Below are positions 1-64,000 of a stretch of DNA of 64,000 nucleotides, piece by piece (the stretch's first letter is position 1; each line of letters opens with the position of its first letter). Below the pieces are notes generated by a model, which was not told the DNA's origin, searched no databases, and worked only from the letters and a program-made list of their open reading frames with translations. The position numbers were made by a program, and so were the translations under genes. The stretch is from Arthrobacter sp. QXT-31 (GTDB taxonomy: Bacteria; Actinomycetota; Actinomycetes; Actinomycetales; Micrococcaceae), in the NCBI RefSeq assembly GCF_001969265.1, contig NZ_CP019304.1, positions 992,001 to 1,056,000 on the forward strand, written 5' to 3'.

Positions 1-387
1 CTGCTCAACCACTCCATCTCCTGGAACGCCGGACCCACCGAGGATGACCCCGACTCGTTCATTCCCCGTTACGTCTTCCCCGACGGCGAGATGCTCAGTC
101 TGGGGACGGTGGTCACGGGCTTGGAGGACGGCGGCTTCGAAGTGCTCGACGTCGAGGCCCTCCGCCGGCACTACGCCCTGACCCTGCGGGCCTGGGTCAG
201 GAACCTCGAGGACCAGTGGGACGAAGCAGTCCGGCTCACCTCCGAAGGACGGGCCCGGATCTGGCGGCTGTACATGGCGGCCAGCGCGCTCGGCTTCGAG
301 AACGGGCTGACCGGCGTGAACCAGGTCCTCGTGCAGAAGTCCGGCGGTGAGGAACCGCAGCTGCGGCTGAGGAACTGGGCCGGCTGA
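1..387 (+). CDS. Cyclopropane-fatty-acyl-phospholipid synthase-family methyltransferase, C-terminal part
   Basis: The reading frame is open from the first base to a TGA, so the 5' part lies outside the window. The visible 128 residues match the C-terminal end of SAM-dependent CFA-synthase-like enzymes: a HSISWN segment, FIPRYVFPDGEMLSLG, then RRHYALTLRAW and RIWRLYMAASALGF, and a final strand ending in VLVQKS. Known members methylate unsaturated acyl chains of membrane lipids, or act as related C-methyltransferases. The SAM-binding Rossmann motif is not in view, so activity cannot be judged. The next gene begins 38 bases downstream on the same strand and could be co-transcribed. Confidence 0.8.
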   Translation: MLNHSISWNAGPTEDDPDSFIPRYVFPDGEMLSLGTVVTGLEDGGFEVLDVEALRRHYALTLRAWVRNLEDQWDEAVRLTSEGRARIWRLYMAASALGFENGLTGVNQVLVQKSGGEEPQLRLRNWAG

Positions 388-425
388 GCCTAAACCAGGA
401 AATCCACACACAAGGAGCAAGGACA

Positions 426-1127
426 ATGGCTAACATTCTGATGGTCGTCTCGGCGGCCGACTCGCTGACCATGAAGGATGGCAGCCAGCATCCCACCGGA
501 TTCTGGGCCGAGGAGCTGGTGGTGGCGCACCGGACCCTTCAGCAGGCGGGACATTCAGTGGATTTCGCCACTCCTGGCGGGGTCAAACCCACGGTGGACA
601 AGCTGAGCCTGCAGGCCGAGACGGTGGGCAGTGAGGAACGGGCGGAGGACTTCCGCACCTATCTGGACATGATCGAGGTGGACCTTTTCGCGCCATTGGT
701 GCTGGCCGACGTCGACATGTCCGCCTACGACGCCGTCGTCCTGCCTGGCGGGCACGGCCCCATGGCCGACCTCTTCCAGGACAAGGACCTCGGCCGGATC
801 CTCGTGGAGGCCAACGGCGCCGGCAAGATCATCGCACCCTTCTGCCACGGCCCGGCGGCCCTGCTCAGCGCCACGGCCGACGACGGTGCGTTCGCCTTCG
901 CGGGCCGCAAGCTCACGGTCTTCACCAACTCGGAGGAAATGACCGGCGGCACCGGGGAAAACACGCCGTGGTTCGTGGAGACGGCACTGCGAGGAAAGGA
1001 CGCCAACGTGGAGACCGGCCCGGACTGGGCCAGCCACGTGGTGCGCGAGGGCAACCTGATCAGCGGCCAGAACCCGCAGTCCAGCGAGGACGTGGCCAAG
1101 GAGGTCATCAAGGCGCTCGCCGAATAA
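426..1127 (+). CDS. DJ-1/PfpI-family (Hsp31-like) class I glutamine-amidotransferase-fold protein
   Basis: This 233-residue protein has the DJ-1/PfpI fold. A glutamate-bearing helix (FWAEE, about residue 26-30) precedes the VVLPGGHGPM strand-turn at about 105-113 and the nucleophile elbow FCHGPAALL with Cys140-His141. Relatives in the type 1 glutamine-amidotransferase-domain group (Hsp31, YhbO, PfpI) are chaperones, glyoxalase III or deglycase-type stress proteins. The assignment to the Hsp31-like branch rests on length and the FCHGP elbow. An AAGGAG Shine-Dalgarno sits 7-8 bases before the ATG. The neighbours do not indicate a specific partner. Confidence 0.88.
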   Translation: MANILMVVSAADSLTMKDGSQHPTGFWAEELVVAHRTLQQAGHSVDFATPGGVKPTVDKLSLQAETVGSEERAEDFRTYLDMIEVDLFAPLVLADVDMSAYDAVVLPGGHGPMADLFQDKDLGRILVEANGAGKIIAPFCHGPAALLSATADDGAFAFAGRKLTVFTNSEEMTGGTGENTPWFVETALRGKDANVETGPDWASHVVREGNLISGQNPQSSEDVAKEVIKALAE

Positions 1128-1164
1128 TCAGAACGCCTGATTGGGCCTCGCATAAGCACTCTTC

Positions 1165-1428
1165 CTACTGGCTAGGTCGCTTGTGCGAGGCGTCTTCGTG
1201 CCGAACCGACAGCGCGTCGGCGGCGTAGAGCATTTTGCGGCCCATGGCGTCATCGGGCCAGACCCAGACAACAGAACCATCCGGCATGAGGTCATCGATG
1301 ACCCCGGACCCGGCGGTTCCCTCTGTTTCAAAAAGGACGCGGTCACCCACGCTGTAGCTAGGCGGCTTGGCCGCACCACGCTTGGCCCGGCTGCCACGTG
1401 CAAGGGGGGTGGAAGATGCAACTGACAT
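1165..1428 (-). CDS. Small hypothetical protein (87 aa)
   Basis: I chose the ATG at 1428 (MSVASSTPLARG) because a GAAAGG ribosome site lies about 8 bases upstream; an upstream extension to 1572 has arginine-rich, non-coding-looking composition. The protein has a basic N-terminus (residues 10-22) followed by a compact beta-rich domain: SVGDRVLFETEGTAGSG, GSVVWVWPDD, RKMLYAADAL. This is suggestive of an SH3/KOW-like small barrel, but I do not recognise a named family. It is convergent with the PfpI-type gene at 426-1127. The function is unknown. Confidence 0.6.
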   Translation of the reverse strand: MSVASSTPLARGSRAKRGAAKPPSYSVGDRVLFETEGTAGSGVIDDLMPDGSVVWVWPDDAMGRKMLYAADALSVRHEDASHKRPSQ

Positions 1429-1568
1429 AGTGGGAACGCCTTTCTCTGCTTGCTTCGGAAGGTGTCTGCGTCGATGACGAAGCGGTAGCCGACTGCTCCG
1501 CAGGTGCCCTTTTGGACGCTCAAAACGGCGCTTGCGGAGCAATCGATGGGTTGTTTGGTGGAGAGGAC

Positions 1569-2552
1569 TCAAGAAGCGGTGACGAATCCGAGGGACTTGT
1601 CCACGACGTTCTGCAGCGGATCGGCGTTGCAGTACCGTCGCAGGTTGTCGACGAAGAGTTTGCCGAGGTCATCGAGGTAATCTTCGGTGTCGCCGCTCAT
1701 GTGAGGTGTGATGATGACGTTGTCCATGCCCCAGAGTGCATGTCCTTCGGGCAGGGGTTCGGGGTGCACGACGTCCAGGGCGGCGCCGGCGATGGAGCCG
1801 GCGGCGAGTGCTTCGGTCAGGGCGTTTGTGTGGACGAGCTCCCCGCGCCCGACGTTGACCAGGTGCGCGGACGGCTTCATGGCGGCCAGGACCGCGGCAC
1901 TAACCAGGCCCCTGGTCTCGTTTGTCAGGGGCGCAGCCAAGACCAGGAAGTCGTATTCACCCACGATCCGGGACAGGTCGCGGGAGGAGTGGATCTGCCC
2001 AAAGTCGGCGTCGCCTGCGCGGGCAGCGCGGCCGGCCCCGTCCACCTTCATGCCAACGGCGCTGAAGAGCCGGGCGATCTCCCGGCCGATGGATCCGGTG
2101 CCGACCACCAGCGCGCCCAGACCCTGGATCTTGCGGGTGACCCGGTGCTGCCAGCGCTCTTGCTGCTGCAGCCGGAACGAACCGTGGGCGTCCTTGGCCA
2201 GATCCAGCACAAAGCCGAGAGCGAACTCGGCGATGGACCGGCTCAGGACGCCGCGGGAGTTCGTGTAGGTGATGTCACTGCGGATCAGTTCATCAAAGAG
2301 CAACTGGCTGACGCCGGCGGCGGAAACATGAACCCATTTCAGGGTTGCCGCCGCGCCCCAGTTCTCCTTCAGGGCCGGTGAGAAGGAGTGCCACTGGTAC
2401 AGCACATCCGCGCCGTCCAGCGCCTCCGCCAAGCCGTCGGCCTTGGTCAGCCGGACCTCCGCCAGTTCCTCGATTTCGGCCAGGCGGGGCGGCAGCGCCT
2501 CCCGGTAAAGGGCGGCAACAACCGGACGCCTGCCCTGCCGAACAGCGGTCAT
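1569..2552 (-). CDS. D-2-hydroxyacid dehydrogenase (NAD-dependent)
   Basis: This 327-residue protein has the D-isomer 2-hydroxyacid dehydrogenase layout. The Rossmann glycine motif is GTGSIG at 151-156. The catalytic triad is Arg236 (LVNVGRGE), Glu265 (HPEPLP) and His284 (TPHMSG). Such enzymes interconvert 2-oxoacids and D-2-hydroxyacids; the subgroup resembles GhrA/YcdW-like glyoxylate/hydroxypyruvate reductases, but the substrate is not readable here. Its ATG overlaps the stop of the tartrate-dehydrogenase-like gene by four bases, so translation is probably coupled. It is the last gene of the minus-strand operon that starts at 7270. Confidence 0.88.
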   Translation of the reverse strand: MTAVRQGRRPVVAALYREALPPRLAEIEELAEVRLTKADGLAEALDGADVLYQWHSFSPALKENWGAAATLKWVHVSAAGVSQLLFDELIRSDITYTNSRGVLSRSIAEFALGFVLDLAKDAHGSFRLQQQERWQHRVTRKIQGLGALVVGTGSIGREIARLFSAVGMKVDGAGRAARAGDADFGQIHSSRDLSRIVGEYDFLVLAAPLTNETRGLVSAAVLAAMKPSAHLVNVGRGELVHTNALTEALAAGSIAGAALDVVHPEPLPEGHALWGMDNVIITPHMSGDTEDYLDDLGKLFVDNLRRYCNADPLQNVVDKSLGFVTAS

Positions 2553-3706
2553 GGCGCAGCAGTCCCGAAGACGGCCGCCCCGTCCGGCGCCAAAGCCGCC
2601 CCGTCCGGCGCCAGGGCCGGCCCGTCCGGTGCGGCCACCCTGTGCAGCGGGGCAAGCGCGTCGATGGCGGTGAGTACGGCGGCCGTGAATTCCGACGTCG
2701 ATGAGGTTCCGCCGACGTCGCGGGTTCCGTGCCCGTTCCGGAGGGCCGACTCGAACGCTGCCTGCAGGTGGGCTGCCGCCTGGGGGTGGCCGAGGTGTTC
2801 GAGCATCATGGCCCCGGACCAGATCTGGCCGACCGGATTGGCCAAACCCTTGCCGGCGATGTCCGGAGCAGAGCCGTGGACCGGTTCGAAAAGGGACGGG
2901 AAGTCACCTTCCGGATTCAGGTTGGCACTCGGCGCGAGCCCGATCGAGCCGGTCACGGAACTGCCCAGATCGGAGAGGATGTCCCCGAGCAGGTTGGAGG
3001 CTACGATCACGTCCAGGGTCCACGGTTTGAGGACCATGTGCGCGGCGAGGGCGTCCACGAGCTCATGCGTGACGCTGACGCCGGGATAGTCCTTGACGGT
3101 CTCCTCCACAACCTCGTCCCAGAACGGCATAGTGTGGATGATGCCGTTGCTCTTCGTCGCCGATGTCAGCTTCCCCGACCGCGACGAGGCGAGGGACGCC
3201 GCGAAACGGGCGGCGCGGGAGACGCCGAGCCGGGTGAAGATGGTTTCCTGCACCGCGCTCTCGTGCGGCAGCCCGCGGTACATCCGCCCGCCGACCTCTG
3301 AGTATTCGCCCTCGTTGTTCTCCCGAACGATCAGGAGGTCGATCGGGTTCTCCGCCGCAAGAGGTGACGCGACGCCGTCGAGCGTTTTGACCGGGCGGAG
3401 GTTGATGTACTGCTGGAATTCACGCCGGATCGGGATCAGCAGCCCCCACAGGGACTCCGTGTCCGGAACCTCCGGGGACCCGACGGCGCCCAGGAAGATG
3501 GCGTCGTGCCTTGCGAGCTGTTCCAGCCCGTCAACCGGCATCATCCTCCCGTTACTGAGGTAATAGTCGGAGCCCCAATCAAAGGACGTGAACTCCAGGC
3601 TCAGCGAATGGAGGTCCGCGATCCGCTCCAGGCAGGCGATGGCGGCCGGGACGACCTCCTTGCCGATGCCGTCTCCAGCGATGACTGCGATGCTGTGCCT
3701 ACTCAT
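2549..3706 (-). CDS. Tartrate/isopropylmalate-type dehydrogenase (beta-decarboxylating)
   Basis: This 385-residue member of the isocitrate/isopropylmalate dehydrogenase family shows GDGIGKEV near the N-terminus, LRPVKTL, the VRENNEGEYSEVGG substrate loop, KSNGIIHTMPFWD, and the metal/NAD region SNLLGDILSDLGSSVTGSIG. The ENNEGEYSE loop points to the tartrate / D-malate dehydrogenase branch (TtuC, DmlA) rather than LeuB. Known branch members oxidise and decarboxylate D-malate, tartrate or similar 2-hydroxydicarboxylates with NAD. The last 30 or so residues are a low-complexity APDGAAL tail encoded by a tandem repeat. It overlaps both neighbours by four bases (ATGA), which indicates tight coupling. 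Confidence 0.85.
   Translation of the reverse strand: MSRHSIAVIAGDGIGKEVVPAAIACLERIADLHSLSLEFTSFDWGSDYYLSNGRMMPVDGLEQLARHDAIFLGAVGSPEVPDTESLWGLLIPIRREFQQYINLRPVKTLDGVASPLAAENPIDLLIVRENNEGEYSEVGGRMYRGLPHESAVQETIFTRLGVSRAARFAASLASSRSGKLTSATKSNGIIHTMPFWDEVVEETVKDYPGVSVTHELVDALAAHMVLKPWTLDVIVASNLLGDILSDLGSSVTGSIGLAPSANLNPEGDFPSLFEPVHGSAPDIAGKGLANPVGQIWSGAMMLEHLGHPQAAAHLQAAFESALRNGHGTRDVGGTSSTSEFTAAVLTAIDALAPLHRVAAPDGPALAPDGAALAPDGAAVFGTAAP
2574..2636. repeat. Three tandem 21-bp units inside the tartrate-dehydrogenase-like gene
   Basis: Three adjacent 21-bp units start at 2574, 2595 and 2616. The core CCCGTCCGG recurs every 21 bases. They keep the reading frame and encode the repeated APDGxAL heptad at the protein C-terminus. 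The third unit is the most diverged. The array probably arose by slippage just before the stop codon. Confidence 0.8.
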
Positions 3707-5232
3707 GAGGTCCCCGCCAGACGGCCGAGGCTTTGCCAGCGTGGCTGCTCTCCAAGGTTGATGATGGTGTTCTTCGGTTCGGTCATTTCATGGACGGCGT
3801 AGCGGACGCCTTCGCGGCCGACGCCGGATTTTTTGAAACCGCCGAAGGGCATGGAGTCGATGCGGACGTCGCTGGTCTCGTTGATCACCACGGCGCCCAC
3901 GTGCAGCTGCTCGGCGATGGTCAGGGCCCGGTCAATGGACTGGGTGAAGACGCCTGCCTGGAGACCGTAGGCTGTGTCGTTGGCCTCATGGATGGCGTCG
4001 GCGATCTCGATGAACGGAATGATGGTAACCACCGGCCCGAAGACTTCCTCCCTGATCACCTTGCATTCCGAGGGCACGTCGGTCAGCACGGTCGGCTCAT
4101 AGAAGGTGCCGCGTCGCCGCCCGCCGGCCTGGACCCGGGCCCCGGCTGCCTTTGCCTCCTCCACCCATTCCTCGACACGTTTGGCTTCGTCTTCGGAAAT
4201 CAGCGGACCGACGTCGGTGCTGCGATCAAGCTTGGGTCCCGTTGTGAGGGACTTGGTGCCCACCGTCACCTGTGCCAGGATCTCCTCGAACAGCGAGGTG
4301 TGGACGTAGACGCGCTGCACGGAAAGGCAGTTCTGTCCCGCCACTCCGAACGCTCCGGCAACGATCGCCTTCGCGGCCGCATCGGCATCGGCGTCGGGGC
4401 AGACGATCGTGGCATTGTTGCCGCCCAGCTCCGAGAGGATCTTCTTGGACCCGGCAGCGGCGGCGATGCGTTCCGCCGTCGCCGGGCCGCCCGTGAAGGA
4501 GATCAGGTCCACCTGCTGGTCGGTGACGAGCGCCCGGGAGACACCGGGACCGGTGACGATCGCGGCGAGGCGTCCCGACGGGACGCCGGCCTCGAGCAGC
4601 AGCTGGACGAGGGCCAGCCCGGTCAGCGGGGTCCGGGTGGAGGGTTTAAGTACGACGCCGTTGCCTCCGATGAGGGCCGGGCCCAGCTTGTGTGCCACCA
4701 GATTCAGCGGATCGTTAAACGGCGTGATTGCCGCGACGATGCCCACCGGTTTCCGGCTGTACCAGCCGATCTTGTTCCCGCCGGCCATGCTGTCTTCAAA
4801 CCCGAGGGTCTCCCCCGCCAGCTCGCTCGATGCCGCTGCGGACAGCCGGAGGGTCTCCACGCACCGGCTTACCTCTCGCTCGGCTTCGGTGATGGTCTTG
4901 CTGCTTTCGGCGGCGATGATGTTGGCGAAGTACGCAGCCCGCTCCGTCAGCAGCAGCGCCGCGTTTTCCAGCGCCTCCCGGCGGGACCGCAACGGCCAGT
5001 CCTGGATCCGGAGGTGCCGATGAATGTGGGCGATGGCCCGGCGCACATCCTGCGGAGTAGACGTGCAGACCCGCCCCAACAGCAGGCCGTCCTGAGGATC
5101 CCGGACCTCCACGGTCAGGTCAGCGGTTTGCCACTGCCCTTCCATGAAGGCTCCCCCGGGGAGTTTGGCGATTTGTGCCCGGCTGTACCCTGTTTCCGGG
5201 CATGCGTCAGCGAGGGGCGTCGATAGCGACAT
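3703..5232 (-). CDS. Aldehyde dehydrogenase family protein
   Basis: This NAD(P)-dependent aldehyde dehydrogenase has 509 residues and all core elements: ITPFNDPLN at about 169-177, FTGGPATAERI, the general base Glu268 in SELGGN, catalytic Cys302 in AGQNC, and EEVFGPVV near the C-terminus. The FND in place of the more common WNF and the GGPATAERI segment resemble non-phosphorylating, lactaldehyde- or phosphonoacetaldehyde-like dehydrogenases rather than GabD. The substrate is uncertain. The start at 5232 has an AAGGGA ribosome site. It sits between the FAD oxidase gene (58-base gap) and the tartrate-dehydrogenase-like gene (4-base overlap), so it probably oxidises an aldehyde released by the oxidase. 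Confidence 0.9.
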   Translation of the reverse strand: MSLSTPLADACPETGYSRAQIAKLPGGAFMEGQWQTADLTVEVRDPQDGLLLGRVCTSTPQDVRRAIAHIHRHLRIQDWPLRSRREALENAALLLTERAAYFANIIAAESSKTITEAEREVSRCVETLRLSAAASSELAGETLGFEDSMAGGNKIGWYSRKPVGIVAAITPFNDPLNLVAHKLGPALIGGNGVVLKPSTRTPLTGLALVQLLLEAGVPSGRLAAIVTGPGVSRALVTDQQVDLISFTGGPATAERIAAAAGSKKILSELGGNNATIVCPDADADAAAKAIVAGAFGVAGQNCLSVQRVYVHTSLFEEILAQVTVGTKSLTTGPKLDRSTDVGPLISEDEAKRVEEWVEEAKAAGARVQAGGRRRGTFYEPTVLTDVPSECKVIREEVFGPVVTIIPFIEIADAIHEANDTAYGLQAGVFTQSIDRALTIAEQLHVGAVVINETSDVRIDSMPFGGFKKSGVGREGVRYAVHEMTEPKNTIINLGEQPRWQSLGRLAGTS

Positions 5233-5290
5233 GTGATCCCTTGTCTAGATGAGTCGGCTAGGTGATTCGGCTGGTGCTTCGTTCGCCGGT

Positions 5291-6568
5291 CTACTTGACC
5301 CGGTCGATGATCTTGGCTGCTGCGCCGATGAAGGGCAGGAACCACGGCGGGCCGAAGTGGCCCGGCACGGGCGGGTTCTTCAGGTCACCCCACACGTTGG
5401 CGGACTTGTCTCCGCCCATGTAGTGCGCCATCCGCTTGCCCATGTGCGCGGCCATCTGGACCCCGTGGCCGCTGTAGTTGAGCGAGTAGAAGAGCCCGTC
5501 GTGCTCGCCGGCGTGGACCATCTGGTCCATCGACAGGTCCACGAGCCCGCCCCAGATGTAGTCCACCCGGGCCTTGTCGAGGTAGGGAAACAGCTCGAGC
5601 ATGGCCTTGCGCAGGATCTCGGCGCTCTTGACGTCGGAGTCCGGGCTCGAGAGTGCGAACCGGGCCCGGCCGCCGAAGAGGAGCCGGTTGTCCGGAGTGA
5701 TCCGGAAGTAGTAGGTCAGCATTTTGCTGTCCGAGGCCATCCGCCGGTTCGGCAGGATGCGGTTCACGACGTCCTCGGGCAGCGGCTCGGTGACGATGAT
5801 AAAGCTGCCCACGGGGATCACGCGGCGCTGCATCCACGGGGTGACGCTGCCGGTGTAGCCGCTCGTCGCGACCAGGACCTGCTTGGCCCGGGTGATCCCG
5901 CGGGTGGTGTGCACGTCGTGCACCGTGCCGTTGATGCGCTTGAGCTCGGTCACGCCCGCGTCCTCGCAGACCACCGCGCCGGCACCGACGGCCGCCCCCG
6001 CCAGACCGTGGGAGAACTTGCCCACGTGCAGGCCCGCGCCGAGCGGGTCCATCATCGCGCCCTTATAGAAGTCCGTGCCGATCTCGGAGTGGATCTCGGA
6101 CTTCGGGATCAACGTGACGTGGTGGTCCACAAGCTTGGCCAGGAGCTCCTGGGACTTCCGGAAGCCGTCGTTGTGGGACTCATGGAAGGCCAGGGATAGC
6201 TTGCCGAAGCGCTTGAAGTCGCAGTCAATCGCGTAGTCGTGGACGATCTTCTCGATACTCTCGATCGCGTCGTTGTACTCGCGGAAGTATTCCACCGCGC
6301 GGGCCTCACCGTAGCGCTTGACCGCGGTGCTGAAGCCGATGGCCAGGCCGGTGGTGGCCATGCCGCCGTTGCGGCCGGACGCGCCCCAGCCGACGGTGTG
6401 GCGTTCGAAGACCGCAACGCTCGCGCCCTGCTTCGCGAACTCGAGCGCGGCGGAGAGGCCGGTGAAGCCGGCGCCGATGATCGCGACGTCGACGTTCTCC
6501 GGCACGGGGGTGCGCCGGTAGTCACCGGAGGGCTCGGCTGTGTCCAGCCAATAGGGAACGAGTTTCAT
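5291..6568 (-). CDS. FAD-dependent oxidoreductase, DAO family (PuuB/glycine-oxidase-like)
   Basis: This 425-residue flavoprotein has the dinucleotide motif GAGFTG at 32-37, the GWGASGRNGG FAD-contact segment, and a C-terminal SLNYSGHGVQMAAHMGKRMA flavin motif, as in gamma-glutamylputrescine oxidase (PuuB) and related DAO-fold amine oxidases. Such enzymes oxidise a C-N bond, giving an imine and H2O2 or passing electrons on. GRNGG and SGHGV are hallmarks of this branch. A ribosome site AAAGGTC precedes the ATG by 7 bases. It lies 28 bases downstream of the HAD gene, a HAD-oxidase pairing that recurs in the second operon. The substrate is unknown. Confidence 0.88.
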   Translation of the reverse strand: MKLVPYWLDTAEPSGDYRRTPVPENVDVAIIGAGFTGLSAALEFAKQGASVAVFERHTVGWGASGRNGGMATTGLAIGFSTAVKRYGEARAVEYFREYNDAIESIEKIVHDYAIDCDFKRFGKLSLAFHESHNDGFRKSQELLAKLVDHHVTLIPKSEIHSEIGTDFYKGAMMDPLGAGLHVGKFSHGLAGAAVGAGAVVCEDAGVTELKRINGTVHDVHTTRGITRAKQVLVATSGYTGSVTPWMQRRVIPVGSFIIVTEPLPEDVVNRILPNRRMASDSKMLTYYFRITPDNRLLFGGRARFALSSPDSDVKSAEILRKAMLELFPYLDKARVDYIWGGLVDLSMDQMVHAGEHDGLFYSLNYSGHGVQMAAHMGKRMAHYMGGDKSANVWGDLKNPPVPGHFGPPWFLPFIGAAAKIIDRVK

Positions 6569-6595
6569 GGTGTGACCTTTCGCCTCGACGTCGGT

Positions 6596-7270
6596 TTAGA
6601 GACCGAGGTGCTTGTTGATCTCGTCCAGGGACTTGGCAACGTTGAGGTCGTAGCCCGGGCCAATGGGGTCGTAGCCACGGTCCAGCACCCAGAGGTTCCG
6701 GAAGCCCATGTCGTGCATCGGGTGCATGTCGTAGCGTGTGTGCGAGGAGATGTGCAGGAAGTCCTCCGGCTTGGCATTGAGGGTGTCCAGCATGTACTCG
6801 AACGCCTGGTAGCGCGGCTTGTAGGCCTGGGCCTGCTCAGCCGTGTATACGGCGTGGAAGTCTGCACCGAGCTTCGGGATGCTGATGTCCAGGAAGCTGG
6901 TGTCGGCGTTGGACAGGGCCACCAGCTTGTAGTTGTCGCCCATCAGTTTCAGCGGAGCCGGCACGTCCTCGTGGGCGACCCAGCCGCGTACAGCCTCAGC
7001 AAACTCTGCGCCGGCACCGGGGGTCGGTCCAATTCCCCAGCGCTTGCACACGCGGTCAAAGGAGTCCTGAAGGATCGCCTCGTATGGCTTGTAGTCGCCA
7101 AGGACCTCATCGAACCGGTACCCGCGGAACTGCTTCTTGAACGTGGGCCACTGCTCCTCAGAGATACGCCCATCCAACAGACGGCGGGTCGTGGGATCAA
7201 TGTCGAAGTTGATAAGCGTGCCGTAAACATCAAAAGAGATGTACTTCGGCCGGGAGTTGGTCTCTGCCAT
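6596..7270 (-). CDS. HAD-superfamily hydrolase annotated as haloacid dehalogenase type II (variant motif IV)
   Basis: The protein has 224 residues with HAD motif I FDVYGTL (nucleophile Asp14), motif II LSNAD (Ser120-Asn121) and motif III YKPR (Lys151). This matches the L-2-haloacid dehalogenase branch. Motif IV, however, reads ISSHTRYD (175-181), where canonical L-DEX enzymes have SSNAWD: the conserved Asn is His177 and one residue is inserted. Dehalogenation is therefore doubtful; a phosphatase or another hydrolase is possible. It is the promoter-proximal gene of the minus operon, facing the importer operon across a 403-base gap with two operator palindromes. The ribosome site is weak. Confidence 0.8.
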   Translation of the reverse strand: MAETNSRPKYISFDVYGTLINFDIDPTTRRLLDGRISEEQWPTFKKQFRGYRFDEVLGDYKPYEAILQDSFDRVCKRWGIGPTPGAGAEFAEAVRGWVAHEDVPAPLKLMGDNYKLVALSNADTSFLDISIPKLGADFHAVYTAEQAQAYKPRYQAFEYMLDTLNAKPEDFLHISSHTRYDMHPMHDMGFRNLWVLDRGYDPIGPGYDLNVAKSLDEINKHLGL

Positions 7271-7414
7271 GATTCGTCCGTTTCTTGAAGTTGTGTGGGG
7301 GCCCGGATGCGAGCCTCATTGCGGTTCCAGGGCAAGTTCAGAGCGAGTTGGACTCTTCCCCGTGGCAGGGGACTCCGCCACCCGATACATCGACTCTAGG
7401 ACCGAAAATTGTAA

Positions 7415-7426
7415 ATTGTCAACAGT
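7415..7426. promoter_or_regulatory. GntR/FCD-type operator candidate 1 (ATTGTCAACAGT)
   Basis: Near-perfect copy of the island's 12-bp palindrome. It extends upstream as TGTAAATTGTCAAC, an arm also seen at 15076, 11495 (reverse) and 21946 (reverse). It lies 145 bases upstream of the HAD gene start on the minus strand. Confidence 0.6.
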
Positions 7427-7470
7427 TTGGCGGCCCCCCTTCAGGTCTCGTTAAGCCACCATTTTTCTTT

Positions 7471-7488
7471 TCGTCAATTGTTGACAAT
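7471..7488. promoter_or_regulatory. GntR/FCD-type operator candidate 2 overlapping a -35 box
   Basis: The 18 bases TCGTCAATTGTTGACAAT contain a perfect palindrome ATTGTTGACAAT (7477-7488) and an overlapping one GTCAA-TTG-TTGAC (7473-7485). TTGACA at 7481-7486 would serve as the -35 hexamer, so binding would block the importer promoter. The same 18 bases occur on the minus strand at 18356-18373. Confidence 0.68.
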
Positions 7489-7673
7489 CCTGTTCTGAGG
7501 CGGTTGCATTGGCTTAGATGCGGAGGAGATCCGGATCACAACCCCGCATGAAGCACACCACGTCGGGCGCCGGCCCGGCGTCCACGCAAGGGATATCGGG
7601 CAGCCGGTCCTGCGATATATGCACTCCGTTCTGGCCGATCCAACTCAGCCGGAACCATCCGAAGGGAAGCACC

Positions 7674-8597
7674 ATGAAGACCAGAAACAAAGTCCAGACC
7701 GCAGCCGCAGGGCTCGCCGTCGTATTGGCATTGAGCGCCTGTGGCGGCTCGGCCACTGGGGGCACAGCTACGGGAGATTCCAGGACCTCGAACACTGCCG
7801 ACATCTCCGAGGGCGTCCAGCCTGACGCGGCAGCGGTCAAACTGTTGCCGCAGTCGTACAAGGACAAGGGCGAGCTGACGGTCGCGATGGACCTCCACTA
7901 CCCGCCCACGACGTTCCTCGCGGAGGACAACACCACCCCGATTGGCCTGAACCCGGATGTTGCCCGGCTTGTTGCCAAGAAGCTGGACCTGAAGCTGAAG
8001 TTCGTTGACACGAAGTTCGACACGATCGTCCCAGGCCTGGACGGCGGGCGTTTCGACTTCACCGCCACCACGATGTCCAAGACCGAGGAGCGGCTGCAGG
8101 TGCTGGACATGATCGATTATTTCCGGGCCGGCAACTCCGTGGCCGCTGCCGCCGGGAACCCGCAGAACCTCACCGTAGAGACCCTGTGCGGAAAGAACAT
8201 CGCCGTGACCCAGGGCTCCACCGGGCAGCTCAAGCGCCTCCCGGCCCTCAACGAGCAGACCTGCACCTCCAAGGGACAGCCGGCGATCAACGCCGTGACA
8301 CTGCCCAACGTCCAGGAGGCCCTGACCCAGCTGCACTCCAAGCGGATCGACGGCGTGCTGTATGACACGACCTCACTGGGTTGGGCTGAGAAGCAGCAGC
8401 CAGGTTCCTTCACCATCCTTGGCCGGGTCAATGTCGGTTCGAACGACGTGACCGCGATCGGTGTGAAGAAGGGCTCGGCGCTAACTCCGGCGCTGCAGGC
8501 AGCTGTCCAGTCCGTCCTGAAGACCCCGGAGTACAAGGAGTCCCTGGAGACCTGGGGCCTGGAGTCCGGGGCCATCACCGACGCCAAGCTGAACTAG
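7674..8597 (+). CDS. Family 3 amino-acid-type ABC transporter substrate-binding lipoprotein (copy 1)
   Basis: The 307-residue exported binding protein starts at 7674, chosen because GAAGGGAAG lies just upstream and a lipoprotein signal follows (MKTRNKVQ, hydrophobic run, LALSAC with lipidated Cys23). An upstream extension to 7518 has no signal sequence. The mature part has SBP_bac_3 features: GELTVAMDLHYPP, NPDVARLVAKKL, FDTIVPGLDGGRFDFTATTMSKTEERLQ, and GKNIAVTQGSTGQL. Such proteins capture polar amino acids, opines or related amines outside the membrane. The copy at 15177 is closely similar over the whole length. The ligand is unknown. Confidence 0.9.
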   Translation: MKTRNKVQTAAAGLAVVLALSACGGSATGGTATGDSRTSNTADISEGVQPDAAAVKLLPQSYKDKGELTVAMDLHYPPTTFLAEDNTTPIGLNPDVARLVAKKLDLKLKFVDTKFDTIVPGLDGGRFDFTATTMSKTEERLQVLDMIDYFRAGNSVAAAAGNPQNLTVETLCGKNIAVTQGSTGQLKRLPALNEQTCTSKGQPAINAVTLPNVQEALTQLHSKRIDGVLYDTTSLGWAEKQQPGSFTILGRVNVGSNDVTAIGVKKGSALTPALQAAVQSVLKTPEYKESLETWGLESGAITDAKLN

Positions 8598-8609
8598 CGG
8601 GAGGCCTTG

Positions 8610-9542
8610 ATGGTTACAGCTACTAGAAAAGGAAGTGAAGCAGCGATGGGTAGCATCGATGCAGCCCTGAAGCCGCGGCTTCAGCTTCGGACTCCCGCCG
8701 AGTACGCCGGGTGGGTCCTGAGCATCCTTGTCGGCATCGGGATCCTGACCTCGGTCCTGACCAACCCCAACTTCAGGTGGGACATCGTCGGGAAGTACTT
8801 CTTCGCTGAGTCGATCCTGCGCGGGCTGATGCTCACGATCTTCCTCACGGTCGCGAGCATGGCCCTGGGCACCCTGCTCGGGCTGGCCCTGGCGGTCATG
8901 CGCTCCTCGCGCGTGAAGCCGGTTGCCATCGCGGCCGGTATCTACATCACCTTGTTCCGCGGCACCCCGGTGCTGGTGCAGCTGATTTTCTGGTTCAACA
9001 TCTCCGCCCTGTACCCGAACCTGACCATCGGCATCCCGTTCACCAACATCGGGACTGCGGTGGACACGAACGCGATCATGGGCCCCATCACAGCAGCCCT
9101 GGTTGGCCTGACGCTGAACGAGGCCGCTTATATGGCCGAAATCATCCGAGGCGGTTTCTCGGCCGTGGGCAAGGGCCAGATCGAGGCCGCGGACTCGCTC
9201 GGGATGAGCGCGGGCATGAAGATGCGCAAGGTCATCATTCCCCAGGCGATGCCCTCGATCATCCCGGCTACCGGTAACCAGGTCATCGGCATGTTCAAGG
9301 GAACCTCCCTCGTCAGCGTCCTGGGCGTCGCGGAACTGCTGCAAAGTGCGCAGCTGATCTACGCCCGCACCTACGAGACCATTCCGCTGCTGATCGTCGC
9401 CAGCCTCTGGTACCTGGTGATGACCCTGCTGCTGAGCTACCCGCAGTCCAAGCTCGAGCAAAAATACTCCCGCGCAACCTCCAGGCTTCCCCGCAAAGCC
9501 AAGGCCGTTACGCTGACAGACACGGAAGGTATAGCCCGATGA
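8610..9542 (+). CDS. Amino-acid-type ABC transporter permease (copy 1)
   Basis: This HisM/GlnP-type inner membrane subunit has about five to six hydrophobic segments, the first near residue 25-45 and the next near 65-90, and the cytoplasmic coupling loop EAADSLGMS with [15 protein letters not shown] before it. The ATG at 8610 follows a GGGAGG ribosome site by five bases; a TTG at 8607 is less well placed. The stop overlaps the ATPase ATG by four bases. It probably forms the membrane pore with the ATPase at 9539. Copy 2 at 16114 is highly similar, especially in the last two thirds. Confidence 0.9.
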
Positions 9543-10306
9543 GCACCGACGGAACTATTGTCGCCCGCAAAATCCGCAAGTCCTTCGGACCCAAAACAGT
9601 CCTGAAAGACATCGACCTGGACATCGCCAGCGGCGAGATCTGCTGCATCATCGGCCCCTCCGGTTCCGGCAAATCCACGATCCTGCGCTGCATCAACGGC
9701 CTGGAGACCGTCGACTCCGGAGTCCTGAAGGTCAACGGTGAAGACTTCGGCTACTACGAAACCGACACCGCCTATCACGCCCTGCCGCCCAAGAAACTCG
9801 CCGCCCAGCGCACCCGGGTCGGCATGGTCTTCCAGCAGTTCAACCTCTTCCCCAACATGACCGCCGAGGAAAACGTCATGTCCGGGCCCGTGCTGGTCAA
9901 AGGCGCCGACAAGAAAGCCTCCGCGAAACGGGCACACGAACTGCTCGCCAGTGTGGGCCTTGCCGGGTTCGGGGACTACTACCCCGCCCAGCTCTCCGGC
10001 GGACAGCAGCAGCGCGTCGCGATCGCCCGGTCCCTGGCCATGGACCCCGAGATCATGCTCTTCGACGAACCCACCTCCGCCCTGGACCCGGAAAAAGTCG
10101 GCGAAGTCCTCATGGTCATGCAGGACCTGGCCAAGAAGGGCATGACCATGGTCGTGGTCACCCACGAAATGGGCTTCGCCCGCGAAGTCTCAGACTCCCT
10201 GATCTTCATGGACGACGGCTACGTAGTTGAACGCGGCGACGCCCGGGAAGTCCTGCGCAATCCAAAGGAAGCCCGCACCAAGGCCTTCCTGGACAAGGTG
10301 CTCTAA
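9539..10306 (+). CDS. Amino-acid-type ABC transporter ATP-binding protein
   Basis: The 255-residue ATPase has Walker [10 protein letters not shown] (39-47), Q-loop VFQQFN (98-102), signature LSGGQQQR (152-159), Walker B EIMLFDEP with Glu177, and the H-loop VTHEM near 203. This is the GlnQ/HisP class. It powers import through the permease encoded just upstream. No second ATPase accompanies the duplicated binding protein and permease at 15177-17046, so this subunit may serve both importers. The start overlaps the permease stop (ATGA). Confidence 0.93.
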
Positions 10307-10308
10307 AC

Positions 10309-11442
10309 ATGGACGGAGAACTCGCCGTCATCGGCCTCGGCAGCATCGGAAGCATGGCCCTCTGGCAAGCCTCCCGCCTCACCGACTCGGTCACCGGCTT
10401 CGAAGCAGCAACCCCCGCCCACGGCCGCAGCGCCGTAGGCGGAGACACCCGCCTGTTCCGCATGCTCTACCGCGGCAACCCCGACTACTACCTCATCCTG
10501 GAACGCTCCCGTGCCCTCTGGGCCGAACTCGAAGCCGAAACCGGCCAGAACATCCTCACCCGCTGCGGGGGACTGTCCATCGGAACGAACAACGGCCCCT
10601 ACCTCTCCGCGCTGCTCGACACCACCCGCGCCACCGGCGCCGAGCACCAAATCCTTACCCGCGAAGACATGGCAGAGCGCTACCCCCAGCACAACCTCCG
10701 CGATGACGACATCGCCGTCTACGATCCCCACGCCGGGGCCCTGCGCACCGAACGAGCCGTCACCGCCGCTGTCACCGCCGCGCAGGCGAACGGGGCAACC
10801 ATTCACACCAACACCCCCATTGACAGCATCGAGGAAACCAACGACGGCGTCCTCATCACCTCCGGCAGCAGATCCTGGACGTTTGAGAACGTCATCGTTT
10901 CCTCCGGCGGCTGGTCCCAGCGCCTCATGCCCGACTACCTGAAAACCGCAACTCAAACCAAACGGATCTTCCTGACCTGGTTCCTCGCAAAAAACCCGGC
11001 CGAGTTCTCACCCGACCGATTCCCCATCTTCATCCGGATTTCAGGCGACCGCTCCATGTATGGTGCGCCCGCCGTTGACGGCGCAACTGTCAAGGCAACC
11101 CTGGACGGACGCGGCAAACCCACACCCTCCGCCGACTCCGTCCTCCGGGACCTCACCCCCGGGGAGATCACAGAAACCACCGAAACCGTCACCGAGTTCT
11201 TCCCCGGCCTGCACCCCACCATTGTCCGCACAGACGCCTTCCCCGACCTGTTCACGAAGGACGGAAACCCCCTCCTTGGCCGATTCAGCGAAGTCAGCAG
11301 GATCTACTGCGCCACCGGCTTCTCTGGAGGCGGCTTCAAGAATGCCACTGGCTACGGGGAAATAGCCGCGCACGAGGCCTTGGGCAAACGGCCCTTTGAA
11401 GGCCTGGATTTCGTAAGGCCCCGACGGTACAGGACCAACTGA
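10309..11442 (+). CDS. N-methyl-L-tryptophan/sarcosine-oxidase-like FAD oxidoreductase (copy 1)
   Basis: The 377-residue flavoprotein begins with the FAD motif GLGSIG (9-14). It carries the MTOX/MSOX-family segments GDTRLFRMLYRG, LTREDMAERYPQHNL, GGWSQRLMPDYL and ATGFSGGGFKNATG. Family members oxidise secondary amino acids (N-methyl amino acids) to an imine plus H2O2. The position where classical MSOX/MTOX enzymes hold the covalent-flavin cysteine (C-x-Y-T-x-T-P-D) reads AFPDLFTKDG, with no cysteine, so FAD is probably held non-covalently. It starts 3 bases after the ATPase stop, with AAGGTG as ribosome site. A close paralogue lies at 26499-27674. Confidence 0.85.
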   Translation: MDGELAVIGLGSIGSMALWQASRLTDSVTGFEAATPAHGRSAVGGDTRLFRMLYRGNPDYYLILERSRALWAELEAETGQNILTRCGGLSIGTNNGPYLSALLDTTRATGAEHQILTREDMAERYPQHNLRDDDIAVYDPHAGALRTERAVTAAVTAAQANGATIHTNTPIDSIEETNDGVLITSGSRSWTFENVIVSSGGWSQRLMPDYLKTATQTKRIFLTWFLAKNPAEFSPDRFPIFIRISGDRSMYGAPAVDGATVKATLDGRGKPTPSADSVLRDLTPGEITETTETVTEFFPGLHPTIVRTDAFPDLFTKDGNPLLGRFSEVSRIYCATGFSGGGFKNATGYGEIAAHEALGKRPFEGLDFVRPRRYRTN

Positions 11443-11483
11443 CGCCGACAGTTAGAAGCTGGCTGCGATCGCACTGATCGCAT

Positions 11484-11495
11484 ATTGTTGACAAT
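11484..11495. promoter_or_regulatory. GntR/FCD-type operator candidate 3 before the aminotransferase gene
   Basis: Perfect palindrome ATTGTTGACAAT, followed by TTACAGTT as in the extended arm. It lies 28 bases upstream of the aminotransferase ATG in an 80-base gap. TTGACA at 11488 could again be a -35 element, giving a very short leader. Confidence 0.65.
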
Positions 11496-11522
11496 TTACA
11501 GTTCCTAAGAAAGTATGAAGCC

Positions 11523-12776
11523 ATGGCAACTCTCAGCCCCCTCCTCAAGCAGGCAACTCCGGTGGTCGTAGACCATGCTCTCGGCAGCTGGATCCACGCC
11601 ACCGACGGTAAAAAGTACCTCGATTTCACCACCGGAATCGGCGTTACGAGTACGGGACACTGCCACCCCGACGTCGTAGCGGCAGCCCGCGAACAGGTGG
11701 GCAAGATTGTCCATGCCCAGTACACCACCGTGATGCACAAGCCATTGCTTGAGCTCACCGAAAGGCTGGGAGACTTCCTGCCCTCGGGGCTGGACAGCGT
11801 TTTCTACGCCACCTCCGGCTCCGAGGCAGTGGAAGCCTCCGTCCGCCTTGCGCGGATGGCCACGGGCCGGCCCAACATCATCTCCTTCCAGGGCGGCTTT
11901 CACGGCAGGACGGTGGGCGCTGCCTCCCTTACCACCGCAGGCACCAAATTCCGGTCCGGCTTCTCCCCCCTCATGGGCGGGGTGCACATCGCGCCCTTCC
12001 CGCATTCGTACCGGTACGGCTGGGACGAGGAAACAGCAGTCAACTTCGCACTGAAGGAACTGGACCACCTCTTCCTCAGCATCAGCAGCCCAGCAGACAC
12101 TGCCGGCTTCATCATCGAACCCGTCCTCGGCGACGGCGGCTACATCCCCACTCCCCCGGCGTTCCTGCAGGGCCTGCGGGAACGGGCTGACCGGCACGGC
12201 ATCGTGCTCATCGTGGACGAAGTCCAGGCTGGCGTGGGCCGCACCGGAAAGTTCTGGGGACACGACTGGGCAGGGATTCGCCCCGACGTCGTCATTACCG
12301 CCAAGGGCCTGGCGAGCGGTTTCCCGATCTCGGCCATTGCCGCCTCGGCGGAACTGATGGGCAAGGCCTGGCCCGGCTCCCAGGGCGGCACCTACGGCGG
12401 AAACGCCGTCGCCGCCGCGGCCGGCGTGGCGACCCTCGGCGTCATTGAACGCGAAAACCTGGTGGAGAACGCCCTGCTCCGCGGCGATGAGCTGCGCACC
12501 GGGCTGGAAGGCCTCAAGGCAGACTTTGCGGGAATCGGAAACGTCCGCGGCCGCGGCCTCATGCAAGGCATCGAATTCACCACGGCGGACAACGTCCCTG
12601 ATGCCGCTACCGCCCTGGCCGTCCAGCAGGAAGCCATCAAGGAAGAGCTCCTCCTGCTCACCTGCGGGCCGCACGGCAACGTCATCCGCATCATCCCGCC
12701 CCTCAACGTCAGCAGCGACGAGATCCAGGCAGGGCTGACCAGGTTCACCCAGGCGCTGAAGACGGCCACCTCCTAA
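11523..12776 (+). CDS. Class III PLP aminotransferase (4-aminobutyrate/omega-amino-acid type)
   Basis: The 417-residue enzyme has the class III layout: TSGSEA at 97-102 for phosphate binding, FHGRT (127-131), the cofactor Asp in VDEVQAGVGRTG (Asp232), and the Schiff-base lysine Lys261 in ITAKGLASG. Relatives are GABA, ornithine, beta-alanine or putrescine aminotransferases that move a terminal amino group to 2-oxoglutarate or pyruvate and leave a semialdehyde. The semialdehyde dehydrogenase gene 27 bases downstream fits that product. An operator palindrome lies directly upstream. The precise substrate is not determined. Confidence 0.9.
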   Translation: MATLSPLLKQATPVVVDHALGSWIHATDGKKYLDFTTGIGVTSTGHCHPDVVAAAREQVGKIVHAQYTTVMHKPLLELTERLGDFLPSGLDSVFYATSGSEAVEASVRLARMATGRPNIISFQGGFHGRTVGAASLTTAGTKFRSGFSPLMGGVHIAPFPHSYRYGWDEETAVNFALKELDHLFLSISSPADTAGFIIEPVLGDGGYIPTPPAFLQGLRERADRHGIVLIVDEVQAGVGRTGKFWGHDWAGIRPDVVITAKGLASGFPISAIAASAELMGKAWPGSQGGTYGGNAVAAAAGVATLGVIERENLVENALLRGDELRTGLEGLKADFAGIGNVRGRGLMQGIEFTTADNVPDAATALAVQQEAIKEELLLLTCGPHGNVIRIIPPLNVSSDEIQAGLTRFTQALKTATS

Positions 12777-12803
12777 TCCCCCTACGATCCTTGAAAGCGT
12801 GAC

Positions 12804-14258
12804 ATGAGCTCTTCATTTGACCCCACTGGCCTCCACACCGAGCTGTTCATTGACGGCGCCTGGCAGAACGCCGCCGGCGGCGCCACTTTCCCTGTAGAAA
12901 ACCCGGCCACCCATGAAATCATCGCCCACGTGGCCGACGGCGGGTCCGAAGACGCAGCCCGGGCCATCGAGGCCGCAGGCCGCGCCCAGGCAGAATGGGC
13001 GAAGTCCACACCCCGGGCACGGGCCGACGTCCTGCGCCGCGCCTTTGAGCTGGTTATTGCCAACACCGACCGTCTCGCAGCGATCATGACGGCTGAGATG
13101 GGCAAGCCTTTGGCGGAGGCGAAGGGCGAAGTGGCTTACGGCGCAGAAATGCTCCGCTGGTTCTCAGAAGAAGCCGTCCGCATCGGCGGAGATCAGGCTA
13201 CCTCCGTTGACGGCAAAAACAGGATCATGATCACCAAGGAACCGGTCGGCCCGTGCGTACTGGTCACCCCGTGGAACTTCCCGCTGGCCATGGGTGCCCG
13301 CAAAATCGCCCCGGCCATTGCCGCGGGCTGCACCATGGTCTTCAAGCCTGCCGAGCTGACACCGCTGACGTCCCTTGCCCTGGTTGAAATCTTCAGGGAG
13401 GCAGGACTGCCCGACGGCGTCCTGAACGTCGTGACCACCTCCAGCGCCTCCACAGTTGTCGGACACTGGATGAGCAGCGGCATTGCACGGAAGGTGAGCT
13501 TTACCGGCTCCACCGAGGTCGGCAAGATCCTGCTGCGCCAGGCGGCCGAGAACGTCATGCGCTCCTCCATGGAACTGGGTGGAAACGCCCCGTTCATCGT
13601 CCTGGCCGATGCGGACATTGAAAAAGCCGTGGACGGCGCCATGAAGGCCAAGATGCGCAACATGGGCGAGGCCTGCACCGCTGCGAACCGCTTCTTCGTG
13701 CACCGCTCCGTCATCGAGGAATTCAGCGAGAAGTTCGCCAAGAGGATCTCCGAACTGCAAGTGGGCAACGGCGCACTGGAGGGAACCGACGTCGGACCCC
13801 TCATCGAACAGAAGGGCTTGGACAAGGTTGAGAACCTGGTCAGCGATGCGGTCGCCAAGGGCGCGCGCATCCTGACAGGCGGCAGCCGCCCGGAGGGTCC
13901 GGGATACTTCTACACCCCCACCGTCCTGACCGACGTGCCCCTGGACGCAGATATGATGACTACTGAGATTTTCGGTCCGGTCGCGGGCATTACGCCCTTC
14001 GACAGCGAGGACGAAGTGCTGCGCCTCGCCAACGACACCGAATGGGGCCTGGTGGGCTACGTCTTTACAGAGAGCATGGAAAAGGCCCTGCGCTTCTCCG
14101 CAGACCTGGAAGTAGGCATGGTCGGACTGAACACCGGCCTGGTCTCCAATCCTGCAGCACCCTTCGGGGGCGTCAAGCAGTCCGGCCTGGGACGCGAAGG
14201 CGGCAAGATTGGCATCGATGAATTCCTGGAAACGAAGTACACAGCAGTAGCGGTCTAG
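12804..14258 (+). CDS. NAD(P)-dependent succinate-semialdehyde dehydrogenase-like aldehyde dehydrogenase
   Basis: The 484-residue ALDH has TPWNFPLAMGARK at 155-167, FTGSTEVGK (233-241), general base Glu257 (MELGGN) and catalytic Cys291 in NMGEACTAANR. ACTAANRF and FGGVKQSGLGREGG near the C-terminus are typical of actinobacterial GabD-type enzymes, which oxidise succinate semialdehyde to succinate. Pairing with the class III aminotransferase supports a GABA-shunt-like step. The paralogue at 25046-26497 aligns from end to end with one residue shift. The ribosome site is weak (GAAAG). Confidence 0.9.
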   Translation: MSSSFDPTGLHTELFIDGAWQNAAGGATFPVENPATHEIIAHVADGGSEDAARAIEAAGRAQAEWAKSTPRARADVLRRAFELVIANTDRLAAIMTAEMGKPLAEAKGEVAYGAEMLRWFSEEAVRIGGDQATSVDGKNRIMITKEPVGPCVLVTPWNFPLAMGARKIAPAIAAGCTMVFKPAELTPLTSLALVEIFREAGLPDGVLNVVTTSSASTVVGHWMSSGIARKVSFTGSTEVGKILLRQAAENVMRSSMELGGNAPFIVLADADIEKAVDGAMKAKMRNMGEACTAANRFFVHRSVIEEFSEKFAKRISELQVGNGALEGTDVGPLIEQKGLDKVENLVSDAVAKGARILTGGSRPEGPGYFYTPTVLTDVPLDADMMTTEIFGPVAGITPFDSEDEVLRLANDTEWGLVGYVFTESMEKALRFSADLEVGMVGLNTGLVSNPAAPFGGVKQSGLGREGGKIGIDEFLETKYTAVAV

Positions 14259-14297
14259 AGGGCCTTTAGGCCGAAGAATGAAATGAGGGGGATGTCA

Positions 14298-14990
14298 ATG
14301 GCGGCACCAGAAGGACTGTTTGTCCTGGAAGGAAGACCGACGGCGCAGCTGATCGCCGATCAGCTGCGGGAACAGATCGTCCAGGGGACCTTCCGTCCCG
14401 GACAGCAGATCAATGAGTCTGCAGTGGCCGCCCAGTTGCGGACGTCCAGGGGCCCGCTCAGGGAAGCGCTGCAGCGCCTGTGCCAGGAGGGTCTCCTGGT
14501 CAGCCACCGTAACCGGGGGGTCTTCGTCCTGGAGCTGTCGACCGCCGACGTCGAAGAGATCTACGCCGTCCGGGAGGCGGTGGAACTGGCCGCCTCCAGC
14601 ACCTTGTTGGAAGCCGGGCAGGACCAGATCAACGACACCTGCCGGGTGCTCAAGGAAATCGTCAGGGACATGGCGAAGCACGTTGCCGCGTCCGACTGGC
14701 AGGCGATTGCACGGTTGGACATGCAATTCCACACCACCTTTGTTGCAGGAACGGGCAATACCCGGCTGATCCGTATATACGAGACCCTCGCGGCCGAATC
14801 CAGGATGTGCATACTCAACCTGGAAGTCTCCTACCCCCGCCTGGACGTGCTGGTCCAGGAACATCAGGAACTTCTGGACCTGCTCCAGGCAGGAGACAGA
14901 GAAGGATTGCAGCAGGCCGTCAAACGTCACCTGCAAAAAGCGGTTGAGGATCTCACCGTCACAAGGCAAGACGGGGAAATCACCCTCTAG
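14298..14990 (+). CDS. GntR-family transcriptional regulator, FCD subfamily (copy 1)
   Basis: The protein has an N-terminal winged helix (about residues 10-75: INESAVAAQLRTSRGPLREALQRL, then a GVFV wing) and an all-helical FCD ligand domain with likely metal ligands in DMQFH, VQEHQE and VKRHLQ. Three in-frame ATGs exist (14283, 14292, 14298). GAGGGGG at 14285-14291 is correctly spaced only for 14298. It follows the aldehyde dehydrogenase gene by about 40 bases and is nearly duplicated at 17116. It is a candidate for binding the ATTGTYRACAAT palindromes. Confidence 0.9.
   Translation: MAAPEGLFVLEGRPTAQLIADQLREQIVQGTFRPGQQINESAVAAQLRTSRGPLREALQRLCQEGLLVSHRNRGVFVLELSTADVEEIYAVREAVELAASSTLLEAGQDQINDTCRVLKEIVRDMAKHVAASDWQAIARLDMQFHTTFVAGTGNTRLIRIYETLAAESRMCILNLEVSYPRLDVLVQEHQELLDLLQAGDREGLQQAVKRHLQKAVEDLTVTRQDGEITL
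14345..14367. repeat. 23-bp inverted repeat inside the GntR gene (copy 1)
   Basis: GCAGCTGATC, a 3-base spacer GCC, then GATCAGCTGC: a perfect inverted repeat within the codons for AQLIADQLRE. The identical 23 bases occur in the paralogue at 17163-17185. Confidence 0.7.
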
Positions 14991-15020
14991 GGTGCTTCCC
15001 CGAGCAGGATCCGTAGCGCG

Positions 15021-15053
15021 GAGGTGGCCTGTTCCCGTGGAGCCGGCCACCTC
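15021..15053 (+). terminator. Hairpin terminator after GntR copy 1
   Basis: GAGGTGGCC (15021-15029) pairs with GGCCACCTC (15045-15053) across a 15-base loop, with a short T-containing tail (TGCGTTT). It lies about 30 bases after the regulator stop codon. Confidence 0.5.
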
Positions 15054-15080
15054 TGCGTTTCCCACAAAAAGTTTTTGTAA

Positions 15081-15092
15081 ATTGTCGATGAT
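15081..15092. promoter_or_regulatory. GntR/FCD-type operator candidate 4 before importer copy 2
   Basis: ATTGTCGATGAT, two mismatches to a perfect palindrome, preceded by the extended arm TTTTTGTAA. It lies 15 bases before GGTTGCATT (15107-15115), nearly the same geometry as operator 2 and GGTTGCATT at 7502-7510. Confidence 0.55.
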
Positions 15093-15176
15093 CTGCGATC
15101 CGTCGTGGTTGCATTATTGAGTAGGAAGCAATAGCCCAAAAACCCCCCCAACAGCACCCCGCCCCGGGAAGTACCG

Positions 15177-16103
15177 ATGAAAAGCAGAAGCAACCTCCAG
15201 CAAGTCGTTGCAGTGTTGGCCATTCTCTTTGCACTCGGGGGGTGCGGCATCGGCGGAAGCGGCGATCCGGCACAGGAGGGCTCGAGCAGGTCAAATACGG
15301 CTGACATCTCGGAGGGAGTCCAGCCCGACGAGTCAGCGGTCAAGCTGCTGCCGCAGTCCTACAAGGACCGGGGCGAACTGACGGTCGCGATGGACCTGCA
15401 TTATCCCCCGACGACGTTCCTGGCTGAGGACAACACCACCCCCATCGGCCTCAACCCGGACATGGCACGGCTGATTGCCAAGAAGCTTGGACTGAAGCTG
15501 AAGTTCGAGAACACCTCTTTCGACACCATCATTCCCGGCCTTGACGGCGGCCGCTACGACTTCACCGCCACCACAATGTCCCCCACCCCTGAGCGCTTGA
15601 AGGTGCTGGACATGATCGATTACTTCAACGGAGGCGTTTCGGTTGCCGTTGCGCACGGCAACCCGCTGAACATCAGCAATGACGATATGTGCGGCAGGAA
15701 CATTGCGGTCACCAAGGGCTCCAATGCGCAGCTGAAGCATCTGCCGAACGTCTCCGAATGGACCTGCACTTCCAAGGGCAAGCCTGCCATCAACGGCGTC
15801 ACCCTGCCCAACGTCCAGGAAGCCCTCACGCAGCTGACCTCGAAGCGCATCGATGGTGTCTTCTATGACACCCCGGCGCTGGCCTGGGCAGCCAAGCAGC
15901 AGCCGAACACTTTCACGATCCTGACGCCACAGATGGATACGCGCTCCGATCACGTGGCTGCCATCGGCCTAAAGAAGGGATCACCACTGACGCCGGCCCT
16001 GCAGAAGGCCGTCCAGTCCGTTCTGGACAGTCCCGAATACAAGCAGTCGCTCGCCAATTGGGGCCTCGAGGCAGGCGCCATCACGGAAGCAAAGCTCAAC
16101 TAG
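15177..16103 (+). CDS. Family 3 amino-acid-type ABC transporter substrate-binding lipoprotein (copy 2)
   Basis: The 308-residue protein has a lipoprotein signal (hydrophobic run, LFALGGC with Cys23) and the SBP_bac_3 fold. From SNTADISEGVQPD onward it parallels copy 1 at 7674 with short conserved blocks (LLPQSYKD, VAMDLHYPPTTFLAEDN). Differences cluster in the central lobe (VSVAVAHGNPLNISNDDMC against SVAAAAGNPQNLTVETLC) and near the end (LTPQMDTRSDHVAA), where ligand specificity could diverge. It probably binds a related but not identical solute. The operon continues with permease copy 2. Confidence 0.88.
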   Translation: MKSRSNLQQVVAVLAILFALGGCGIGGSGDPAQEGSSRSNTADISEGVQPDESAVKLLPQSYKDRGELTVAMDLHYPPTTFLAEDNTTPIGLNPDMARLIAKKLGLKLKFENTSFDTIIPGLDGGRYDFTATTMSPTPERLKVLDMIDYFNGGVSVAVAHGNPLNISNDDMCGRNIAVTKGSNAQLKHLPNVSEWTCTSKGKPAINGVTLPNVQEALTQLTSKRIDGVFYDTPALAWAAKQQPNTFTILTPQMDTRSDHVAAIGLKKGSPLTPALQKAVQSVLDSPEYKQSLANWGLEAGAITEAKLN

Positions 16104-16113
16104 GGGACACACC

Positions 16114-17046
16114 GTGCTGAAATTCAATGGCCACGGAAGTAATACCAAAACGACGCCGGTGGACCCAGCCCTCAAGCCGAGGCTCCGTCGGCGAAGCGCG
16201 TTTGAGTACGCCGCCTGGGTCGCATGCGGTCTCCTGGCCGTGGGCATTCTCTTTTCCGTAACGACCAACCCCAACTTCAAGTGGGGGGTGGTGGCCCGGT
16301 ACTTCACCCACGAAACCATCATCCGCGGCTTGCTGCTGACCATCTTCCTCACCATTGCCAGCATGGTTTTCGGGACACTGCTGGGCCTGGCCTTGGCGAT
16401 CATGAGGTCCTCCAGCATCAAACCGATTGCCGCCACCGCGGGCGCTTACATCACCTTGTTTCGCGGGACACCCGTTCTGGTGCAGCTCATCTTCTGGTTC
16501 AACATCGCCGCTTTGTACCCGAACCTCACCATCGGAATCCCGTTCACCGACATCGGCACCGCTATAGACATCAACGCGCTGATGGCACCCATCACGGCTG
16601 CCCTCATCGGCCTGAGCCTTAACGAGGCCGCCTATATGGCCGAAATCATCCGCGGCGGGTTCACTGCCGTCGGCAAGGGCCAGATCGAAGCCGCCGACTC
16701 GCTGGGAATGAGCCGCGCAACGAAAATGCGCAAGGTCATCATTCCGCAGGCCATGCCCTCGATTATCCCGGCCACCGGCAACCAGGTCATCGGCATGTTC
16801 AAGGAAACCTCCCTCGTCAGCGTGCTCGGCGTCGCCGAACTGCTCCAAAGCGCCCAGCTCATCTACGCCCGCACCTACGAGACCATCCCGCTGCTGATCG
16901 TCGCCAGCCTCTGGTACCTCGTGATGACCCTCCTGCTGAGCTACCCGCAGTCCCTTCTGGAGAAAAGGTACTCCCGCTCTTCCGCAACGCTTCCCCGTAA
17001 AGCGAAGAAGGTTGTGCTCACGCAACCGGAAGGCATTGCCCGATGA
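16114..17046 (+). CDS. Amino-acid-type ABC transporter permease (copy 2)
   Basis: The 310-residue HisM/GlnP-type permease starts with GTG at 16114; the ribosome site AGGGGAC overlaps the stop of the upstream gene. It shares with copy 1 the coupling loop [14 protein letters not shown] and the block [24 protein letters not shown]. One visible difference is KETSLV against KGTSLV. It ends in GIAR followed by TGA, exactly as copy 1, but no ATPase gene follows. The sequence continues ATGAGCA and then diverges into the leader of the second GntR gene. Confidence 0.88.
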   Translation: MLKFNGHGSNTKTTPVDPALKPRLRRRSAFEYAAWVACGLLAVGILFSVTTNPNFKWGVVARYFTHETIIRGLLLTIFLTIASMVFGTLLGLALAIMRSSSIKPIAATAGAYITLFRGTPVLVQLIFWFNIAALYPNLTIGIPFTDIGTAIDINALMAPITAALIGLSLNEAAYMAEIIRGGFTAVGKGQIEAADSLGMSRATKMRKVIIPQAMPSIIPATGNQVIGMFKETSLVSVLGVAELLQSAQLIYARTYETIPLLIVASLWYLVMTLLLSYPQSLLEKRYSRSSATLPRKAKKVVLTQPEGIAR

Positions 17047-17115
17047 GCAGTGCACGGGCCAGCTATTGTCTGGAACATACGTAAAACGGCCACGCAGCGA
17101 AATGAGGAGATGTCA

Positions 17116-17811
17116 ATGGCGGCACCGGAAGGATTGTTTGTCCTGGAGGGAAGGCCCACGGCGCAGCTGATCGCCGATCAGCTGCGGGAACTCATCGTCC
17201 AGGGCACCTTCCGCCAGGGACAGCAGATCAATGAGTCCGCAGTGGCCAGCCAGCTCCGCACGTCCAGGGGCCCGCTGCGGGAAGCGCTGCAGCGTTTAAG
17301 CCAGGAGGGGATCCTGGTCAGCCATCGCAACCGCGGGGTTTTTGTCCTGGAGCTTTCGAGCGATGACATCAAGGAGATCTACACGGTCCGCGAGGCCGTG
17401 GAACTGGCCGCCACAGACATACTGATGGATGCCGGGCAGGAGAAGATCAGTGATACGTGCGGCGTGCTGAAGGGGATCCTCAAGGACATGGCGAAGCAGG
17501 TTGCGGCAGCCGACTGGCCGGCTATCGCACGGCTGGACATGGAATTCCACACCTCACTCGTTGCCGGTACGGGGAATTCCCGCCTCATCCGGATTTACAA
17601 CACACTGGCCGCCGAATCGAGAATGTGCATTCTCAGCCTGCAGGTTTCCTATCCCAGGGTTGGCGCTCTGGTGGAGGAGCACCAGATCCTCCTGGACCTG
17701 CTGGAAGCGGGAGACAGGAAAGGGCTTCAGCGAGCCATCAAACGGCATCTGGGCCAGGCAGTTGAGGATCTCACTGCCACAACGCCTGAGCCAGCACCAC
17801 CATCGGCTTGA
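17116..17811 (+). CDS. GntR-family transcriptional regulator, FCD subfamily (copy 2)
   Basis: About 230 residues, nearly the same protein as the gene at 14298: the helix-turn-helix region (INESAVASQLRTSRGPLREALQRL) is almost identical. The FCD domain carries the metal-ligand positions DMEFH, VEEHQI and IKRHLG. GAGGAG at 17104-17109 is correctly spaced for the ATG at 17116. The C-terminal 12 residues differ. Nearly identical DNA-binding helices imply both copies read the same operators, while the diverged FCD parts may sense different ligands. It ends the second importer operon before a strong hairpin. Confidence 0.9.
   Translation: MAAPEGLFVLEGRPTAQLIADQLRELIVQGTFRQGQQINESAVASQLRTSRGPLREALQRLSQEGILVSHRNRGVFVLELSSDDIKEIYTVREAVELAATDILMDAGQEKISDTCGVLKGILKDMAKQVAAADWPAIARLDMEFHTSLVAGTGNSRLIRIYNTLAAESRMCILSLQVSYPRVGALVEEHQILLDLLEAGDRKGLQRAIKRHLGQAVEDLTATTPEPAPPSA
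17163..17185. repeat. 23-bp inverted repeat inside the GntR gene (copy 2)
   Basis: The same perfect inverted repeat as at 14345-14367 (arms GCAGCTGATC and GATCAGCTGC), retained without change in the paralogue. Confidence 0.7.
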
Positions 17812-17850
17812 CACAGCGAGGCGCCGCCCCAATGAGGACCGTCCGGCGGG

Positions 17851-17886
17851 GGCAAGAGCCCGGGCAGCTCTGCCCGGGCTCTTGCC
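17851..17886. terminator. Strong hairpin between GntR copy 2 and the cupin gene
   Basis: A perfect 16-bp stem (GGCAAGAGCCCGGGCA / TGCCCGGGCTCTTGCC) with a 4-base loop lies between two convergent genes and would terminate transcription from both sides. There is no long T tract, as is common in high-GC actinobacteria. Confidence 0.75.
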
Positions 17887-17917
17887 TGCCAGGAGTGGCG
17901 AGAGTTGGGGTTCCGGA

Positions 17918-18280
17918 TTAGTCGGTCGTAGCGGGAAGATCCGCGACAACCCACATTTTGCGAAGCGTTTCGTGGATGGTCCAGTTGCCCTCCCAGCCTG
18001 CAGGCGTCACGAACAGAGAACCGGGACCGATGTCGAAGCTGGTCCCGTCCGGTTCGGTGATGGTTGCGGTCCCGCTCAGGATTTGGCAGATCTCGTCGTA
18101 GCCAGGCCTGGTGCTCTTGAACGTTCCGGGGGTTACTTCCCAGATGCCCGTCTTCAATCCGGCCCGCTCCCACAGACGCAGGGACACCTCGGTCTGGCCG
18201 GGCGTAACGGACGTTTCCTTGGATTTGTGCTCCCCCGGGTCCACGGTTGTTGCATCGCTCATGACGGTCGCCTTGACCAT
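17918..18280 (-). CDS. Cupin-domain protein
   Basis: The 120-residue single-domain cupin starts at 18280, where GAAGGAGA lies five bases upstream. Visible beta-barrel segments are LKTGIWEVTPGTFK, YDEICQILSGTATITEPDG and GSLFVTPAGWEGNWTIHETLRK. This resembles the EutQ/DUF861 group of small cupins, whose members often act as sensors or isomerases with unknown ligands. The classical metal-binding HxH is not present in motif 1 (YDEICQIL), so metal binding is doubtful. It is convergent with the GntR gene, and a perfect operator palindrome lies upstream at 18356, placing it in the same regulon. Confidence 0.82.
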   Translation of the reverse strand: MVKATVMSDATTVDPGEHKSKETSVTPGQTEVSLRLWERAGLKTGIWEVTPGTFKSTRPGYDEICQILSGTATITEPDGTSFDIGPGSLFVTPAGWEGNWTIHETLRKMWVVADLPATTD

Positions 18281-18355
18281 AGTTTCTCCTTCTCGGGCTG
18301 GGCCCTTCGTACTGTGTGCCCGCCTTGATTGGAAGAGCACCTTTCAATCCTAGCA

Positions 18356-18373
18356 ATTGTCAACAATTGACGA
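18356..18373. promoter_or_regulatory. GntR/FCD-type operator candidate 5 before the cupin gene
   Basis: Perfect palindrome ATTGTCAACAAT (18356-18367) inside 18 bases that are the exact reverse complement of 7471-7488. On the minus strand it contains TTGACA, which may be the -35 box of the cupin promoter; it lies 76 bases upstream of the start. Confidence 0.68.
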
Positions 18374-18537
18374 TAGCCTTGAAAGGAAATCTTGCATTGG
18401 GGATGGGTCGGACATAGGGGGCTGGTCCGCAGGGGGCACACTTGCTCGGCGTCAGGAACAGAAAGGCAGAAAATGCGACAAAGCCGTCGTGAGTCCCTGC
18501 GGATGGCCCTCATCGGAGCTTCCTACCAGGCCACGGA

Positions 18538-18735
18538 ATGCTCAGCCTGATTGTGCTTATCACGGCAGCGCTTCTGACCAGCTCCTGCGCCGTCTCGCTC
18601 CCACCCCGGTCAGTTACAGGAAGAATCCGCAAGAAAAAGGTCAGAAATCTGTTGCCGTGGCGCATCGGTGCCGGAATCCTGGCACTGGGCTCGGTCCTTT
18701 TGGCGGTTCATATTCAGCAAGGGATGTTCCAGTGA
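18538..18735 (+). CDS. Possible small membrane protein or gene remnant (65 aa)
   Basis: The frame encodes two hydrophobic stretches (MLSLIVLITAALL; IGAGILALGSVLLAV) separated by a basic loop GRIRKKKVRN, a plausible two-helix hairpin protein. There is no convincing ribosome site at 18538. A 25-codon frame starting at 18473 with an AAAGG site overlaps its start by 13 bases, so it could be translated by coupling, or be the decayed end of a larger membrane gene. I do not recognise a family. Confidence 0.3.
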   Translation: MLSLIVLITAALLTSSCAVSLPPRSVTGRIRKKKVRNLLPWRIGAGILALGSVLLAVHIQQGMFQ

Positions 18736-18818
18736 CTGGCCCGTCGCCGAAGAGGGCGGACATGAGCTTCAGACAAGCTACACCCCGCCCCGGAGGTCTT
18801 CTTCATGCCGCCGTGCCG

Positions 18819-21800
18819 TCAGTCCGGCAGCGGGGCCGGGTCCAGCAACTGGGCCAGGTGGAGCGCCGGCCTGGCGGCGTCGAGCTGGCGCACCTGCATC
18901 GCACATGAGAAGCCGTCGGCGAGAACCGGAGTGCCGCCGTCGGTATTCCTCAGCGCCGGCGCCAGAGCGTTTTCCGCCACCTTCATGCTCAGCTCATAGT
19001 GCTGCCGCTCGAAGCCAAAGTTTCCTGCCACACCGCAGCATCCTGAAGCGTCGGTCACCTCGGTGATGCCCAGCTTGGCAAGGGCAGCGCGCTGAACGTT
19101 GCCCCCGAATACTGAATATTCATGGCAATGGGTTTGCAGCACCACCCCGGATGGCAGCGGAACCGCGGGTGAAGGCTGCCATCCAGCAGATGCAAGCTCC
19201 CCGATGTGGGCGGCAAAACTGCGCACCCGGGCCGCCACCCGCCGGGCCTGCTCGGTGGGGACCAGTTCCGGGAGGTCTTTTCGCAGGGCTGCGGCGCAGC
19301 TGGGTTCGATCACGACGATCGGCCGGCCCGTGCCGTCGTCGAGCAATTCAGCCGCCTTGCCGAGCAGCTTTGCGGCGGTGTCCAGCTGGCCTGTGGAGAT
19401 CCATGTCAGCCCGCAGCAGGCGTCTGCCGAACAGCTAGCGCCTTGTCCCGCCTCGGCAAGCACCCGTGCGGCCGCCCCAGCCACTTCGGGGCGGAAGCCC
19501 TTGGTGAAGGTGTCGACAAAGAGCACCACATCGCCGTCCGACCGCCTCCCCTCCCTCTTGCCAGCCAATTCAGCCTTGCCAGCAGCTCCAGTCCTGCCAC
19601 GTCGTCCGGCGCCGGCTTCCACCTGCTTCCGCCAGTCCCCGGCTGCTGCGAAACGGGGAAGGCTGCGCTGGGTGGTAAGGCCGCCCAGCGCAGCTATTGC
19701 CTTGCCCAGCGGGCTGGCAAGGACAGCGTTCACGACGGGTGCCATTCGTCCTGTCACCTTCAGCCAGCGCGGCAGCCAGCCCAAGGAATAGTGCGAAAGC
19801 GGACGCAGGCGGCCGGAGTAGTAGTGGCTGAAGAACTCCGCTTTGTAGGTGGCCATGTCCACTCCGGTTGGGCAGTCACTGGAGCAAGCCTTGCAGGCGA
19901 GGCAAAGGTCCAGCGACTCCCGGACTTCCTCCGATTTCCAGCCCTCTTCGACCGTGCGGGCGCCACGGACCATCTCCTGAAGTACCCGGGCCCTTCCTCG
20001 GGTGGAATCCTTCTCATCTCCGGTCGCCCGGTAGCTCGGGCACATGACGCCGCCGGCATCGGCGCGGCACCGCCCGACGCCGATGCACCCCTGAACGGCG
20101 TGGACCCAGGGATCAAGCATGTCCTGGTGGCTGGACGGGGCGTTCTTGCCTGTGCCGCCGTGCGGCCGGAGATCGAAAGCGGTGCGCCACTCCCGCTGCG
20201 GGACACCGTCCAGCGCGAGGTGGGCGCCGATGGGATCCGGATCCGTCAAGGAACCCGGGTTGAGGATCCCGGCAGGGTCCCAGAGGCGGCGGTAGGAGCG
20301 AAAGGCAGCAAGCATCGTGGGAGAGTACATGATGGGGAGCAGGGCAGAGCGTGCGCGCCCGTCACCGTGTTCCCCGGAGAGGGATCCTCCGTGGCGGACC
20401 ACCAGTTCCGCGGCTGCGCGCGAGAATGATTCGAAGACGGTGCGGCCCGCCTCGGTGCGAAGGTCGTACGTAATGCGGATGTGCATGCAGCCTGCTCCGA
20501 AGTGGCCATACATGATTCCCGTGAGCTTGTACCTGGCCAGCAAGTCCTTCAGATCGGAGAGATAGTCGGGCAGATTCTTTGGGGCGACGGCGGAGTCCTC
20601 CCAGCCCGGCCAGGATTCACCTCCGCCGGCCAGCCGGGCAGACAACCCGGCGCCGTCTTCGCGCACGCGCCACAGTGAGGCGCGTTCCACAGGGTTGGGC
20701 ACCGCTCGGCCCTCCACCAGCCGTCCGTTATTGCGCAGGGTGGCCAGGAGCCGGTCCGCCTCGGCGGCCACGACGGCCGGATCGTCGCCGTCGAGGTCGA
20801 CATACAGCCAGGCCTTTCCTTCCGGGAGGCCCTGCACCGAATCCTCGCCGCGCCTGAAACGCATGGTTTCAACGATCGCCTCATCGATGCCCTCGACGGC
20901 GGCAGGCGAGAACCGGAGGATCTCCTCAATATCCCGGGCGGCCTCTACGACGTCGCGGTAGCCCAGGCATACCAGGAGGGAACTGGCAGGCTTGGGGACC
21001 AGCTTCATGCGCGCCCCCACAATGACCGCGCAGGTGCCTTCGGAGCCTGCGAGCGCGCGGGCCACGTCGAAGCCCTTCTCCGGAAGGAGGTTCGCCAGAT
21101 GGTAGCCCGAGACCTGGCGCTGGATGCGTCCCAGTTCGGTACGGAACTCGGCCAGGTGCCCGTGCGCCAGATCCTTAAGACCCGCGTTGAGGGATTCTGC
21201 CCGCTCGGCGGAGGCCCGGTCTTCGGGATCGGTAGCGCGGAGTCCGGTGGCAGTGGCTGTCAGCCGGGCGCCGTCGGAGGTGACTATATCCAACTCGGCC
21301 AAATGGTCCGAGGTCCTGCCATAGCGCACTGAATGGTTTCCGCAGGCATCATTGCCCACCGAGCCGCCCACTGTTGCCCGGTTCTTCGATGACGGGTCGG
21401 GCGCGAAGGTCAGCCGCTGATCCGTAAATTTTTCGACCGTGCGGGACAGCACGGACAGGACTACGCCAGGTTCGACGTCCGCAATCCCCGCTTGTTCGTC
21501 AATCGCCAGGATGCTGGCCATATGGCGGGAAAAGTCGATGACCAGGCCGGGGCCCACAGCGTTGCCTGCCATGGACGTCCCTCCGCCGCGGGGAACCACG
21601 GGCGTACCGGTCTCGCGGCAGGCGTCCATGGCGGCAACGACGTCGGAAACGCCCCGGGGGTACATCACTGCCACCGGAGGCACACGGTAATTGGAGGCGT
21701 CATATGAATATTCAGCAAGCCGGCGCGGGGAAGTCTCTACGGGGATTCCTGCTTCCATGAGGCGTCCTACCAGGACCGGCGTCCCGGTCACCTGCGAGGC

Positions 21801-21827
21801 CATGGCCGAGGGGTTGCTTCCGGTCAC
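18819..21827 (-). CDS. Large FAD-linked oxidase / Fe-S dehydrogenase fusion (YdiJ / D-lactate-dehydrogenase-like)
   Basis: This 1002-residue fusion begins with GTG at 21827, where AGGAG lies seven bases upstream. Domain order is: PCMH-type FAD-binding domain (PRGGGTSMAGNAVG; DPSSKNRATVGGSVGNDACG), FAD-oxidase C-terminal domain ending in LWDPAGILNPG, a ferredoxin-like region with CIGVGRC, CPSYRATGDEKDSTRGRAR and CLACKACSSDCPTG, then two CCG-type halves (CHEY, DASGCCGVAGNFG). The family oxidises D-2-hydroxyacids (D-lactate, 2-hydroxyglutarate) and sends electrons to the respiratory chain. An operator palindrome 104 bases upstream ties it to the island. The substrate is unproven. Confidence 0.88.
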   Translation of the reverse strand: MTGSNPSAMASQVTGTPVLVGRLMEAGIPVETSPRRLAEYSYDASNYRVPPVAVMYPRGVSDVVAAMDACRETGTPVVPRGGGTSMAGNAVGPGLVIDFSRHMASILAIDEQAGIADVEPGVVLSVLSRTVEKFTDQRLTFAPDPSSKNRATVGGSVGNDACGNHSVRYGRTSDHLAELDIVTSDGARLTATATGLRATDPEDRASAERAESLNAGLKDLAHGHLAEFRTELGRIQRQVSGYHLANLLPEKGFDVARALAGSEGTCAVIVGARMKLVPKPASSLLVCLGYRDVVEAARDIEEILRFSPAAVEGIDEAIVETMRFRRGEDSVQGLPEGKAWLYVDLDGDDPAVVAAEADRLLATLRNNGRLVEGRAVPNPVERASLWRVREDGAGLSARLAGGGESWPGWEDSAVAPKNLPDYLSDLKDLLARYKLTGIMYGHFGAGCMHIRITYDLRTEAGRTVFESFSRAAAELVVRHGGSLSGEHGDGRARSALLPIMYSPTMLAAFRSYRRLWDPAGILNPGSLTDPDPIGAHLALDGVPQREWRTAFDLRPHGGTGKNAPSSHQDMLDPWVHAVQGCIGVGRCRADAGGVMCPSYRATGDEKDSTRGRARVLQEMVRGARTVEEGWKSEEVRESLDLCLACKACSSDCPTGVDMATYKAEFFSHYYSGRLRPLSHYSLGWLPRWLKVTGRMAPVVNAVLASPLGKAIAALGGLTTQRSLPRFAAAGDWRKQVEAGAGRRGRTGAAGKAELAGKREGRRSDGDVVLFVDTFTKGFRPEVAGAAARVLAEAGQGASCSADACCGLTWISTGQLDTAAKLLGKAAELLDDGTGRPIVVIEPSCAAALRKDLPELVPTEQARRVAARVRSFAAHIGELASAGWQPSPAVPLPSGVVLQTHCHEYSVFGGNVQRAALAKLGITEVTDASGCCGVAGNFGFERQHYELSMKVAENALAPALRNTDGGTPVLADGFSCAMQVRQLDAARPALHLAQLLDPAPLPD

Positions 21828-21930
21828 GTCGATGCTCCTATCGGTATGGGCCGGTCGTCCTGGTGCTCCGGACCGCCGACGTTGTGGTTCCAGTCGCCAC
21901 AACTAGGGAAGCCTAAGCGCTGCGCTAAAA

Positions 21931-21942
21931 ATCGTCAACAAT
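21931..21942. promoter_or_regulatory. GntR/FCD-type operator candidate 6 between divergent genes
   Basis: ATCGTCAACAAT, one base off the palindrome, followed by TTTACAC, matching the extended arm. It lies in the 281-base gap between the FAD/Fe-S dehydrogenase (minus) and the debranching-like gene (plus), closer to the former. Confidence 0.6.
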
Positions 21943-22108
21943 TTACACTCATCCCCTGCGTGGTCTGCGTTTAGCGGAGACCTGGCAGGTCACCATGCGC
22001 TCTGGAATCCGACGGCAAGCAAGAGTAGCGTCGACAGGAACATAACGATGCCCAACAGCAGGATGGCCAGGGGCCGGGCGGTCGGAGTGGTTCTTTGAGG
22101 GGGCCGGG

Positions 22109-24307
22109 ATGGCTGGATGGAACGCTGACACCGCAGCCGGACCTGTGGGTTCAGGCACAATCACCCTGGTGGAAGGCACCTCCTTCTGCATCTCCTCGCC
22201 CAATGGGGACATCCACCCCGAAAATCCGCATGGGGTTTTCTACCAGGACACACGCGTCCTGTCCGGATGGAAGCTGACGGTTAACGGCCAGGCACTTGAG
22301 CCGTTGGCGGCGGAGACGAAGGAGCCGTATCGCGCCCTGTTTGCCGGCCGCGTTACCCGGTCAGACGGCTACGCGGACAGCCCCTTAATTGTGGAGCGGC
22401 TGCGGGAGGTGGGCGCCGGTATCCAGGAGCAGATTACCGTTCGCAACTACTCGCTCGAGCCCGCCGAATGCGTCATATCAGTACGGCCTGAAGCAGACTT
22501 CGCGGATCTTTTCGAAGTCAAGGAAGCACGGATACAGCGGCGCTGGGAACAAGAACGGCAAGTAGCCGGTGATTCGCTGACCATCTTGGGCGCCTGGAAT
22601 GACGTGCGGAAGGGCATGGTTATCCAGGCTCCCGGCGCCGATGTCACCCATGAGGCTCTCAGCTACCGCGTGTCCGTGGGGGCGCACGGACAATGGAGCA
22701 CCCTCCTCACCGCAGTACCTAGCACTGAAGCGGCAAGTCCCCCGCCGCCGTCGTTCGTCCATACCGAAGGGGAGGACATATCCCCCCGCGACCGCCGGCG
22801 CCAGGAGTGGGTGGCCAAAATTCCCAAACTGCACATGGGCAACCATTCCATCGAACGAACCTTGCGGCGCAGCTACGACGACCTTGGCGCACTTCGCATC
22901 GAGGACCCGAACCATCCGGAACGCATCGTGGTTGCCGCCGGCGCGCCCTGGTTCATGACCCTGTTCGGGCGCGACTCACTCTGGGCATCGGAAATGGCCG
23001 TCGCCGTTGATCCTTCCCTGGCCCTCGGAACGCTGCAGACATTGGCTGACCGCCAGGGCACGGTAGTGGATCCCGTGACGGAAGAAGAGCCGGGCAAGAT
23101 CCTGCATGAGGTGAGACTGGACGTTTCCAGCGGGCTTTCGCTGGGCGGGAAGCACATCTATTACGGCAGCGTGGACGCCACTCCGCTGTTCGTGACGATA
23201 CTGGGAACGGTGAGCCGCTGGGGATTCGCGAAGGACACTATAGCCGCTCTGCTTCCCCATGCGGACCGGGCACTGGAGTGGATCCGGCAGGACGGCGACA
23301 AGGACGGCGACGGATTCGTCGAGTACCAGCGCCTCAACCCCCGCGGACTCATTAACCAGGGCTGGAAAGATTCGTGGGACGGGATCAACTTCGCCGACGG
23401 CACTATGGCGGAAGGGCCGATTGCACTGTGCGAAGTGCAGGCCTACGTCTATGACGCATACATGGCGCGCGCATGGATTGCCTATGACTCCGGGGAACGG
23501 TCTCTTGCTTCCGAGTTAGCCGATCAGGCAGCCCAACTGAAGAAGCGGTTTAACGAACAGTTCTGGATTCCCGAGCGCGGGTACTACGCGATTGCCCTCG
23601 ACGGCAGGAAGCGCCAAGTTGACGCGTGCGCCTCAAACATGGGCCACTGTCTATGGACTGGTCTCATAGATGAAGACAAGGCGCCCATGGTGGCCGAACG
23701 GCTCATGTCCCCCGAGATGTTCAGTGGCTGGGGAGTAAGGACGTTGGCCAGCGACATGGGCGCGTACAACCCTGCCAGCTACCACAACGGATCCGTCTGG
23801 CCCCATGACAATGCGGTCATCGTTGCCGGTCTTGTGCGCTACGGTTTCGTGGAGCAGGCCCAGCGGATTTCGACGGCGCTGCTTGAGGCAGCCGATTACT
23901 CGAATGGCCGCCTGCCAGAACTGTTCTGCGGCTTCAGCCGCGAGCAGTTCGCTGAGCCGGTGCCTTATCCGACGGCGTGCTCACCCCAGGCCTGGGCTGC
24001 AACCACACCGCTGCAACTGGTGACAAGCCTGATGCGCTACGACACGCACGTTTCCCGCGGCGGCTTCTGGATGGATCCGGTGCTTCCGGAATCCTACGGT
24101 GACTTGCACATCACGAACGCCCCCATGGCAGGCGGCCGGATAACCATTGATATCGCCAATTCTGTCCCTTCGGTGCAGGGCCTGCCCCACGGGATGGTGT
24201 TCCACCAAGGGCATCGGCCATACCTCGCCGAACTCATCGAGCAGGCCGGCCTGGGACCAAAGGCCAGCACCCCGAGGCCGCACATCACCGCCGAAGGTTC
24301 TGCATAG
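22109..24307 (+). CDS. Glycogen-debranching-like amylo-alpha-1,6-glucosidase family protein
   Basis: The 732-residue protein has an N-terminal beta domain of the GDE N-terminal type (HPENPHGVFYQDTRVLSGW; YADSPLIVERLREV) and an (alpha/alpha)6-barrel C-terminal half. The barrel carries AGAPWFMTLFGRDSLWAS, NQGWKDSWDGINFADG, VDACASNMGHCLWTG and YHNGSVWPHDNAVI. The family hydrolyses alpha-1,6 or other alpha-glucosidic linkages; bacterial members are often poorly characterised and sit near trehalose or glucan genes. The ATG at 22109 has GAGGGGG upstream. It is flanked by catabolic-island genes but shows no functional tie to them. The first 20 residues lack a signal peptide, so it is probably cytosolic. 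Confidence 0.85.
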   Translation: MAGWNADTAAGPVGSGTITLVEGTSFCISSPNGDIHPENPHGVFYQDTRVLSGWKLTVNGQALEPLAAETKEPYRALFAGRVTRSDGYADSPLIVERLREVGAGIQEQITVRNYSLEPAECVISVRPEADFADLFEVKEARIQRRWEQERQVAGDSLTILGAWNDVRKGMVIQAPGADVTHEALSYRVSVGAHGQWSTLLTAVPSTEAASPPPPSFVHTEGEDISPRDRRRQEWVAKIPKLHMGNHSIERTLRRSYDDLGALRIEDPNHPERIVVAAGAPWFMTLFGRDSLWASEMAVAVDPSLALGTLQTLADRQGTVVDPVTEEEPGKILHEVRLDVSSGLSLGGKHIYYGSVDATPLFVTILGTVSRWGFAKDTIAALLPHADRALEWIRQDGDKDGDGFVEYQRLNPRGLINQGWKDSWDGINFADGTMAEGPIALCEVQAYVYDAYMARAWIAYDSGERSLASELADQAAQLKKRFNEQFWIPERGYYAIALDGRKRQVDACASNMGHCLWTGLIDEDKAPMVAERLMSPEMFSGWGVRTLASDMGAYNPASYHNGSVWPHDNAVIVAGLVRYGFVEQAQRISTALLEAADYSNGRLPELFCGFSREQFAEPVPYPTACSPQAWAATTPLQLVTSLMRYDTHVSRGGFWMDPVLPESYGDLHITNAPMAGGRITIDIANSVPSVQGLPHGMVFHQGHRPYLAELIEQAGLGPKASTPRPHITAEGSA

Positions 24308-24339
24308 CTGGAGTCCGGAATGACGTCCCGGAAGGTCGC

Positions 24340-25002
24340 TTACTTCTGCTCTAGAGGTTCTGCCTGGAGAGCATTCTGGAATTGACTGACCGTCTCCTGG
24401 CGGAAGGCCTCGAAGTCGCCTTGCAGGGCAAGTTCTGCGAGTTTCTCGTGCTCAACAGCTATGTCATGAAGGTCGCTGTAGGTGCGGTGGTCAGCCGCCA
24501 GGTACAGACGCAGCTTGGTCTCCCACCCGTTCCACATGCTTTGCAGCGCGGCGTTCCCGGAAAATTCGTAGAAGAGCCTGTGGAAGCGAAGATGAGCGTC
24601 AATGCTGCCTGGGATGTCATTGGTGTCGGTGGCCCGGTACAGTTCCTCGATGGTTTGCTTCAGCCGGAGCTGCCCCGGACCCCGCAAGGTAGGGGCCGAG
24701 AGCTCGGCAGCATACGGCTCGACGAGGACCCGGATTGCTGCGATCTCCGCTACGTCGCGAGCACTGACTTCCACAACGAATGATCCGCGGAAGGGGATCT
24801 TTACGACCAGCCCTTCCTCCTCAAGTTTGGTCAGCGCCTCACGTAGTGGGGACCGGCTGATGCCGAGGTCCGCAGCGATGTGCGTCTCGCGCAGTTGCTC
24901 CCCTGGAGGCACGGTTCCGTCAAGTATGGCGGTACGGAGCACGCGGTAGACACCCTCTGGCGTGGTTGTCCGTTGTTCCTGCCACTCGAACTTGCGGTCC
25001 AT
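24340..25002 (-). CDS. GntR-family transcriptional regulator, FCD subfamily (third, divergent type)
   Basis: The 220-residue protein starts at 25002 (MDRKFEWQEQ), supported by AAGGAAGG 7 bases upstream. The winged helix contains THIAADLGISRSPLREALTKLEEEGLV and the wing RGSFVVEVS. The FCD domain shows HLRFHRLFYEFSGN and AVEHEKLAELAL, but the usual third histidine near the C-terminus appears to be glutamine (VSQFQNAL), so metal-dependent sensing may differ. It closes the minus-strand operon 32368-24340 and has its own operator at 25021, suggesting autoregulation. Its recognition helix differs from those of the two tandem copies. Confidence 0.88.
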   Translation of the reverse strand: MDRKFEWQEQRTTTPEGVYRVLRTAILDGTVPPGEQLRETHIAADLGISRSPLREALTKLEEEGLVVKIPFRGSFVVEVSARDVAEIAAIRVLVEPYAAELSAPTLRGPGQLRLKQTIEELYRATDTNDIPGSIDAHLRFHRLFYEFSGNAALQSMWNGWETKLRLYLAADHRTYSDLHDIAVEHEKLAELALQGDFEAFRQETVSQFQNALQAEPLEQK

Positions 25003-25020
25003 GCGCTGCCTTCCTTGTCG

Positions 25021-25032
25021 ATTGTCGATTAT
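25021..25032. promoter_or_regulatory. GntR/FCD-type operator candidate 7 before the third GntR gene
   Basis: ATTGTCGATTAT, with a second half-site TTGTCG directly 5' of it, lies in the 43-base gap between the aldehyde dehydrogenase stop and the regulator start, 18 bases from the ATG. Its position suits autorepression. Confidence 0.5.
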
Positions 25033-25045
25033 ATCGGGCCGCCTG

Positions 25046-26497
25046 TCAGACCGCGATTGCGGTGTACTTGTACTCCAGGAATTCCTCGATCCCGATTTTT
25101 CCGCCTTCGCGTCCAAGTCCGGATTGCTTAACCCCGCCAAACGGTGCCGCCGGGTTGGAAACCAAGCCGGTGTTCAGGCCGACCATTCCAACTTCCAGTT
25201 CCGCCGTGAAGCGCAGTGCCTTGTCCATGCTTTCGGTGAACACGTACCCGACCAGCCCCCACTCGGTATCGTTGGCCAGGCGGAGGACTTCTTCTTCGCT
25301 GTCGAACGGCAGGATCGCCGCCACCGGGCCGAAGATTTCCGTGCTCATCACTTCGGAGTCCAGCGCCACATCAACGAGGACGGTGGGGGTGTAGAAGTAT
25401 CCGGGGCCTTCCGGACGGCTGGCGCCGGTCAGCACCCGTGCTCCCTTGGAGACAGCATCTGCAACGAGGCTTTCGACTTTTTCCACACCTTTGCGGTCGA
25501 TGAGGGGCCCGACGTCGGTACCAGCCGAAGCGCCGTTGCCGACCCGTAGCTCTGACATCTTTTTGGAGAACTTCCCGCTGAATTCCTCGATCACGGAACG
25601 GTGGACGAAGAAGCGGTTTGCGGCTGTGCAGGCTTCCCCCATGTTCCGCATCTTTGCCGTCATGGCTCCCTCTACCGCCTTTTCGAGGTCTGCATCGGCC
25701 AGGACGATGAACGGTGCATTGCCCCCGAGTTCCATTGAGCAGCGCATCACGTTGTCCGCCGCCTGCTCGAGCAGAACCTTGCCAACCTCAGTGGAGCCGG
25801 TGAAGCTGACCTTCCTGGCCACGCCGCTGCTCATCCAGTGATCTACCACGCTGGAGGCCCTGGAGGTCGTGACAACGTTCAACACGCCATCGGGAAGGCC
25901 TGCTTCCCGGAAAATTTCTACCAGGGCAAGGGATGTCAGCGGCGTCAGGGCCGCCGGTTTGAAGACCATGGTGCATCCAGCGGCGACGGCAGGGGCAATC
26001 TTGCGGGCGCCCATGGCGAGCGGGAAGTTCCATGGGGTCACCAGTACGCAAGGGCCAATGGGTTCCTTGGTGACCACGATCCTGGTGTCGCCGTCCAGGG
26101 AGGCTGCGCTGTCACCGCCAATACGGACAGCTTCCTCTGAGAACCAACGGAGCATGTCGGCCCCGTAGGCCACTTCGCCCCTCGCTTCTGCGAGCGGCTT
26201 GCCCATTTCCGCCGTCATGATGGCGGCGAGCCGGTCCGTATTGGCGGTCACCAGTTCAAAGGCGCGCCGGAGAATGTCACCTCGTTCGCGGGGCGTGGAT
26301 TTGCTCCACTCTGCTTGGGCACGGTCTGCTGCCCCGAGAGCCAAGGCAGCGTCCTCAGGACCGCCGTCGGCAACACGTGCAATGATCTCGTTCGTCGCGG
26401 GGTTCTCCACCGGGAAGGTAGCTGAATTTGTTGCCTCTTGCCATACGCCGTCAATGAACAGCTGCGTTTGAAGAGTGGTGGGAAATGAAGTGGTCAT
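25046..26497 (-). CDS. NAD(P)-dependent succinate-semialdehyde dehydrogenase-like aldehyde dehydrogenase (paralogue)
   Basis: The 483-residue protein aligns with the enzyme at 12804 without gaps after a one-residue offset: catalytic Cys290 in NMGEACTAANR, general base Glu256 in MELGGN, FTGSTEVGK, and GLVSNPAAPFGGVKQSG. The start at 26497 follows the stop of the upstream FAD oxidase by one base. A longer open frame to 27001 is antisense-like composition across that oxidase and is not credible. It probably oxidises an aldehyde produced by the neighbouring oxidases or by the aldolase-like enzyme. Confidence 0.9.
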   Translation of the reverse strand: MTTSFPTTLQTQLFIDGVWQEATNSATFPVENPATNEIIARVADGGPEDAALALGAADRAQAEWSKSTPRERGDILRRAFELVTANTDRLAAIMTAEMGKPLAEARGEVAYGADMLRWFSEEAVRIGGDSAASLDGDTRIVVTKEPIGPCVLVTPWNFPLAMGARKIAPAVAAGCTMVFKPAALTPLTSLALVEIFREAGLPDGVLNVVTTSRASSVVDHWMSSGVARKVSFTGSTEVGKVLLEQAADNVMRCSMELGGNAPFIVLADADLEKAVEGAMTAKMRNMGEACTAANRFFVHRSVIEEFSGKFSKKMSELRVGNGASAGTDVGPLIDRKGVEKVESLVADAVSKGARVLTGASRPEGPGYFYTPTVLVDVALDSEVMSTEIFGPVAAILPFDSEEEVLRLANDTEWGLVGYVFTESMDKALRFTAELEVGMVGLNTGLVSNPAAPFGGVKQSGLGREGGKIGIEEFLEYKYTAIAV

Positions 26498-26498
26498 G

Positions 26499-27674
26499 TC
26501 ACGCTTTCGGTAATTGAGGGGCAGAGTATTGGACGGAGGGCTGGCGCGCCTTGAACCGCTCCGGGCGCACGAAGTCCAGGCCCACGAATGACTGCTTGCC
26601 GAGCACTTCGTGCGCAGCGATGTGGCCGAAGCCAGTGGCATTCTTGAATCCGCCTCCGGAGAAGCCTGTGGCGCAGTAGATCCTGCTTGACTCGCCGAGC
26701 CAGCCCAGCAGCGGGTTCCGGTCCTCCGTGTAGAGGTCCGGAAAGGCGTCGGAGCGGACGATCGTCGGAATGAGGCCGGGGAAGAATTCGGTGACGGTTT
26801 CGACAGTCTCGGGGATTTCAACTGCTGAGAGGTCCCGGGGGAAACCATTGGGGTCGGTTGTGACCGTGCCCCGGCCGTCCAAGGTGGCTTTGACGGTGAC
26901 TCCGTCAACCGTGGGTGCTCCGTACATGGAGCGGTCCTCGTACATCCGGCTGAAAGTGGGGAAGTTGTCCGGAGTGAACTGGGCTGCGTCGCGGGCAACA
27001 AACCAGGACAGGAAAACTCTGCGTGTTTCCGTGTGTGCCTTCAGGTAGTCGGGCATGAGCTGCCGGGACCAACCCCCGGAGGCGATGAGGACCTTTCCGA
27101 AGGTCCAGGAGGTGCCTCCTGAGGTGATGACAACGCCGTCGTTGGTTTCCCTGATGCTGCTGACTGGAGTGTTGTTGAGGACCGTTGCCCCGTTGGCCGC
27201 TGCGGCAGCGACGGCTGCCGTTACTGCCCGGTCGGTCCGAAGAACACCGGCGTTGGGGTCGAACACTGCGGAGTCGTCCGCCCTGAGGTTGTGTTGGGGG
27301 TAGCGTTCGGCCATTTCCTCACGGGTCAGGATCTGGTGGGCAGCCCCGTTGATCCGGGTGGTTTCCAGGACGCTGCGGAGGTAGGGTCCATCGGTGCTTC
27401 CGATGGACAGTCCGCCACAACGAGTGAGGATATCCTGTCCGGTTTCTGCTTCGAGCTCCGCCCAGAGGTCACGTGAGCGCTCCAGGATCGGGTAGTACCC
27501 GGGGGTTCCGCGGTAGATCATGCGGAACAGCCGGGTGTCCCCGCCAACGGCGCTGCGTGCGTGTGCGGGAGTGTGTGCCTCGAAGCCGACCACGGAGTCG
27601 GAAAGCCGTGAGGCCTGCCAGAGTGCCATGCTTCCGATGCTGCCAAGCCCAATTACGGCAAGTTTTCCGTCCAT
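26499..27674 (-). CDS. N-methyl-L-tryptophan/sarcosine-oxidase-like FAD oxidoreductase (copy 2)
   Basis: The 391-residue paralogue of the 10309 gene has GLGSIG at 9-14, GDTRLFRMIYRG, LTREEMAERYPQHNL, IASGGWSRQLMPDYL and ATGFSGGGFKNATG. As in copy 1, the classical covalent-FAD cysteine position reads AFPDLYTEDR, without Cys. It carries an extra C-terminal tail (KARQPSVQYSAPQLPKA). An AAGGAGAGG ribosome site lies upstream. It probably oxidises a secondary amine or amino acid to an imine. It sits between a second FAD oxidase and the aldehyde dehydrogenase in the operon. Confidence 0.85.
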   Translation of the reverse strand: MDGKLAVIGLGSIGSMALWQASRLSDSVVGFEAHTPAHARSAVGGDTRLFRMIYRGTPGYYPILERSRDLWAELEAETGQDILTRCGGLSIGSTDGPYLRSVLETTRINGAAHQILTREEMAERYPQHNLRADDSAVFDPNAGVLRTDRAVTAAVAAAAANGATVLNNTPVSSIRETNDGVVITSGGTSWTFGKVLIASGGWSRQLMPDYLKAHTETRRVFLSWFVARDAAQFTPDNFPTFSRMYEDRSMYGAPTVDGVTVKATLDGRGTVTTDPNGFPRDLSAVEIPETVETVTEFFPGLIPTIVRSDAFPDLYTEDRNPLLGWLGESSRIYCATGFSGGGFKNATGFGHIAAHEVLGKQSFVGLDFVRPERFKARQPSVQYSAPQLPKA

Positions 27675-27731
27675 TTGCTTAGAACCTCTCCTTGTTGTGT
27701 TTGAGGTCCAAGTGAAGGACCTGGTTGGTGC

Positions 27732-29138
27732 CTATTCATGAAGTCCCGCGAGCCTGCTGCCGAACCTGGCAAGGAGTGAGGTATGCGTGGAATTCCTGCA
27801 CTCTTCCCATTGATCCGCCAGTCCGAACAGCCGGTACATGCCGTGGACACCCAGCCAACGGATCGGTTCCGGTTCCCATTTCCGTGCGCGGTAGCCGACC
27901 CAGGGAAGTGTGGTGCGCTGCGTCTTCCGTTCGAAAGCCAGTTCCGCGAGAGTCCGCCCGCCCACGTAGGCTGCCGTGACGCCGTGCCCTGCGTATCCGG
28001 TTGAGGATCCGATCCCGGACGCCGGGTCCCAGTTCACCCCGCCGTTCCAGTCACGGGTGACGCCGAGGACCCCGGACCAGGCGTGGTCCACTTCGAACTG
28101 GATGCCAGGGAAGAAGGAGCGGAGCTTGGTGGAGATCAGGTCAATTGTGGACTGGGCAGTTGAACCGGCGCCCCCGGTGCCGGAGCCGTAGCGGTATGGC
28201 ACTCCCCTGCCGCCGATCGCGATGCGGCCGTCCGCTGTGCGTTGGGAGTAGATGAAGGTATGTGCGGAGTCGTTAAGGCACTGCTGCCCGTTCCAGCCAA
28301 TTTGCTGCCACGCCTCCTGCGACAGCGGTTTGGTCACAATCATTGAGGAATTGATCGGTATCAGCGTCCTGCCGCCAAGCAGTGGACCGGAATATCCTTC
28401 GGTGCAGATGAACGTTTTGGCCGCGGTCACCCGCCCGTTTGGCAGGGTGAGGGTCTTGCCGTTGATGCTGCCGACCCGGCTGCGTTCGTAGATGCTCACG
28501 CCCATGGAGGTCAGGGTGTCAGCGAGACCGTAGACGAGTTTGGCTGGCTGGATCCGGGCACAGTGCTTGTAGAAGAGCCCGCCGTGGACGGTGGAGATGT
28601 TGACCCGGCTCTGGAACTCGTCCCGGCCGAGCAGGTGTACCTCATCTTCGGTCACCCCATACTTCAAGTCGGCGTCGCGCCTGGTGACCAGCCGGCCGAG
28701 CCCTGCCCTGGTGTGGGCAGCCACGAGCGCGCCACCTTTATGCTGATCCGCATCAATGCCCTCGGCCTGAAGAATATCCAGGACGGAGTCGACGCCGGCA
28801 ATAAACTCCTGCTGGAAGGCCCGGCTCGCGTCCAGCCCGCCCCCGGATACACGCGCAAACGTGGCGCGGTTTCCTGGAATCATGGCAGACAGCCAGCCGC
28901 CGTTCCGTCCGGACGCGCCGTAGCCTATCTGCTCTGCCTCAAAAACCGCGACCGCAAGCGACGGCTCGAGCTTCTTGGCGAAATAGGCCGCCCACAGGCC
29001 GGTGTAGCCGCCACCGATGATGGCCAGGTCTACTGACCCGTCGCCTGTGAAGCGGGGGTACGCGGGCCTCTTGTCCGCGAGTCCGGCCATCCAGAAGCCG
29101 AGCTCTCCGTTTCGGGGTGCTGCCGCAAGGGCTGTCAT
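27732..29138 (-). CDS. FAD-dependent oxidoreductase, DAO family (PuuB-like, second)
   Basis: The 468-residue flavoprotein has IIGGGYTGLWAAY near residue 40, IGYGASGRNGGWLSAM, ICTEGYSGPL and STGYAGHGVTAAYVGGRTLAEL, typical of DAO-fold amine oxidases of the PuuB / glycine oxidase type. It is only distantly similar to the 425-residue oxidase at 5291 but shares the GRNGG and AGHGV signatures. The C-terminal 60 residues (WVGYRARKWEPEPIRWLGVHG) are typical of the longer PuuB-like subgroup. The ribosome site is AAGGA. Together with RidA and the aldehyde dehydrogenase in this operon it fits amine oxidation followed by imine hydrolysis. Confidence 0.85.
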   Translation of the reverse strand: MTALAAAPRNGELGFWMAGLADKRPAYPRFTGDGSVDLAIIGGGYTGLWAAYFAKKLEPSLAVAVFEAEQIGYGASGRNGGWLSAMIPGNRATFARVSGGGLDASRAFQQEFIAGVDSVLDILQAEGIDADQHKGGALVAAHTRAGLGRLVTRRDADLKYGVTEDEVHLLGRDEFQSRVNISTVHGGLFYKHCARIQPAKLVYGLADTLTSMGVSIYERSRVGSINGKTLTLPNGRVTAAKTFICTEGYSGPLLGGRTLIPINSSMIVTKPLSQEAWQQIGWNGQQCLNDSAHTFIYSQRTADGRIAIGGRGVPYRYGSGTGGAGSTAQSTIDLISTKLRSFFPGIQFEVDHAWSGVLGVTRDWNGGVNWDPASGIGSSTGYAGHGVTAAYVGGRTLAELAFERKTQRTTLPWVGYRARKWEPEPIRWLGVHGMYRLFGLADQWEECRNSTHTSLLARFGSRLAGLHE

Positions 29139-29236
29139 TGTTGTCCTTCTTTATGTGTGAACCGTTGAGCCAATACGACTGCGGGACATCCCCAGCCTTG
29201 GCTGGCTTAGATGTGCCTGCGCCGGATGGCGTGGTG

Positions 29237-29971
29237 TCAGAAGGCGGTGTAGCCGCCGTCGACGGGGAGGACCGCTCCTGTGATGTAGGAGGATTCCGGT
29301 GACGCCATGAAAAGTATGGCGTCGGCGATCTCTTCGGGCGTTGCGAGGCGTTGGAGCGGGATCTGGCCCTCCCGCTCGCGGCGGTAGGCCTCGGGGTCGG
29401 GCCTCCGCTGGAACGATGCCTCGATGACGGGAGTGACGGTCAGTCCTGGCGCAACAACGTTGACGCGGATGTTGCGTGAGGCCCACTCGATAGCAGCTCC
29501 CTTGGCGAGCATGATGAGACCGCCCTTAGCCGCGGAGTACAGGACTTCGCCGGGTTTGCCAACCAGTCCCAGTCGTGAACTGACGAGGACGAACGAGCCG
29601 CCTGTGGCGGGCATCAGTGGTGCGAAATGCTTCATCATCAGGAAGGCACTGAGCAGGTTGCTGTGGATTACGTTCTTCGCATCCTCATACGCCATCTCCG
29701 TCAGGGGGCCGCTGACCTGCAGTCCGTGGTTAAGGACGACGACGTCCACGGTTCCGAACGATTCGGCGGCCTGGCGGGCCAGGCCTTCGACGAAGGCCTC
29801 ATCGTTGAGATCTCCAGGGACGTACAGGTCGCCGGGCTGGGCGGTATCAAGTCGCTCCCTGCGGCCCGTGAGCAGCAGTCGGGCGCCTTCGCGTCGGAAG
29901 CGGGAACTCACTGCTTCCCCGATTCCGCTGCTGGCACCGGTTATAACGGCAGTGGACTTATCAAGCCTCAT
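29237..29971 (-). CDS. SDR-family NAD(P)-dependent oxidoreductase
   Basis: The 244-residue classical short-chain dehydrogenase has cofactor motif TGASSGIG (12-19), catalytic Ser in FVLVSSR, YSAAK as the Tyr-Lys pair, and the C-terminal SSYITGAVLPVDGGYTAF. The usual NNAG structural motif is replaced by LNHGLQ. Arg39-40 in TGRRER after the second strand favours NADP(H), though this is an inference. The ribosome site AAGGAG is eight bases upstream. Its role is probably oxidation or reduction of a hydroxy/keto intermediate of the pathway. Confidence 0.88.
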   Translation of the reverse strand: MRLDKSTAVITGASSGIGEAVSSRFRREGARLLLTGRRERLDTAQPGDLYVPGDLNDEAFVEGLARQAAESFGTVDVVVLNHGLQVSGPLTEMAYEDAKNVIHSNLLSAFLMMKHFAPLMPATGGSFVLVSSRLGLVGKPGEVLYSAAKGGLIMLAKGAAIEWASRNIRVNVVAPGLTVTPVIEASFQRRPDPEAYRREREGQIPLQRLATPEEIADAILFMASPESSYITGAVLPVDGGYTAF

Positions 29972-30041
29972 GGGGTCACTCCTTGGTACGGTGAATCGCT
30001 TGGGTTGCGGGCTTTGGGACGGGATGTCCGTCAGGGACGGC

Positions 30042-31151
30042 TCAGCTCAGGAATCCGCGCGCATCCACCCGCCACCGCTCCAGCGATGCGCCCGCGCTGT
30101 CCGTGACAATCAATTCCTCAAAATTGATGACAACCGGGCAGACGTGGTTCGGCACGATCGGAAGCACCGTGCCGACGCTCGGGCGGAAATCGCCAGCCGG
30201 CAGCGGCAGAAACCCGTGATACTCGTTGAGCTTGGAGAGAATGGCCGACGTGCCGGGCACGGCCCCGTAGCCAATCTCGGGGCTGCCTTCTCGGCTGAGT
30301 GCTTTGCTGCCTACATCGAGGATGACCTGATCAGGAACCCAGCTGCTGACCACCGTGCCGGCGACGAACAGAGCAATTTGGTCTTCAGTGCAGGCCCCCA
30401 GCCGGGCGTTGTTCAAGTCATTGAACACATATTCTCCGGGCCGGATTTCGGTGATCACGCTGCTGGCGGTGGAGAACTCCACCGTCGGGGTGGAGCCCGC
30501 ACTGACCACCTCGGGGCTGATGCCCACCGCGCTGAAGCTGCGCACCGCTGTGGTGAGCGCGGCCTCCTGGTCCAGTGCCGCGGCCTTGCGGGCGTCCCGG
30601 TTGGAGCTACCGTGACCTGGATACGTGAAGATGCCCACCGGGACGAGTCCGCGTCTGCGGGCGGCAGCTGCGAGGTCGCCTGCGATCTCGGGCGGCGCAC
30701 CGGAGCGACGAGCACCGCAGTCCACCTCGATGACAACCTGCAGCCGTTCGGCTTCAGTGCCCATCGCGTCAGCAAGGGCATCGATAGCCGCGAAATTGTC
30801 GACGCCGACCCGCAGCCGGGTGGTGACGGCAAGTTTGCGCAGCCGCAGGCCTTTCGTTCCCGAAGGCCAGATCGGGTAGGCGATGAAGATATCGTCGAAG
30901 CCCGCTGCGGCGAAGACTTCGGCCTCACCAACGTTTCCTGCGGTAATTCCGACAGCCCCGGCCTTGACCTGGCGCCAGCCGATTTCCACACACTTATGTG
31001 TTTTTACGTGCGGCCTGACGTCGAGGTTGTGCTGGGCGGCGAAGCCCTGCATGCGATCGATGTTGTCCTGCATCACGTCGACCAGAATGATCGGCGCAGG
31101 GGTGTCAATTCGCCCGGCGAGGGCGTTGAGTGCTCCCTGAATACGGTTCAC
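30042..31151 (-). CDS. D-threonine-aldolase / D-serine-dehydratase-like PLP enzyme (DSD1 type)
   Basis: I prefer the GTG at 31151 (VNRIQGALNAL) because GAGGAG lies about six bases upstream; an ATG at 31166 would contain that ribosome site and has none of its own. The protein has an alanine-racemase-like N-terminal barrel with the PLP lysine in RPHVKTHK, EVDCGARRSG, FTYPGHGS and SAGSTPT. A C-terminal domain carries PNHVCPVV, whose His and Cys are metal ligands in D-threonine aldolases and DSD1. The family splits beta-hydroxy-D-amino acids into glycine plus aldehyde, or deaminates D-serine. Adjacent RidA would handle enamine/imine products. Confidence 0.86.
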   Translation of the reverse strand: MNRIQGALNALAGRIDTPAPIILVDVMQDNIDRMQGFAAQHNLDVRPHVKTHKCVEIGWRQVKAGAVGITAGNVGEAEVFAAAGFDDIFIAYPIWPSGTKGLRLRKLAVTTRLRVGVDNFAAIDALADAMGTEAERLQVVIEVDCGARRSGAPPEIAGDLAAAARRRGLVPVGIFTYPGHGSSNRDARKAAALDQEAALTTAVRSFSAVGISPEVVSAGSTPTVEFSTASSVITEIRPGEYVFNDLNNARLGACTEDQIALFVAGTVVSSWVPDQVILDVGSKALSREGSPEIGYGAVPGTSAILSKLNEYHGFLPLPAGDFRPSVGTVLPIVPNHVCPVVINFEELIVTDSAGASLERWRVDARGFLS

Positions 31152-31190
31152 GCTTGTTCTCCTCATGAATTTGGGCCAGCACGTCCGCCC

Positions 31191-31661
31191 CTAAACGGCT
31201 GTGCAGATCATCTGGATCTCCACAGGAGTGTTCAGCGGCAGTCCGGCGACGCCGATTGCGGTGCGGGCGTGCCGTCCGTTGTCGCCCAACACTTCGATGA
31301 GCACTTCGCTGGCCGCGTTGGCGACCTGCGATTGCAGGCCGAAGTCCGGTGTACTGGCCACGAAGACCAGCATCTGCACGATCCGGACCCGCTCCAGATT
31401 TCCTACCGCCTGCACGGCGGCCGCGAGGCAATTGACCGCGGTATGGCGGGCGAGGTCCTGCGCCGTTTCCAGCCCGACGTCCCTGCCGACGATCCCTGTG
31501 CCCAGCAGGACACCGTCCTTGTAGGGCAGTTGGCCGGAGATGTGGATGCTGGAATCCACCGCTCGGTGGTGCACGAAGTAGGGGTTGTCCGCGAGGCTGG
31601 GAAGGTCCAGGCCGAGGGCCCGGAGCCGGTCCAAAGCGGAGTCCGCCGTTGCGAGGCTCAT
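31191..31661 (-). CDS. RidA-family (YjgF/UK114) enamine/imine deaminase
   Basis: The 156-residue protein has the Rid fold: FVHHRAVDSSIHISGQLPYKDG, GIVGRDVGLETAQDLARHTAVNCLAAAV, and the C-terminal HARTAIGVAGLPLNTPVEI with the conserved arginine that binds the substrate carboxylate. RidA proteins hydrolyse reactive 2-imino or enamine acids made by PLP or flavin enzymes. An operon with two FAD oxidases and a PLP lyase is a fitting context. It lies 39 bases upstream of the aldolase-like start and 17 bases after the HAD stop. Confidence 0.9.
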   Translation of the reverse strand: MSLATADSALDRLRALGLDLPSLADNPYFVHHRAVDSSIHISGQLPYKDGVLLGTGIVGRDVGLETAQDLARHTAVNCLAAAVQAVGNLERVRIVQMLVFVASTPDFGLQSQVANAASEVLIEVLGDNGRHARTAIGVAGLPLNTPVEIQMICTAV

Positions 31662-31678
31662 TGCCGGTCAGGTCCTTC

Positions 31679-32368
31679 TTACGAGGCAGCCGGTCGTGGC
31701 AGGCCAAAGAGGACGGGGAGATCGGCGATGTCGGTGATCCGCTCGTAGCCGAGCCAGTGCTCGTCGTGCTCGAAGCCCCGGTCAACGTACACCTTGTTCT
31801 TAATGCCCATGATGGCTGCAGGCCTGTGGTCATACATCGGGCTCGCAGAGACATGCACGATCTCGTCCGGTGTTACGCCAAGCTTGTCGAACATGTACTC
31901 AAAGGCTCCGAGTCGCGGCTTGTACATGCCCATCTGCTCGGCGCTGATGATGACGTCGAATGGGGCCTGGAGGTTCGCCGCAAGGCGCACAGCGTGGGCG
32001 GTGTCACTGTTGGTGATGATGACCAACGGAACTTCCTCAGCCAGCCGGTTCAATGCCTCGGTCACACCCGGGTACGGGCCAAAGGACGGGATGTTCTCAT
32101 AGACTGCCCGCGCGTCGGCGGCACGGAACTCGAGGCCTACCCGGCGCGACGCGCGTTCCATGGAGTCGGCAACGATCTGGTGGAACGGCTTGTATTCGCC
32201 CGTGCACTCGTCGATGCGGTACGCCTTGCAGGCCCGCAGGTACTCGTCCGCGATCTCTGCCGGCAGCCGGTCGCCCAGGACTTCGCGGATCGCGTCGTTG
32301 ATTGCGAACTTGATCAGCGTTCCGTTCATGTCGAACGTAGCGAACTTCGGTTTCGTTTCGAATGCCAT
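31679..32368 (-). CDS. HAD-superfamily hydrolase annotated as haloacid dehalogenase type II (second, variant motifs)
   Basis: The 229-residue protein has motif I FDMNGTL (Asp13; Asn where dehalogenases have Tyr), motif II ITNSD (Thr119-Asn120), motif III MYKPR (Lys150) and motif IV VSASPMYD (Asp180). It shares the extra residue in motif IV and the YKPRxxAFEYM block with the HAD at 6596, but motif I departs from L-2-haloacid dehalogenases. A substrate other than a haloacid is likely. It is the first gene of an eight-gene minus operon with three operator palindromes within 125 bases upstream, and a GGAGG ribosome site. Confidence 0.8.
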   Translation of the reverse strand: MAFETKPKFATFDMNGTLIKFAINDAIREVLGDRLPAEIADEYLRACKAYRIDECTGEYKPFHQIVADSMERASRRVGLEFRAADARAVYENIPSFGPYPGVTEALNRLAEEVPLVIITNSDTAHAVRLAANLQAPFDVIISAEQMGMYKPRLGAFEYMFDKLGVTPDEIVHVSASPMYDHRPAAIMGIKNKVYVDRGFEHDEHWLGYERITDIADLPVLFGLPRPAAS

Positions 32369-32392
32369 TTTTCCTCCACATTATCTTGGTCG

Positions 32393-32404
32393 ATTGTCGA
32401 CGAC
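32393..32404. promoter_or_regulatory. GntR/FCD-type operator candidate 8
   Basis: ATTGTCGACGAC, 25 bases upstream of the HAD ATG on the minus strand; the left half is perfect and the right half matches at four of six positions. Confidence 0.5.
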
Positions 32405-32448
32405 ACTTCCACGAGCTTGTCGATAGCTGCTTACGAGGAGTGCCGTCG

Positions 32449-32460
32449 ATTGTCGACAAT
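32449..32460. promoter_or_regulatory. GntR/FCD-type operator candidate 9 (perfect palindrome ATTGTCGACAAT)
   Basis: A perfect 12-bp palindrome centred 86 bases upstream of the second HAD operon. It has the highest symmetry of all copies in the window and is the best guess at the optimal site. Confidence 0.68.
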
Positions 32461-32477
32461 AGTCGCCCTACCTGTAG

Positions 32478-32489
32478 ATTGTCAACAGT
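32478..32489. promoter_or_regulatory. GntR/FCD-type operator candidate 10 (ATTGTCAACAGT)
   Basis: Identical to the site at 7415-7426 and 29 bases from the perfect palindrome, about three helical turns. This allows cooperative binding on one DNA face. Confidence 0.6.
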
Positions 32490-32528
32490 TTGTTCGACTT
32501 GGGTGAGTGTCCGGTGCTCCGGTCATAG

Positions 32529-32574
32529 CACGACGGCGGGAGGCCGGCAGATCTGCCGGCCCCCCGCCGTCGTG
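32529..32574 (-). terminator. Terminator hairpin after the gluconate permease gene
   Basis: A long GC stem of about 22 bp, CACGACGGCGGG...GGCCGGCAGA pairing with TCTGCCGGCC...CCCGCCGTCGTG, with one A/C bulge pair. It lies just past the stop of the GntP gene. Half of it (32528-32550) is identical to the terminator stem at 38157-38179 read on the other strand. Confidence 0.7.
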
Positions 32575-32591
32575 GTTGAGCGGAAAGGGAG

Positions 32592-33995
32592 CTAACCCGC
32601 CAGCCCGGCCACCAGGAAGATGACTGCGGCGATGGCGAAGCCCATGACTCCGATGAAGGTTTCCATGACCGTCCAGGTCTTCAGCGTGGTCTTGACGTCC
32701 ATGCCGAAGAAGCGGCCCACCAGCCAGAAGCCCGAGTCGTTCACGTGCGAGACCACCACGGAACCGGCGGCCACGGCGATCACCATCGTGGCGATCTGCA
32801 TGCCGTTCAGCCCGGCGGATGCTACGGCGGGCGCGATGAGCCCCGCGGTGGTGGTCAGGGCCACGGTCGCAGAACCCTGGGCGATGCGCAGGATCGCGGA
32901 GATCAGGAAGCCGGCCAGGATGAGCGGAATGCCCATGTTGCCCAGCACGTCGGCCAGCGCGTCGCCGATGCCGGAGGTGCGCAGCACGCCGCCGAACATG
33001 CCGCCGGCGCCGGTGATGAGGATGACCGAGCAGACCGGTCCCAGCGAGGATTCGAGCAGCTTCTCGAGGGCGCCGGTGTGGACGCCGCGGCGGGCGCCAA
33101 GGACGAACATCGCCACGAGCACGGAGATCAGCAGTGCCACCGGGGTCTCGCCGAGGGTGCGCAGCAGCTGGAACCACTGCTCGTCCTTGACGCCCTCGGG
33201 AAGGACGCCGGAGGCGGCGAGGGTGTTCAGGCCGGTGTTCATGAAGATCAGGACCAGCGGCAGGAGCAGCATGCCAATGACGGTGCGGAAGCGCGGCGGG
33301 TGCGATTCAGCCTCGGCGGACGCATGGCCAAGGAGTTCCGGCACGGGAAGCACCAGCTTCTTGCCCGTCCACAGGCCGTACAGGTAGGCGGTGACGTACC
33401 AGGTGGGGATGGCGGTGAGCAGGCCGGCGATGGTCACCAGGCCGACGTTCGCTTCAAAGAAGGCCGACGCCGAGACCGGGCCCGGGTGCGGCGGCAGGAA
33501 GATGTGCATCACGGAGAACGCGCCGGCGGCCGGGAGGCCATAGCGCAGCACTCCCCCGCCCAGCCTGTGGGCGACGGCGAAAACGACGGGGAGCATGACC
33601 ACAAGGCCGGCGTCGAAGAAGATGGGGAAGCCGAAGATCAGTGAGGCAAGGCCCAGCGCGAAGGGGGCGCGCTTCTCGCCGAAGATGCCGATCAGGTAGT
33701 CGGCCAGCACCTTGGCGCCGCCGCTGGTTTCCACGATGCGGCCGAGCATGGCGCCCAGGCCGACGAGCAGTGCCACGGTCCCGTGGGTCGTCCCGAAGCC
33801 GTTGATCAGCACCGGTACCACCTGGTTGGCGGGGATCCCGGTCGCGAAGGCCGTGGCAAGGCTGACCACGATCAGGGCGAGCAGCGCATGCATGCGCAGC
33901 CTGATGATCAGGAACAGCAGGACGCCGATCGCCGCGGCCGCGATGAGCAGCAGCGGTCCTGCGCCCAGCGTTTGAGTCCATCCTTCGATGGTCAT
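32592..33995 (-). CDS. gntP: GntP-family gluconate:H+ symporter
   Basis: The 467-residue polytopic membrane protein has a dozen or more hydrophobic segments and GntP-family signatures: GFGTTHGTVALLVGLGAMLGRIVETSGGA, FDAGLVVMLPVVF, FLPPHPGPVSAS and SHVNDSGFW. The family imports gluconate or related aldonates with protons. A gluconokinase gene lies 59 bases upstream on the same strand, and an FCD regulator is divergent from both. AAAGGAG precedes the ATG. A hairpin terminator follows the stop. Confidence 0.92.
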   Translation of the reverse strand: MTIEGWTQTLGAGPLLLIAAAAIGVLLFLIIRLRMHALLALIVVSLATAFATGIPANQVVPVLINGFGTTHGTVALLVGLGAMLGRIVETSGGAKVLADYLIGIFGEKRAPFALGLASLIFGFPIFFDAGLVVMLPVVFAVAHRLGGGVLRYGLPAAGAFSVMHIFLPPHPGPVSASAFFEANVGLVTIAGLLTAIPTWYVTAYLYGLWTGKKLVLPVPELLGHASAEAESHPPRFRTVIGMLLLPLVLIFMNTGLNTLAASGVLPEGVKDEQWFQLLRTLGETPVALLISVLVAMFVLGARRGVHTGALEKLLESSLGPVCSVILITGAGGMFGGVLRTSGIGDALADVLGNMGIPLILAGFLISAILRIAQGSATVALTTTAGLIAPAVASAGLNGMQIATMVIAVAAGSVVVSHVNDSGFWLVGRFFGMDVKTTLKTWTVMETFIGVMGFAIAAVIFLVAGLAG

Positions 33996-34054
33996 GGTTC
34001 TCCTTTGAAACAGATTTCTTGGGGGGTGGGGATAGAAAGAGAGTGAAGGGGCGC

Positions 34055-34600
34055 CTAGTTGGCAGGAGGTGCCTGGTCCGGGGAGAGCTTGAGCGCGGCC
34101 AGGATGGACTGGATGAGTTCCTCCGGGGTGCGGGTGATGTCGAGGCGGAGGCTTCCGGCCTCCACTTCCGCGTCGGTGAGGGGCTCCAGCGTAGCGAGCT
34201 GGCTGGGCAGGAGCGTGGGCGGCATGAAGTGGCCCTCACGTCCCTGCATGCGCTCGCTGAGCAGGTCCGCCTCGCCGTGCAGGTGGAGGAAGATGACGCG
34301 GCCTTCGGCCTTGGCCAGGAGCTGCCGGTAGCTCTGCTTGAGCGCGGAGCACGTGAGTACGGTGCTGTGGCCGTCCCGCGCCTGGGCGGTCATCCAGTCC
34401 TGGATCTGCTGCAGCCATGGCCAGCGGTCCTCATCCTGCAGCGGAATGCCCTGGCTCATCTTGTCGATGTTGGCCTGGGGGTGGAATTCGTCGGCCTCGG
34501 CGCAGGCCCAGCCGAGGTGCTTGGACAGGGCCGCGGCGATCGTGGACTTGCCCGAACCGGCAACGCCCATGACCACCAGATGCGTGGCTGGATACTGCAT
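34055..34600 (-). CDS. gntK: Gluconokinase
   Basis: The 181-residue P-loop kinase has Walker A GVAGSGKST (12-20), EADEFHPQANIDKMSQGIPLQDEDRWPWL and TCSALKQSYRQLL, hallmarks of GntK-type gluconokinases, which phosphorylate gluconate to 6-phosphogluconate for the pentose-phosphate or Entner-Doudoroff route. GAGGT is the ribosome site. It is co-directional with the permease gene downstream. It lies across a 191-base intergenic region from its likely regulator. Confidence 0.93.
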   Translation of the reverse strand: MQYPATHLVVMGVAGSGKSTIAAALSKHLGWACAEADEFHPQANIDKMSQGIPLQDEDRWPWLQQIQDWMTAQARDGHSTVLTCSALKQSYRQLLAKAEGRVIFLHLHGEADLLSERMQGREGHFMPPTLLPSQLATLEPLTDAEVEAGSLRLDITRTPEELIQSILAALKLSPDQAPPAN

Positions 34601-34677
34601 GTTTTACCTCCGAAGAAGACGTCTTTGGCTTGTGGAAGAAGCTCAATCTGCAGTCCTACTCGGTCTGCGCTGGGAAT

Positions 34678-34734
34678 AAGGTATCACCAATTCATTTAAA
34701 AGATACTATCTTTTCGTGTCACAGGTCATACCTT
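34678..34734. promoter_or_regulatory. Nested concentric operator between gluconokinase and the FCD regulator
   Basis: A perfect 17-bp palindrome AAAAGATACTATCTTTT (34698-34714) is flanked by an outer inverted repeat AAGGTATCACC (34678-34688) and GGTCATACCTT (34724-34734). Both have their centre at base 34706. The surroundings are markedly AT-rich. The likely ligand is the FCD regulator encoded at 34792. Confidence 0.7.
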
Positions 34735-34791
34735 TTCTTTTTCTTCCGGTACTCTGGAGAGGCGCTCGGCGCGCTGAGGGAAGGCAGGATC

Positions 34792-35544
34792 ATGTCGACG
34801 GCGACAGAAGACCACGCGGATAACGCGTCCGACGGCGGGTTGTCACCCGCCATGCATGAACGCGTGCTTGACGCTGTGGGCGTGGCCATCGCCTCCGGCA
34901 GCCTCGCGCCGGGAAGCCGCCTGACCCTCGAGGGCCTCCAGCAGGAGTACGGCATTTCCCGCACTGTTGCCCGGGACACCATGAAGGTCCTCGAATCGAT
35001 GAACCTCGTCTACTCCCGCCGGCGGGTGGGCATCGTGGTGCAGGACCCGCAGCTCTGGAACGTCTACGATCCCAAGCTGGTCCGCTGGCGCCTCGCGTCG
35101 GAACGCCGCGCCCAGCAGTACGCCAGTCTCACGGAGCTGCGCATCGCCGTCGAGCCCATTGCGGCGGCCGGTGCCGCCCGCCGGGCCAGCGCGGCAGAGC
35201 GCAGCCAGCTCGTGGCCTTGGCCGCGGACCTGCGGCGGCTGGGTGAAGCGGGCGAGCTGGAGGCATTCCTCGAGGCGGACATCGCCTATCACCGGCTGCT
35301 CCTGAAGAGCTGCGGCAACGAGATGTTTTCGGCCCTCGACGAGATGGTGGCCGAGGTGCTGACCAGCCGGACGAAACAGGGCCTCATGCCGTTCAAGCCC
35401 CGGCCCGAAGCGCTCGACGCCCACGAGAAAGTGGCGGCGGCGGTGGCCGGCGGGGACGCCACGGCTGCCGAGGTCGCCATGCACCACATTCTCGACGAGG
35501 TGCGTGAGGCGATGGGGCTACATCTGGCCCCCGCCGCTGGCTGA
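34792..35544 (+). CDS. GntR-family transcriptional regulator, FCD subfamily (gluconate operon)
   Basis: The 250-residue protein has an N-terminal winged helix (LEGLQQEYGISRTVARDTMKVLESMNLV; RRVGIVVQ) and an FCD domain with DIAYHRLLLKSCGN, DAHEKVAAAV and EVAMHHILDEV as probable metal or ligand sites. The ATG at 34792 follows GGGAAGG by eight bases; the open frame to 34630 upstream is intergenic. The VRWRLASERR segment is common among gluconate-type GntR regulators. It probably represses the divergent kinase-permease operon and itself through the symmetric operator at 34678-34734. Confidence 0.9.
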   Translation: MSTATEDHADNASDGGLSPAMHERVLDAVGVAIASGSLAPGSRLTLEGLQQEYGISRTVARDTMKVLESMNLVYSRRRVGIVVQDPQLWNVYDPKLVRWRLASERRAQQYASLTELRIAVEPIAAAGAARRASAAERSQLVALAADLRRLGEAGELEAFLEADIAYHRLLLKSCGNEMFSALDEMVAEVLTSRTKQGLMPFKPRPEALDAHEKVAAAVAGGDATAAEVAMHHILDEVREAMGLHLAPAAG

Positions 35545-35751
35545 ACTTTTGAAACCGAGCCTGTCGAATCTCCTGGGCCGGGAGCATAATTTAACCCCGC
35601 TCAATCTTTCACGTGCCGTGCACGCGGGCGGGTAATTCACCGGCTGGACCCTTATGGGGTGCCGGCATCCTGGCGAAAGGTGGGCCGGGCTGGTCCACCG
35701 CTTCGCACCCTTACCGAAATGGAAACACCGGTCTCAGAGGGTTGGAAGAAA

Positions 35752-36282
35752 ATGTTGTGCAGGACCAGAACAGGATTGATGTCCCTGGTCGCGGCTGCTG
35801 TCTTGGCAGCAGGATCCTTGCCCGGGACTGCCGCCGGCAGCTCCGTGCTTCATGACGATGATGATGATGACTCCAAGCTGACCTCCCAGCAGCGCGATCT
35901 CGTCGAGACGCTGAGGGATGTCACGGAGGACTACCGTTCGCTGGATGAAGCGATGGAGGACGGCTACAAGAAGGTGACCGGATGCGTCGAGAAGGCGGGT
36001 GTTGGCGCGATGGGGTTCCACTACGCCAAGAACTCCCTGATCGATGCCAAGACTGACGCACACCATCCGGAAATACTCGTGTACATGCCCAACAGGCATG
36101 GACGGTACAAGCTGGTTGCCGTTGAATTCCTTTCCACGGCGAAGAAGCGCCCCGTGATTGCGGGCGTGAAATTCGACAACGGGCCGTTCCCCAAGACTTT
36201 CGCCCTGCATGCCTGGGTGTGGCGGGAGAATCCTGACGGCATGTTTGCTGCCTACAATCCGGACCTTAAATGCCGCAAGTAG
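35752..36282 (+). CDS. Secreted acidic hypothetical protein
   Basis: The start at 35752 gives a clear signal peptide: MLCRTRTGLMSLVAAAVLAAG, cleavage near AAG-SS. The mature protein begins with a six-aspartate stretch (LHDDDDDDS), then helix-rich LTSQQRDLVETLRDVTEDYRSLDEAMEDGYKKV. A beta-rich part with VEKAGVGAMGFHYAK, HHPEILVYMPNRHGRYKLVAVEFL and FALHAWVWRENPDGMFAAYNPDLKC follows. Two cysteines (TGC and LKC) could form one disulfide. I do not recognise a named family. The poly-Asp run suggests cation binding near the wall. It is followed by the IS1182 element. Confidence 0.68.
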   Translation: MLCRTRTGLMSLVAAAVLAAGSLPGTAAGSSVLHDDDDDDSKLTSQQRDLVETLRDVTEDYRSLDEAMEDGYKKVTGCVEKAGVGAMGFHYAKNSLIDAKTDAHHPEILVYMPNRHGRYKLVAVEFLSTAKKRPVIAGVKFDNGPFPKTFALHAWVWRENPDGMFAAYNPDLKCRK

Positions 36283-36308
36283 CCGAATGCCGTAAATAGC
36301 CGAGTGGC

Positions 36309-36324
36309 CTAGGAGCGCGCTGAA
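36309..36324. repeat. Left end of the IS1182-family element
   Basis: CTAG followed by GAGCGCGCTGAA. The 12 bases after CTAG match the right end in inverted orientation at 9 of 12 positions (GAG-GCTGAA conserved). Confidence 0.6.
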
Positions 36325-38122
36325 TATATCGTCACGGTCTGGCGTGCCTGCCGGGTTTTCGGGGCCGGTGATTAATGCTGGTGTCATGCAGGGTCGCGAG
36401 GATGCTCAGCGTGGGTATTTGGATGTGGAAGCGCTGGCCGGGGAGTTGTTGGCCCCGGGCAGCGTTTTCGCGTTTTTGGCAGAACATCGGGGGAGGTTGT
36501 TCCCGGATTCGATAATGGAGGATCTGTTCCCCTCCGGGCGGGGGCGTCCGTCGGTGCCGGCGCCGGTGATCGGCTCGGTTCTGGTGCTGCAGGCGTTGCA
36601 GGGGCTCTCGGACCGCGAGACCGCGGAGGCGTTGACGTTTGACCTGCGGTGGAAAGCCGCCTGCGGGTACGGGCTGAACCAGGCCGCGTTCCATCCGAGC
36701 ACGTTGACGTATTGGCGCCGGCGGCTGGCCGCGTCGGGGAATCCTCACCGGGTCATGGAAGCGATCGCGGAGGTCGTCGCGGAGACCGGAATCCTGAAAG
36801 GCAAGCGCCGCCGGGCATTGGATTCTACGGTCCTCGATGATGCGGTGGCCCGGCAGGACACGGTCACTCAGCTGATCGCCGGGATCCGCCGCTTCGGCCG
36901 GGACGTGCCCGGTGGCAAGGACCTGATCGCGGCCCACGGCACCGGGTATGACTACACGCGCACCGGCAAACCTGACATCGCCTGGGATGATCAGGACGCC
37001 AGGGACGGGCTGGTCTCGGCGCTGGTCACGGACGCGCTGGCGCTGCTGGCCGCGGTCGATCCCGAAACGCTCGAGGGCAAGGCGGCTGATGCGTACGCGC
37101 TACTGGCCCTGGTAGCCGGGCAGGACGTGGAACCGGCCGAGGATTCGGACGGGACCGATGGGCGGTGGCGGATCGCGCGCAGGGTCGCCCCCGACCGGGT
37201 GATCTCGACGGTGGACCCCGATTCCAGGCATGCCCACAAGACCCGGGAAGAGCGCCGGGACGGATACAAGGCCCACATCGTGATCGAACCCGATACCGGT
37301 CTGGTGACCGCCGCGATGATCACGAAGGCCGCGGGCGAGGGCACGTCCGATGCGGACGCCGGGGCGATGCTGCTGGGCCAGGACGGGACGGTCACCTCAG
37401 ACGTCCAGGTGTTGGCGGACTCTGCCTACGGGACCGGGGAACTGCTCAGGACCCTCGCCGCGGCCGGACACACCGCGTTGATCAAGCCCAAGCCCTTGGC
37501 CAGGGCTGTCGAGGGCGGGTTCACGATCGATGATTTCGCCTACGATCAGCTGGCCGGGACGCTGACCTGCCCCAACGGGCTGGTCCGAACGATCACCGCG
37601 AAGGGCTATGTCACGTTCGGTGCAGGCTGCGCCGGTTGCCCGCTGCGCTCCCGCTGCACGACCGCAACCCGGGGCCGGAAGATCGAACTGCACCCGGAGC
37701 ACGCGCTGATGCGCGAACACCGCGCCGCATCACGTGCGGAGGGGTTCCACGCCGACTACACACGCCACCGCCCCATGGTCGAACGCTCCATCGCCTGGCT
37801 CGTGAAAGACAACCGGCGCCTGCGCTACCGCGGTACGACAAAGAACCACGCCTGGTGGCAGCTGCGCATCGCCGCAGTAAACCTCAAACGCCTCCTGAAC
37901 CTCGGTCTCACCAACGACAAAGGATCATGGGCCATCGCATGAGGGACACACTGGACCCCGGGAAGGACCCGGAAAGGCTCTTCCTGGGTCGGATACACGG
38001 GCCCGAACCGACGACTGGCCTCCAAAAGAATCCGCTCCGACCACCCGCACATGCCTGAGAAGCCGGGCAAAGCGCTCACGCACCCGCCCAACCCCTCAAA
38101 AAGCCCCTAGTTCAGCAGTCTC
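36313..38122 (+). mobile_element. IS1182-family insertion sequence
   Basis: The element is about 1.8 kb with one transposase gene, imperfect terminal inverted repeats (GAGCGCGCTGAA / TTCAGCAGTCTC), and CTAG immediately outside each end (36309-36312 and 38123-38126). The CTAG pair is a candidate 4-bp target duplication. Size, gene content and a palindromic quadruplet target are normal for IS1182-family elements. No gene is visibly broken: it sits between the secreted-protein gene and a small minus-strand gene. The 3' non-coding part (37943-38110, about 170 bases) is unusually long for this family. Confidence 0.72.
36386..37942 (+). CDS. IS1182-family transposase
   Basis: The 518-residue transposase starts at 36386 (MQGREDAQRGYLDVEAL); an earlier in-frame ATG at 36344 lies within the end region. 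It has the N-terminal DUF772-type domain (GRPSVPAPVIGSVLVLQALQGLSDRETAEAL; AFHPSTLTYWRRRL). Probable DDE catalytic positions are ALDSTVLDD, VLADSAYGTGE and HRPMVERSIAWL, and a Cys cluster CAGCPLRSRC precedes the last. The frame is intact, so the element may be active. It catalyses cut-and-paste movement of the IS. Confidence 0.92.
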   Translation: MQGREDAQRGYLDVEALAGELLAPGSVFAFLAEHRGRLFPDSIMEDLFPSGRGRPSVPAPVIGSVLVLQALQGLSDRETAEALTFDLRWKAACGYGLNQAAFHPSTLTYWRRRLAASGNPHRVMEAIAEVVAETGILKGKRRRALDSTVLDDAVARQDTVTQLIAGIRRFGRDVPGGKDLIAAHGTGYDYTRTGKPDIAWDDQDARDGLVSALVTDALALLAAVDPETLEGKAADAYALLALVAGQDVEPAEDSDGTDGRWRIARRVAPDRVISTVDPDSRHAHKTREERRDGYKAHIVIEPDTGLVTAAMITKAAGEGTSDADAGAMLLGQDGTVTSDVQVLADSAYGTGELLRTLAAAGHTALIKPKPLARAVEGGFTIDDFAYDQLAGTLTCPNGLVRTITAKGYVTFGAGCAGCPLRSRCTTATRGRKIELHPEHALMREHRAASRAEGFHADYTRHRPMVERSIAWLVKDNRRLRYRGTTKNHAWWQLRIAAVNLKRLLNLGLTNDKGSWAIA

Positions 38123-38126
38123 CTAG
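38111..38126. repeat. Right end of the IS1182-family element
   Basis: TTCAGCAGTCTC followed by CTAG, the inverted partner of 36309-36324. It lies about 170 bases past the transposase stop. Confidence 0.6.
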
Positions 38127-38141
38127 ATGACCGAAACTGAC

Positions 38142-38169
38142 GGGAGGCCGGCATTACTGCCGGCCTCCC
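38142..38169 (-). terminator. Terminator hairpin after the 55-residue membrane protein gene
   Basis: GGGAGGCCGGCA and TGCCGGCCTCCC form a perfect 12-bp stem with a TTAC loop. It lies 33 bases beyond the stop codon of the minus-strand mini-gene at 38202-38369. It is very similar to the GntP terminator. Confidence 0.7.
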
Positions 38170-38201
38170 GCCGTCGTGCTTCCAGCTGGCCGACGCCCGC
38201 C

Positions 38202-38369
38202 CTACCAGAGCCGGGCGCTGGAGTACGGAACGCTGGGCAGGTCGCCGGCTTCCCAGGACGCATGGGAGCGGACGCCGGGGCTGTGCCCCCGGCCGTCGGT
38301 GAGGACGGATCGGACGGTGGCGGTGACAACCCAGAGTCCGATGAGAAGCAGGATAACGAGCAGTGCCAT
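38202..38369 (-). CDS. Small single-pass membrane protein (55 aa)
   Basis: This short gene encodes MALLVILLLIGLWVVTATV as a single N-terminal transmembrane helix, followed by a 35-residue polar tail ending VPYSSARLW and a TAG stop. GAGG about 10 bases before the ATG and a strong hairpin after the stop support expression. I do not recognise a family. Codon use is GC-rich and consistent with the neighbours, and it is not part of the IS. It is divergent from the BTAD regulator gene with 111 bases between the starts. Confidence 0.65.
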   Translation of the reverse strand: MALLVILLLIGLWVVTATVRSVLTDGRGHSPGVRSHASWEAGDLPSVPYSSARLW

Positions 38370-38480
38370 GGTGTTTGTGCCTCGTGTTGGTGTGGGCGGA
38401 TGGGATGGCTTCAGTGTCCGCAGCGGGCGTGTGAGCCAGCGTGTGAATGCCCGCTGACGCCACGGAGGGCCGGGGCTAGA

Positions 38481-40346
38481 ATGACGCGTATGGCCGAAAG
38501 CACCATTCGGCTCCTCGGTCCGCCGGCGATCGAGTCCACTGGCACTTCTTCTCCGCAGCCCCGGGGCCGCAAGGCCTGGGCCGTGCTGGCCTACCTTGCG
38601 CTGCAGCCGGACGGCACCGGGCGGTCGCGGCTGGCAACGCTGCTGTTCCCGGATGCGGCAGATCCCCTCGGTGCGCTGCGCTGGAACCTCTCGGAGCTTC
38701 GGCGGACGCTCGCGGGTGTGACGTTCGACGGTGATCCGGTCCGGCTGGTGCTGCAGCCGCCGTGGCGGTGCGACGCCGTCGAACTGGTTTCATCGGGTGC
38801 GCTCCCCCGCCCGGACCCGCGCAGCCTGAACGGCCAACTGCTGGAGGGCCTGTCCTTCGCCGACTGCCCGGTTTTCGATTCGTGGCTGGCGGACCAGCGC
38901 TACCGGCTGGAGAACTGCGCGCAATCTTGGCTGTACGAGTCGTCCGTGTCCGCGCTGGCCTCCGGTGATCCGCGGGAGGCAGCTGAGCTTGCCTCGCGTG
39001 TGCTGCAGCGCGACCCCTTCCACACAGACTGCAACGCCGTGCTGGTCAGGGCACTCGTGGCGGCCGGCGAGCACCGGCGCGCACGGGAGCACGTGGCCAG
39101 GTGCGCCGACCTTTACCGGGACGAACTGAACCTGCCGCTGCCGCCCGAGATCCGCCGCGCCCTGGCAGGCGCGGAACCCGAGACCGACCCGGGGATCCCC
39201 GCCACGGCTACCACGGTGCGGTCCTACCTCGACGCCGGCGGCGCCTCGCTCCTGGCCGGGGCCGTGGACCGGGGGCTGGACCAGCTGCGGCTCGCCGTCG
39301 TCCTGGCCCAGCGCACGCCGGACAGGCACCTGCTGGCCGAGTCGCTGGTCACGCTGGCCGGGGCGATGATCCACCAGGCGGGCGGCCGCGGTGCGGAGGT
39401 GGCGGATTTCCTGCACCGGGCGCTGTCGGCGGAAGCACCGGCGGCCGGCATGCGGGGCAAGCCGCCGTCGGACGCGTCGCCGTCGGAAAAGCACGACGGC
39501 GCGTCCCCCACTTCCGCGGCCGCCTACCGCGAGCTGGGGTACTTGTCCGTCCAGCGCGGTGTTCCGGACCGGGCAGCGGGCTGGCTGCAGCGGGCAAGTT
39601 CGGCCGCTGCCGGATTCCCCGAGGAGCAGGCACGGGTCCTGGCGATCCAGGGCATGCTGGCCTCGGACACCGCCAGGTACGGGGATGCGATAGATGTGCT
39701 GACTGCGTCCATCCGGCTGGCGCGGGAGCTGCGGAACCGCCGGCAACTGGCATTCAGCAGCGCGCTCCTCGGGCGGGTGATGCTGCTGCGCGGGGAGCTG
39801 GAACAGGCGGTCGAGCCGCTGGACCATGCACTGCAGTGGATCCTGGCCGAGCACTGGACGGCGTTCGAACCCTTTGTGGCAGGAGTGCGCGGAGAAACCT
39901 ACCTGGCGGCAGGTGATCTCGAGGCCGCCGCGGAAATGATCGACAGGTCGTGGGTGCTGGCGGACCTGGCCGGGGACCACTGCTACATGGCCCTCGCGGC
40001 GGGGGCGGAAGCCCGCTTGTTCCTGGCACACGGCGACCTCGCCGCGGCGCAGCACTGGGTGGACAGAGGGATGCAGCCCAAACCCTGGTACCTCTGGTAT
40101 TCGGCCCGGCTGCTGGACGTCGCCGCGGAAGTGGCCATCGCCGCAAGGGATGAGCGGACTGAAGAAGTGGTGGAGAGGCTTGGGGCACTCGCGAGCCGGA
40201 GCGGAATGCGTGAGTTCGTGGTGCGGGCGCAGTCCCACCGCGCCGTGCTCGGCGATGAGGCTGCAGCCCAGGCCGTTCCCTGGCTGGCGAAGCAGATCGA
40301 CAACCCCGCCCTGACCGCATTCCTCGCGGCGCGCGGGCAGCTCTGA
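38481..40346 (+). CDS. BTAD-domain (SARP-like) transcriptional regulator with TPR-like C-terminus
   Basis: The 621-residue protein starts at 38481 (MTRMAESTIRLLG) after GGAGGG. The first 95 residues form an OmpR-type winged helix (IRLLGPPAIES; RGRKAWAVLAYLALQPDG; LRWNLSELRRTL). Residues 100-225 are a BTAD domain (FDSWLADQRYRLENCAQSWLYES; ALASGDPREAAELASRVLQRDPFHTDC). The rest is a helical-repeat region. No P-loop NTPase domain is seen, unlike larger AfsR-type regulators. Such proteins activate metabolic or secondary-metabolism genes. The targets are unknown. Confidence 0.8.
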   Translation: MTRMAESTIRLLGPPAIESTGTSSPQPRGRKAWAVLAYLALQPDGTGRSRLATLLFPDAADPLGALRWNLSELRRTLAGVTFDGDPVRLVLQPPWRCDAVELVSSGALPRPDPRSLNGQLLEGLSFADCPVFDSWLADQRYRLENCAQSWLYESSVSALASGDPREAAELASRVLQRDPFHTDCNAVLVRALVAAGEHRRAREHVARCADLYRDELNLPLPPEIRRALAGAEPETDPGIPATATTVRSYLDAGGASLLAGAVDRGLDQLRLAVVLAQRTPDRHLLAESLVTLAGAMIHQAGGRGAEVADFLHRALSAEAPAAGMRGKPPSDASPSEKHDGASPTSAAAYRELGYLSVQRGVPDRAAGWLQRASSAAAGFPEEQARVLAIQGMLASDTARYGDAIDVLTASIRLARELRNRRQLAFSSALLGRVMLLRGELEQAVEPLDHALQWILAEHWTAFEPFVAGVRGETYLAAGDLEAAAEMIDRSWVLADLAGDHCYMALAAGAEARLFLAHGDLAAAQHWVDRGMQPKPWYLWYSARLLDVAAEVAIAARDERTEEVVERLGALASRSGMREFVVRAQSHRAVLGDEAAAQAVPWLAKQIDNPALTAFLAARGQL

Positions 40347-40357
40347 AGTGAGCTCAG

Positions 40358-41623
40358 TCAGCGGTCATTCAGCACCTGGCTGACTTCCAGGAAGAACTTC
40401 ACGCCGCCGTCGGTCAGCAGCCGTTGCCGCCAGCGGGTCTCCCGCGCTTCCATCAGATGGAGGCAGCCAAGCGCACGCCTGACGGTTTGGTTGATGTCCG
40501 ATGCCCACGACTCCGGTATTGGGTGGCCGGAGCGGGTCACAAAACCGGCGGCCTCCAGGGCAGCGCGGATCGCTTCCACCTTGCGGTTCCAAGGCGGGGC
40601 GATGCCGGTCAGATGCCAGAACGCGTAGAGCCGGGTGACGAGGTAGACGGCGTCATGTTCCGGCCTGCCGATCTTGTCGATGACAAGATCCCACAGGTCC
40701 GCCGGCCGCTCCAGGGCCCGCCTGCCGGCGGTTGTCAGCACCAGCCGGCCCTTCAGCTTCCTGAGCAGCCGCCACCTGATGACGTGCTCCCGGAGCTCCA
40801 TGACAGTTACCGCATGCGCCTCCCGGTTCGCCTTGCCCATCACCATGTTGCTCCAGCCGAGTTCCTCTATGGCCCGCAGCACCATGGCCGGTTTCAAGTA
40901 GCCGTCCTTGGTGAGTTCCACGCCGTCGGGCGACGCCTGCTCCAGCAGCCAGCGGACCGGCCGCAGCACGGCATCGCGGTCCTCGTCCGTGAGCGGCTGG
41001 GGCCACCACTGAAGGCTGAGGTTCCGCAGCTTGCGGTTTACGCTCTGGACGTCAAAGGCTGACGCGTCGAATTGGCGGCCGCTCTGGCCGGTCAGCTGAA
41101 AGACCCAGCTGTCCGCGTCCGCGTACTCGGCATGGTTCCTGTCCGCCAGGATCTGCACCAGCCGCGTGTAGCCCGCCGCACCGCCCGAATCTTCCACGGG
41201 ACCCCGGCTTGCACCCTCCAGGCAGACCAACTCGCCGGCAGCAAGGTCGACGGCGCCCAGAAGTTCCACCTCATGCGTCCAGCAGTCACCAAAGTCGTAC
41301 TCGTACTCAATGCGGGACCTTCCCGGCTGTTTCGCGTCCAGAAGGTCCGAAAGCACGACGCCGGAAACCGCCGCGGCCTCAGCTTCTTCCGTTTCGTAGT
41401 CCGGCCCGGCGAGAACCGCTGGCTTGCCTTTTCGGTCCACGTACCGGATGCCGTAGAGGTGCCGGTCCTCCCAGCCGAAGGCCGCCTGGACAGCGAGATG
41501 GAATTGGGGAACAGTCAGGTCCGCCGGCAGCTGAAGCCTGCGCCAGATCTCCGGGTCGGTGCCCTGAATACTGACGCGCAGGTCGAAGGCGGGGACGGCG
41601 TCGGTGGAGTGCATGATGGCCAT
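40358..41623 (-). CDS. Plasmid pRiA4b ORF-3-like family protein
   Basis: About 421 residues. The N-terminal 190 residues match the pRiA4b ORF-3 domain: FDLRVSIQGTDPEIWRRLQLPADLTVPQFHLAVQAAFGWEDRHLYGI, SRIEYEYDFGDCWTHEVELL, and CLEGASRGPVEDSGGAAGY. The C-terminal half (ELTKDGYLKPAMVLRAIEELGW; VIRWRLLRKLKGRLVLTTAGRRAL) looks like a winged-helix-type region often fused to this domain. The biochemical role of the family is not established. The ATG at 41623 is preferred over TTG 41638 and ATG 41614 because GGA precedes it; this is uncertain. It ends convergently with the BTAD gene. Confidence 0.82.
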   Translation of the reverse strand: MAIMHSTDAVPAFDLRVSIQGTDPEIWRRLQLPADLTVPQFHLAVQAAFGWEDRHLYGIRYVDRKGKPAVLAGPDYETEEAEAAAVSGVVLSDLLDAKQPGRSRIEYEYDFGDCWTHEVELLGAVDLAAGELVCLEGASRGPVEDSGGAAGYTRLVQILADRNHAEYADADSWVFQLTGQSGRQFDASAFDVQSVNRKLRNLSLQWWPQPLTDEDRDAVLRPVRWLLEQASPDGVELTKDGYLKPAMVLRAIEELGWSNMVMGKANREAHAVTVMELREHVIRWRLLRKLKGRLVLTTAGRRALERPADLWDLVIDKIGRPEHDAVYLVTRLYAFWHLTGIAPPWNRKVEAIRAALEAAGFVTRSGHPIPESWASDINQTVRRALGCLHLMEARETRWRQRLLTDGGVKFFLEVSQVLNDR

Positions 41624-41642
41624 TGTTCCATCGACCAACGAA

Positions 41643-41673
41643 AACAGGGCCCGCCAAAATTGGCGGACCCTGT
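41643..41673 (-). terminator. Intrinsic terminator of the cold-shock gene
   Basis: On the minus strand AACAGGGTCCGCCA pairs with TGGCGGGCCCTGTT (one G-T type mismatch) around an AATTTT-containing loop and is followed by a T-rich run. It lies 30 bases beyond the cold-shock stop codon and immediately before the next minus-strand gene. Confidence 0.8.
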
Positions 41674-41705
41674 TCGGAACCTAACGGTCCGGGAACTCTA
41701 GGAAA

Positions 41706-41909
41706 TTAGAGAGCCTGGATGTTCACGGCCTGGGGACCCTTGGGGCCCTGCTCGGTTTCGAAGGAAACCTTCTGGTTCTCTTCGAGGGAGCGGAAGCCGG
41801 AGGAGTTGATCGCGGAGTAGTGCGCGAAAACGTCCTGGGAAGAGTCGTCCGGGGAGATGAAGCCGAAGCCCTTTTCAGCGTTAAACCATTTGACGGTGCC
41901 AGTAGCCAT
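41706..41909 (-). CDS. CspA-family cold-shock protein
   Basis: The 67-residue single cold-shock domain has [22 protein letters not shown] with RNP1 (KGFGFI) and DVFAHYSAI as RNP2, and ends NIQAL. These proteins bind single-stranded RNA/DNA and unfold mRNA structures in the cytosol. The length is exactly that of the actinobacterial family. The gap upstream is 237 bases, consistent with the long leader usual for cold-shock mRNAs. Confidence 0.95.
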
Positions 41910-42146
41910 TATTTTTGTCCTTCGTGAAGGTGGAGGAAAAGTCCCGACTTTCGGGCCCTCCGGTGTGGGGTGTTCAAAACCGCTACTTCAGAAGAACGCG
42001 GACTTCCGACCGCGCGTACTGCCTGAACTACACAATGCAAACACAACAACGTCATCCACTCTACACGAGATCCCCCGTGCCCCTCGCCAAACTTGCAGGA
42101 ACAACCTTTCGGCCAGCTATGGAACAGCCGCAGCGCGGGCGAAAAG
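41910..42146 (-). promoter_or_regulatory. Leader/promoter region of the cold-shock gene
   Basis: This 237-base gap between the cold-shock start and the 3' end of the fusion gene upstream is AT-richer than its flanks (especially 42030-42110). GAAGGAC before the ATG is the ribosome site. Cold-shock genes usually have a long structured 5' leader, and this length permits one; I could not assign a specific fold. Confidence 0.4.
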
Positions 42147-43445
42147 TCAGAGGTACTGCGTGAACCACTCGGCGGCCAACTCGGCTGCCTTGGCGAGGGT
42201 TCCCGGTTCTTCAAAGAGGTGCGTGGCCCCCGGGATGATCTCCAGACGGGTGGGCGCGTCCATGAGCGCCATGGCCTGGCGGTTCAGGCCGAGGACCTGG
42301 GAGTCAGCTCCGCCGACAATCAACAGGGTGGGGGCACGCACCGCGGCAAGCTTCTCGCCGGCCAGATCCGGACGGCCCCCGCGGGAAACGACGGCGGCCA
42401 CCTGCGCATCGGCTTCAGCCGCGGCCCACAGGGCGGCGCCTGCTCCTGTGCTGGACCCGAAATAGCCGATCCGGCTCGACGACGTGTCCTGCCTCGCGCC
42501 CAGCCACCGGCTTGCAGTCGCGAGGCGCGCGGCGAGCAGGGCAATGTTGAACACGTTTGCGCGGTCCGGTTCCTCGGCCGGCGTAAGCAGATCAAGCAGC
42601 AGCGTGCCCAGGCCGGCGTCATGGAGGACCGACGCCACGTACCGGTTACGGGGGCTGTGACGGCTGCTGCCGCTGCCGTGGGCGAAGACGACGACGGCCT
42701 CACAGGGTGAGGGCAGGTGCAGGCTGCCGCGGAGCCGGACCTCTCCGCAGGGTATGTCCACTTCCTCCTCGATTCCGGCATCCCCCGCTGCCTGAAGAGG
42801 CCGGCGCGGTGGCCGGGCCGCGGCGTCGAGCATCCGCAGAACCTCTTCGTCCTCCGTCGGCGCGAAGTCACGGTAGTAATAGCCCACGGAGTGGAACATC
42901 GTGGCCGGCACCAGGCACACGACGTCGTCCGGTTCAGTAAGCGAGGCGAGCACCCGGGCGGGAGCAACAGGCACGGCCAGGATCACCTTTGCCGCGCCGA
43001 GTTGCCTGGCCCTTTCGCATGCTGCGCGCGCCGTCGAGCCGGTGGCCAGGCCGTCGTCGACGATGATGGCCGTGACGCCGTGCAAGTCACTGTGCGTCCG
43101 CCCTCGGCGATACCTGGCCAGCCAGCTTTCCAGAAGCTTCCGCTCCTTGCGTTCGACTGCTCCCACATCCCGTTCAGTGAGCCGGTATGTGGCGATCACG
43201 CGCTGATCAAGTACCCGGGTGCTTCCCTCTCCGATGGCCCCCATGGCAACCTCGGGCTGGAACGGAACCCCCAGTTTCCGCACAACAATCACATCCAGCG
43301 GGGCATCGAGTGCTTTCGCCACCTCGACGGCAACCGGAACACCGCCGCGGGGCAACCCCAGCACCACCGTCTCCTGGCCCCGCAGCCCGGCCAGCCTGTC
43401 TCCCAGCCGCCGGCCGGCATCGGCCCTGTCCAGGAACTCGAACAT
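42147..43445 (-). CDS. Phosphoribosyltransferase - dienelactone-hydrolase-like alpha/beta hydrolase fusion
   Basis: The 432-residue fusion starts at 43445 (MFEFLDRADAGRRL) after AAGGGAGG. Residues 1-210 are a type I phosphoribosyltransferase: LGLPRGGVPVA (30-39) and the PRPP motif VTAIIVDDGLATGST (124-138). Residues 225-432 are an alpha/beta hydrolase: oxyanion region VVFAHGSGSS, nucleophile Ser332 in GSSTG, Asp381 (VGGADS) and His409 (GATHLFEE). The fusion is known in actinobacteria and proteobacteria, but its reaction is uncharacterised. The neighbours give no pathway. The longer upstream frame (to 43502) has no ribosome site. Confidence 0.85.
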   Translation of the reverse strand: MFEFLDRADAGRRLGDRLAGLRGQETVVLGLPRGGVPVAVEVAKALDAPLDVIVVRKLGVPFQPEVAMGAIGEGSTRVLDQRVIATYRLTERDVGAVERKERKLLESWLARYRRGRTHSDLHGVTAIIVDDGLATGSTARAACERARQLGAAKVILAVPVAPARVLASLTEPDDVVCLVPATMFHSVGYYYRDFAPTEDEEVLRMLDAAARPPRRPLQAAGDAGIEEEVDIPCGEVRLRGSLHLPSPCEAVVVFAHGSGSSRHSPRNRYVASVLHDAGLGTLLLDLLTPAEEPDRANVFNIALLAARLATASRWLGARQDTSSSRIGYFGSSTGAGAALWAAAEADAQVAAVVSRGGRPDLAGEKLAAVRAPTLLIVGGADSQVLGLNRQAMALMDAPTRLEIIPGATHLFEEPGTLAKAAELAAEWFTQYL

Positions 43446-43573
43446 CGAGGTGATCCCTCCCTTCAGAGGCGGCAACGCGAGTAACATCACCAGCACCAGC
43501 AATTCCAGTCAACGCCCTTCCGCCAATGCCTTCAAGGGAAGATCTGGAAGCCGGCCCTACCGGAGGGGGAACC

Positions 43574-43951
43574 ATGGAAATGCCCAAAGCCACCGAGGCC
43601 GACAAGGAGCGCTTCCGGGCCGCGCTGCCGCCGGATCCCGAGGTGGTGGTGAAGCCGATGTTCGGGAACCTGGGCGCGTTCGTCAACGGCAACATGTTCG
43701 CCGGGCTGTTCGGGCCGACCATCGGAGTCAAGCTCTCGGACGAGGACCGTGAAATGCTCGAGTCGTCGGAGCGGACTGTGCCGTTCGGCCCTGCGGAGCG
43801 TCCGATGGGCGGCTATACGGGGCTGCCTGAAGTCTGGAACGAAGAGGGCGACGGCGACACCACGCGGGCCAGGGCCTGGGTAACCAAGGCCTTCAATTTC
43901 GTGGCAGGGCTGCCGCCCAAGGAACCGAAGGCCAAGGCCTCCAAAAAGTAA
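43574..43951 (+). CDS. TfoX/Sxy N-terminal-domain-like protein
   Basis: The 125-residue protein starts at 43574 after GGAGGGGG. The core PDPEVVVKPMFGNLGAFVNGNMFAGLFGPTIGVKLSDEDREML and FGPAERPMGGYTGLPEVW matches the TfoX N-terminal domain family (PMFGxxG and a short beta sheet). In proteobacteria TfoX/Sxy regulates competence; actinobacterial stand-alone domains have unknown roles. A lysine-rich tail (KEPKAKASKK) follows. It is convergent with the membrane-anchored protein gene at 43957. Confidence 0.78.
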   Translation: MEMPKATEADKERFRAALPPDPEVVVKPMFGNLGAFVNGNMFAGLFGPTIGVKLSDEDREMLESSERTVPFGPAERPMGGYTGLPEVWNEEGDGDTTRARAWVTKAFNFVAGLPPKEPKAKASKK

Positions 43952-43956
43952 CGGAG

Positions 43957-44694
43957 CTAAGGCTGGACCACGTCCACGAGTTCTGAGCGGCTGCCGGTCT
44001 CCAGGTCCTCCGTCAGGACCAGCGAGCGGACCTCGGGGCAGTAGTACTTGTGCTCCCGCGCGTTCTTCTCCAGCGGCGTCCAGTCGAGGACCTTCACACA
44101 GTCGGTGTATTTGCGGGCCTTGGTGGTGACGGCCTGGCCGGTGGCGATGGTGTCCCTCATGTCCTCCGCGTTATTGATGTAAAACTCCTGGCGGTAAGAA
44201 TCGCCAACACGCTGGTCGGCCTTCATCCAAATGCCGGCTTTCGCCCCGTCCTTTCCGTGCAGGAAGCTGCCCGCGTGGTGGATCAGGATCCCGTTCCAGT
44301 AGTTGTTCACGTCCTCCCCGAAGTACCACACGTCCCCGTTTTTATGCTGCGCCAGGTAATCCCTGGTCTCCTCTACCAGCTGGCCGTTCTTGTACTCCTT
44401 GTCCAGATAGACCACCGTCTCGAAGCCCTCGATCTGCATCTTCTCCGGCAGGATCTCGATCTCGATCCGCTCGGTGACTCTGCCTCCCGCCGTCGTCTCA
44501 TACGTCATCTTCTTGCCGACAGGGAGGGCGAAGTACTTGTTGGTGATGTCGGTGGTGAAATCCGCAGGACTGATCTGCGGGTTGTACTCCCCGGCCCTGC
44601 TTCTTTTGATGTTGTCGTTGTAAAAAAAGACCGCCCCGCCGGCAACCAGCAGCAGGACGAGAACACCGAGGAATATTTTGGTTCGCAATAACAT
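43957..44694 (-). CDS. Membrane-anchored extracytoplasmic hypothetical protein
   Basis: The 245-residue protein has an N-terminal anchor (LRTKIFLGVLVLLLVAGGAVFFY, residues 3-25) and a long extracytoplasmic beta-rich domain: FALPVGKKMTYETTAGGRVTERIEIE, VWYFGEDVNNYWNG, AGSFLHGKDGAKAGIWMKADQRVGDSYRQEFY, CVKVLDWTPLEKNAREHKYYCPEV. The fold, with a central GIWM strand and two conserved Cys, resembles actinobacterial secreted proteins of unknown function. Lysine- and AT-richer codon use sets it apart from its neighbours. No signal-peptidase site is evident, so it is probably tethered. Confidence 0.65.
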   Translation of the reverse strand: MLLRTKIFLGVLVLLLVAGGAVFFYNDNIKRSRAGEYNPQISPADFTTDITNKYFALPVGKKMTYETTAGGRVTERIEIEILPEKMQIEGFETVVYLDKEYKNGQLVEETRDYLAQHKNGDVWYFGEDVNNYWNGILIHHAGSFLHGKDGAKAGIWMKADQRVGDSYRQEFYINNAEDMRDTIATGQAVTTKARKYTDCVKVLDWTPLEKNAREHKYYCPEVRSLVLTEDLETGSRSELVDVVQP

Positions 44695-44872
44695 GACCTT
44701 TTCCCACTCCTTCTGAGTAGAAATTCCTATAAAGGGTCAGAGCACCGTTGCTTGCCCATGGCCATGGAAAAAAGGTAGTGCAGCCCGCCCGGAACCAGAA
44801 GACCCCAATGCGGACACCTCCAAGGCCACGATCGCGGCCTGTCCCGAGGCCCTTGCCTGCCACTCGCGGACA

Positions 44873-44901
44873 TTCTAAAATTAGATAACTTATTTTTAGA
44901 A
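44873..44901. promoter_or_regulatory. AT-rich inverted repeat upstream of the leader ORF and membrane gene
   Basis: TTCTAAAA (44873-44880) and TTTTAGAA (44894-44901) form an inverted repeat with a 13-base AT-rich spacer in otherwise GC-rich DNA. It lies just before the ribosome site at about 44900 and could be an operator or promoter element. Confidence 0.5.
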
Positions 44902-44909
44902 GGTGCGCC

Positions 44910-44960
44910 ATGGAACAGGCACAAGCACGCCGCACCGGCAAGCAGCAGGGCGGCGGTTGA
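44910..44960 (+). CDS. Leader mini-ORF (16 aa), probably coupled to the downstream membrane gene
   Basis: ATG at 44910, with GAAGG five to six bases upstream, opens a 16-codon frame MEQAQARRTGKQQGGG that ends at TGA 44958-44960, one base before the ATG of the next gene. The next gene has no clear ribosome site of its own, so translation may depend on re-initiation after this peptide. The composition is polar and basic. No attenuator-like run of a single amino acid is seen. Confidence 0.45.
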   Translation: MEQAQARRTGKQQGGG

Positions 44961-44961
44961 G

Positions 44962-45438
44962 ATGGACTGGCAAGGCTGGGCGCTGTTTGGGCTCCTCGCC
45001 ACCACTGCGCTGACCGCGGTGCTGATCGCGTGCCAGATGGCCGGCTGGACAAGGCTCGACCTGCCGCTGGTCCTGGGCAGCCTCGTGACGCCGGATCCGG
45101 ACAAGGCGCGTGTCGCCGGGTTCTTCATCCACCTCGCGGCCGGGCAGGTCTTCGCGCTCGGCTACGCGGCGGTTTTCGCTCTGCTGGGCCGAGCCACGTG
45201 GTGGATCGGCGCACTGCTGGGCCTCCTGCACGTCGCCGTCGCGCTGACCGTCATCCTGCCCCTGCTGCCGGGCATTCATCCGAGGATGGCCAGCACCAGG
45301 GCCGGCCCGGCCAGCCGTTCAGCCCTCGAACCGCCGGGCCTGCTCGGCCTGAACTACGGGATCCAGACTCCGGCAGTAGCCGTGGCGGCCCACCTGGTGT
45401 ACGGCTCGCTGCTCGGACTGCTCCTCACCGCTGGCTGA
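44962..45438 (+). CDS. Integral membrane hypothetical protein (four helices)
   Basis: The 158-residue protein has hydrophobic helices at about residues 6-26 (LFGLLATTALTAVLIACQM), 52-75 (FFIHLAAGQVFALGYAAVFAL), 79-102 (WWIGALLGLLHVAVALTVIL) and 138-157 (AVAVAAHLVYGSLLGLLL). Between helices 3 and 4 is an RMASTRAGPASR loop. The profile suits a small polytopic membrane protein of unknown function, similar in kind to other actinobacterial uncharacterised membrane proteins. It precedes the GH15 gene by 20 bases on the same strand. Confidence 0.65.
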   Translation: MDWQGWALFGLLATTALTAVLIACQMAGWTRLDLPLVLGSLVTPDPDKARVAGFFIHLAAGQVFALGYAAVFALLGRATWWIGALLGLLHVAVALTVILPLLPGIHPRMASTRAGPASRSALEPPGLLGLNYGIQTPAVAVAAHLVYGSLLGLLLTAG

Positions 45439-45458
45439 CAGGGAGAAGGTGAAGCCAC

Positions 45459-47294
45459 GTGGAAACCAGGATGCACTCCCCCGCCCTGGAGGACTACGGG
45501 CTGCTGGGCGACACGCGGACTGCCGCGCTGGTCTCGGCCGACGGCGGCATCGACTGGCTCTGCGCGCCCACCTTCGACGGCGATCCCGTCTTCGGCGCGC
45601 TGCTCGGCGGCGCCGAAGCCGGCACCTTCCGCGCCGGCCCCGCCTTCCCCGCCGAACGCCTCGTCCGCCGGTACCGGCCGCACACGGCGACGCTCGAAAC
45701 GGTCTGGGCCGCGGACGGGGGAACACTGACCCTCACCGAAGCGATGGTGGCCGAGGTGTCGGGCCGCCTGCTGCCCACCACCCTCCTGATCCGGCGGCTG
45801 GAGGCCGACGGCGCACCGGTACGGGCCGCCGTCGACTTTAACCCCCGGTTCGGCGAGCGCCATCTGCGCCCCCGCGTCCGGAGGGGGCGGCATCTGGTCT
45901 GCGAATGGGGCGCCCTGGCCATGTCACTCGGCTGCAGCGGCGGGTTGCGGGTTGAGCCGGGTACGACGGCGGAACTCACCGTTGAGCCCGGCCGTCCCGT
46001 GGTGATGGTGCTTGGGTTGGCATATACGGAACCGCTGATCTGGGTGGATCCGGAGACCGCGTGGGACCTGGTGGAAGCCGATGAGGACCGCTGGCGGGAG
46101 TGGACGTCGGGCATCAGCCGGGACGTTCCGTTCCGTGAACCGGTGCTGCGGAGCCTGCTGACGCTGAAGCTGCTGACCTACTCCCCCTCGGGAGCACCGG
46201 TGGCCGCCCCTACCACGTCACTGCCGGAGGACCCGGGCGGCATCCGCAACTGGGACTACAGGTACGCCTGGCCGCGGGATGCCAGCATCGGCATCGCCGC
46301 GTTCCTTGGCCTCGGCAAGGATGCCGAGGCACTGAACTTCCTGAACTGGCTCCTGCACGCCAGCAGGCTGGAGCGGCCCCGGCTGCCGGCCCTGCTCACC
46401 CTGACCGGCGGGCATGTCCCCCGCGAGCGCACGCTGGAGAACTGGCCGGGCTACGCGGACAGCTCTCCGGTGCGGGCGGGCAACGGGGCCGCGCACCAGC
46501 ATCAGCTGGACGGCTACGGCTGGGTGCTCGACGCCGCGTGGAACCTCGTGCGGCAGGGGCGGCGCCTGAACTCGGAGACGTGGCGGGCGATGCGCAGCTT
46601 CACGGATCTGGTGGCGCGGCGGTGGCCGGAACCGGACGCGGGCATCTGGGAAATCAGGGCCGATGCCGCGCACCATGTGCATTCGAAGATCATGGGCTGG
46701 CTCGCCCTTGACCGGGCACTGCGGATTGCCGAAACCCACCGCATCAGCGCCCGGCGGCGGCGCCGGTGGGAGACGGCACGAAGCGAGCTCACAGCCGACA
46801 TCAGGGCGCAGGGATTCGACGCCGCCCGGAACACATACACGCGCTCCTACGGATCGGCCGATCTCGACTCGGCCCTGCTGATCCTGCCCGTGACCGGCTT
46901 CGAGGATTCCGGCTCTCCGCGGCTGCGGGGGACGGTGGATGCGGTGTGGGTTGAGTTGTCGGCCGGCTACCCCTTCCTCTACCGCTACCCGCCCGGCCAG
47001 GACGGGTTGCCCGGTGATGAAGGAGCTTTCCTGCCGTGTTCCTTCTGGCTGGCCCAGGCCCTCGCCCTGACGGGACGGGCAGCCGAGGCTGCGGAACTGT
47101 TCGAGTCGCTGCTGGGCTACGCCGGTCCGCTGGGCCTGTTCAGCGAGGAAGCCGATCCCGCCACCGGAACGCTCCTCGGCAACTATCCGCAGGCGATGAC
47201 GCACGCCGCGCTGGTCCAGGCGGCGCTGGCCCTCCGCGACGCCTCCCACCAGCTGGCGCCCCTCCCGCAGGCCGCGGGCCCGAAGGAAGCCTGA
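45459..47294 (+). CDS. GH15-family glucoamylase/trehalase-like glycoside hydrolase
   Basis: The 611-residue cytosolic-type protein has an N-terminal beta domain (LEDYGLLGDTRTAALVSADGGIDWLCAPTFD, residues 10-40) and a GH15 (alpha/alpha)6 barrel with NWDYRYAWPRDASI (264-277), GIWEIR with probable general acid Glu398, and KIMGWLALDRAL. In actinobacteria this layout is found in trehalases and glucoamylase-type alpha-glucosidases. No signal peptide is seen. It begins 20 bases after the membrane gene, so they may be co-transcribed. The substrate cannot be fixed from sequence. Confidence 0.88.
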   Translation: METRMHSPALEDYGLLGDTRTAALVSADGGIDWLCAPTFDGDPVFGALLGGAEAGTFRAGPAFPAERLVRRYRPHTATLETVWAADGGTLTLTEAMVAEVSGRLLPTTLLIRRLEADGAPVRAAVDFNPRFGERHLRPRVRRGRHLVCEWGALAMSLGCSGGLRVEPGTTAELTVEPGRPVVMVLGLAYTEPLIWVDPETAWDLVEADEDRWREWTSGISRDVPFREPVLRSLLTLKLLTYSPSGAPVAAPTTSLPEDPGGIRNWDYRYAWPRDASIGIAAFLGLGKDAEALNFLNWLLHASRLERPRLPALLTLTGGHVPRERTLENWPGYADSSPVRAGNGAAHQHQLDGYGWVLDAAWNLVRQGRRLNSETWRAMRSFTDLVARRWPEPDAGIWEIRADAAHHVHSKIMGWLALDRALRIAETHRISARRRRRWETARSELTADIRAQGFDAARNTYTRSYGSADLDSALLILPVTGFEDSGSPRLRGTVDAVWVELSAGYPFLYRYPPGQDGLPGDEGAFLPCSFWLAQALALTGRAAEAAELFESLLGYAGPLGLFSEEADPATGTLLGNYPQAMTHAALVQAALALRDASHQLAPLPQAAGPKEA

Positions 47295-47476
47295 CTCCTC
47301 CACCGGCACAGCCCTGACGGGAATTTTCGGGGTGAGCCCCCCGCAAAAGGGGGAACCGTCTATCGGATCCTAGGAAAATCCCAACGTCCGGGCGGCAGGC
47401 TCGGCGTGGGGGGCATCAACTACACAAACGCACCATGCGCCCCTCGGACAGGACATTTACCATCAGGGGGGACATC

Positions 47477-50400
47477 TTGAGTGTTCAAAAGCAGGACCAA
47501 AAAGAACGGTCGAAAGTCCGGGTGGCCCGGCGCCGGCGGACGATGGGGATAGTGACCCTGGGCGCGGTGCTGGCGTCCGGGCTGACCGCCCTGCCGCCGG
47601 CTGTTGCGGCGCTGCCGGCAGGCGGTCCCGTGCTGTCGCAGTCGGTAGTCGCTGGCATGGTGCCCGCGGCGCTGCCCGCCGGCCCTGCGGGCGTGGGCCC
47701 GATCGATCCGACCAACGGTTATCCGTACTGGTACGCCGACGGCGGGGACGAGGCCAAGGGGCTGGAGCCCGTCCGGCTGGAGCTGTGCCTTGACGGCTCG
47801 GTCTGCCCGGTCATCGGCATCGACTACGATCCGACCCAGCCGCTGGCGATTCCCGGGAATTTCCCGGAAGAGTCATTCTGGTGGTCGGCCGAAACGTCGC
47901 TGACCATGCCGGGCGGGGCATCAGCACGGCTGATCATGGCCCAGGAGGCGGCGTTTTCCGGAGTCGGGGACGTGGCGCAGGGACAGCAGAACGGGTTCGC
48001 CCGACTGCGGATCCGGCTGGACGACGGCGTACCCAACCAGCGGTACACGTTCACCCACCCGTACGGTGTTGAGGTGCTGACCGCGGATGACCGCGGCCGG
48101 ATCCGCTTCACCGAAGACATCGGCTGCATGCAGCAGCCGTGCAGCTGGGACGAGCCGTCCGAGGGACGCATCGGCCCCTTCCTGCGGTGGGACCCGGCCG
48201 TGGCACCGGCAGCACCGGAAGGCTTTATCGGCGACCCTCTCGTCGAACACAAGGTGGTGGGCAGCCCCAACAACACGGACTACTTCCAGGTCTCCGGACC
48301 GGCGGACGCGGGCGGCACTCCCGCGAGCGCCCGGACGGACCTGTTCGCCGTGCAGGGCAAAATCGCCACGCTGAAGGCAGGGGTGGACAAGCCCGGGGGC
48401 GTCTACAACTCCAAGCAAACGGTCAAAATCCAGGCGTCCCTGCCGGACAAGGCGAAGATCATCTACACCACGGACGGCACCGATCCCGGGTTCAACGAAG
48501 ACGGCACCATTAACGGAACCGAAGTCGTGCCTGCCGCGGGCGACATGTCCGCGGTGGCCGCCGTCGAACTGGCCACACCGGGCCTGACCACGCTGAAGTA
48601 CATGGCGGTGGACCTCGAGGACAAGGAGAAGGCCACCGCCATCTACACCGAAGAGTATGAACTCGACGCCACCCGGCCGTGGCTTGAGGCCAGCCCGGAC
48701 GCGGCCGCTGGTCCCCTCGCGGGACCGCAGACGGTCACCCTCACAGGGACCACGAACGACCCCTCCGTTGCGCCGGACATCTACTACACCACGGACGGAT
48801 CGGCCCCGGGTCTGACGGAGGATGGGGAACCGACCGGCTCCACCCGCGAATACAACGATCCATTCCGGCTCGGGATGTCCACCACCATCCGGGCCGTCGC
48901 CATCGACCCGGCCACCGGAACTGCCGGCGAGGTGCGTTCCTTCCCGTTCAAGGTCCGCAACCTCTCTGAAGTGGGCCCCCTCGGCGACCACGGCTTCCCG
49001 GTGTGGCTGAAGGACAACGGCTGGGAAGGGCAGGAACCGGTCCAGCTGGACCTGTGCCTGGATGACCCGCTGTGCCCGGTGGTCGATGACCGGCCAGACC
49101 CGACGCAGCCGACGTCGTTCCCGGACAACTTCCCGGGCGAGGCGTTCTGGTTCGCGTCCGACGCGGAAGTTCCCGTCGACGGCGGGGACGTCCGGCTGAC
49201 CCTCGGTTCGGAGGCAGCGTTCGGGGCGGATGCCGTGCAGGACAACGCGCAGGTCGGCTTCGGCCGGGTCCGGGTCCGCGGCGACGCGGTCTTCGAGCCG
49301 GAGGCAACCTACCGGTTCACACACCCTTACGGGGCCCTGGACCTGAAGGCGGATCTCGACGGCAACATCAACTACACCGAGGACCTGGGCGCCCTGAACG
49401 CCACCGGCGACTTCTCGGGGCTGCTGGAGAGCAGGATCGGGCCGTTCCTCCGGTGGACCGAAGGTGCTCCCGAAGGGTACCTCGGCGACGGCGCCACGCC
49501 GCACGCCGTGACCGGCAGCCCGTATGACACGAACTACTTCAAGATCGAGAAGATTGCTGCGCCCAGCGGCGATGTACTGGATCCGGAGCTCCTTGGGGAG
49601 ACCGACCAGTTCGTGGTCCAGGGCCGCATGACCGGCGCCACCCCGCCGGAGCCCACCCCCACGGCAACGACGGCGGGCGGCGTGTTCGCCACCGACCAGC
49701 TCGTGGCGCTGACGGCCACCCCGGAGAATGCACAGATCTTCTTCACCACCGACGGCACGGACCCGACGACGGCCAGCACGCTGTACACGGAGCCGATTCC
49801 AATCACCGCCGAGGGCACCACCACGGTGAAGTTCATCGCCGTGGCGTTTGGCATCGCCTCTCCAGTGATGACGGAGACGTTCACGGTGGACAAGACGGCA
49901 CCGGGCCTGAGCGCCAATGTTGACGGCAGCGAGGTCCCTGCGGGCACCGCCGTGACACTGTCCGCCAGCGAGGACGCGGCCATCTTCTTCACGCTGGATG
50001 GCAGTGAGCCCACAGCGGACGGCACGCGGTACTCGGCACCGGTGACGCTCGCGGGGGGCCAGACCCTGCGGGCGGTGGCCATCGATGCCGCCGGCAATGC
50101 CAGCAGCATCGGCAGCTGGACGGCGGCCGAAGGAACCGGCGGTGAGACCCCCGTTGATCCGCCGGTCGAGGAACCTGCCACGAGGGACGGCATCGGCCGG
50201 GACTTCAACGGCGACTCCAGCGCCGATCTCGTCTCGACGGACACTTCGGGCAAGCTATGGCTGTACCCCGGCAACGGCAACGGCGGTTTCGCACCCCGGA
50301 AGCAGATCGGGTCGGGCTGGAACGGCATGACCAGCGTGGTCAGCGCCGGGGACACCAACAGTGACGGCAAGGCTGACCTGGTGGCCCGCGACGCGGCCGG

Positions 50401-50941
50401 CAAGCTGTGGCTGTACCCCGGTAACGGCAGGGGCGGTTTCGCCGCGAAGAAGCAGGTGGGGCAGGGCTGGAACGGCATGACCAGCATCGTTGCCCCCGGT
50501 GACTTCAGCGGGGACGGCAAAGCCGACCTCGTGGCCCGCGACAAGGCCGGCTACCTCTGGCTCTACGCCGGTGACGGGCGCGGCACCTACGGCGCCGTAA
50601 AGAAGATCGGCCGGGGCTGGAACAGCATGACAATTGTCGGCGCCGGGGACACCACCAGCGACGGCAAGGCTGATCTGGTGGCCCGCGACACTGCCGGCAA
50701 CCTGTGGCTCTACGCCGGCAGGGGCGACGGATACGTGGCATCCAGCAAGCAGATCGGCACGGGCTGGAACAGCATGACCCTGCTGATGGGACCCGGCGAC
50801 TTCAGCGGCGACGGCAAAAACGACCTGATCGCCCGCGACAAGTCCGGCAACCTGTGGCTGTACGCAGGCAAGGGCGACGGACACGTCTCTGGGAAGAAGA
50901 TGATCGGCACGGGCTGGAACTCGATGAAGAACATCCTCTGA
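47477..50941 (+). CDS. Giant secreted multidomain protein: duplicated module, chitobiase-C-like and FG-GAP/VCBS-like repeats
   Basis: I take the TTG at 47477 because a GGGGGG tract ends five bases before it; an ATG at 47435 has no ribosome site. A signal peptide (basic RVARRRRTMG, then TLGAVLASGLTALPPAVAA) leads. Two roughly 200-residue copies of a module follow, each with a LCLD-x3-CPV cysteine pair, a FTHPYG or FTHPYGALD segment and RIGPFLRW. Four Fn3-associated/chitobiase C-terminal-like units are interspersed (IYTTDGTDP, IYYTTDGSAP, IFFTTDGTDP, IFFTLDGSEP). Five tandem 48-residue FG-GAP-like repeats end the protein (from residue 909: DFNGDSSADLVS ... LWLYPGNGNG). This is probably a surface adhesin or scaffold. 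No LPXTG or S-layer anchor is seen. Confidence 0.85.
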   Translation: MSVQKQDQKERSKVRVARRRRTMGIVTLGAVLASGLTALPPAVAALPAGGPVLSQSVVAGMVPAALPAGPAGVGPIDPTNGYPYWYADGGDEAKGLEPVRLELCLDGSVCPVIGIDYDPTQPLAIPGNFPEESFWWSAETSLTMPGGASARLIMAQEAAFSGVGDVAQGQQNGFARLRIRLDDGVPNQRYTFTHPYGVEVLTADDRGRIRFTEDIGCMQQPCSWDEPSEGRIGPFLRWDPAVAPAAPEGFIGDPLVEHKVVGSPNNTDYFQVSGPADAGGTPASARTDLFAVQGKIATLKAGVDKPGGVYNSKQTVKIQASLPDKAKIIYTTDGTDPGFNEDGTINGTEVVPAAGDMSAVAAVELATPGLTTLKYMAVDLEDKEKATAIYTEEYELDATRPWLEASPDAAAGPLAGPQTVTLTGTTNDPSVAPDIYYTTDGSAPGLTEDGEPTGSTREYNDPFRLGMSTTIRAVAIDPATGTAGEVRSFPFKVRNLSEVGPLGDHGFPVWLKDNGWEGQEPVQLDLCLDDPLCPVVDDRPDPTQPTSFPDNFPGEAFWFASDAEVPVDGGDVRLTLGSEAAFGADAVQDNAQVGFGRVRVRGDAVFEPEATYRFTHPYGALDLKADLDGNINYTEDLGALNATGDFSGLLESRIGPFLRWTEGAPEGYLGDGATPHAVTGSPYDTNYFKIEKIAAPSGDVLDPELLGETDQFVVQGRMTGATPPEPTPTATTAGGVFATDQLVALTATPENAQIFFTTDGTDPTTASTLYTEPIPITAEGTTTVKFIAVAFGIASPVMTETFTVDKTAPGLSANVDGSEVPAGTAVTLSASEDAAIFFTLDGSEPTADGTRYSAPVTLAGGQTLRAVAIDAAGNASSIGSWTAAEGTGGETPVDPPVEEPATRDGIGRDFNGDSSADLVSTDTSGKLWLYPGNGNGGFAPRKQIGSGWNGMTSVVSAGDTNSDGKADLVARDAAGKLWLYPGNGRGGFAAKKQVGQGWNGMTSIVAPGDFSGDGKADLVARDKAGYLWLYAGDGRGTYGAVKKIGRGWNSMTIVGAGDTTSDGKADLVARDTAGNLWLYAGRGDGYVASSKQIGTGWNSMTLLMGPGDFSGDGKNDLIARDKSGNLWLYAGKGDGHVSGKKMIGTGWNSMKNIL
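50201..50941 (+). repeat. Five tandem FG-GAP-like protein repeats
   Basis: Five units of about 145 bases encode D-F/T-x-G/S-D-G-K-A-D-L-V ... LWLY-G-G-G repeats, alternating DF(S/N)GD and DT(N/T)SD forms, with Asp-rich loops typical of Ca-binding beta-propeller blades. DNA identity among the units is high, so recombination may change copy number. Confidence 0.8.
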
Positions 50942-50968
50942 TCCGTTCCCAGCCAGACTGAAACAGCA

Positions 50969-51010
50969 CAACAGTGGTCTCCGCCGGTTTTCCGGAGGGG
51001 ACCACTGTTG
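50969..51010 (+). terminator. Terminator hairpin after the giant surface protein gene
   Basis: CAACAGTGGTC (50969-50979) pairs with GACCACTGTTG (51000-51010), with an inner CCG stem around TTTT. It lies 28 bases past the stop codon. Confidence 0.75.
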
Positions 51011-51038
51011 GTTAACGGAGCGTGCCCATCCAAGCCGA

Positions 51039-51101
51039 GAGTTTTTGTACAGATAATGGCTCCTGAAGTGCCTGGAGCGGCCGTTATCTGTACAAAAACT
51101 C
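51039..51101. repeat. Dispersed palindromic repeat, copy 1
   Basis: A 22-base arm beginning GAGTTTTTGTACAGATAA (51039-51060) faces a complementary arm ending TTATCTGTACAAAAACTC (51080-51101), separated by 19 bases. One G-T wobble occurs. The copy at 61888-61950 has the same length, spacing and orientation with paired substitutions, indicating that the stem is conserved. Confidence 0.8.
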
Positions 51102-51466
51102 GGGGTGCTTCTGCTTCGAATGCGTTGCGAGGGTCCCCGCCGTTTGGATGCCCGACGGCGGGAGTCAAGTCCGACGGCGGGCCGTAAGGTTGCCGCCGTC
51201 GGCCGTCTGTTTGGACTTTCCCTAACTTGGCCAAAAAGCTGCCGAGCAACCCGCGCTCGTGGGCGAACGCTCTCAGCTGCAAGCGTGTCGGGCGATGGGT
51301 ATTTCTGCCCATCGCGGCTCTCGGCCCCCGATAGTAAATTCATTGGGTAAATACTTTCCGGCCTGACACGGCGCCACGTTCAGGAGCCGAAAGAGGGCCG
51401 CCCAACGCTCGCACCCAGGCAGGCAGCCCTCACACCCGCTCGCACACCTCCGCAAAAGGAAGATCG

Positions 51467-52435
51467 ATGAGTCAACCCAGTTACCCCCACGCGCCCCAAA
51501 ACGGTCCATCAGCTCCGCCGATTCCGCATCCGCCGTCCAGCTATGGCGGGCAGTACCAAGGCGAATACCAGCCGGGGCCCTACGGCGACGTTCCCTACGC
51601 CAGCGGGCCGGGGAAGTCGTTCATGACCACGTGGATTCTGTCCCTCCTGCTGGGCAGCTTCGGTGCGGACCGTTTCTACCTGGGCAAGGTCGGCACGGGC
51701 ATCGCCAAGCTTCTGACCGGCGGCGGGTTCGGCATTTGGGCAATCGTGGACCTGATCATCACCCTGACCGGAAACGCACGGGACAAGGACGGGCGGCCGC
51801 TGGAGGGCTACCCGGAGAACAAGAAGAAGGCCTGGATCATCACCGCGGTCGTCTGGGTGATCGGAATGGTGGTCGGAGCCCTGTACATGGTGATGTCCTT
51901 TGCCATGGCTTCCCAGATGCTTGTGGGACGGAACACCCCGGCTCCGCCGCTACCCGCTGCCTCCGAAGCGGCACCGGCCCCGTCATCCGCTGCTTCCGAG
52001 GCGGCACCGGCCCCGTCATCCTCGGCCACCGACACCGCCACCGCCACCGATGCGAACTCCCTGGTGGTTACCGTGTCCGAGGGCAATACGGTGAAAGTCG
52101 GGGTCCTGGACTCCCTCTACATCTCTGAAATTCCGCGCATGTCCTACATGAAGCCGCAGAACGGAGGGTTCCTCGCCATCAAGGTTTCCTGGGAGACGCT
52201 GACGGGAAGCAGCAGGACCAGCCCTTACAACTTCGAGGTCTACGACACGGACGGCAATGAGGGCGAGCTGATCTCTCTGGACGAGGGGCTGGGGAGCCTG
52301 CCCACTGAGGAAGTTGGCGCCGGTGATGTTCGCCGGGGAATGATCGTGTTCGACGTCAGGAAGGGCCCCGTCAAGGTCGTGGTCAAGGATGAGTTCGGGG
52401 ACGCGGCATCCACCTTCACCCTGACCACTCAGTAA
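51467..52435 (+). CDS. TM2-domain protein with DUF4352-like C-terminal domain
   Basis: The 322-residue membrane protein starts at 51467 after AAAGGAAG. Residues 1-45 are Pro/Tyr/Gln-rich and cytosolic. The TM2 domain follows (residues 48-100): SLLLGSFGADRFYLGKVGTGIAKLLTGGGFGIWAIVDLI, with a further helix (AWIITAVVWVIGMVVGALYM). A Ser/Ala/Pro-rich linker with repeated SEAAPAPSS leads to a beta-rich domain (GNTVKVGVLDSLYISEIP; ETLTGSSRTSPYNFEVYD) resembling DUF4352. The role is unknown; TM2 proteins are common stress-linked actinobacterial membrane proteins. A DUF4190 gene follows 119 bases downstream. Confidence 0.82.
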   Translation: MSQPSYPHAPQNGPSAPPIPHPPSSYGGQYQGEYQPGPYGDVPYASGPGKSFMTTWILSLLLGSFGADRFYLGKVGTGIAKLLTGGGFGIWAIVDLIITLTGNARDKDGRPLEGYPENKKKAWIITAVVWVIGMVVGALYMVMSFAMASQMLVGRNTPAPPLPAASEAAPAPSSAASEAAPAPSSSATDTATATDANSLVVTVSEGNTVKVGVLDSLYISEIPRMSYMKPQNGGFLAIKVSWETLTGSSRTSPYNFEVYDTDGNEGELISLDEGLGSLPTEEVGAGDVRRGMIVFDVRKGPVKVVVKDEFGDAASTFTLTTQ

Positions 52436-52554
52436 TCTGTGACGGGAAAAACCGAGGTCCTGCCCTGCTGCAGCCCGATTGTTGATATTTTTTGATTGCC
52501 GCTCCGCAATGTGCGGGCCGGGGGACCCACCATTTGCCATCGAAAGGCACCATC

Positions 52555-52833
52555 ATGAGCACACCTCAGTACCAGCCGCAGTACCAGGGCTACGCGCCGG
52601 CACCGGCTTCCGCCAAGACCAACACGCTGGCCATCGTTGCGCTGATCTCGTCGTTCTTCATCAGCCTGCTCGGCGTCATTCTGGGCCACGTCGCCCTGGG
52701 CCAGATCAAGAGGACCGGCGAAGGCGGACGCGGCCTGGCCATCGCCGCCCTGGTCATCGGCTACGCGTCGATTGCCCTCTCGGTCGTCCTGCTCATCGTC
52801 GTCCTCGGATCGGCCGCCGCCTCCCAGGCCTGA
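52555..52833 (+). CDS. DUF4190-domain membrane protein
   Basis: The 92-residue protein starts at 52555 (MSTPQYQPQYQGYAP) after CGAAAGG. It has a Tyr/Pro/Gln-rich N-terminus and two helices: TLAIVALISSFFISLLGVILGHVALGQIKRTGEGGRGLAIAALVIGYASIAL. The conserved GHVALGQIKR-x-GEGGRGLAIAAL block identifies DUF4190. The function is unknown; the domain often accompanies TM2-type proteins, as here. Confidence 0.88.
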   Translation: MSTPQYQPQYQGYAPAPASAKTNTLAIVALISSFFISLLGVILGHVALGQIKRTGEGGRGLAIAALVIGYASIALSVVLLIVVLGSAAASQA

Positions 52834-52845
52834 CAGCAGCGCGGC

Positions 52846-52879
52846 AGACCCCCGCCGGGAACTTTCCCGGCGGGGGTCT
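52846..52879 (+). terminator. Strong intrinsic terminator after the DUF4190 gene
   Basis: AGACCCCCGCCGGGA and TCCCGGCGGGGGTCT form a 15-bp stem with an ACTT-type loop, followed by TGTTGCTTTCTG. It lies 13 bases after the stop codon. Confidence 0.8.
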
Positions 52880-52944
52880 GTTGCTTTCTGCCGCGGAAAG
52901 ACGGACGACGGCGGCGCTCCCCCGCCGCCGTCCGCTTCCGTTTT

Positions 52945-54411
52945 CTAGGACTCCAGTCCGCGAAGCGTCTCCCTCGCACCGTACCGGTGCAGGCTGGCCA
53001 GCGCTTCGGAGTACGCGGTGACAAACCGTTCGTTGTCGATGAGGTCGCCGAAGACTTCCCGGTTCGAGATGAAGGACAGCGGGTCCTGCCGCTGGCGTGC
53101 GGCGGCGGCCATCAGGGTGTCCTTGAGCCGGTCCACCACCTCGATCGGGTTGCCCTGCTCGTCCGTTCCTTCGGCATAGCGTGCCCAGCTCGCCACAATC
53201 GCAGCAGACCGGCTGATCTCTCCCCCGTTCTCGAGGTTGATCCGCACCACGGGCAGCAGCCACTTCGGGATCCGGTCCGAGCTCTCCGCACACAGCCGGG
53301 CCAGGGTGTCGCGGACGTATTCGTTGGAGAAGCGCTCGATCAGGGCCCGCTTGTACGTGCCGAGGTCGATGCCGGGCACCGGCTGCAGCGTCGGCGTCGC
53401 TTCCCGGTCCATGTAGTCCAGCAGGAACCGCGCGAACAGCGGGTCCTGCGCCGCCTCGTGCGCGTAGCGGTACCCGGCCAGGTGCCCGAAGTAGCACATC
53501 CCCTGGTGGCTCGCGTTGAGCAGCCGCAGCTTCATCAGCTCATACGGCTCCACGTCCTCCACGAGCTGCACGCCGGCCTTTTCGAAGGGCGGACGCCCCA
53601 GGCTGAAGTGGTCCTCGAGCACCCACTGCTCGAAGGGTTCGCAGACCACGGGCCAGCCGTCCTCAACACCGAACTCCTCCGCGATGGCCTGCCGGTCCTC
53701 GTCGGTGGTGACGGGCGTGATGCGGTCCACCATGCTGTTGGGGAAGGGCACGTGCTCGGTGACCCAGGCGCCGAGAGCCGGGTCCTTGAGCGAGGCGAAG
53801 GCCGTGAACATCTCCCGCGCCACGTCGCCGTTGCCCTGGATGTTGTCGCAGGACATGACCGTGAACGGCGCCAGCCCCCGGTCCCGGCGCCGGCGCAGCG
53901 CCTCGGTGATGAGCCCGAAGGTGGTCCGCGGCGCGGCACCGGGCTGGAGGTCGTGGACCACATCGGGGTTGTCGGCGTCGAAGCGGCCGGTGACGTGGTG
54001 GAAGTTGTACCCGCCCTCGGTGACTGTCAGCGAAACGATCCGGACGGCGTCGGACGCCATTTTTTCGATCACGGCCTCGGGATCGTCGGGCGCGAAGAGG
54101 TACTCGATGATGGAGCCGATCACCCGGCCTTCCCGCGTCCCGTCGGGGTTCTTCACCACCAGCGTGTACAGGCAGTCCTGCCGGTCCATGACCTGCTTCA
54201 TCCGGGCGTCGCCGGGCAGGACGCCCACGCCGCAGATGGCCCAGTCGTGGGCGAGGCCGGCGTTCATCAGCTGGTCCAGGTACATGGCCTGGTGCGCGCG
54301 GTGGAAGCCGCCGACGCCGAAGTGGACGATGCCGGCGGTCAGGGCCGAGCGGTCATAGGACGGACGGGCCAGGCTGCCCGGGAGTTCGGTGAGTGTCGCA
54401 TCGGTGAGCAT
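52945..54411 (-). CDS. Mannitol/arabitol-type long-chain polyol dehydrogenase
   Basis: The 488-residue protein is a long-chain, zinc-independent mannitol dehydrogenase family member: GVGGFHRAHQAMYLDQLM in the NAD-binding N-terminal domain, and the C-terminal catalytic motif ELMKLRLLNASHQ with Lys294, Asn299 and His302. Members oxidise D-mannitol to fructose or D-arabitol to D-xylulose. The D-xylulose reading fits the xylulokinase gene across the divergent promoter. It is the last gene of the minus-strand operon, 22 bases after the zinc dehydrogenase gene. Confidence 0.88.
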   Translation of the reverse strand: MLTDATLTELPGSLARPSYDRSALTAGIVHFGVGGFHRAHQAMYLDQLMNAGLAHDWAICGVGVLPGDARMKQVMDRQDCLYTLVVKNPDGTREGRVIGSIIEYLFAPDDPEAVIEKMASDAVRIVSLTVTEGGYNFHHVTGRFDADNPDVVHDLQPGAAPRTTFGLITEALRRRRDRGLAPFTVMSCDNIQGNGDVAREMFTAFASLKDPALGAWVTEHVPFPNSMVDRITPVTTDEDRQAIAEEFGVEDGWPVVCEPFEQWVLEDHFSLGRPPFEKAGVQLVEDVEPYELMKLRLLNASHQGMCYFGHLAGYRYAHEAAQDPLFARFLLDYMDREATPTLQPVPGIDLGTYKRALIERFSNEYVRDTLARLCAESSDRIPKWLLPVVRINLENGGEISRSAAIVASWARYAEGTDEQGNPIEVVDRLKDTLMAAAARQRQDPLSFISNREVFGDLIDNERFVTAYSEALASLHRYGARETLRGLES

Positions 54412-54433
54412 TGCTGTTCCTTTCAGTGCGGGC

Positions 54434-55522
54434 TCAGCGGCCCGGGTAGACCACGGCTTTGAGCTGTCCGGGCTGCTTGCCCGCTTTCAGTGCTTCTTCG
54501 GCGTCGGCCAGGCCGAACCTGCCGGTGACCAGGATGTCCAGGTCCACCTTGCCGTCGGCTATGAGCTGGATGGCCAGGGGCCAGGTGTTGGTGTAGCGGA
54601 AGACGCCGGAGAGCCAGATCTCCCGGTTCTGGATGTACGAGACGGGGAGTTCGACGTCGTCCGCCCCCAGCCCCACGAGGATCACCTTTCCGGCGGGCGC
54701 CACGGCCTTGATCCCGGAACGGACCGCCTGCGGTGCGCCGGAAGCGTCAATGAACGCGTCGACGTCGAGCCCCTCCACCGTGTCAGTGCGGGCGTTGAGC
54801 GCGTGGGTGGCGCCGTGGTCCAGCGCGAACGCGAGGCGGTCCTCGGCGATGTCGCTGATGTAGATTTCGGTGGCGCCGAACGCGCGGGCGGCCTGGGCGG
54901 CGATGATGCCGATGGGTCCGGCGCCGGCGATCAGCACCCGGCTGCCGGGGCGGATGCCGGCGCGTTCGCAGGCCCACAGCCCCACGGAGAGCGGCTCGAT
55001 CAGGGCGGCCGCCTCGTCGCTGACGCTGTCCGGGATCTCATAGGCGAAGTCGGACTGGATGGTGACGTATTCCGTGAACGCGCCGTCCACCGGCGGGGTG
55101 GCGTAGAACTCGATGTCCGGGCAGAGGTTGTACCGTCCGGCGCGGCATTGCTTGCAGGTGCGGCAGGGTCGCTGGGGTTCGACGGCGACCCGCTTGCCGA
55201 TGCGGGCAGGGTCCACGGCGCTTCCGGCGGCGGTGATCCGGCCGGAGAGTTCGTGGCCGAGGATGAGCGGGTGGTCCACCACGTAGTCGCCGATCCGGCC
55301 GTGTTCGTAGTAGTGGACGTCGCTGCCGCAAACGCCGACGGCGGCCACCTGCACCAGGACCTGGTCGGGATCCAGCTGCGGGACGGGCAGCGTTTCCAGG
55401 GCCATCTCGCCCTGGCGCTTGAGGACGGCGGCGCGCATGGTGTCCGGCAGGCCTGTTTGGCCGGGGGCTGTCTGGCCGGTGCCTGCCTGGCCTGGGGCGG
55501 CGGGCTGGGTGGTTGTTGTCAT
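54434..55522 (-). CDS. Zinc-dependent polyol (sorbitol/xylitol-type) dehydrogenase
   Basis: The 362-residue medium-chain dehydrogenase has catalytic zinc ligands Cys65 (GVCGSD) and His90-Glu91 (GHELSGR), a structural-zinc cluster CRTCKQCRAGRYNLC and a Rossmann motif GAGPIG. Its EFYATPPVDGAFTEY segment is usual for sorbitol/xylitol dehydrogenases. I prefer ATG 55522 to 55531 because AAAGGA abuts the first but is spaced for the second. The first 25 residues are a Gly/Gln/Thr/Pro-rich repeat (GQAGTGQTAPGQTG) not seen in family cores. The product is probably a ketose such as D-fructose or D-xylulose. Confidence 0.86.
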   Translation of the reverse strand: MTTTTQPAAPGQAGTGQTAPGQTGLPDTMRAAVLKRQGEMALETLPVPQLDPDQVLVQVAAVGVCGSDVHYYEHGRIGDYVVDHPLILGHELSGRITAAGSAVDPARIGKRVAVEPQRPCRTCKQCRAGRYNLCPDIEFYATPPVDGAFTEYVTIQSDFAYEIPDSVSDEAAALIEPLSVGLWACERAGIRPGSRVLIAGAGPIGIIAAQAARAFGATEIYISDIAEDRLAFALDHGATHALNARTDTVEGLDVDAFIDASGAPQAVRSGIKAVAPAGKVILVGLGADDVELPVSYIQNREIWLSGVFRYTNTWPLAIQLIADGKVDLDILVTGRFGLADAEEALKAGKQPGQLKAVVYPGR

Positions 55523-55583
55523 GGAGGTCATTCCTTTGGAAGTGGAGGGCGTTACTTGGCCGCGCTGTTACTTGACCACGCCG

Positions 55584-56501
55584 TTACTTGACCGCGCCGA
55601 GCGACAGACCCTGGACGAGCTTGTCCTGCGCGGCGAAGCCGGCGAACAGCACGGGCAGGGAGATGATGACGGCGGCGGCACACACCTTGGCGAGGAACAG
55701 GCCCTGGCCGGAGACGAAGCCGGTGAGGAACACCGGGGCGGTGCCGGCGACGACGCCGGTGAGGACGCGGGCCAGCAGGAGTTCGTTCCAGCTGAAAATG
55801 AAGCAGATCAGGGCGGTGGCGGCGATGCCGGGCATGGCAACGGGGGCGATGATCTTGCGCAGGATGAGCAGGAGGCTGGCGCCGTCGATCTGGGCCGCCT
55901 CGAGCATTTCCTCCGGGACTTCGGCGAGGAAGGAGCGCATCATCCACACGGCGATGGGCAGGTTCATGGAGGTGTACATCAGGATCAGGAACCAGATGTT
56001 GTCCAGCGCGCCGACGGTCCGGGCAAAGAGGTAGAGCGGCAGGATCGCGGCCACCACCGGCATCATCTTGGTGGAGAGGAAGAAGAACATGACGTCGGTC
56101 CACTTCTTCACCGGCCGGATGGAGAGGGCGTACGCGGCCGGGATGGCCAGTGCCAGCACCAGGACGGTGGAGAGGATGGAGGCGGTGGCGGAGTTGATCA
56201 GCGGCGGCCAGGGGCTGACGCCGGAGGTGGCGCCGAAGAACTCCTTGTACGCGTCCAGGGTCAGGTCCGCGGCGATGGAGGGCGGGTTCGTGGCGGCGTC
56301 GGTTTCGGAGTGGAAGGAGGTCAGGATCATCCACAGCACGGGGGTGGCGAAGAGCAGTGCCAGCAGCCAGGCGGCGATCCCGGCGGCGGTGTTGTTCCGT
56401 GTAGGGTCCATCCGGGACTTGCGACGCCGTGAGATGCGGCCGGTGTTTAGGGCGATAGGGCCGGCGGGGTTGTCCTGTGCAGCGGGCGTGAGGGTGCTCA
56501 T
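55584..56501 (-). CDS. Carbohydrate ABC transporter permease (MalG type)
   Basis: The 305-residue inner-membrane protein has about six helices. The first is AAGIAAWLLALLFATPVLWMILTSF; the EAA-type coupling loop is EEMLEAAQIDGASLLLILRKI, the hallmark of MalG-type sugar permeases. The ATG at 56501 has AAGGAGG eight bases upstream and overlaps the stop of the other permease. A longer frame to 56882 runs antisense through that gene and is discarded. It forms a heterodimer with the product of 56498-57472. No ATPase gene is in the operon, so a shared MsmK/MalK-type ATPase is presumably encoded elsewhere. Confidence 0.9.
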   Translation of the reverse strand: MSTLTPAAQDNPAGPIALNTGRISRRRKSRMDPTRNNTAAGIAAWLLALLFATPVLWMILTSFHSETDAATNPPSIAADLTLDAYKEFFGATSGVSPWPPLINSATASILSTVLVLALAIPAAYALSIRPVKKWTDVMFFFLSTKMMPVVAAILPLYLFARTVGALDNIWFLILMYTSMNLPIAVWMMRSFLAEVPEEMLEAAQIDGASLLLILRKIIAPVAMPGIAATALICFIFSWNELLLARVLTGVVAGTAPVFLTGFVSGQGLFLAKVCAAAVIISLPVLFAGFAAQDKLVQGLSLGAVK

Positions 56502-57472
56502 CGTGCTGCCTCCTTTTTGAAGAGCGAGAAAACGGTGCGGAGGGCGAAGGTCGCCACGATGATGGTGCCGATGACCACCACGACGCCGGCGGCGGAGGCC
56601 AGGCCGTATTCGTTGGCGAAGTAGAACGTCTGGTAGATCGCGTAGGGCAGGTTCGCGGTGCCCAGGCCGCCGGCGGTGAGGGTGAAGACCGAGTCGAAGT
56701 TCTGCACGATGTAGATCGCGCCGAGCAGGCCCCCGAGTTCCAGGTACTGGCGCAGGTGCGGCAGGGTCAGGTCGCGGAAGATGATCCACGGGCTGGCGCC
56801 GTCCATCTGGGCGGCTTCGATGGTGTCCATCGGGCGGGACTGCAGCCCGGCGAGCAGGATGAGCATCATGAACGGGGTCCACTGCCAGACCAGGGACGCG
56901 ATCACAGCTGCCAACGGGGCCTGGGACAGCAGGTCCAGCTGGGGGGCGGCGCTGCTGCCGAACAGCGACCAGACCCAGGTCAGGATGCCGTTGATCAGCC
57001 CGTAGGTCGGGTTCAGCAGGGCGTGCTTCCAGATCAGGGCCGCAGCCACCGGGACCACCAGGAACGGGGCGATCAGCAGGGTCCGGGCCAGGCCGCGGCC
57101 GATGAACTTCTTGTCCAGCAGCAGGGCCAGTCCCAAGCCGATGAGGAGGCTGATCAGCACCACGGAGACGGTGAGGACGATAGTGGTGAAGATGGCCTGG
57201 CGCAGGTCGGGGTCGGTGAGGACCGTGACGTAGTTCTCCAGACCGGTGAAAGCGGTCTTGTCGGGGCTGAGGCTGTTCCAGCTCATGAACGAGATGATCA
57301 GCGTCACCAGGAACGGAAGCTGGGTGACGATGATGAGGAAGATCAGCGCCGGCAGCAGCGGTGCGCGCCGCGCCCAGGCCAGGGCGCGTTCCCGCGACCG
57401 GGTATCCCGTGGGGACGGGGATTTGGGTGCGCTGTGCCCCGGACGGGAGATACGCGCCGTTGCGGTAGTCAT
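56498..57472 (-). CDS. Carbohydrate ABC transporter permease (MalF type)
   Basis: The 324-residue permease starts at 57472 (MTTATARISRPG) with AGGAGA upstream. After a basic N-terminus come APLLPALIFLIIVTQLPFLVTLIISF and FTGLENYVTVLTDPDLRQAIFTTIVLT. The coupling loop is IEAAQMDGASPWIIFRDLTLPHL, typical of MalF-type sugar permeases. It pairs with the MalG-type protein through a 4-base gene overlap. Substrate specificity, taken from the operon, is a polyol. Confidence 0.9.
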   Translation of the reverse strand: MTTATARISRPGHSAPKSPSPRDTRSRERALAWARRAPLLPALIFLIIVTQLPFLVTLIISFMSWNSLSPDKTAFTGLENYVTVLTDPDLRQAIFTTIVLTVSVVLISLLIGLGLALLLDKKFIGRGLARTLLIAPFLVVPVAAALIWKHALLNPTYGLINGILTWVWSLFGSSAAPQLDLLSQAPLAAVIASLVWQWTPFMMLILLAGLQSRPMDTIEAAQMDGASPWIIFRDLTLPHLRQYLELGGLLGAIYIVQNFDSVFTLTAGGLGTANLPYAIYQTFYFANEYGLASAAGVVVVIGTIIVATFALRTVFSLFKKEAAR

Positions 57473-57498
57473 GATGTTCTCCTGCGGTTCGGTTGAGG

Positions 57499-58845
57499 TC
57501 ACTTGTACTTGTTGCCGACTTTTTCGGCGGCCTGCTGGCCCTTGTTCAGCGCGTTAACCACGGTGCCCTGGCCCGCGATGGCGGAGCTGATCCCCTGCGA
57601 GACGCTGGTGCCCAGGGCGGCGAACTCGGGGATGCCGACGAACTGGATCCCGACGGCGGGACGCGGCTGGGCGCCCGGGTTCTTCGGGTCGGCGTTCTCG
57701 ATCGCGAAGCGCTCAGCCTTGAAGAACGGCGCGGCCTTCTGGAACTCGGCGTTCTCATAGGTGGAGATGCGCTTGCCGGAGGGGACCTTCGCCCAGCCCA
57801 GCTTGGCGGCCACCAGCTCCTCGTACTCCTTGGAGCTGGCCCAGGCGATGAACTTCCCGGCCGCGTCCTGTTTCTTGGAGGCCGCCTGCATGGCCCAGGA
57901 CCAGGTCCACAGCCACCCGGAGGACGCCGTCTTCTTCACCGGCGCCTGCGCGTACCCGATCTTGCCCTTCACCGGTGAGGCATCGGCTTCGAGGGCACCG
58001 GCGGCGGAGGTGGCGTCGTACCACATGGCCACCTTGCCCTGGCTCATGTTGTTCAGGCACTCGGTGAACCCGGCCTGCGCCGCACCGGCCTCGCCGTGCT
58101 TGCGCACCAGGTCAACGTAGAACTCGACCGCTTCGGTGAACTCGGGGGCGTTGACCTTCGCATTCCAGTCCTTGTCGTACCAGGTGCCGCCATAGGTGTT
58201 CACCACGGTGGTCAGCGGCGCGAAGACCTGGCCCCAGCCCGGCTGCCCGCGCAGGCAGATCCCCTTCATGCCCGGCGCGGCGCCGTCGGCCTTCGCCGCC
58301 AGCTCGGCCACCTGGTCCCAGGTGGGCTTCTCCGGCATGGTCAGCCCCTTGGCGTCGAAGATGTCCTTCCGGTACATCAGGAAGGAGGACTCGCCGTAGA
58401 AGGGCTCGCCGTAAAGCTTGCCGTCCGCACCGGTCAGCGACGCCGTGTACGCGGGCAGGATGTCCGCCTGGTTGAACTTAGGGTCCTTCGCCACAGAATC
58501 CAGCGGCGCCAGCCACTTGTTCGCCGCGAAGAACGGGATCTCATAGTTGGACAGGGATGCGACGTCGTACTGGCCGGCCTGGCTGGAAAACTCCTGGCTG
58601 ATCTTCGCCCGGACATCGTTCTCCGGCAGGACCGTGTAGTTGACCTTGATCCCGGTTTCCCGAGTGAAGTTGTCCGCCGTCAGCTTCTGCAGGTCCTCCA
58701 TCTGCGGGTTGTTCACCATCAGGACGCTGATGCTGTTCGGGTCACCCGCGCTGTTGCCGCCGCCGGCTCCCGCACAGGCGGAGGCGGACAGGGCGATGCA
58801 CAGCGCACCTGCAGCCAGCGAGGCGGCACGCATCTTGGGACGCAT
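57499..58845 (-). CDS. Polyol/sugar ABC transporter substrate-binding lipoprotein
   Basis: The 448-residue family 1 extracellular solute-binding protein starts at 58845 (MRPKMRAASLAAG) after AAGGAG. A signal with lipobox LSASAC precedes the mature lobe: ISVLMVNNPQMEDLQKLTADNFTRETGIKVNYTVLPENDVRAKI, QYDVASLSNYEIPFFAANKWLAPLD, and LMYRKDIFDAKGLTMPEKPTWDQVAELA. These are as in SmoE/MalE-like polyol-binding proteins. It is the first gene of the polyol operon, divergent from the SorC regulator. Confidence 0.9.
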   Translation of the reverse strand: MRPKMRAASLAAGALCIALSASACAGAGGGNSAGDPNSISVLMVNNPQMEDLQKLTADNFTRETGIKVNYTVLPENDVRAKISQEFSSQAGQYDVASLSNYEIPFFAANKWLAPLDSVAKDPKFNQADILPAYTASLTGADGKLYGEPFYGESSFLMYRKDIFDAKGLTMPEKPTWDQVAELAAKADGAAPGMKGICLRGQPGWGQVFAPLTTVVNTYGGTWYDKDWNAKVNAPEFTEAVEFYVDLVRKHGEAGAAQAGFTECLNNMSQGKVAMWYDATSAAGALEADASPVKGKIGYAQAPVKKTASSGWLWTWSWAMQAASKKQDAAGKFIAWASSKEYEELVAAKLGWAKVPSGKRISTYENAEFQKAAPFFKAERFAIENADPKNPGAQPRPAVGIQFVGIPEFAALGTSVSQGISSAIAGQGTVVNALNKGQQAAEKVGNKYK

Positions 58846-58937
58846 AAGAACTCCTTTGTGCTCAAAAGTCAGGACACCGGTCCGGGCCGCAGCCGCGGAC
58901 CCGGTGGTATGGGCCGCTCGGCCCGTTGCAGCTTCGG

Positions 58938-59036
58938 CTCTCATCTGAGCTTGCTCATCTGAGCGAACTGCTGCTGCTCATCTGTCATGTGACTCTAGTC
59001 ATATATACTCGTTTGAGCAAGAGGCAATACTCAAAT
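58938..59036. promoter_or_regulatory. SorC operator array in the divergent polyol promoter
   Basis: Three direct repeats TCTCATCTGAGC (58939), GCTCATCTGAGC (58953, itself a palindrome) and GCTCATCTGTCA (58976) precede an inverted repeat TTTGAG (59012-59017) / CTCAAA (59030-59035). TGAGC/GCTCA is the shared half-site. The region lies between the binding-protein and SorC starts and is AT-rich around 59000-59035. Confidence 0.65.
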
Positions 59037-59062
59037 GATCAGATGTGCGAGAGGTGACGGGC

Positions 59063-60013
59063 ATGAGCGAGCTTTCCCATGAAGAGCTTCTGGCGCGCAT
59101 CAGCAGCGAGTACTACCTGGAGAACCGGTCCAAGGTGGAGATCGGCAGCAGCTACGGGATCTCGCGATTCCAGGTGGCGCGGCTGCTCACGGAGGCCCTC
59201 GAGAAGGGCATTGTGGAAATCAAAGTGAACTTCCCGTCCCGCGTCTCCGCTGCCGACATCCGCCGCATTGAGAAGTTCCTGGGGATCGGCGGGATCGCCG
59301 TTGCGGACACCAACGGGGACGTGATCCAGGCGCGCGGGATCCTGGCCAAGGCGGCCGCCGTCGAAATTTCCCGGCAGGCACCGGCGGGCGGGACCATGGG
59401 CATCTCCTGGTCCCGCACCCTGGACGTGGCCTCCCGGCTGGTCCGGGAGCTTCCCAAGTGCGACGTCGTCCAGCTCGCCGGCGCGCTCCCCACGGAAGGC
59501 GAGAGCAATCCCCTTGAGCTGATCCAGCGGCTGGGGCATGTGAGCGGGGGGCTCACCTGGCCGCTCTGGGCACCTTTGGTGGTGGAAGATCCGACGACGG
59601 CGGCCGGCTTGCGCCGCCAGCCGGAGATCGCCGAGGCGCTGGCGAAGGCGGACTCACTCGACCTGGCCGTCGTCGCCATCGGTGCGTGGAAGCCCGGCAC
59701 CTCCACCATCTGGGACCGGGCCGACGCCGACGTGAGGCAGGCGGCAGTGGAGGCCGGCGCCGTCGGGGAATGCTCCGGCCGGCTGATCAACGCCAAAGGC
59801 GTTGCGGTGGAGTCGGGGCTGGACGAGCAGATCATCGCCGTCAGCATCAAGCAGCTGCAGCGCACCCCGAAGGTGATCGCCGTGGCCCAGGGGGAAGCGC
59901 GGGCTGAAGCGGTGCTGGCGGTGGCGAAGGCCGGCTTCGTCACCACCCTGATCATTGATTCGCCGCTGGCCAAGGCCCTGACTGACCTAATCGATGAGGA
60001 GAAGAGTCAATGA
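59063..60013 (+). CDS. SorC-family sugar-binding transcriptional regulator
   Basis: The 316-residue protein starts at 59063 (MSELSHEELLARISSEYY) after GAGGTG. The helix-turn-helix is NRSKVEIGSSYGISRFQVARLLTEALEKGIVEI (about residues 21-53). The C-terminal sugar-binding domain has ISWSRTLDVASRL, RLGHVSGGLTWPLWAP, and GAWKPGTSTIWD. SorC proteins sense sugar phosphates or polyols and control the adjacent catabolic genes. Its stop overlaps the xylulokinase start by four bases. It probably regulates both itself and the divergent polyol operon through the array at 58938-59036. Confidence 0.92.
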   Translation: MSELSHEELLARISSEYYLENRSKVEIGSSYGISRFQVARLLTEALEKGIVEIKVNFPSRVSAADIRRIEKFLGIGGIAVADTNGDVIQARGILAKAAAVEISRQAPAGGTMGISWSRTLDVASRLVRELPKCDVVQLAGALPTEGESNPLELIQRLGHVSGGLTWPLWAPLVVEDPTTAAGLRRQPEIAEALAKADSLDLAVVAIGAWKPGTSTIWDRADADVRQAAVEAGAVGECSGRLINAKGVAVESGLDEQIIAVSIKQLQRTPKVIAVAQGEARAEAVLAVAKAGFVTTLIIDSPLAKALTDLIDEEKSQ

Positions 60014-61413
60014 GCGTTGTTATCGGTGTGGATTCCTCCACCCAGTCCTGCAAGGTCCTCGCTGTGGACGCCGAAAGCGGTGACGTGGTCGCGTCCGGTG
60101 CTGCGTCCCACCCTGACCTCACGGCCGTGGACCCGCACGTTTGGACGTCCGCACTGAAGGAAGCGTGGCATTCCGCCGGCGCCGACCGGCTGGGCGGTTC
60201 CGTCGCCGGTGCCGGCATCGCCGCGCAGCAGCACGGGATGGTGGCCATCGACAGTTCGGGGACACCCGTGCACGACGCGCTGCTGTGGAATGACACCCGC
60301 AGCGCCGCGGATGCGGCGAGGCTGCGGAACGAACTTGGGGCTGAGGCGTGGGTGGATGCCGTCAACCTGGTCCCGGTGGCGTCGTTCACCATCTCCAAGC
60401 TCGCGTGGCTGGCGCGGAACGAGCCCGACGCCGCGGCCCGCGTGGACCAGGTGGTCCTCCCCCACGACTGGCTCAACGGCGCGATGGCCGGGGAATTCAC
60501 GACTGACCGGAGCGACGCCTCGGGCACCGGATACTTCTCCCCCGTGACGGACAGCTACCGGCCGGACCTGCTGGAACGCTTCTTCGGACGGGCTCCGCGG
60601 CTGCCGCGCGTGGTGGCTTCAGGTGAGGCTGCCGGCACCGTGCAGAGCGGCTGGGGCATCGACGGCGCCGTCCTGGCCGCCGGTGCCGGGGACAATGCCG
60701 CGGCGGCGCTGGGGCTGGGGCTGCGTCCGGGTGAGGTGGTGGTCTCGATCGGCACCTCCGGGACTGTTTTCACCGCGTCGCCGTCCGCGATGCCGGACGT
60801 GAGCGGTGAAGTGGCGGGGTTTGCGGACGCCGCCGGCGGCCACCTGCCGCTTCTGGCCATGCTCAACTCGGCCCGGGTGATGGCCGCGACCGCGTCCATG
60901 CTCGGCGTCGATCTGGCGACGTTGGATTCCCTGGCACTCGCCGCGGGCAACGATGCCGGCGGGCTGACGTTCCTGCCGTACCTGGACGGCGAGCGCAGCC
61001 CCAACCTGCCGCACGCGAGCGGGAGCCTGGTTGGTCTGAGCCGGAGCAACATGTCACCGGAGAACCTCGCGCGGGCCTCCGTGCTGGGAGTGCTGAACTC
61101 GCTGGCCGATGCCATCGACGTGCTGCGGCAGCTGGGCGGGACGCCGGACAAGGTCTTGCTCATTGGTGGTGGTTCGAAATCGCATGCCCTGCGGCAGGCC
61201 GCGGCCAGCATCTTCAACCTGCCCGTCGAGGTGCCGGCAAGCCGGGAGTACGTGGCGCTCGGTGCTGCGAAGCAGGCGGCATGGGCAGCGACCGGAGAGC
61301 TTCCGGACTGGAGGCGCAGCATCGAGGCGGCCTACGAGCCCGACGGCGACTGGGGCTTCAGCGTCCGCGAGCGGTATGCAACGGCCCGCCGGAACATTTA
61401 CGGCGTCGGCTGA
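60010..61413 (+). CDS. xylB: Xylulokinase
   Basis: The 467-residue FGGY kinase has an N-terminal phosphate motif GVDSSTQSCK with Asp8, AAQQHGMVAIDSSG, LLWNDTRS, the catalytic Asp228 in GAGDNAAAALG, and SIGTSGTVF for ATP. QQHGMV and WNDTR favour xylulokinase over glycerol or gluconate kinases. It converts D-xylulose to D-xylulose 5-phosphate for the pentose phosphate pathway, a step after arabitol/xylitol dehydrogenase. It is coupled to the SorC gene by an ATGA overlap. No terminator was found immediately after it. Confidence 0.9.
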   Translation: MSVVIGVDSSTQSCKVLAVDAESGDVVASGAASHPDLTAVDPHVWTSALKEAWHSAGADRLGGSVAGAGIAAQQHGMVAIDSSGTPVHDALLWNDTRSAADAARLRNELGAEAWVDAVNLVPVASFTISKLAWLARNEPDAAARVDQVVLPHDWLNGAMAGEFTTDRSDASGTGYFSPVTDSYRPDLLERFFGRAPRLPRVVASGEAAGTVQSGWGIDGAVLAAGAGDNAAAALGLGLRPGEVVVSIGTSGTVFTASPSAMPDVSGEVAGFADAAGGHLPLLAMLNSARVMAATASMLGVDLATLDSLALAAGNDAGGLTFLPYLDGERSPNLPHASGSLVGLSRSNMSPENLARASVLGVLNSLADAIDVLRQLGGTPDKVLLIGGGSKSHALRQAAASIFNLPVEVPASREYVALGAAKQAAWAATGELPDWRRSIEAAYEPDGDWGFSVRERYATARRNIYGVG

Positions 61414-61445
61414 GCTGGTCGCTGGTTGAAACCGTCGAAGCCAGA

Positions 61446-61601
61446 TCAGTCGCTGTCGTAGCGGGCGAGTGCCTCGATGTAGACAGCGGCAGTTTCCTGG
61501 TCGCCCTTCGCGGTGTACTTGGCGATGATGTTCGCCAGGTCGCGTTTGATGACGCAGCGCGCGTCATACGGTTCACGAGGACGGGGAACGTAATCGTTCA
61601 T
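61446..61601 (-). CDS. Small hypothetical protein B (51 aa)
   Basis: ATG 61601 overlaps the stop of the preceding mini-gene by four bases (ATGA), and AAGGGAG lies about 10 bases upstream. The 51-residue product reads as a compact charged helical protein: YDARCVIKRDLANIIAKYTAKGDQ, then ETAAVYIEALARYDSD. No known motif is recognised. The paired overlap with 61598-61723 indicates a two-gene operon of small proteins, antisense to and just after xylB, just before the Wadjet locus. Confidence 0.65.
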   Translation of the reverse strand: MNDYVPRPREPYDARCVIKRDLANIIAKYTAKGDQETAAVYIEALARYDSD

Positions 61602-61723
61602 GACGCCCAGCTCCCTTGCACCTCTTCACGCTCCAGCAGATAGCGCAGAAATGCCGCCTGGTTATCGATTTCCCGCTGCTTGCGCGGGGAGACCCAGTCC
61701 AGCACTTCTTTGTCGTCGGCCAT
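61598..61723 (-). CDS. Small hypothetical protein A (41 aa)
   Basis: ATG 61723 has AAGGGGTG six bases upstream and gives a 41-residue protein: MADDKEVLDWVSPRKQREI, then DNQAAFLRYLLEREEVQGSWAS. It is charged and helical, and a WVSPRKQREIDNQ segment could mediate protein binding. The stop overlaps the next ATG. A longer frame to 61819 lacks a ribosome site and is ignored. I do not recognise a family. Confidence 0.65.
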   Translation of the reverse strand: MADDKEVLDWVSPRKQREIDNQAAFLRYLLEREEVQGSWAS

Positions 61724-62029
61724 GATGTTCACCCCTTTCCAGGTTATGGATTGATGGTGAACCTGTTCGGGCAAGATCCGCGAAAGTTTCCGGCAAGATC
61801 GGCGAAGGTCTTCCTCCACGGCAAGCCTAGGGCGGGGCTACATTCACGAGTTCAAGCTGCATCGGCTCGCCTGCGAACGATGCGAGAGAGTTTTTGTCCA
61901 GATAATGGCTCCTGAAGACCTCCTAGCGGCCATTATCTGGACAAAAACTCGGATGGGTTTCGCCTTTCGATGTCGGCGGCGCCCCTTAGAGTGAACTGAC
62001 GGTAAGTGAGGCGACACCGCGAGGATCGG
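61724..62029. other. 306-base gap between the mini-operon and the Wadjet locus
   Basis: It contains the promoter of the minus-strand mini-operon, the second copy of the dispersed palindromic repeat (61888-61950), and the short leader with GAGG ribosome site of the DUF3375 gene. No further coding frame is convincing. Confidence 0.55.
61888..61950. repeat. Dispersed palindromic repeat, copy 2
   Basis: The arms begin GAGTTTTTGTCCAGATAA (61888-61909) and end TTATCTGGACAAAAACTC (61929-61950), separated by 19 bases. Relative to copy 1, A to C in the left arm is matched by T to G in the right arm, and the wobble pair becomes a Watson-Crick pair, so the stem is fully complementary here. Confidence 0.8.
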
Positions 62030-63472
62030 ATGGACTACTACGCAATCAACGCCCTGCGTGAGAACCATGCAGGCTGGTCCCTGCTGCGCGCCCAGAACGC
62101 CCCGCTGGCCATCTCGTTTTTCATGGCGGCCTTCACCGGACCGAACCAGCGCAACGTCGGCCGCCAGCAGCTCATCGACGGCCTCGACGATGTGCTCTTC
62201 GGCCTCCGCGATGCCTACGGCGAGGACAAGTTCCCGCGGCAGGCAGCCGAGTACCTGGACGACTGGGCCGCCCCCGAAAGGGCGTGGCTGCGGAAGTACT
62301 ACATCCAGGGCCAGGACGAGCCCCGCTACGACCTCACCCCGGCGGCCGAGGACGTGGTCCGCTGGGTGGAGAGCCTCAAGGGCAGGGACTTCGTCGCCAC
62401 CCAGTCGCGGCTGACGAGCATCTTCGCGGTCCTGGAGCGGCTGGTCCAGCAGTCGGAGACGGACCCTGAGGTTCGCCTCAAGGAACTGCAAAGCCAGCGG
62501 GACGCCATCGACGCAGAGATGCAGCGCATCCGCGACGGCAACATCCGCGTCATGACAGCGCCGGAAGCCCTGGACCACTTCCAACAGCTGACGGCCCTGG
62601 CCAAGGATCTCCTCTCCGACTTCCGCGAGGTCGAGCAGAACTTCCGCAAGCTGGACCGCCAGGTCCGCGAGCAGATCGCCACCTGGGACGGCACCCAGGG
62701 CGAGCTGCTGGAATCGATCTTCGCCAACCAGCAGGACATCAGCAGCTCCCTGCAGGGCCGGACATTCCAGGGCTTTTGGGACTACCTCATGTCCCCAGAA
62801 TCCCGGCGGAAACTGCAGGAACTCCTCCAGCGCGCCACCCAAATCGAAGCCCTGGCCAGCACCGAGAACCTGCACACCGTCACCAACCTGCACCAGGACT
62901 GGCTGCCCGCCGTCGAACAGACCCAGGCCACCGTCCGCCAGCTGTCCCAGCAGATGCGCCGGCTGCTGGACGACAAGGTGTTCCTCGAAAACAAGCGCAT
63001 TATGCAGCTGATCCGAAGCGCCGAGTCGGGCGCGCTGGCAACAAGGGAACAACCGCCGTCGGGCGACTTCATCGCCATCGATGGCCCTCAGGTGGAGATC
63101 ACCCTGCCGTTCGAACGCCCGCTGTACGAACCAAGCCGGCGGGTCATGGTCGAGGACCACATCGAAACCGCCGACGACGCGGACGTGGACGCCGGCGCCC
63201 TGTTCAGCCAGTTCCATGTGGACAAGGAACGCCTGAAAGCCAATATTGACGCCGTCCTCGCCGAGGCCGAACAGGCCACGCTGGCGGACATCACAAAGAA
63301 ACACCCCGTACAGCAGGGTCTCGCGGAGATCGTGGCCTACTACCAGCTGGCCACGGAGTCCGACTGGGCCACCATCAACGCGGAGACCGAGCAGCACATA
63401 GCCTGGCAGCTGGAAGACGGCAGCATCCGCGAAGCCACACTCGAACAGATCATCTTCGGAAGGCCCGCATGA
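62030..63472 (+). CDS. jetA: Wadjet system protein JetA (DUF3375, MksF-like kleisin)
   Basis: The 480-residue protein starts at 62030 (MDYYAINALRENHAGW) with GAGG five bases upstream. It carries DUF3375 features: LLRAQNAPLAISFFMAAF at the N-terminus, WLRKYYIQGQDEPRYDLTPAAEDVVRWVESL, a long coiled-coil-rich middle (RLKELQSQRDAIDAEMQRI), and FERPLYEP near residue 365. In JetABCD, JetA is the MksF-type kleisin that links the JetC SMC ATPase to JetB; the complex detects and, with JetD nuclease, cleaves closed circular plasmid DNA. Its stop overlaps the DUF4194 start by four bases. Confidence 0.92.
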   Translation: MDYYAINALRENHAGWSLLRAQNAPLAISFFMAAFTGPNQRNVGRQQLIDGLDDVLFGLRDAYGEDKFPRQAAEYLDDWAAPERAWLRKYYIQGQDEPRYDLTPAAEDVVRWVESLKGRDFVATQSRLTSIFAVLERLVQQSETDPEVRLKELQSQRDAIDAEMQRIRDGNIRVMTAPEALDHFQQLTALAKDLLSDFREVEQNFRKLDRQVREQIATWDGTQGELLESIFANQQDISSSLQGRTFQGFWDYLMSPESRRKLQELLQRATQIEALASTENLHTVTNLHQDWLPAVEQTQATVRQLSQQMRRLLDDKVFLENKRIMQLIRSAESGALATREQPPSGDFIAIDGPQVEITLPFERPLYEPSRRVMVEDHIETADDADVDAGALFSQFHVDKERLKANIDAVLAEAEQATLADITKKHPVQQGLAEIVAYYQLATESDWATINAETEQHIAWQLEDGSIREATLEQIIFGRPA

Positions 63473-64000
63473 ATCCGGCAGAGAATTTCCCAGCCACAGC
63501 GGAAACGGAAAGCCGCACGCCCGAGGAACTTCCCGGCGTCGTCACCCGGCTCTTCAAAGGCGTGCTGTACGCCGAAGCGGACGAGAAGGTCTGGCAGTCG
63601 CTGCTGCGCCTGTCCTCCCAGGTCCGCGACTACGTGTCCGTGCTGGGGCTGGACCTGATCCTGGACGAGTCCGAGGGCTACGCGTTCCTGAAGTCGCGCG
63701 AGGATCCGGACGGCACGCTCCCCCGGCTCATCGCCCGCCGCACGCTCACCTTCAACGTCAGCCTCCTGCTGGTCCTCCTCCGCCGCCGCATGCTGGAGTT
63801 CGACATCAACAGCAGCGAGGTCAGGCTCATCATGACCGAGCAGGACATCGTGGACATGGTCTCGCTGTTCCGGCCCGAATCCAGCAACGAGGCCCGGACC
63901 CTGGACCGGCTCCGGGCCGACATCAAGAAAGTGGTGGAGCTCGGCTTTCTTCGGAAGCTCAAGGGGCAGGCGGACACGTACGAGGTGGCCCGCATCCTCA
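63469..64000 (+). CDS. jetB: Wadjet system protein JetB (DUF4194, MksE-like), N-terminal part
   Basis: The frame opens at ATG 63469 (ATGA overlap with jetA) and runs past the window end, giving 177 residues. Winged-helix-like DUF4194 features are TRLFKGVLYAEADEKVWQSLL, RDYVSVLGLDLILDESEGYAFLKSRE, LTFNVSLLLVLLRRRMLEFD and RADIKKVVELGFLRKL. JetB is the MksE-type KITE subunit that dimerises on the JetA kleisin. The order DUF3375-DUF4194 is the first half of a Wadjet operon; jetC and jetD should lie just beyond 64000. Confidence 0.9.
   Translation, partial: MNPAENFPATAETESRTPEELPGVVTRLFKGVLYAEADEKVWQSLLRLSSQVRDYVSVLGLDLILDESEGYAFLKSREDPDGTLPRLIARRTLTFNVSLLLVLLRRRMLEFDINSSEVRLIMTEQDIVDMVSLFRPESSNEARTLDRLRADIKKVVELGFLRKLKGQADTYEVARIL

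Follow-up and report, generated by a model that had tools for sequence, protein, structure and literature searches.

Ten putative operators of FadR-subfamily GntR regulators, each a palindrome with a third half-site, in a 25-kb gene island of Arthrobacter

Ten short palindromes in the intergenic DNA of a 25-kb gene island of Arthrobacter sp. QXT-31 are read here as putative operators of three FadR-subfamily GntR regulators encoded in the same island, GntR1 and GntR2 acting on one flavour of site (A) and GntR3 on another (B), a reading to which we give a probability of about 75%. The island lies within a 64,000-nucleotide stretch of the chromosome, called here the window, whose positions are used throughout. 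The predicted regulon is new and well supported but represents a conserved, ordinary type of gene control, similar operators and extra half-sites having already been published, as the available passages of PMC9765439 and PMC4494728 indicate. With testable sites, it assigns candidate regulators to an uncharacterised pathway for amines or amino acids in Arthrobacter, and its well-aligned natural variants can be used to study both the use of extra half-sites by FCD regulators and the divergence of operators after regulator duplication.

The motif was defined as the 12-mer ATTGTYRACAAT and near-sites were counted by their mismatches to it. All ten 12-mers listed in the initial annotation are present, with no mismatch at 7477, 11484, 18356 and 32449, one at 7415, 21931 and 32478, and two at 15081, 25021 and 32393. 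Two of its finer observations also hold, since the extended arm TGTAAATTGTYRAY is found at 7415, 11484 (reverse), 15081 and 21931 (reverse), and 18 identical bases are common to 7471-7488 and the reverse of 18356-18373. At up to two mismatches the window contains 12 sites, namely these ten and two more, of which the one at 30123 falls within a coding region and the one at 52478 lies beyond the island. All ten fall within the 2,732 bases of intergenic island DNA, where a first-order Markov model built from those same bases predicts 0.007 sites at up to one mismatch and 0.167 at up to two. Pattern searches with mismatches, controlled by the pattern read backwards, showed that the motif is not common genome-wide: exact copies occur at five places in the 5,041,568-base genome, four of them within the island (control, 0), and copies with at most one mismatch at ten places, seven of them within the island (control, 1). 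The fifth exact site is located at 4.66 Mb, 3.6 Mb from the island, before a truncated paralogue of the island HAD gene; the regulon, first described as spanning 25 kb, is indeed clustered in the island by its ten sites but probably extends to this distant place. It should be noted that the three two-mismatch sites are individually not beyond chance by the 12-mer alone, and are supported by their position, third half-site and conservation.

Domain searches placed GntR1 at 14283..14990 (+), GntR2, an 80% identical paralogue, at 17050..17811 (+) and GntR3, 33% identical to GntR1, at 24340..25002 (-). As previously proposed, all three are GntR/FCD proteins: PF00392 and PF07729 both score above the gathering score in each, and their predicted architecture, an N-terminal GntR winged helix followed by a C-terminal FCD domain, assigns them to the FadR subfamily. 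The TKGT/ACMA palindrome near the regulator gene, part of the subfamily definition in the available text of PMC4494728, is found here as TTGT-N2-ACAA. The other island genes encode HAD1, of the haloacid dehalogenase type II family by domain search (6596..7270, -); an amino-acid-type ABC importer (SBP1, permease and ATPase; 7674..10306, +, the SBP1 start being set by inspection); a SolA1-like FAD oxidase, a GabT-like class III aminotransferase and an SSADH-like dehydrogenase (10309..14258, +); SBP2 and a permease of a second importer, both named from their resemblance to the SBP1 and permease of the first (15177..17046, +); a cupin protein with an EutQ-like cupin domain (17918..18340, -; PF05899 above gathering score); a YdiJ-like FAD/Fe-S dehydrogenase, far below the YdiJ family cut-off (18819..21902, -); and a second catabolic run comprising HAD2, a BhcC-like aldolase, an SDR, an FAD oxidase, SolA2 and SSADH2 (25046..32368, -). 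The importer and aminotransferase matches are generic only, and SolA1, at 256.6, narrowly misses the cut-off of 257 for N-methyl-L-tryptophan oxidase. A santhopine pathway, suggested by the presence of the island locus in Arthrobacter sp. NtRootA1, was considered and dropped, as the terms GntR and haloacid are absent from the text of PMC8262997, whose examined passages are silent on this locus.

The ten sites all lie in gaps between genes, as first reported, but they do not all precede catabolic operons: 25021 is in the 43-bp gap before GntR3 itself, and 11484 is in the SolA1-GabT gap, inside an operon-like run. In other Arthrobacter and in Rhodococcus koreensis, the orthologous genes are likewise preceded by such sites. 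Comparative rows were aligned leaving out L109-L111 (duplicates of L117 and L125), L115, L156-L161 and matches starting after query residue 25, L115 and L156-L161 being added for the site counts per gene. Operator A of the HAD1 promoter (7408..7426, +) consists of the third half-site ATTGTAA and ATTGTCAACAGT (15 rows including the window), and a site is present within 320 bp in 17/17 genes. That of the SBP1 promoter (7470..7488, +) consists of TTCGTCA and ATTGTTGACAAT (14 rows). Before GabT (11484..11502, -), ATTGTTGACAAT lies from 39 bp 5' of the start codon together with its third half-site, and the same place carries a zero-mismatch site in 19 of the 21 genes of 85-100% identity; the site is missing in L115 and L157, though a GntR1 relative is nearby, and in three distant matches (27-36%). 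The operator before SBP2 (15074..15092, +), TTTGTAA followed by ATTGTCGATGAT, is weaker (11 rows). Operator A before the cupin gene (18356..18374, -) is kept in 8/8 cupin genes, including that of R. koreensis, which retains GntR1 with HAD1, SBP, GabT and cupin sites. However, because six loci (L117, L119, L120, L128, L131 and L133) have an exact 12-mer after the last GntR gene and no cupin match, the cupin-side site may serve something else. Operator B before GntR3 (25014..25032, +) is made of CTTGTCG and ATTGTCGATTAT, its 19 bp being identical in 5/5 rows; the 12-mer part is found in six of the seven genes with an N-terminus and is absent in L138. The HAD2 promoter carries both flavours, with comparative rows for each site: a proximal B (32386..32404, +), a middle B (32442..32460, +) and a distal A-like operator (32471..32489, +), a B site being present in 8/8 HAD2 promoters. 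Regarding the Fe-S dehydrogenase, also placed earlier under the shared operator, a one-mismatch site does lie between its gene and the GDE gene (21931..21949, -), but it is found in one of three cases, the window itself, and since the two other relatives examined have no counterpart, its control is proposed for the window genome.

One 7-bp step outside the palindrome, a third half-site accompanies 10/10 window sites (chance, ~1e-10). Among the 91 comparative rows, 89 have its GT at a single offset, and any other 5' offset accounts for at most 9 rows; the rows come from related species within each class and are not 91 independent events, the side having been chosen per class. The operator is thus predicted, from sequence, to comprise the palindrome plus the third half-site. 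At HAD1, mean information per column is 1.43 bits in the palindrome and 1.45 in the third half-site, compared to 0.62 (5') and 0.14 (3') in the flanks; at HAD2, these values are 1.40, 0.83, 0.16 and 0.22, respectively. Some flanks are fairly conserved too (GabT 5', 1.36 bits; SBP1 3', 0.84; SBP2 3', 0.91; cupin 3', 0.73), the palindromes having 1.23-1.66 bits. Several A sites include TTGACA, a sigma-70 type -35 hexamer that is contained in ATTGTTGACAAT, and 12 of the 15 HAD1 rows contain TTGACA-N18-TANNGT. As importer and GntR segments are duplicated within the island, the motif could be mainly a strong shared -35 element copied along with operons and no regulator site, but we hold this to be extremely improbable: TTGACA is absent from the CG-centred sites, constraint extends over the whole palindrome and the third half-site and in most classes exceeds that on the flanks, the sites are kept at unlike promoters in relatives, and just five exact places exist in 5 Mb.

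The sites fall into two flavours associated with different regulators, A with GntR1/GntR2 and B (TCGACAATCGAC) with GntR3. A terminal CG is found on the third half-site in 18/18 B rows, those at HAD2 having been selected by their CG centre, versus 4/65 A rows. The SBP2 sites have a CG centre and are B-like in this respect; their row class was selected by its first bases, and the GntR3 class by a distance of <40 bp. At least two exact 12-mers occur in 40 of the 44 genomes with GntR1 and in 17 of the 154 others, and at least two copies of TCGACAATCGAC in 23 of the 24 GntR3 genomes, 6 of the 174 others and 2 of the 20 GntR1-only genomes, all of these being raw genome counts without species-tree correction. 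GntR3 is always accompanied by GntR1 within the sample. Because regulators and sites sit in the same accessory island, the co-occurrence partly reflects common inheritance. Rarity, orthologous conservation and co-occurrence strongly support the earlier proposal that the genes share an FCD-type operator and are controlled together, except that two flavours and different regulators are involved. That all three regulators read a single operator interchangeably, the flavours being drift, would agree with the closeness of their recognition helices (SRGPLREA vs SRSPLREA) and with the SBP2 sites, which combine features of both flavours; we consider it unlikely, as repeated TCGACAATCGAC follows GntR3 (23/24 vs 2/20) and the CG end of the third half-site separates B from A rows.

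In three of the four GntR1 exceptions the GntR1 gene is not accompanied by the importer-oxidase-aminotransferase operon, and in two of these three the match does not begin until residue 44-55; the remaining exception contains two one-mismatch sites. Other Arthrobacter genomes pair the 12-mer with a different regulator, the fourth FCD regulator GntR4, which is present in 15 of the 17 GntR1-negative genomes with several 12-mers, and two genomes (G059 and G158) have at least two 12-mers and neither GntR1 nor GntR4. Together with the 32 matches to GntR1 in the host genome at E <=0.001, this could mean that the sites are read by a regulator encoded elsewhere and that the island regulators read something else. 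Such an arrangement is improbable, given that no GntR4 relative was found in the window genome at 1e-50 and that GntR1 and the sites occur together in 40/44 genomes, with the four exceptions described above.

If GntR1/GntR2 and GntR3 are the readers of A and B, respectively, they would most likely be repressors relieved by a pathway intermediate, presumably an amine or amino acid. The A sites of the HAD1, SBP1, GabT, SBP2 and cupin promoters would be bound by GntR1 and its duplicate GntR2, and the B sites in front of the GntR3 gene and HAD2 by GntR3; at HAD2, the upstream A-like sites would let both regulators act. Since several A sites include the TTGACA hexamer, the bound protein would block RNA polymerase. 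More speculatively, the functional operator might consist of three half-sites set 7 bp apart, with a second dimer binding next to one already in place. The duplicated FCD regulators would then have split specificity through the centre and third box, and the HAD2 promoter would integrate the two, so that two linked catabolic operons, moving together between chromosome, plasmid pHiyo8-1 and Rhodococcus, would be induced in order.

Literature searches returned no paper for the exact string ATTGTCAACAAT, no GntR-operator paper among the matches listed for TTGTCAACAAT or TTGTTGACAAT, and, for an Arthrobacter GntR regulon or operator with amino acid, a sole match that concerned Streptococcus. For ATTGTCGACAAT the sole relevant match was PMC9765439, whose available text describes PrpR (PA0797) of Pseudomonas aeruginosa, an FCD GntR repressor of the 2-methylcitrate operon for propionate catabolism that binds DNA upstream of its own gene in gel shifts and has ATTGTCGACAAT as its predicted 12-nt palindrome. 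Site 32449 matches this string exactly, but 2-methylcitrate genes are absent among the annotated island proteins scanned (all but the permeases, ATPase and SBP2). In the available part of PMC7797058, Atu1419 of Agrobacterium fabrum is likewise an FCD repressor; two palindromes lie in a single promoter region and its tetramer loops DNA. Its 10-mer is ATGTATACAT, and the text examined does not describe a third half-site. E. coli NanR is, in the passages available of PMC8012715, a GntR-type repressor whose operator has more than two repeats of a half-site, but there three dimers bind (GGTATA)3, whereas the window sites combine a palindrome with one repeat at a 7-bp step. For FadR-subfamily operators, the accessible text of PMC4494728 reports the TKGT/ACMA palindrome with 2-nt GT/AC spacing in some groups and additional boxes of lower strength at a distance of 7-12 nt from the centre; in the operators described here, by contrast, this box hardly varies, and before SBP2 and GntR3 its conservation exceeds that of one palindrome arm.

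The initial annotation had reported ten copies of a near-palindromic 12-mer, a candidate operator, within a ~25-kb catabolic island, and each was confirmed at exactly the place it had given. With as many as two mismatches allowed, a scan of the entire window recovered these ten sites and two more, a coding match at 30123 and another at 52478, beyond the island. In the 2,732 bases of island intergenic DNA, ten sites were thus observed versus 0.167 expected at this threshold under a first-order Markov model. The complete 5.04-Mb genome contains five copies of the exact 12-mer, four of them inside the island, and ten copies at up to one mismatch, seven of them inside. One-mismatch copies outside the island were found at 2,641,945, overlapping three possible frames, and at 3,567,451, within an open reading frame. 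The exact copy outside the island, at 4,662,289, is located ~110 bp upstream of a truncated 164-residue paralogue of the island gene HAD1. This paralogue is followed, in order, by an APH-type phosphotransferase and a class III aminotransferase, both matching parts of PRK06148, and by a substrate-binding protein 71% identical to the island protein SBP2. In Arthrobacter sp. NtRootA1 (L112), this module lies directly upstream of the HAD2 operon; there it carries the same site, and its HAD1 relative is full-length. Because the distant exact site fronts a HAD1-paralogue module that adjoins the HAD2 operon in L112, the regulon most likely extends past 25 kb. In the distant module (L011, 9411-13681), which lies behind this exact operator, the phosphotransferase/aminotransferase pair looks like PRK06148 in split halves.

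A contig scan for relatives of GntR1, one of the three GntR/FCD regulators of the island, yielded 22 loci, 21 titled Arthrobacter (one being the plasmid pHiyo8-1, L138) and one from Rhodococcus koreensis, in which the same genes are preceded by the same sites. With misses counted, a site was present within 320 bp of HAD1 in 17 of 17 genes, before the cupin gene and before HAD2 in 8 of 8 each, before GntR3 in 6 of 7 (L138 being the sole miss) and before the FAD/Fe-S gene in 1 of 3. The HAD1-SBP gap carries two sites; their separation is 61-75 bp in the 14 loci where both have no more than one mismatch, and 48 bp in L138. The sequence ATTGTTGACAAT occurs 39-40 bp upstream of the GabT start in 19 of the 21 genes of 85-100% identity; the site was absent in the other two (L115 and L157) and in three distant GabT matches. 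No site was found in the L137 locus, where GntR1 is present. In six loci (L117, L119, L120, L128, L131 and L133), an exact 12-mer lies just after the final GntR gene of the run, and since no cupin match is present there, it may serve another client. The 10.3-Mb R. koreensis genome holds five exact 12-mers, two within the GntR1 locus; allowing one mismatch raises the total to 24, four of them within this locus (control, 1). Outside the island, one-mismatch sites built on TTGTCGACAA-type cores cluster at G198:C3:3938309-3956929 and perhaps mark another FCD regulon. In Hiyo8, 14 places match with no more than one mismatch, and 10 of them fall on contig C2, the plasmid of L138 by coordinates (control, 5). 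Several island genes on this plasmid were matched only piecewise by tblastn, which, with the plasmid location, suggests transfer and decay.

All ten window sites carry a GT on one side, four bases ahead of the palindrome, a coincidence with a chance of ~1e-10 given the GT and AC frequencies of the island itself. This third half-site was found in 89 of 91 aligned comparative rows, versus at most 9 for any other 5' offset, the exceptions being an L138 SBP1-class row and one L136 HAD2 row, and it is kept at the weak palindromes of SBP2 and GntR3. The principle is already known, since Suvorova and colleagues reported extra boxes as weaker half-sites (PMC4494728). Two flavours of site were distinguished: A, tied to GntR1 and its paralogue GntR2 (65 rows, from HAD1, SBP1, GabT, cupin and SBP2), with centres CA (33), TG (20) and CG (12), and B, tied to GntR3 (18 CG-centred rows, at HAD2 chosen by their CG centre). 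The third half-site ends in CG in 18/18 B rows versus 4/65 A rows and 2/8 other HAD2 rows. The site before GntR3 itself shows no variation over 19 bases in five of five rows; seven of eight HAD2 promoters combine two CG-centred sites near the gene with one or two additional upstream sites, and that of L138 has one CG-centred site. In the recognition helix, the residue after the conserved SR, which we tentatively take, by FadR numbering, to be position 39 of Suvorova's scheme, is Gly in GntR1 and Ser in GntR3. Position 39 correlates with the central bases (PMC4494728). With this placement, the Gly/Ser difference would fit the difference in centre between the two flavours.

Among 198 Arthrobacter genomes, compared as raw counts that ignore kinship and in which regulator and sites travel together, 121 hold no exact 12-mer, 20 hold one and 57 hold two or more. 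Relatives called at E <=1e-50 were found in 44 genomes for GntR1 and in 24 for GntR3, all 24 within the GntR1 set. Two or more 12-mers are present in 40/44 GntR1 genomes versus 17/154 without GntR1, and 15 of these 17 encode GntR4, an FCD regulator found in 17 genomes, 38% identical to GntR1 and carrying the same SRGPLREA helix. Either GntR1 or GntR4 is thus present in 55/57 genomes with two or more 12-mers versus 5/141 with fewer; 19 of the 20 single-12-mer genomes lack both. Of the four GntR1 genomes with fewer than two 12-mers, G022 carries GntR1 next to an SSADH fragment and tartrate-dehydrogenase-side genes, the importer, oxidase and aminotransferase genes of the operon all being absent there; in G054 and G148 the GntR1 matches start at residue 44-55, with no operon within the stretch read; and in G134 the operon is present, with two sites of one mismatch each. 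G059 and G158 carry five and two exact 12-mers with no GntR1 or GntR4 relative at 1e-50, their best GntR4 matches being 35-39% identical. The B motif TCGACAATCGAC occurs at least twice in 23/24 GntR3 genomes versus 6/174 others; the remaining GntR3 genome, G147, retains only residues 85-215, the DNA-binding part being missing, and has no HAD2 operon within the stretch read. GntR3 is dispensable for the presence of 12-mers, because 16 of the 20 GntR1 genomes without it hold two or more. In G129 (L105, L106) and G002 (L107, L108), GntR4 is found amid several ATTGTYRACAAT sites, together with a different importer and catabolic genes; in G129, and in part in G002, these genes include relatives of GabT, SSADH and the FAD/Fe-S dehydrogenase. 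A sister regulon thus seems to use the same palindrome.

The sequence ATTGTTGACAAT contains TTGACA, the sigma-70 -35 consensus. At HAD1, an 18-bp spacer separates TTGACA from TANNGT in 12 of 15 rows, and at cupin, TGCTAGG[AG]T lies downstream of the operator in all seven rows. The likeliest mode of control would therefore be repression through promoter occlusion. PrpR of P. aeruginosa is a repressor (PMC9765439). In both the SBP1 (window 7477-7520) and SBP2 (15081-15125) promoters, the operator is followed by a GGTTGCATT stretch that is kept in many relatives and is possibly a -10 region.

The window encodes an amino-acid-type importer, several DAO-type FAD oxidases, a class III aminotransferase, SSADH-like dehydrogenases, HAD enzymes, a YdiJ-like dehydrogenase and a tartrate dehydrogenase (2549-3706, above the cut-off), which together point to an amine or amino acid as the pathway substrate. 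A run of SolA-like oxidase, SSADH-like dehydrogenase and GntR regulator occurs twice, at 10309-14990 and 24340-27674, so that the island halves look like diverged copies.
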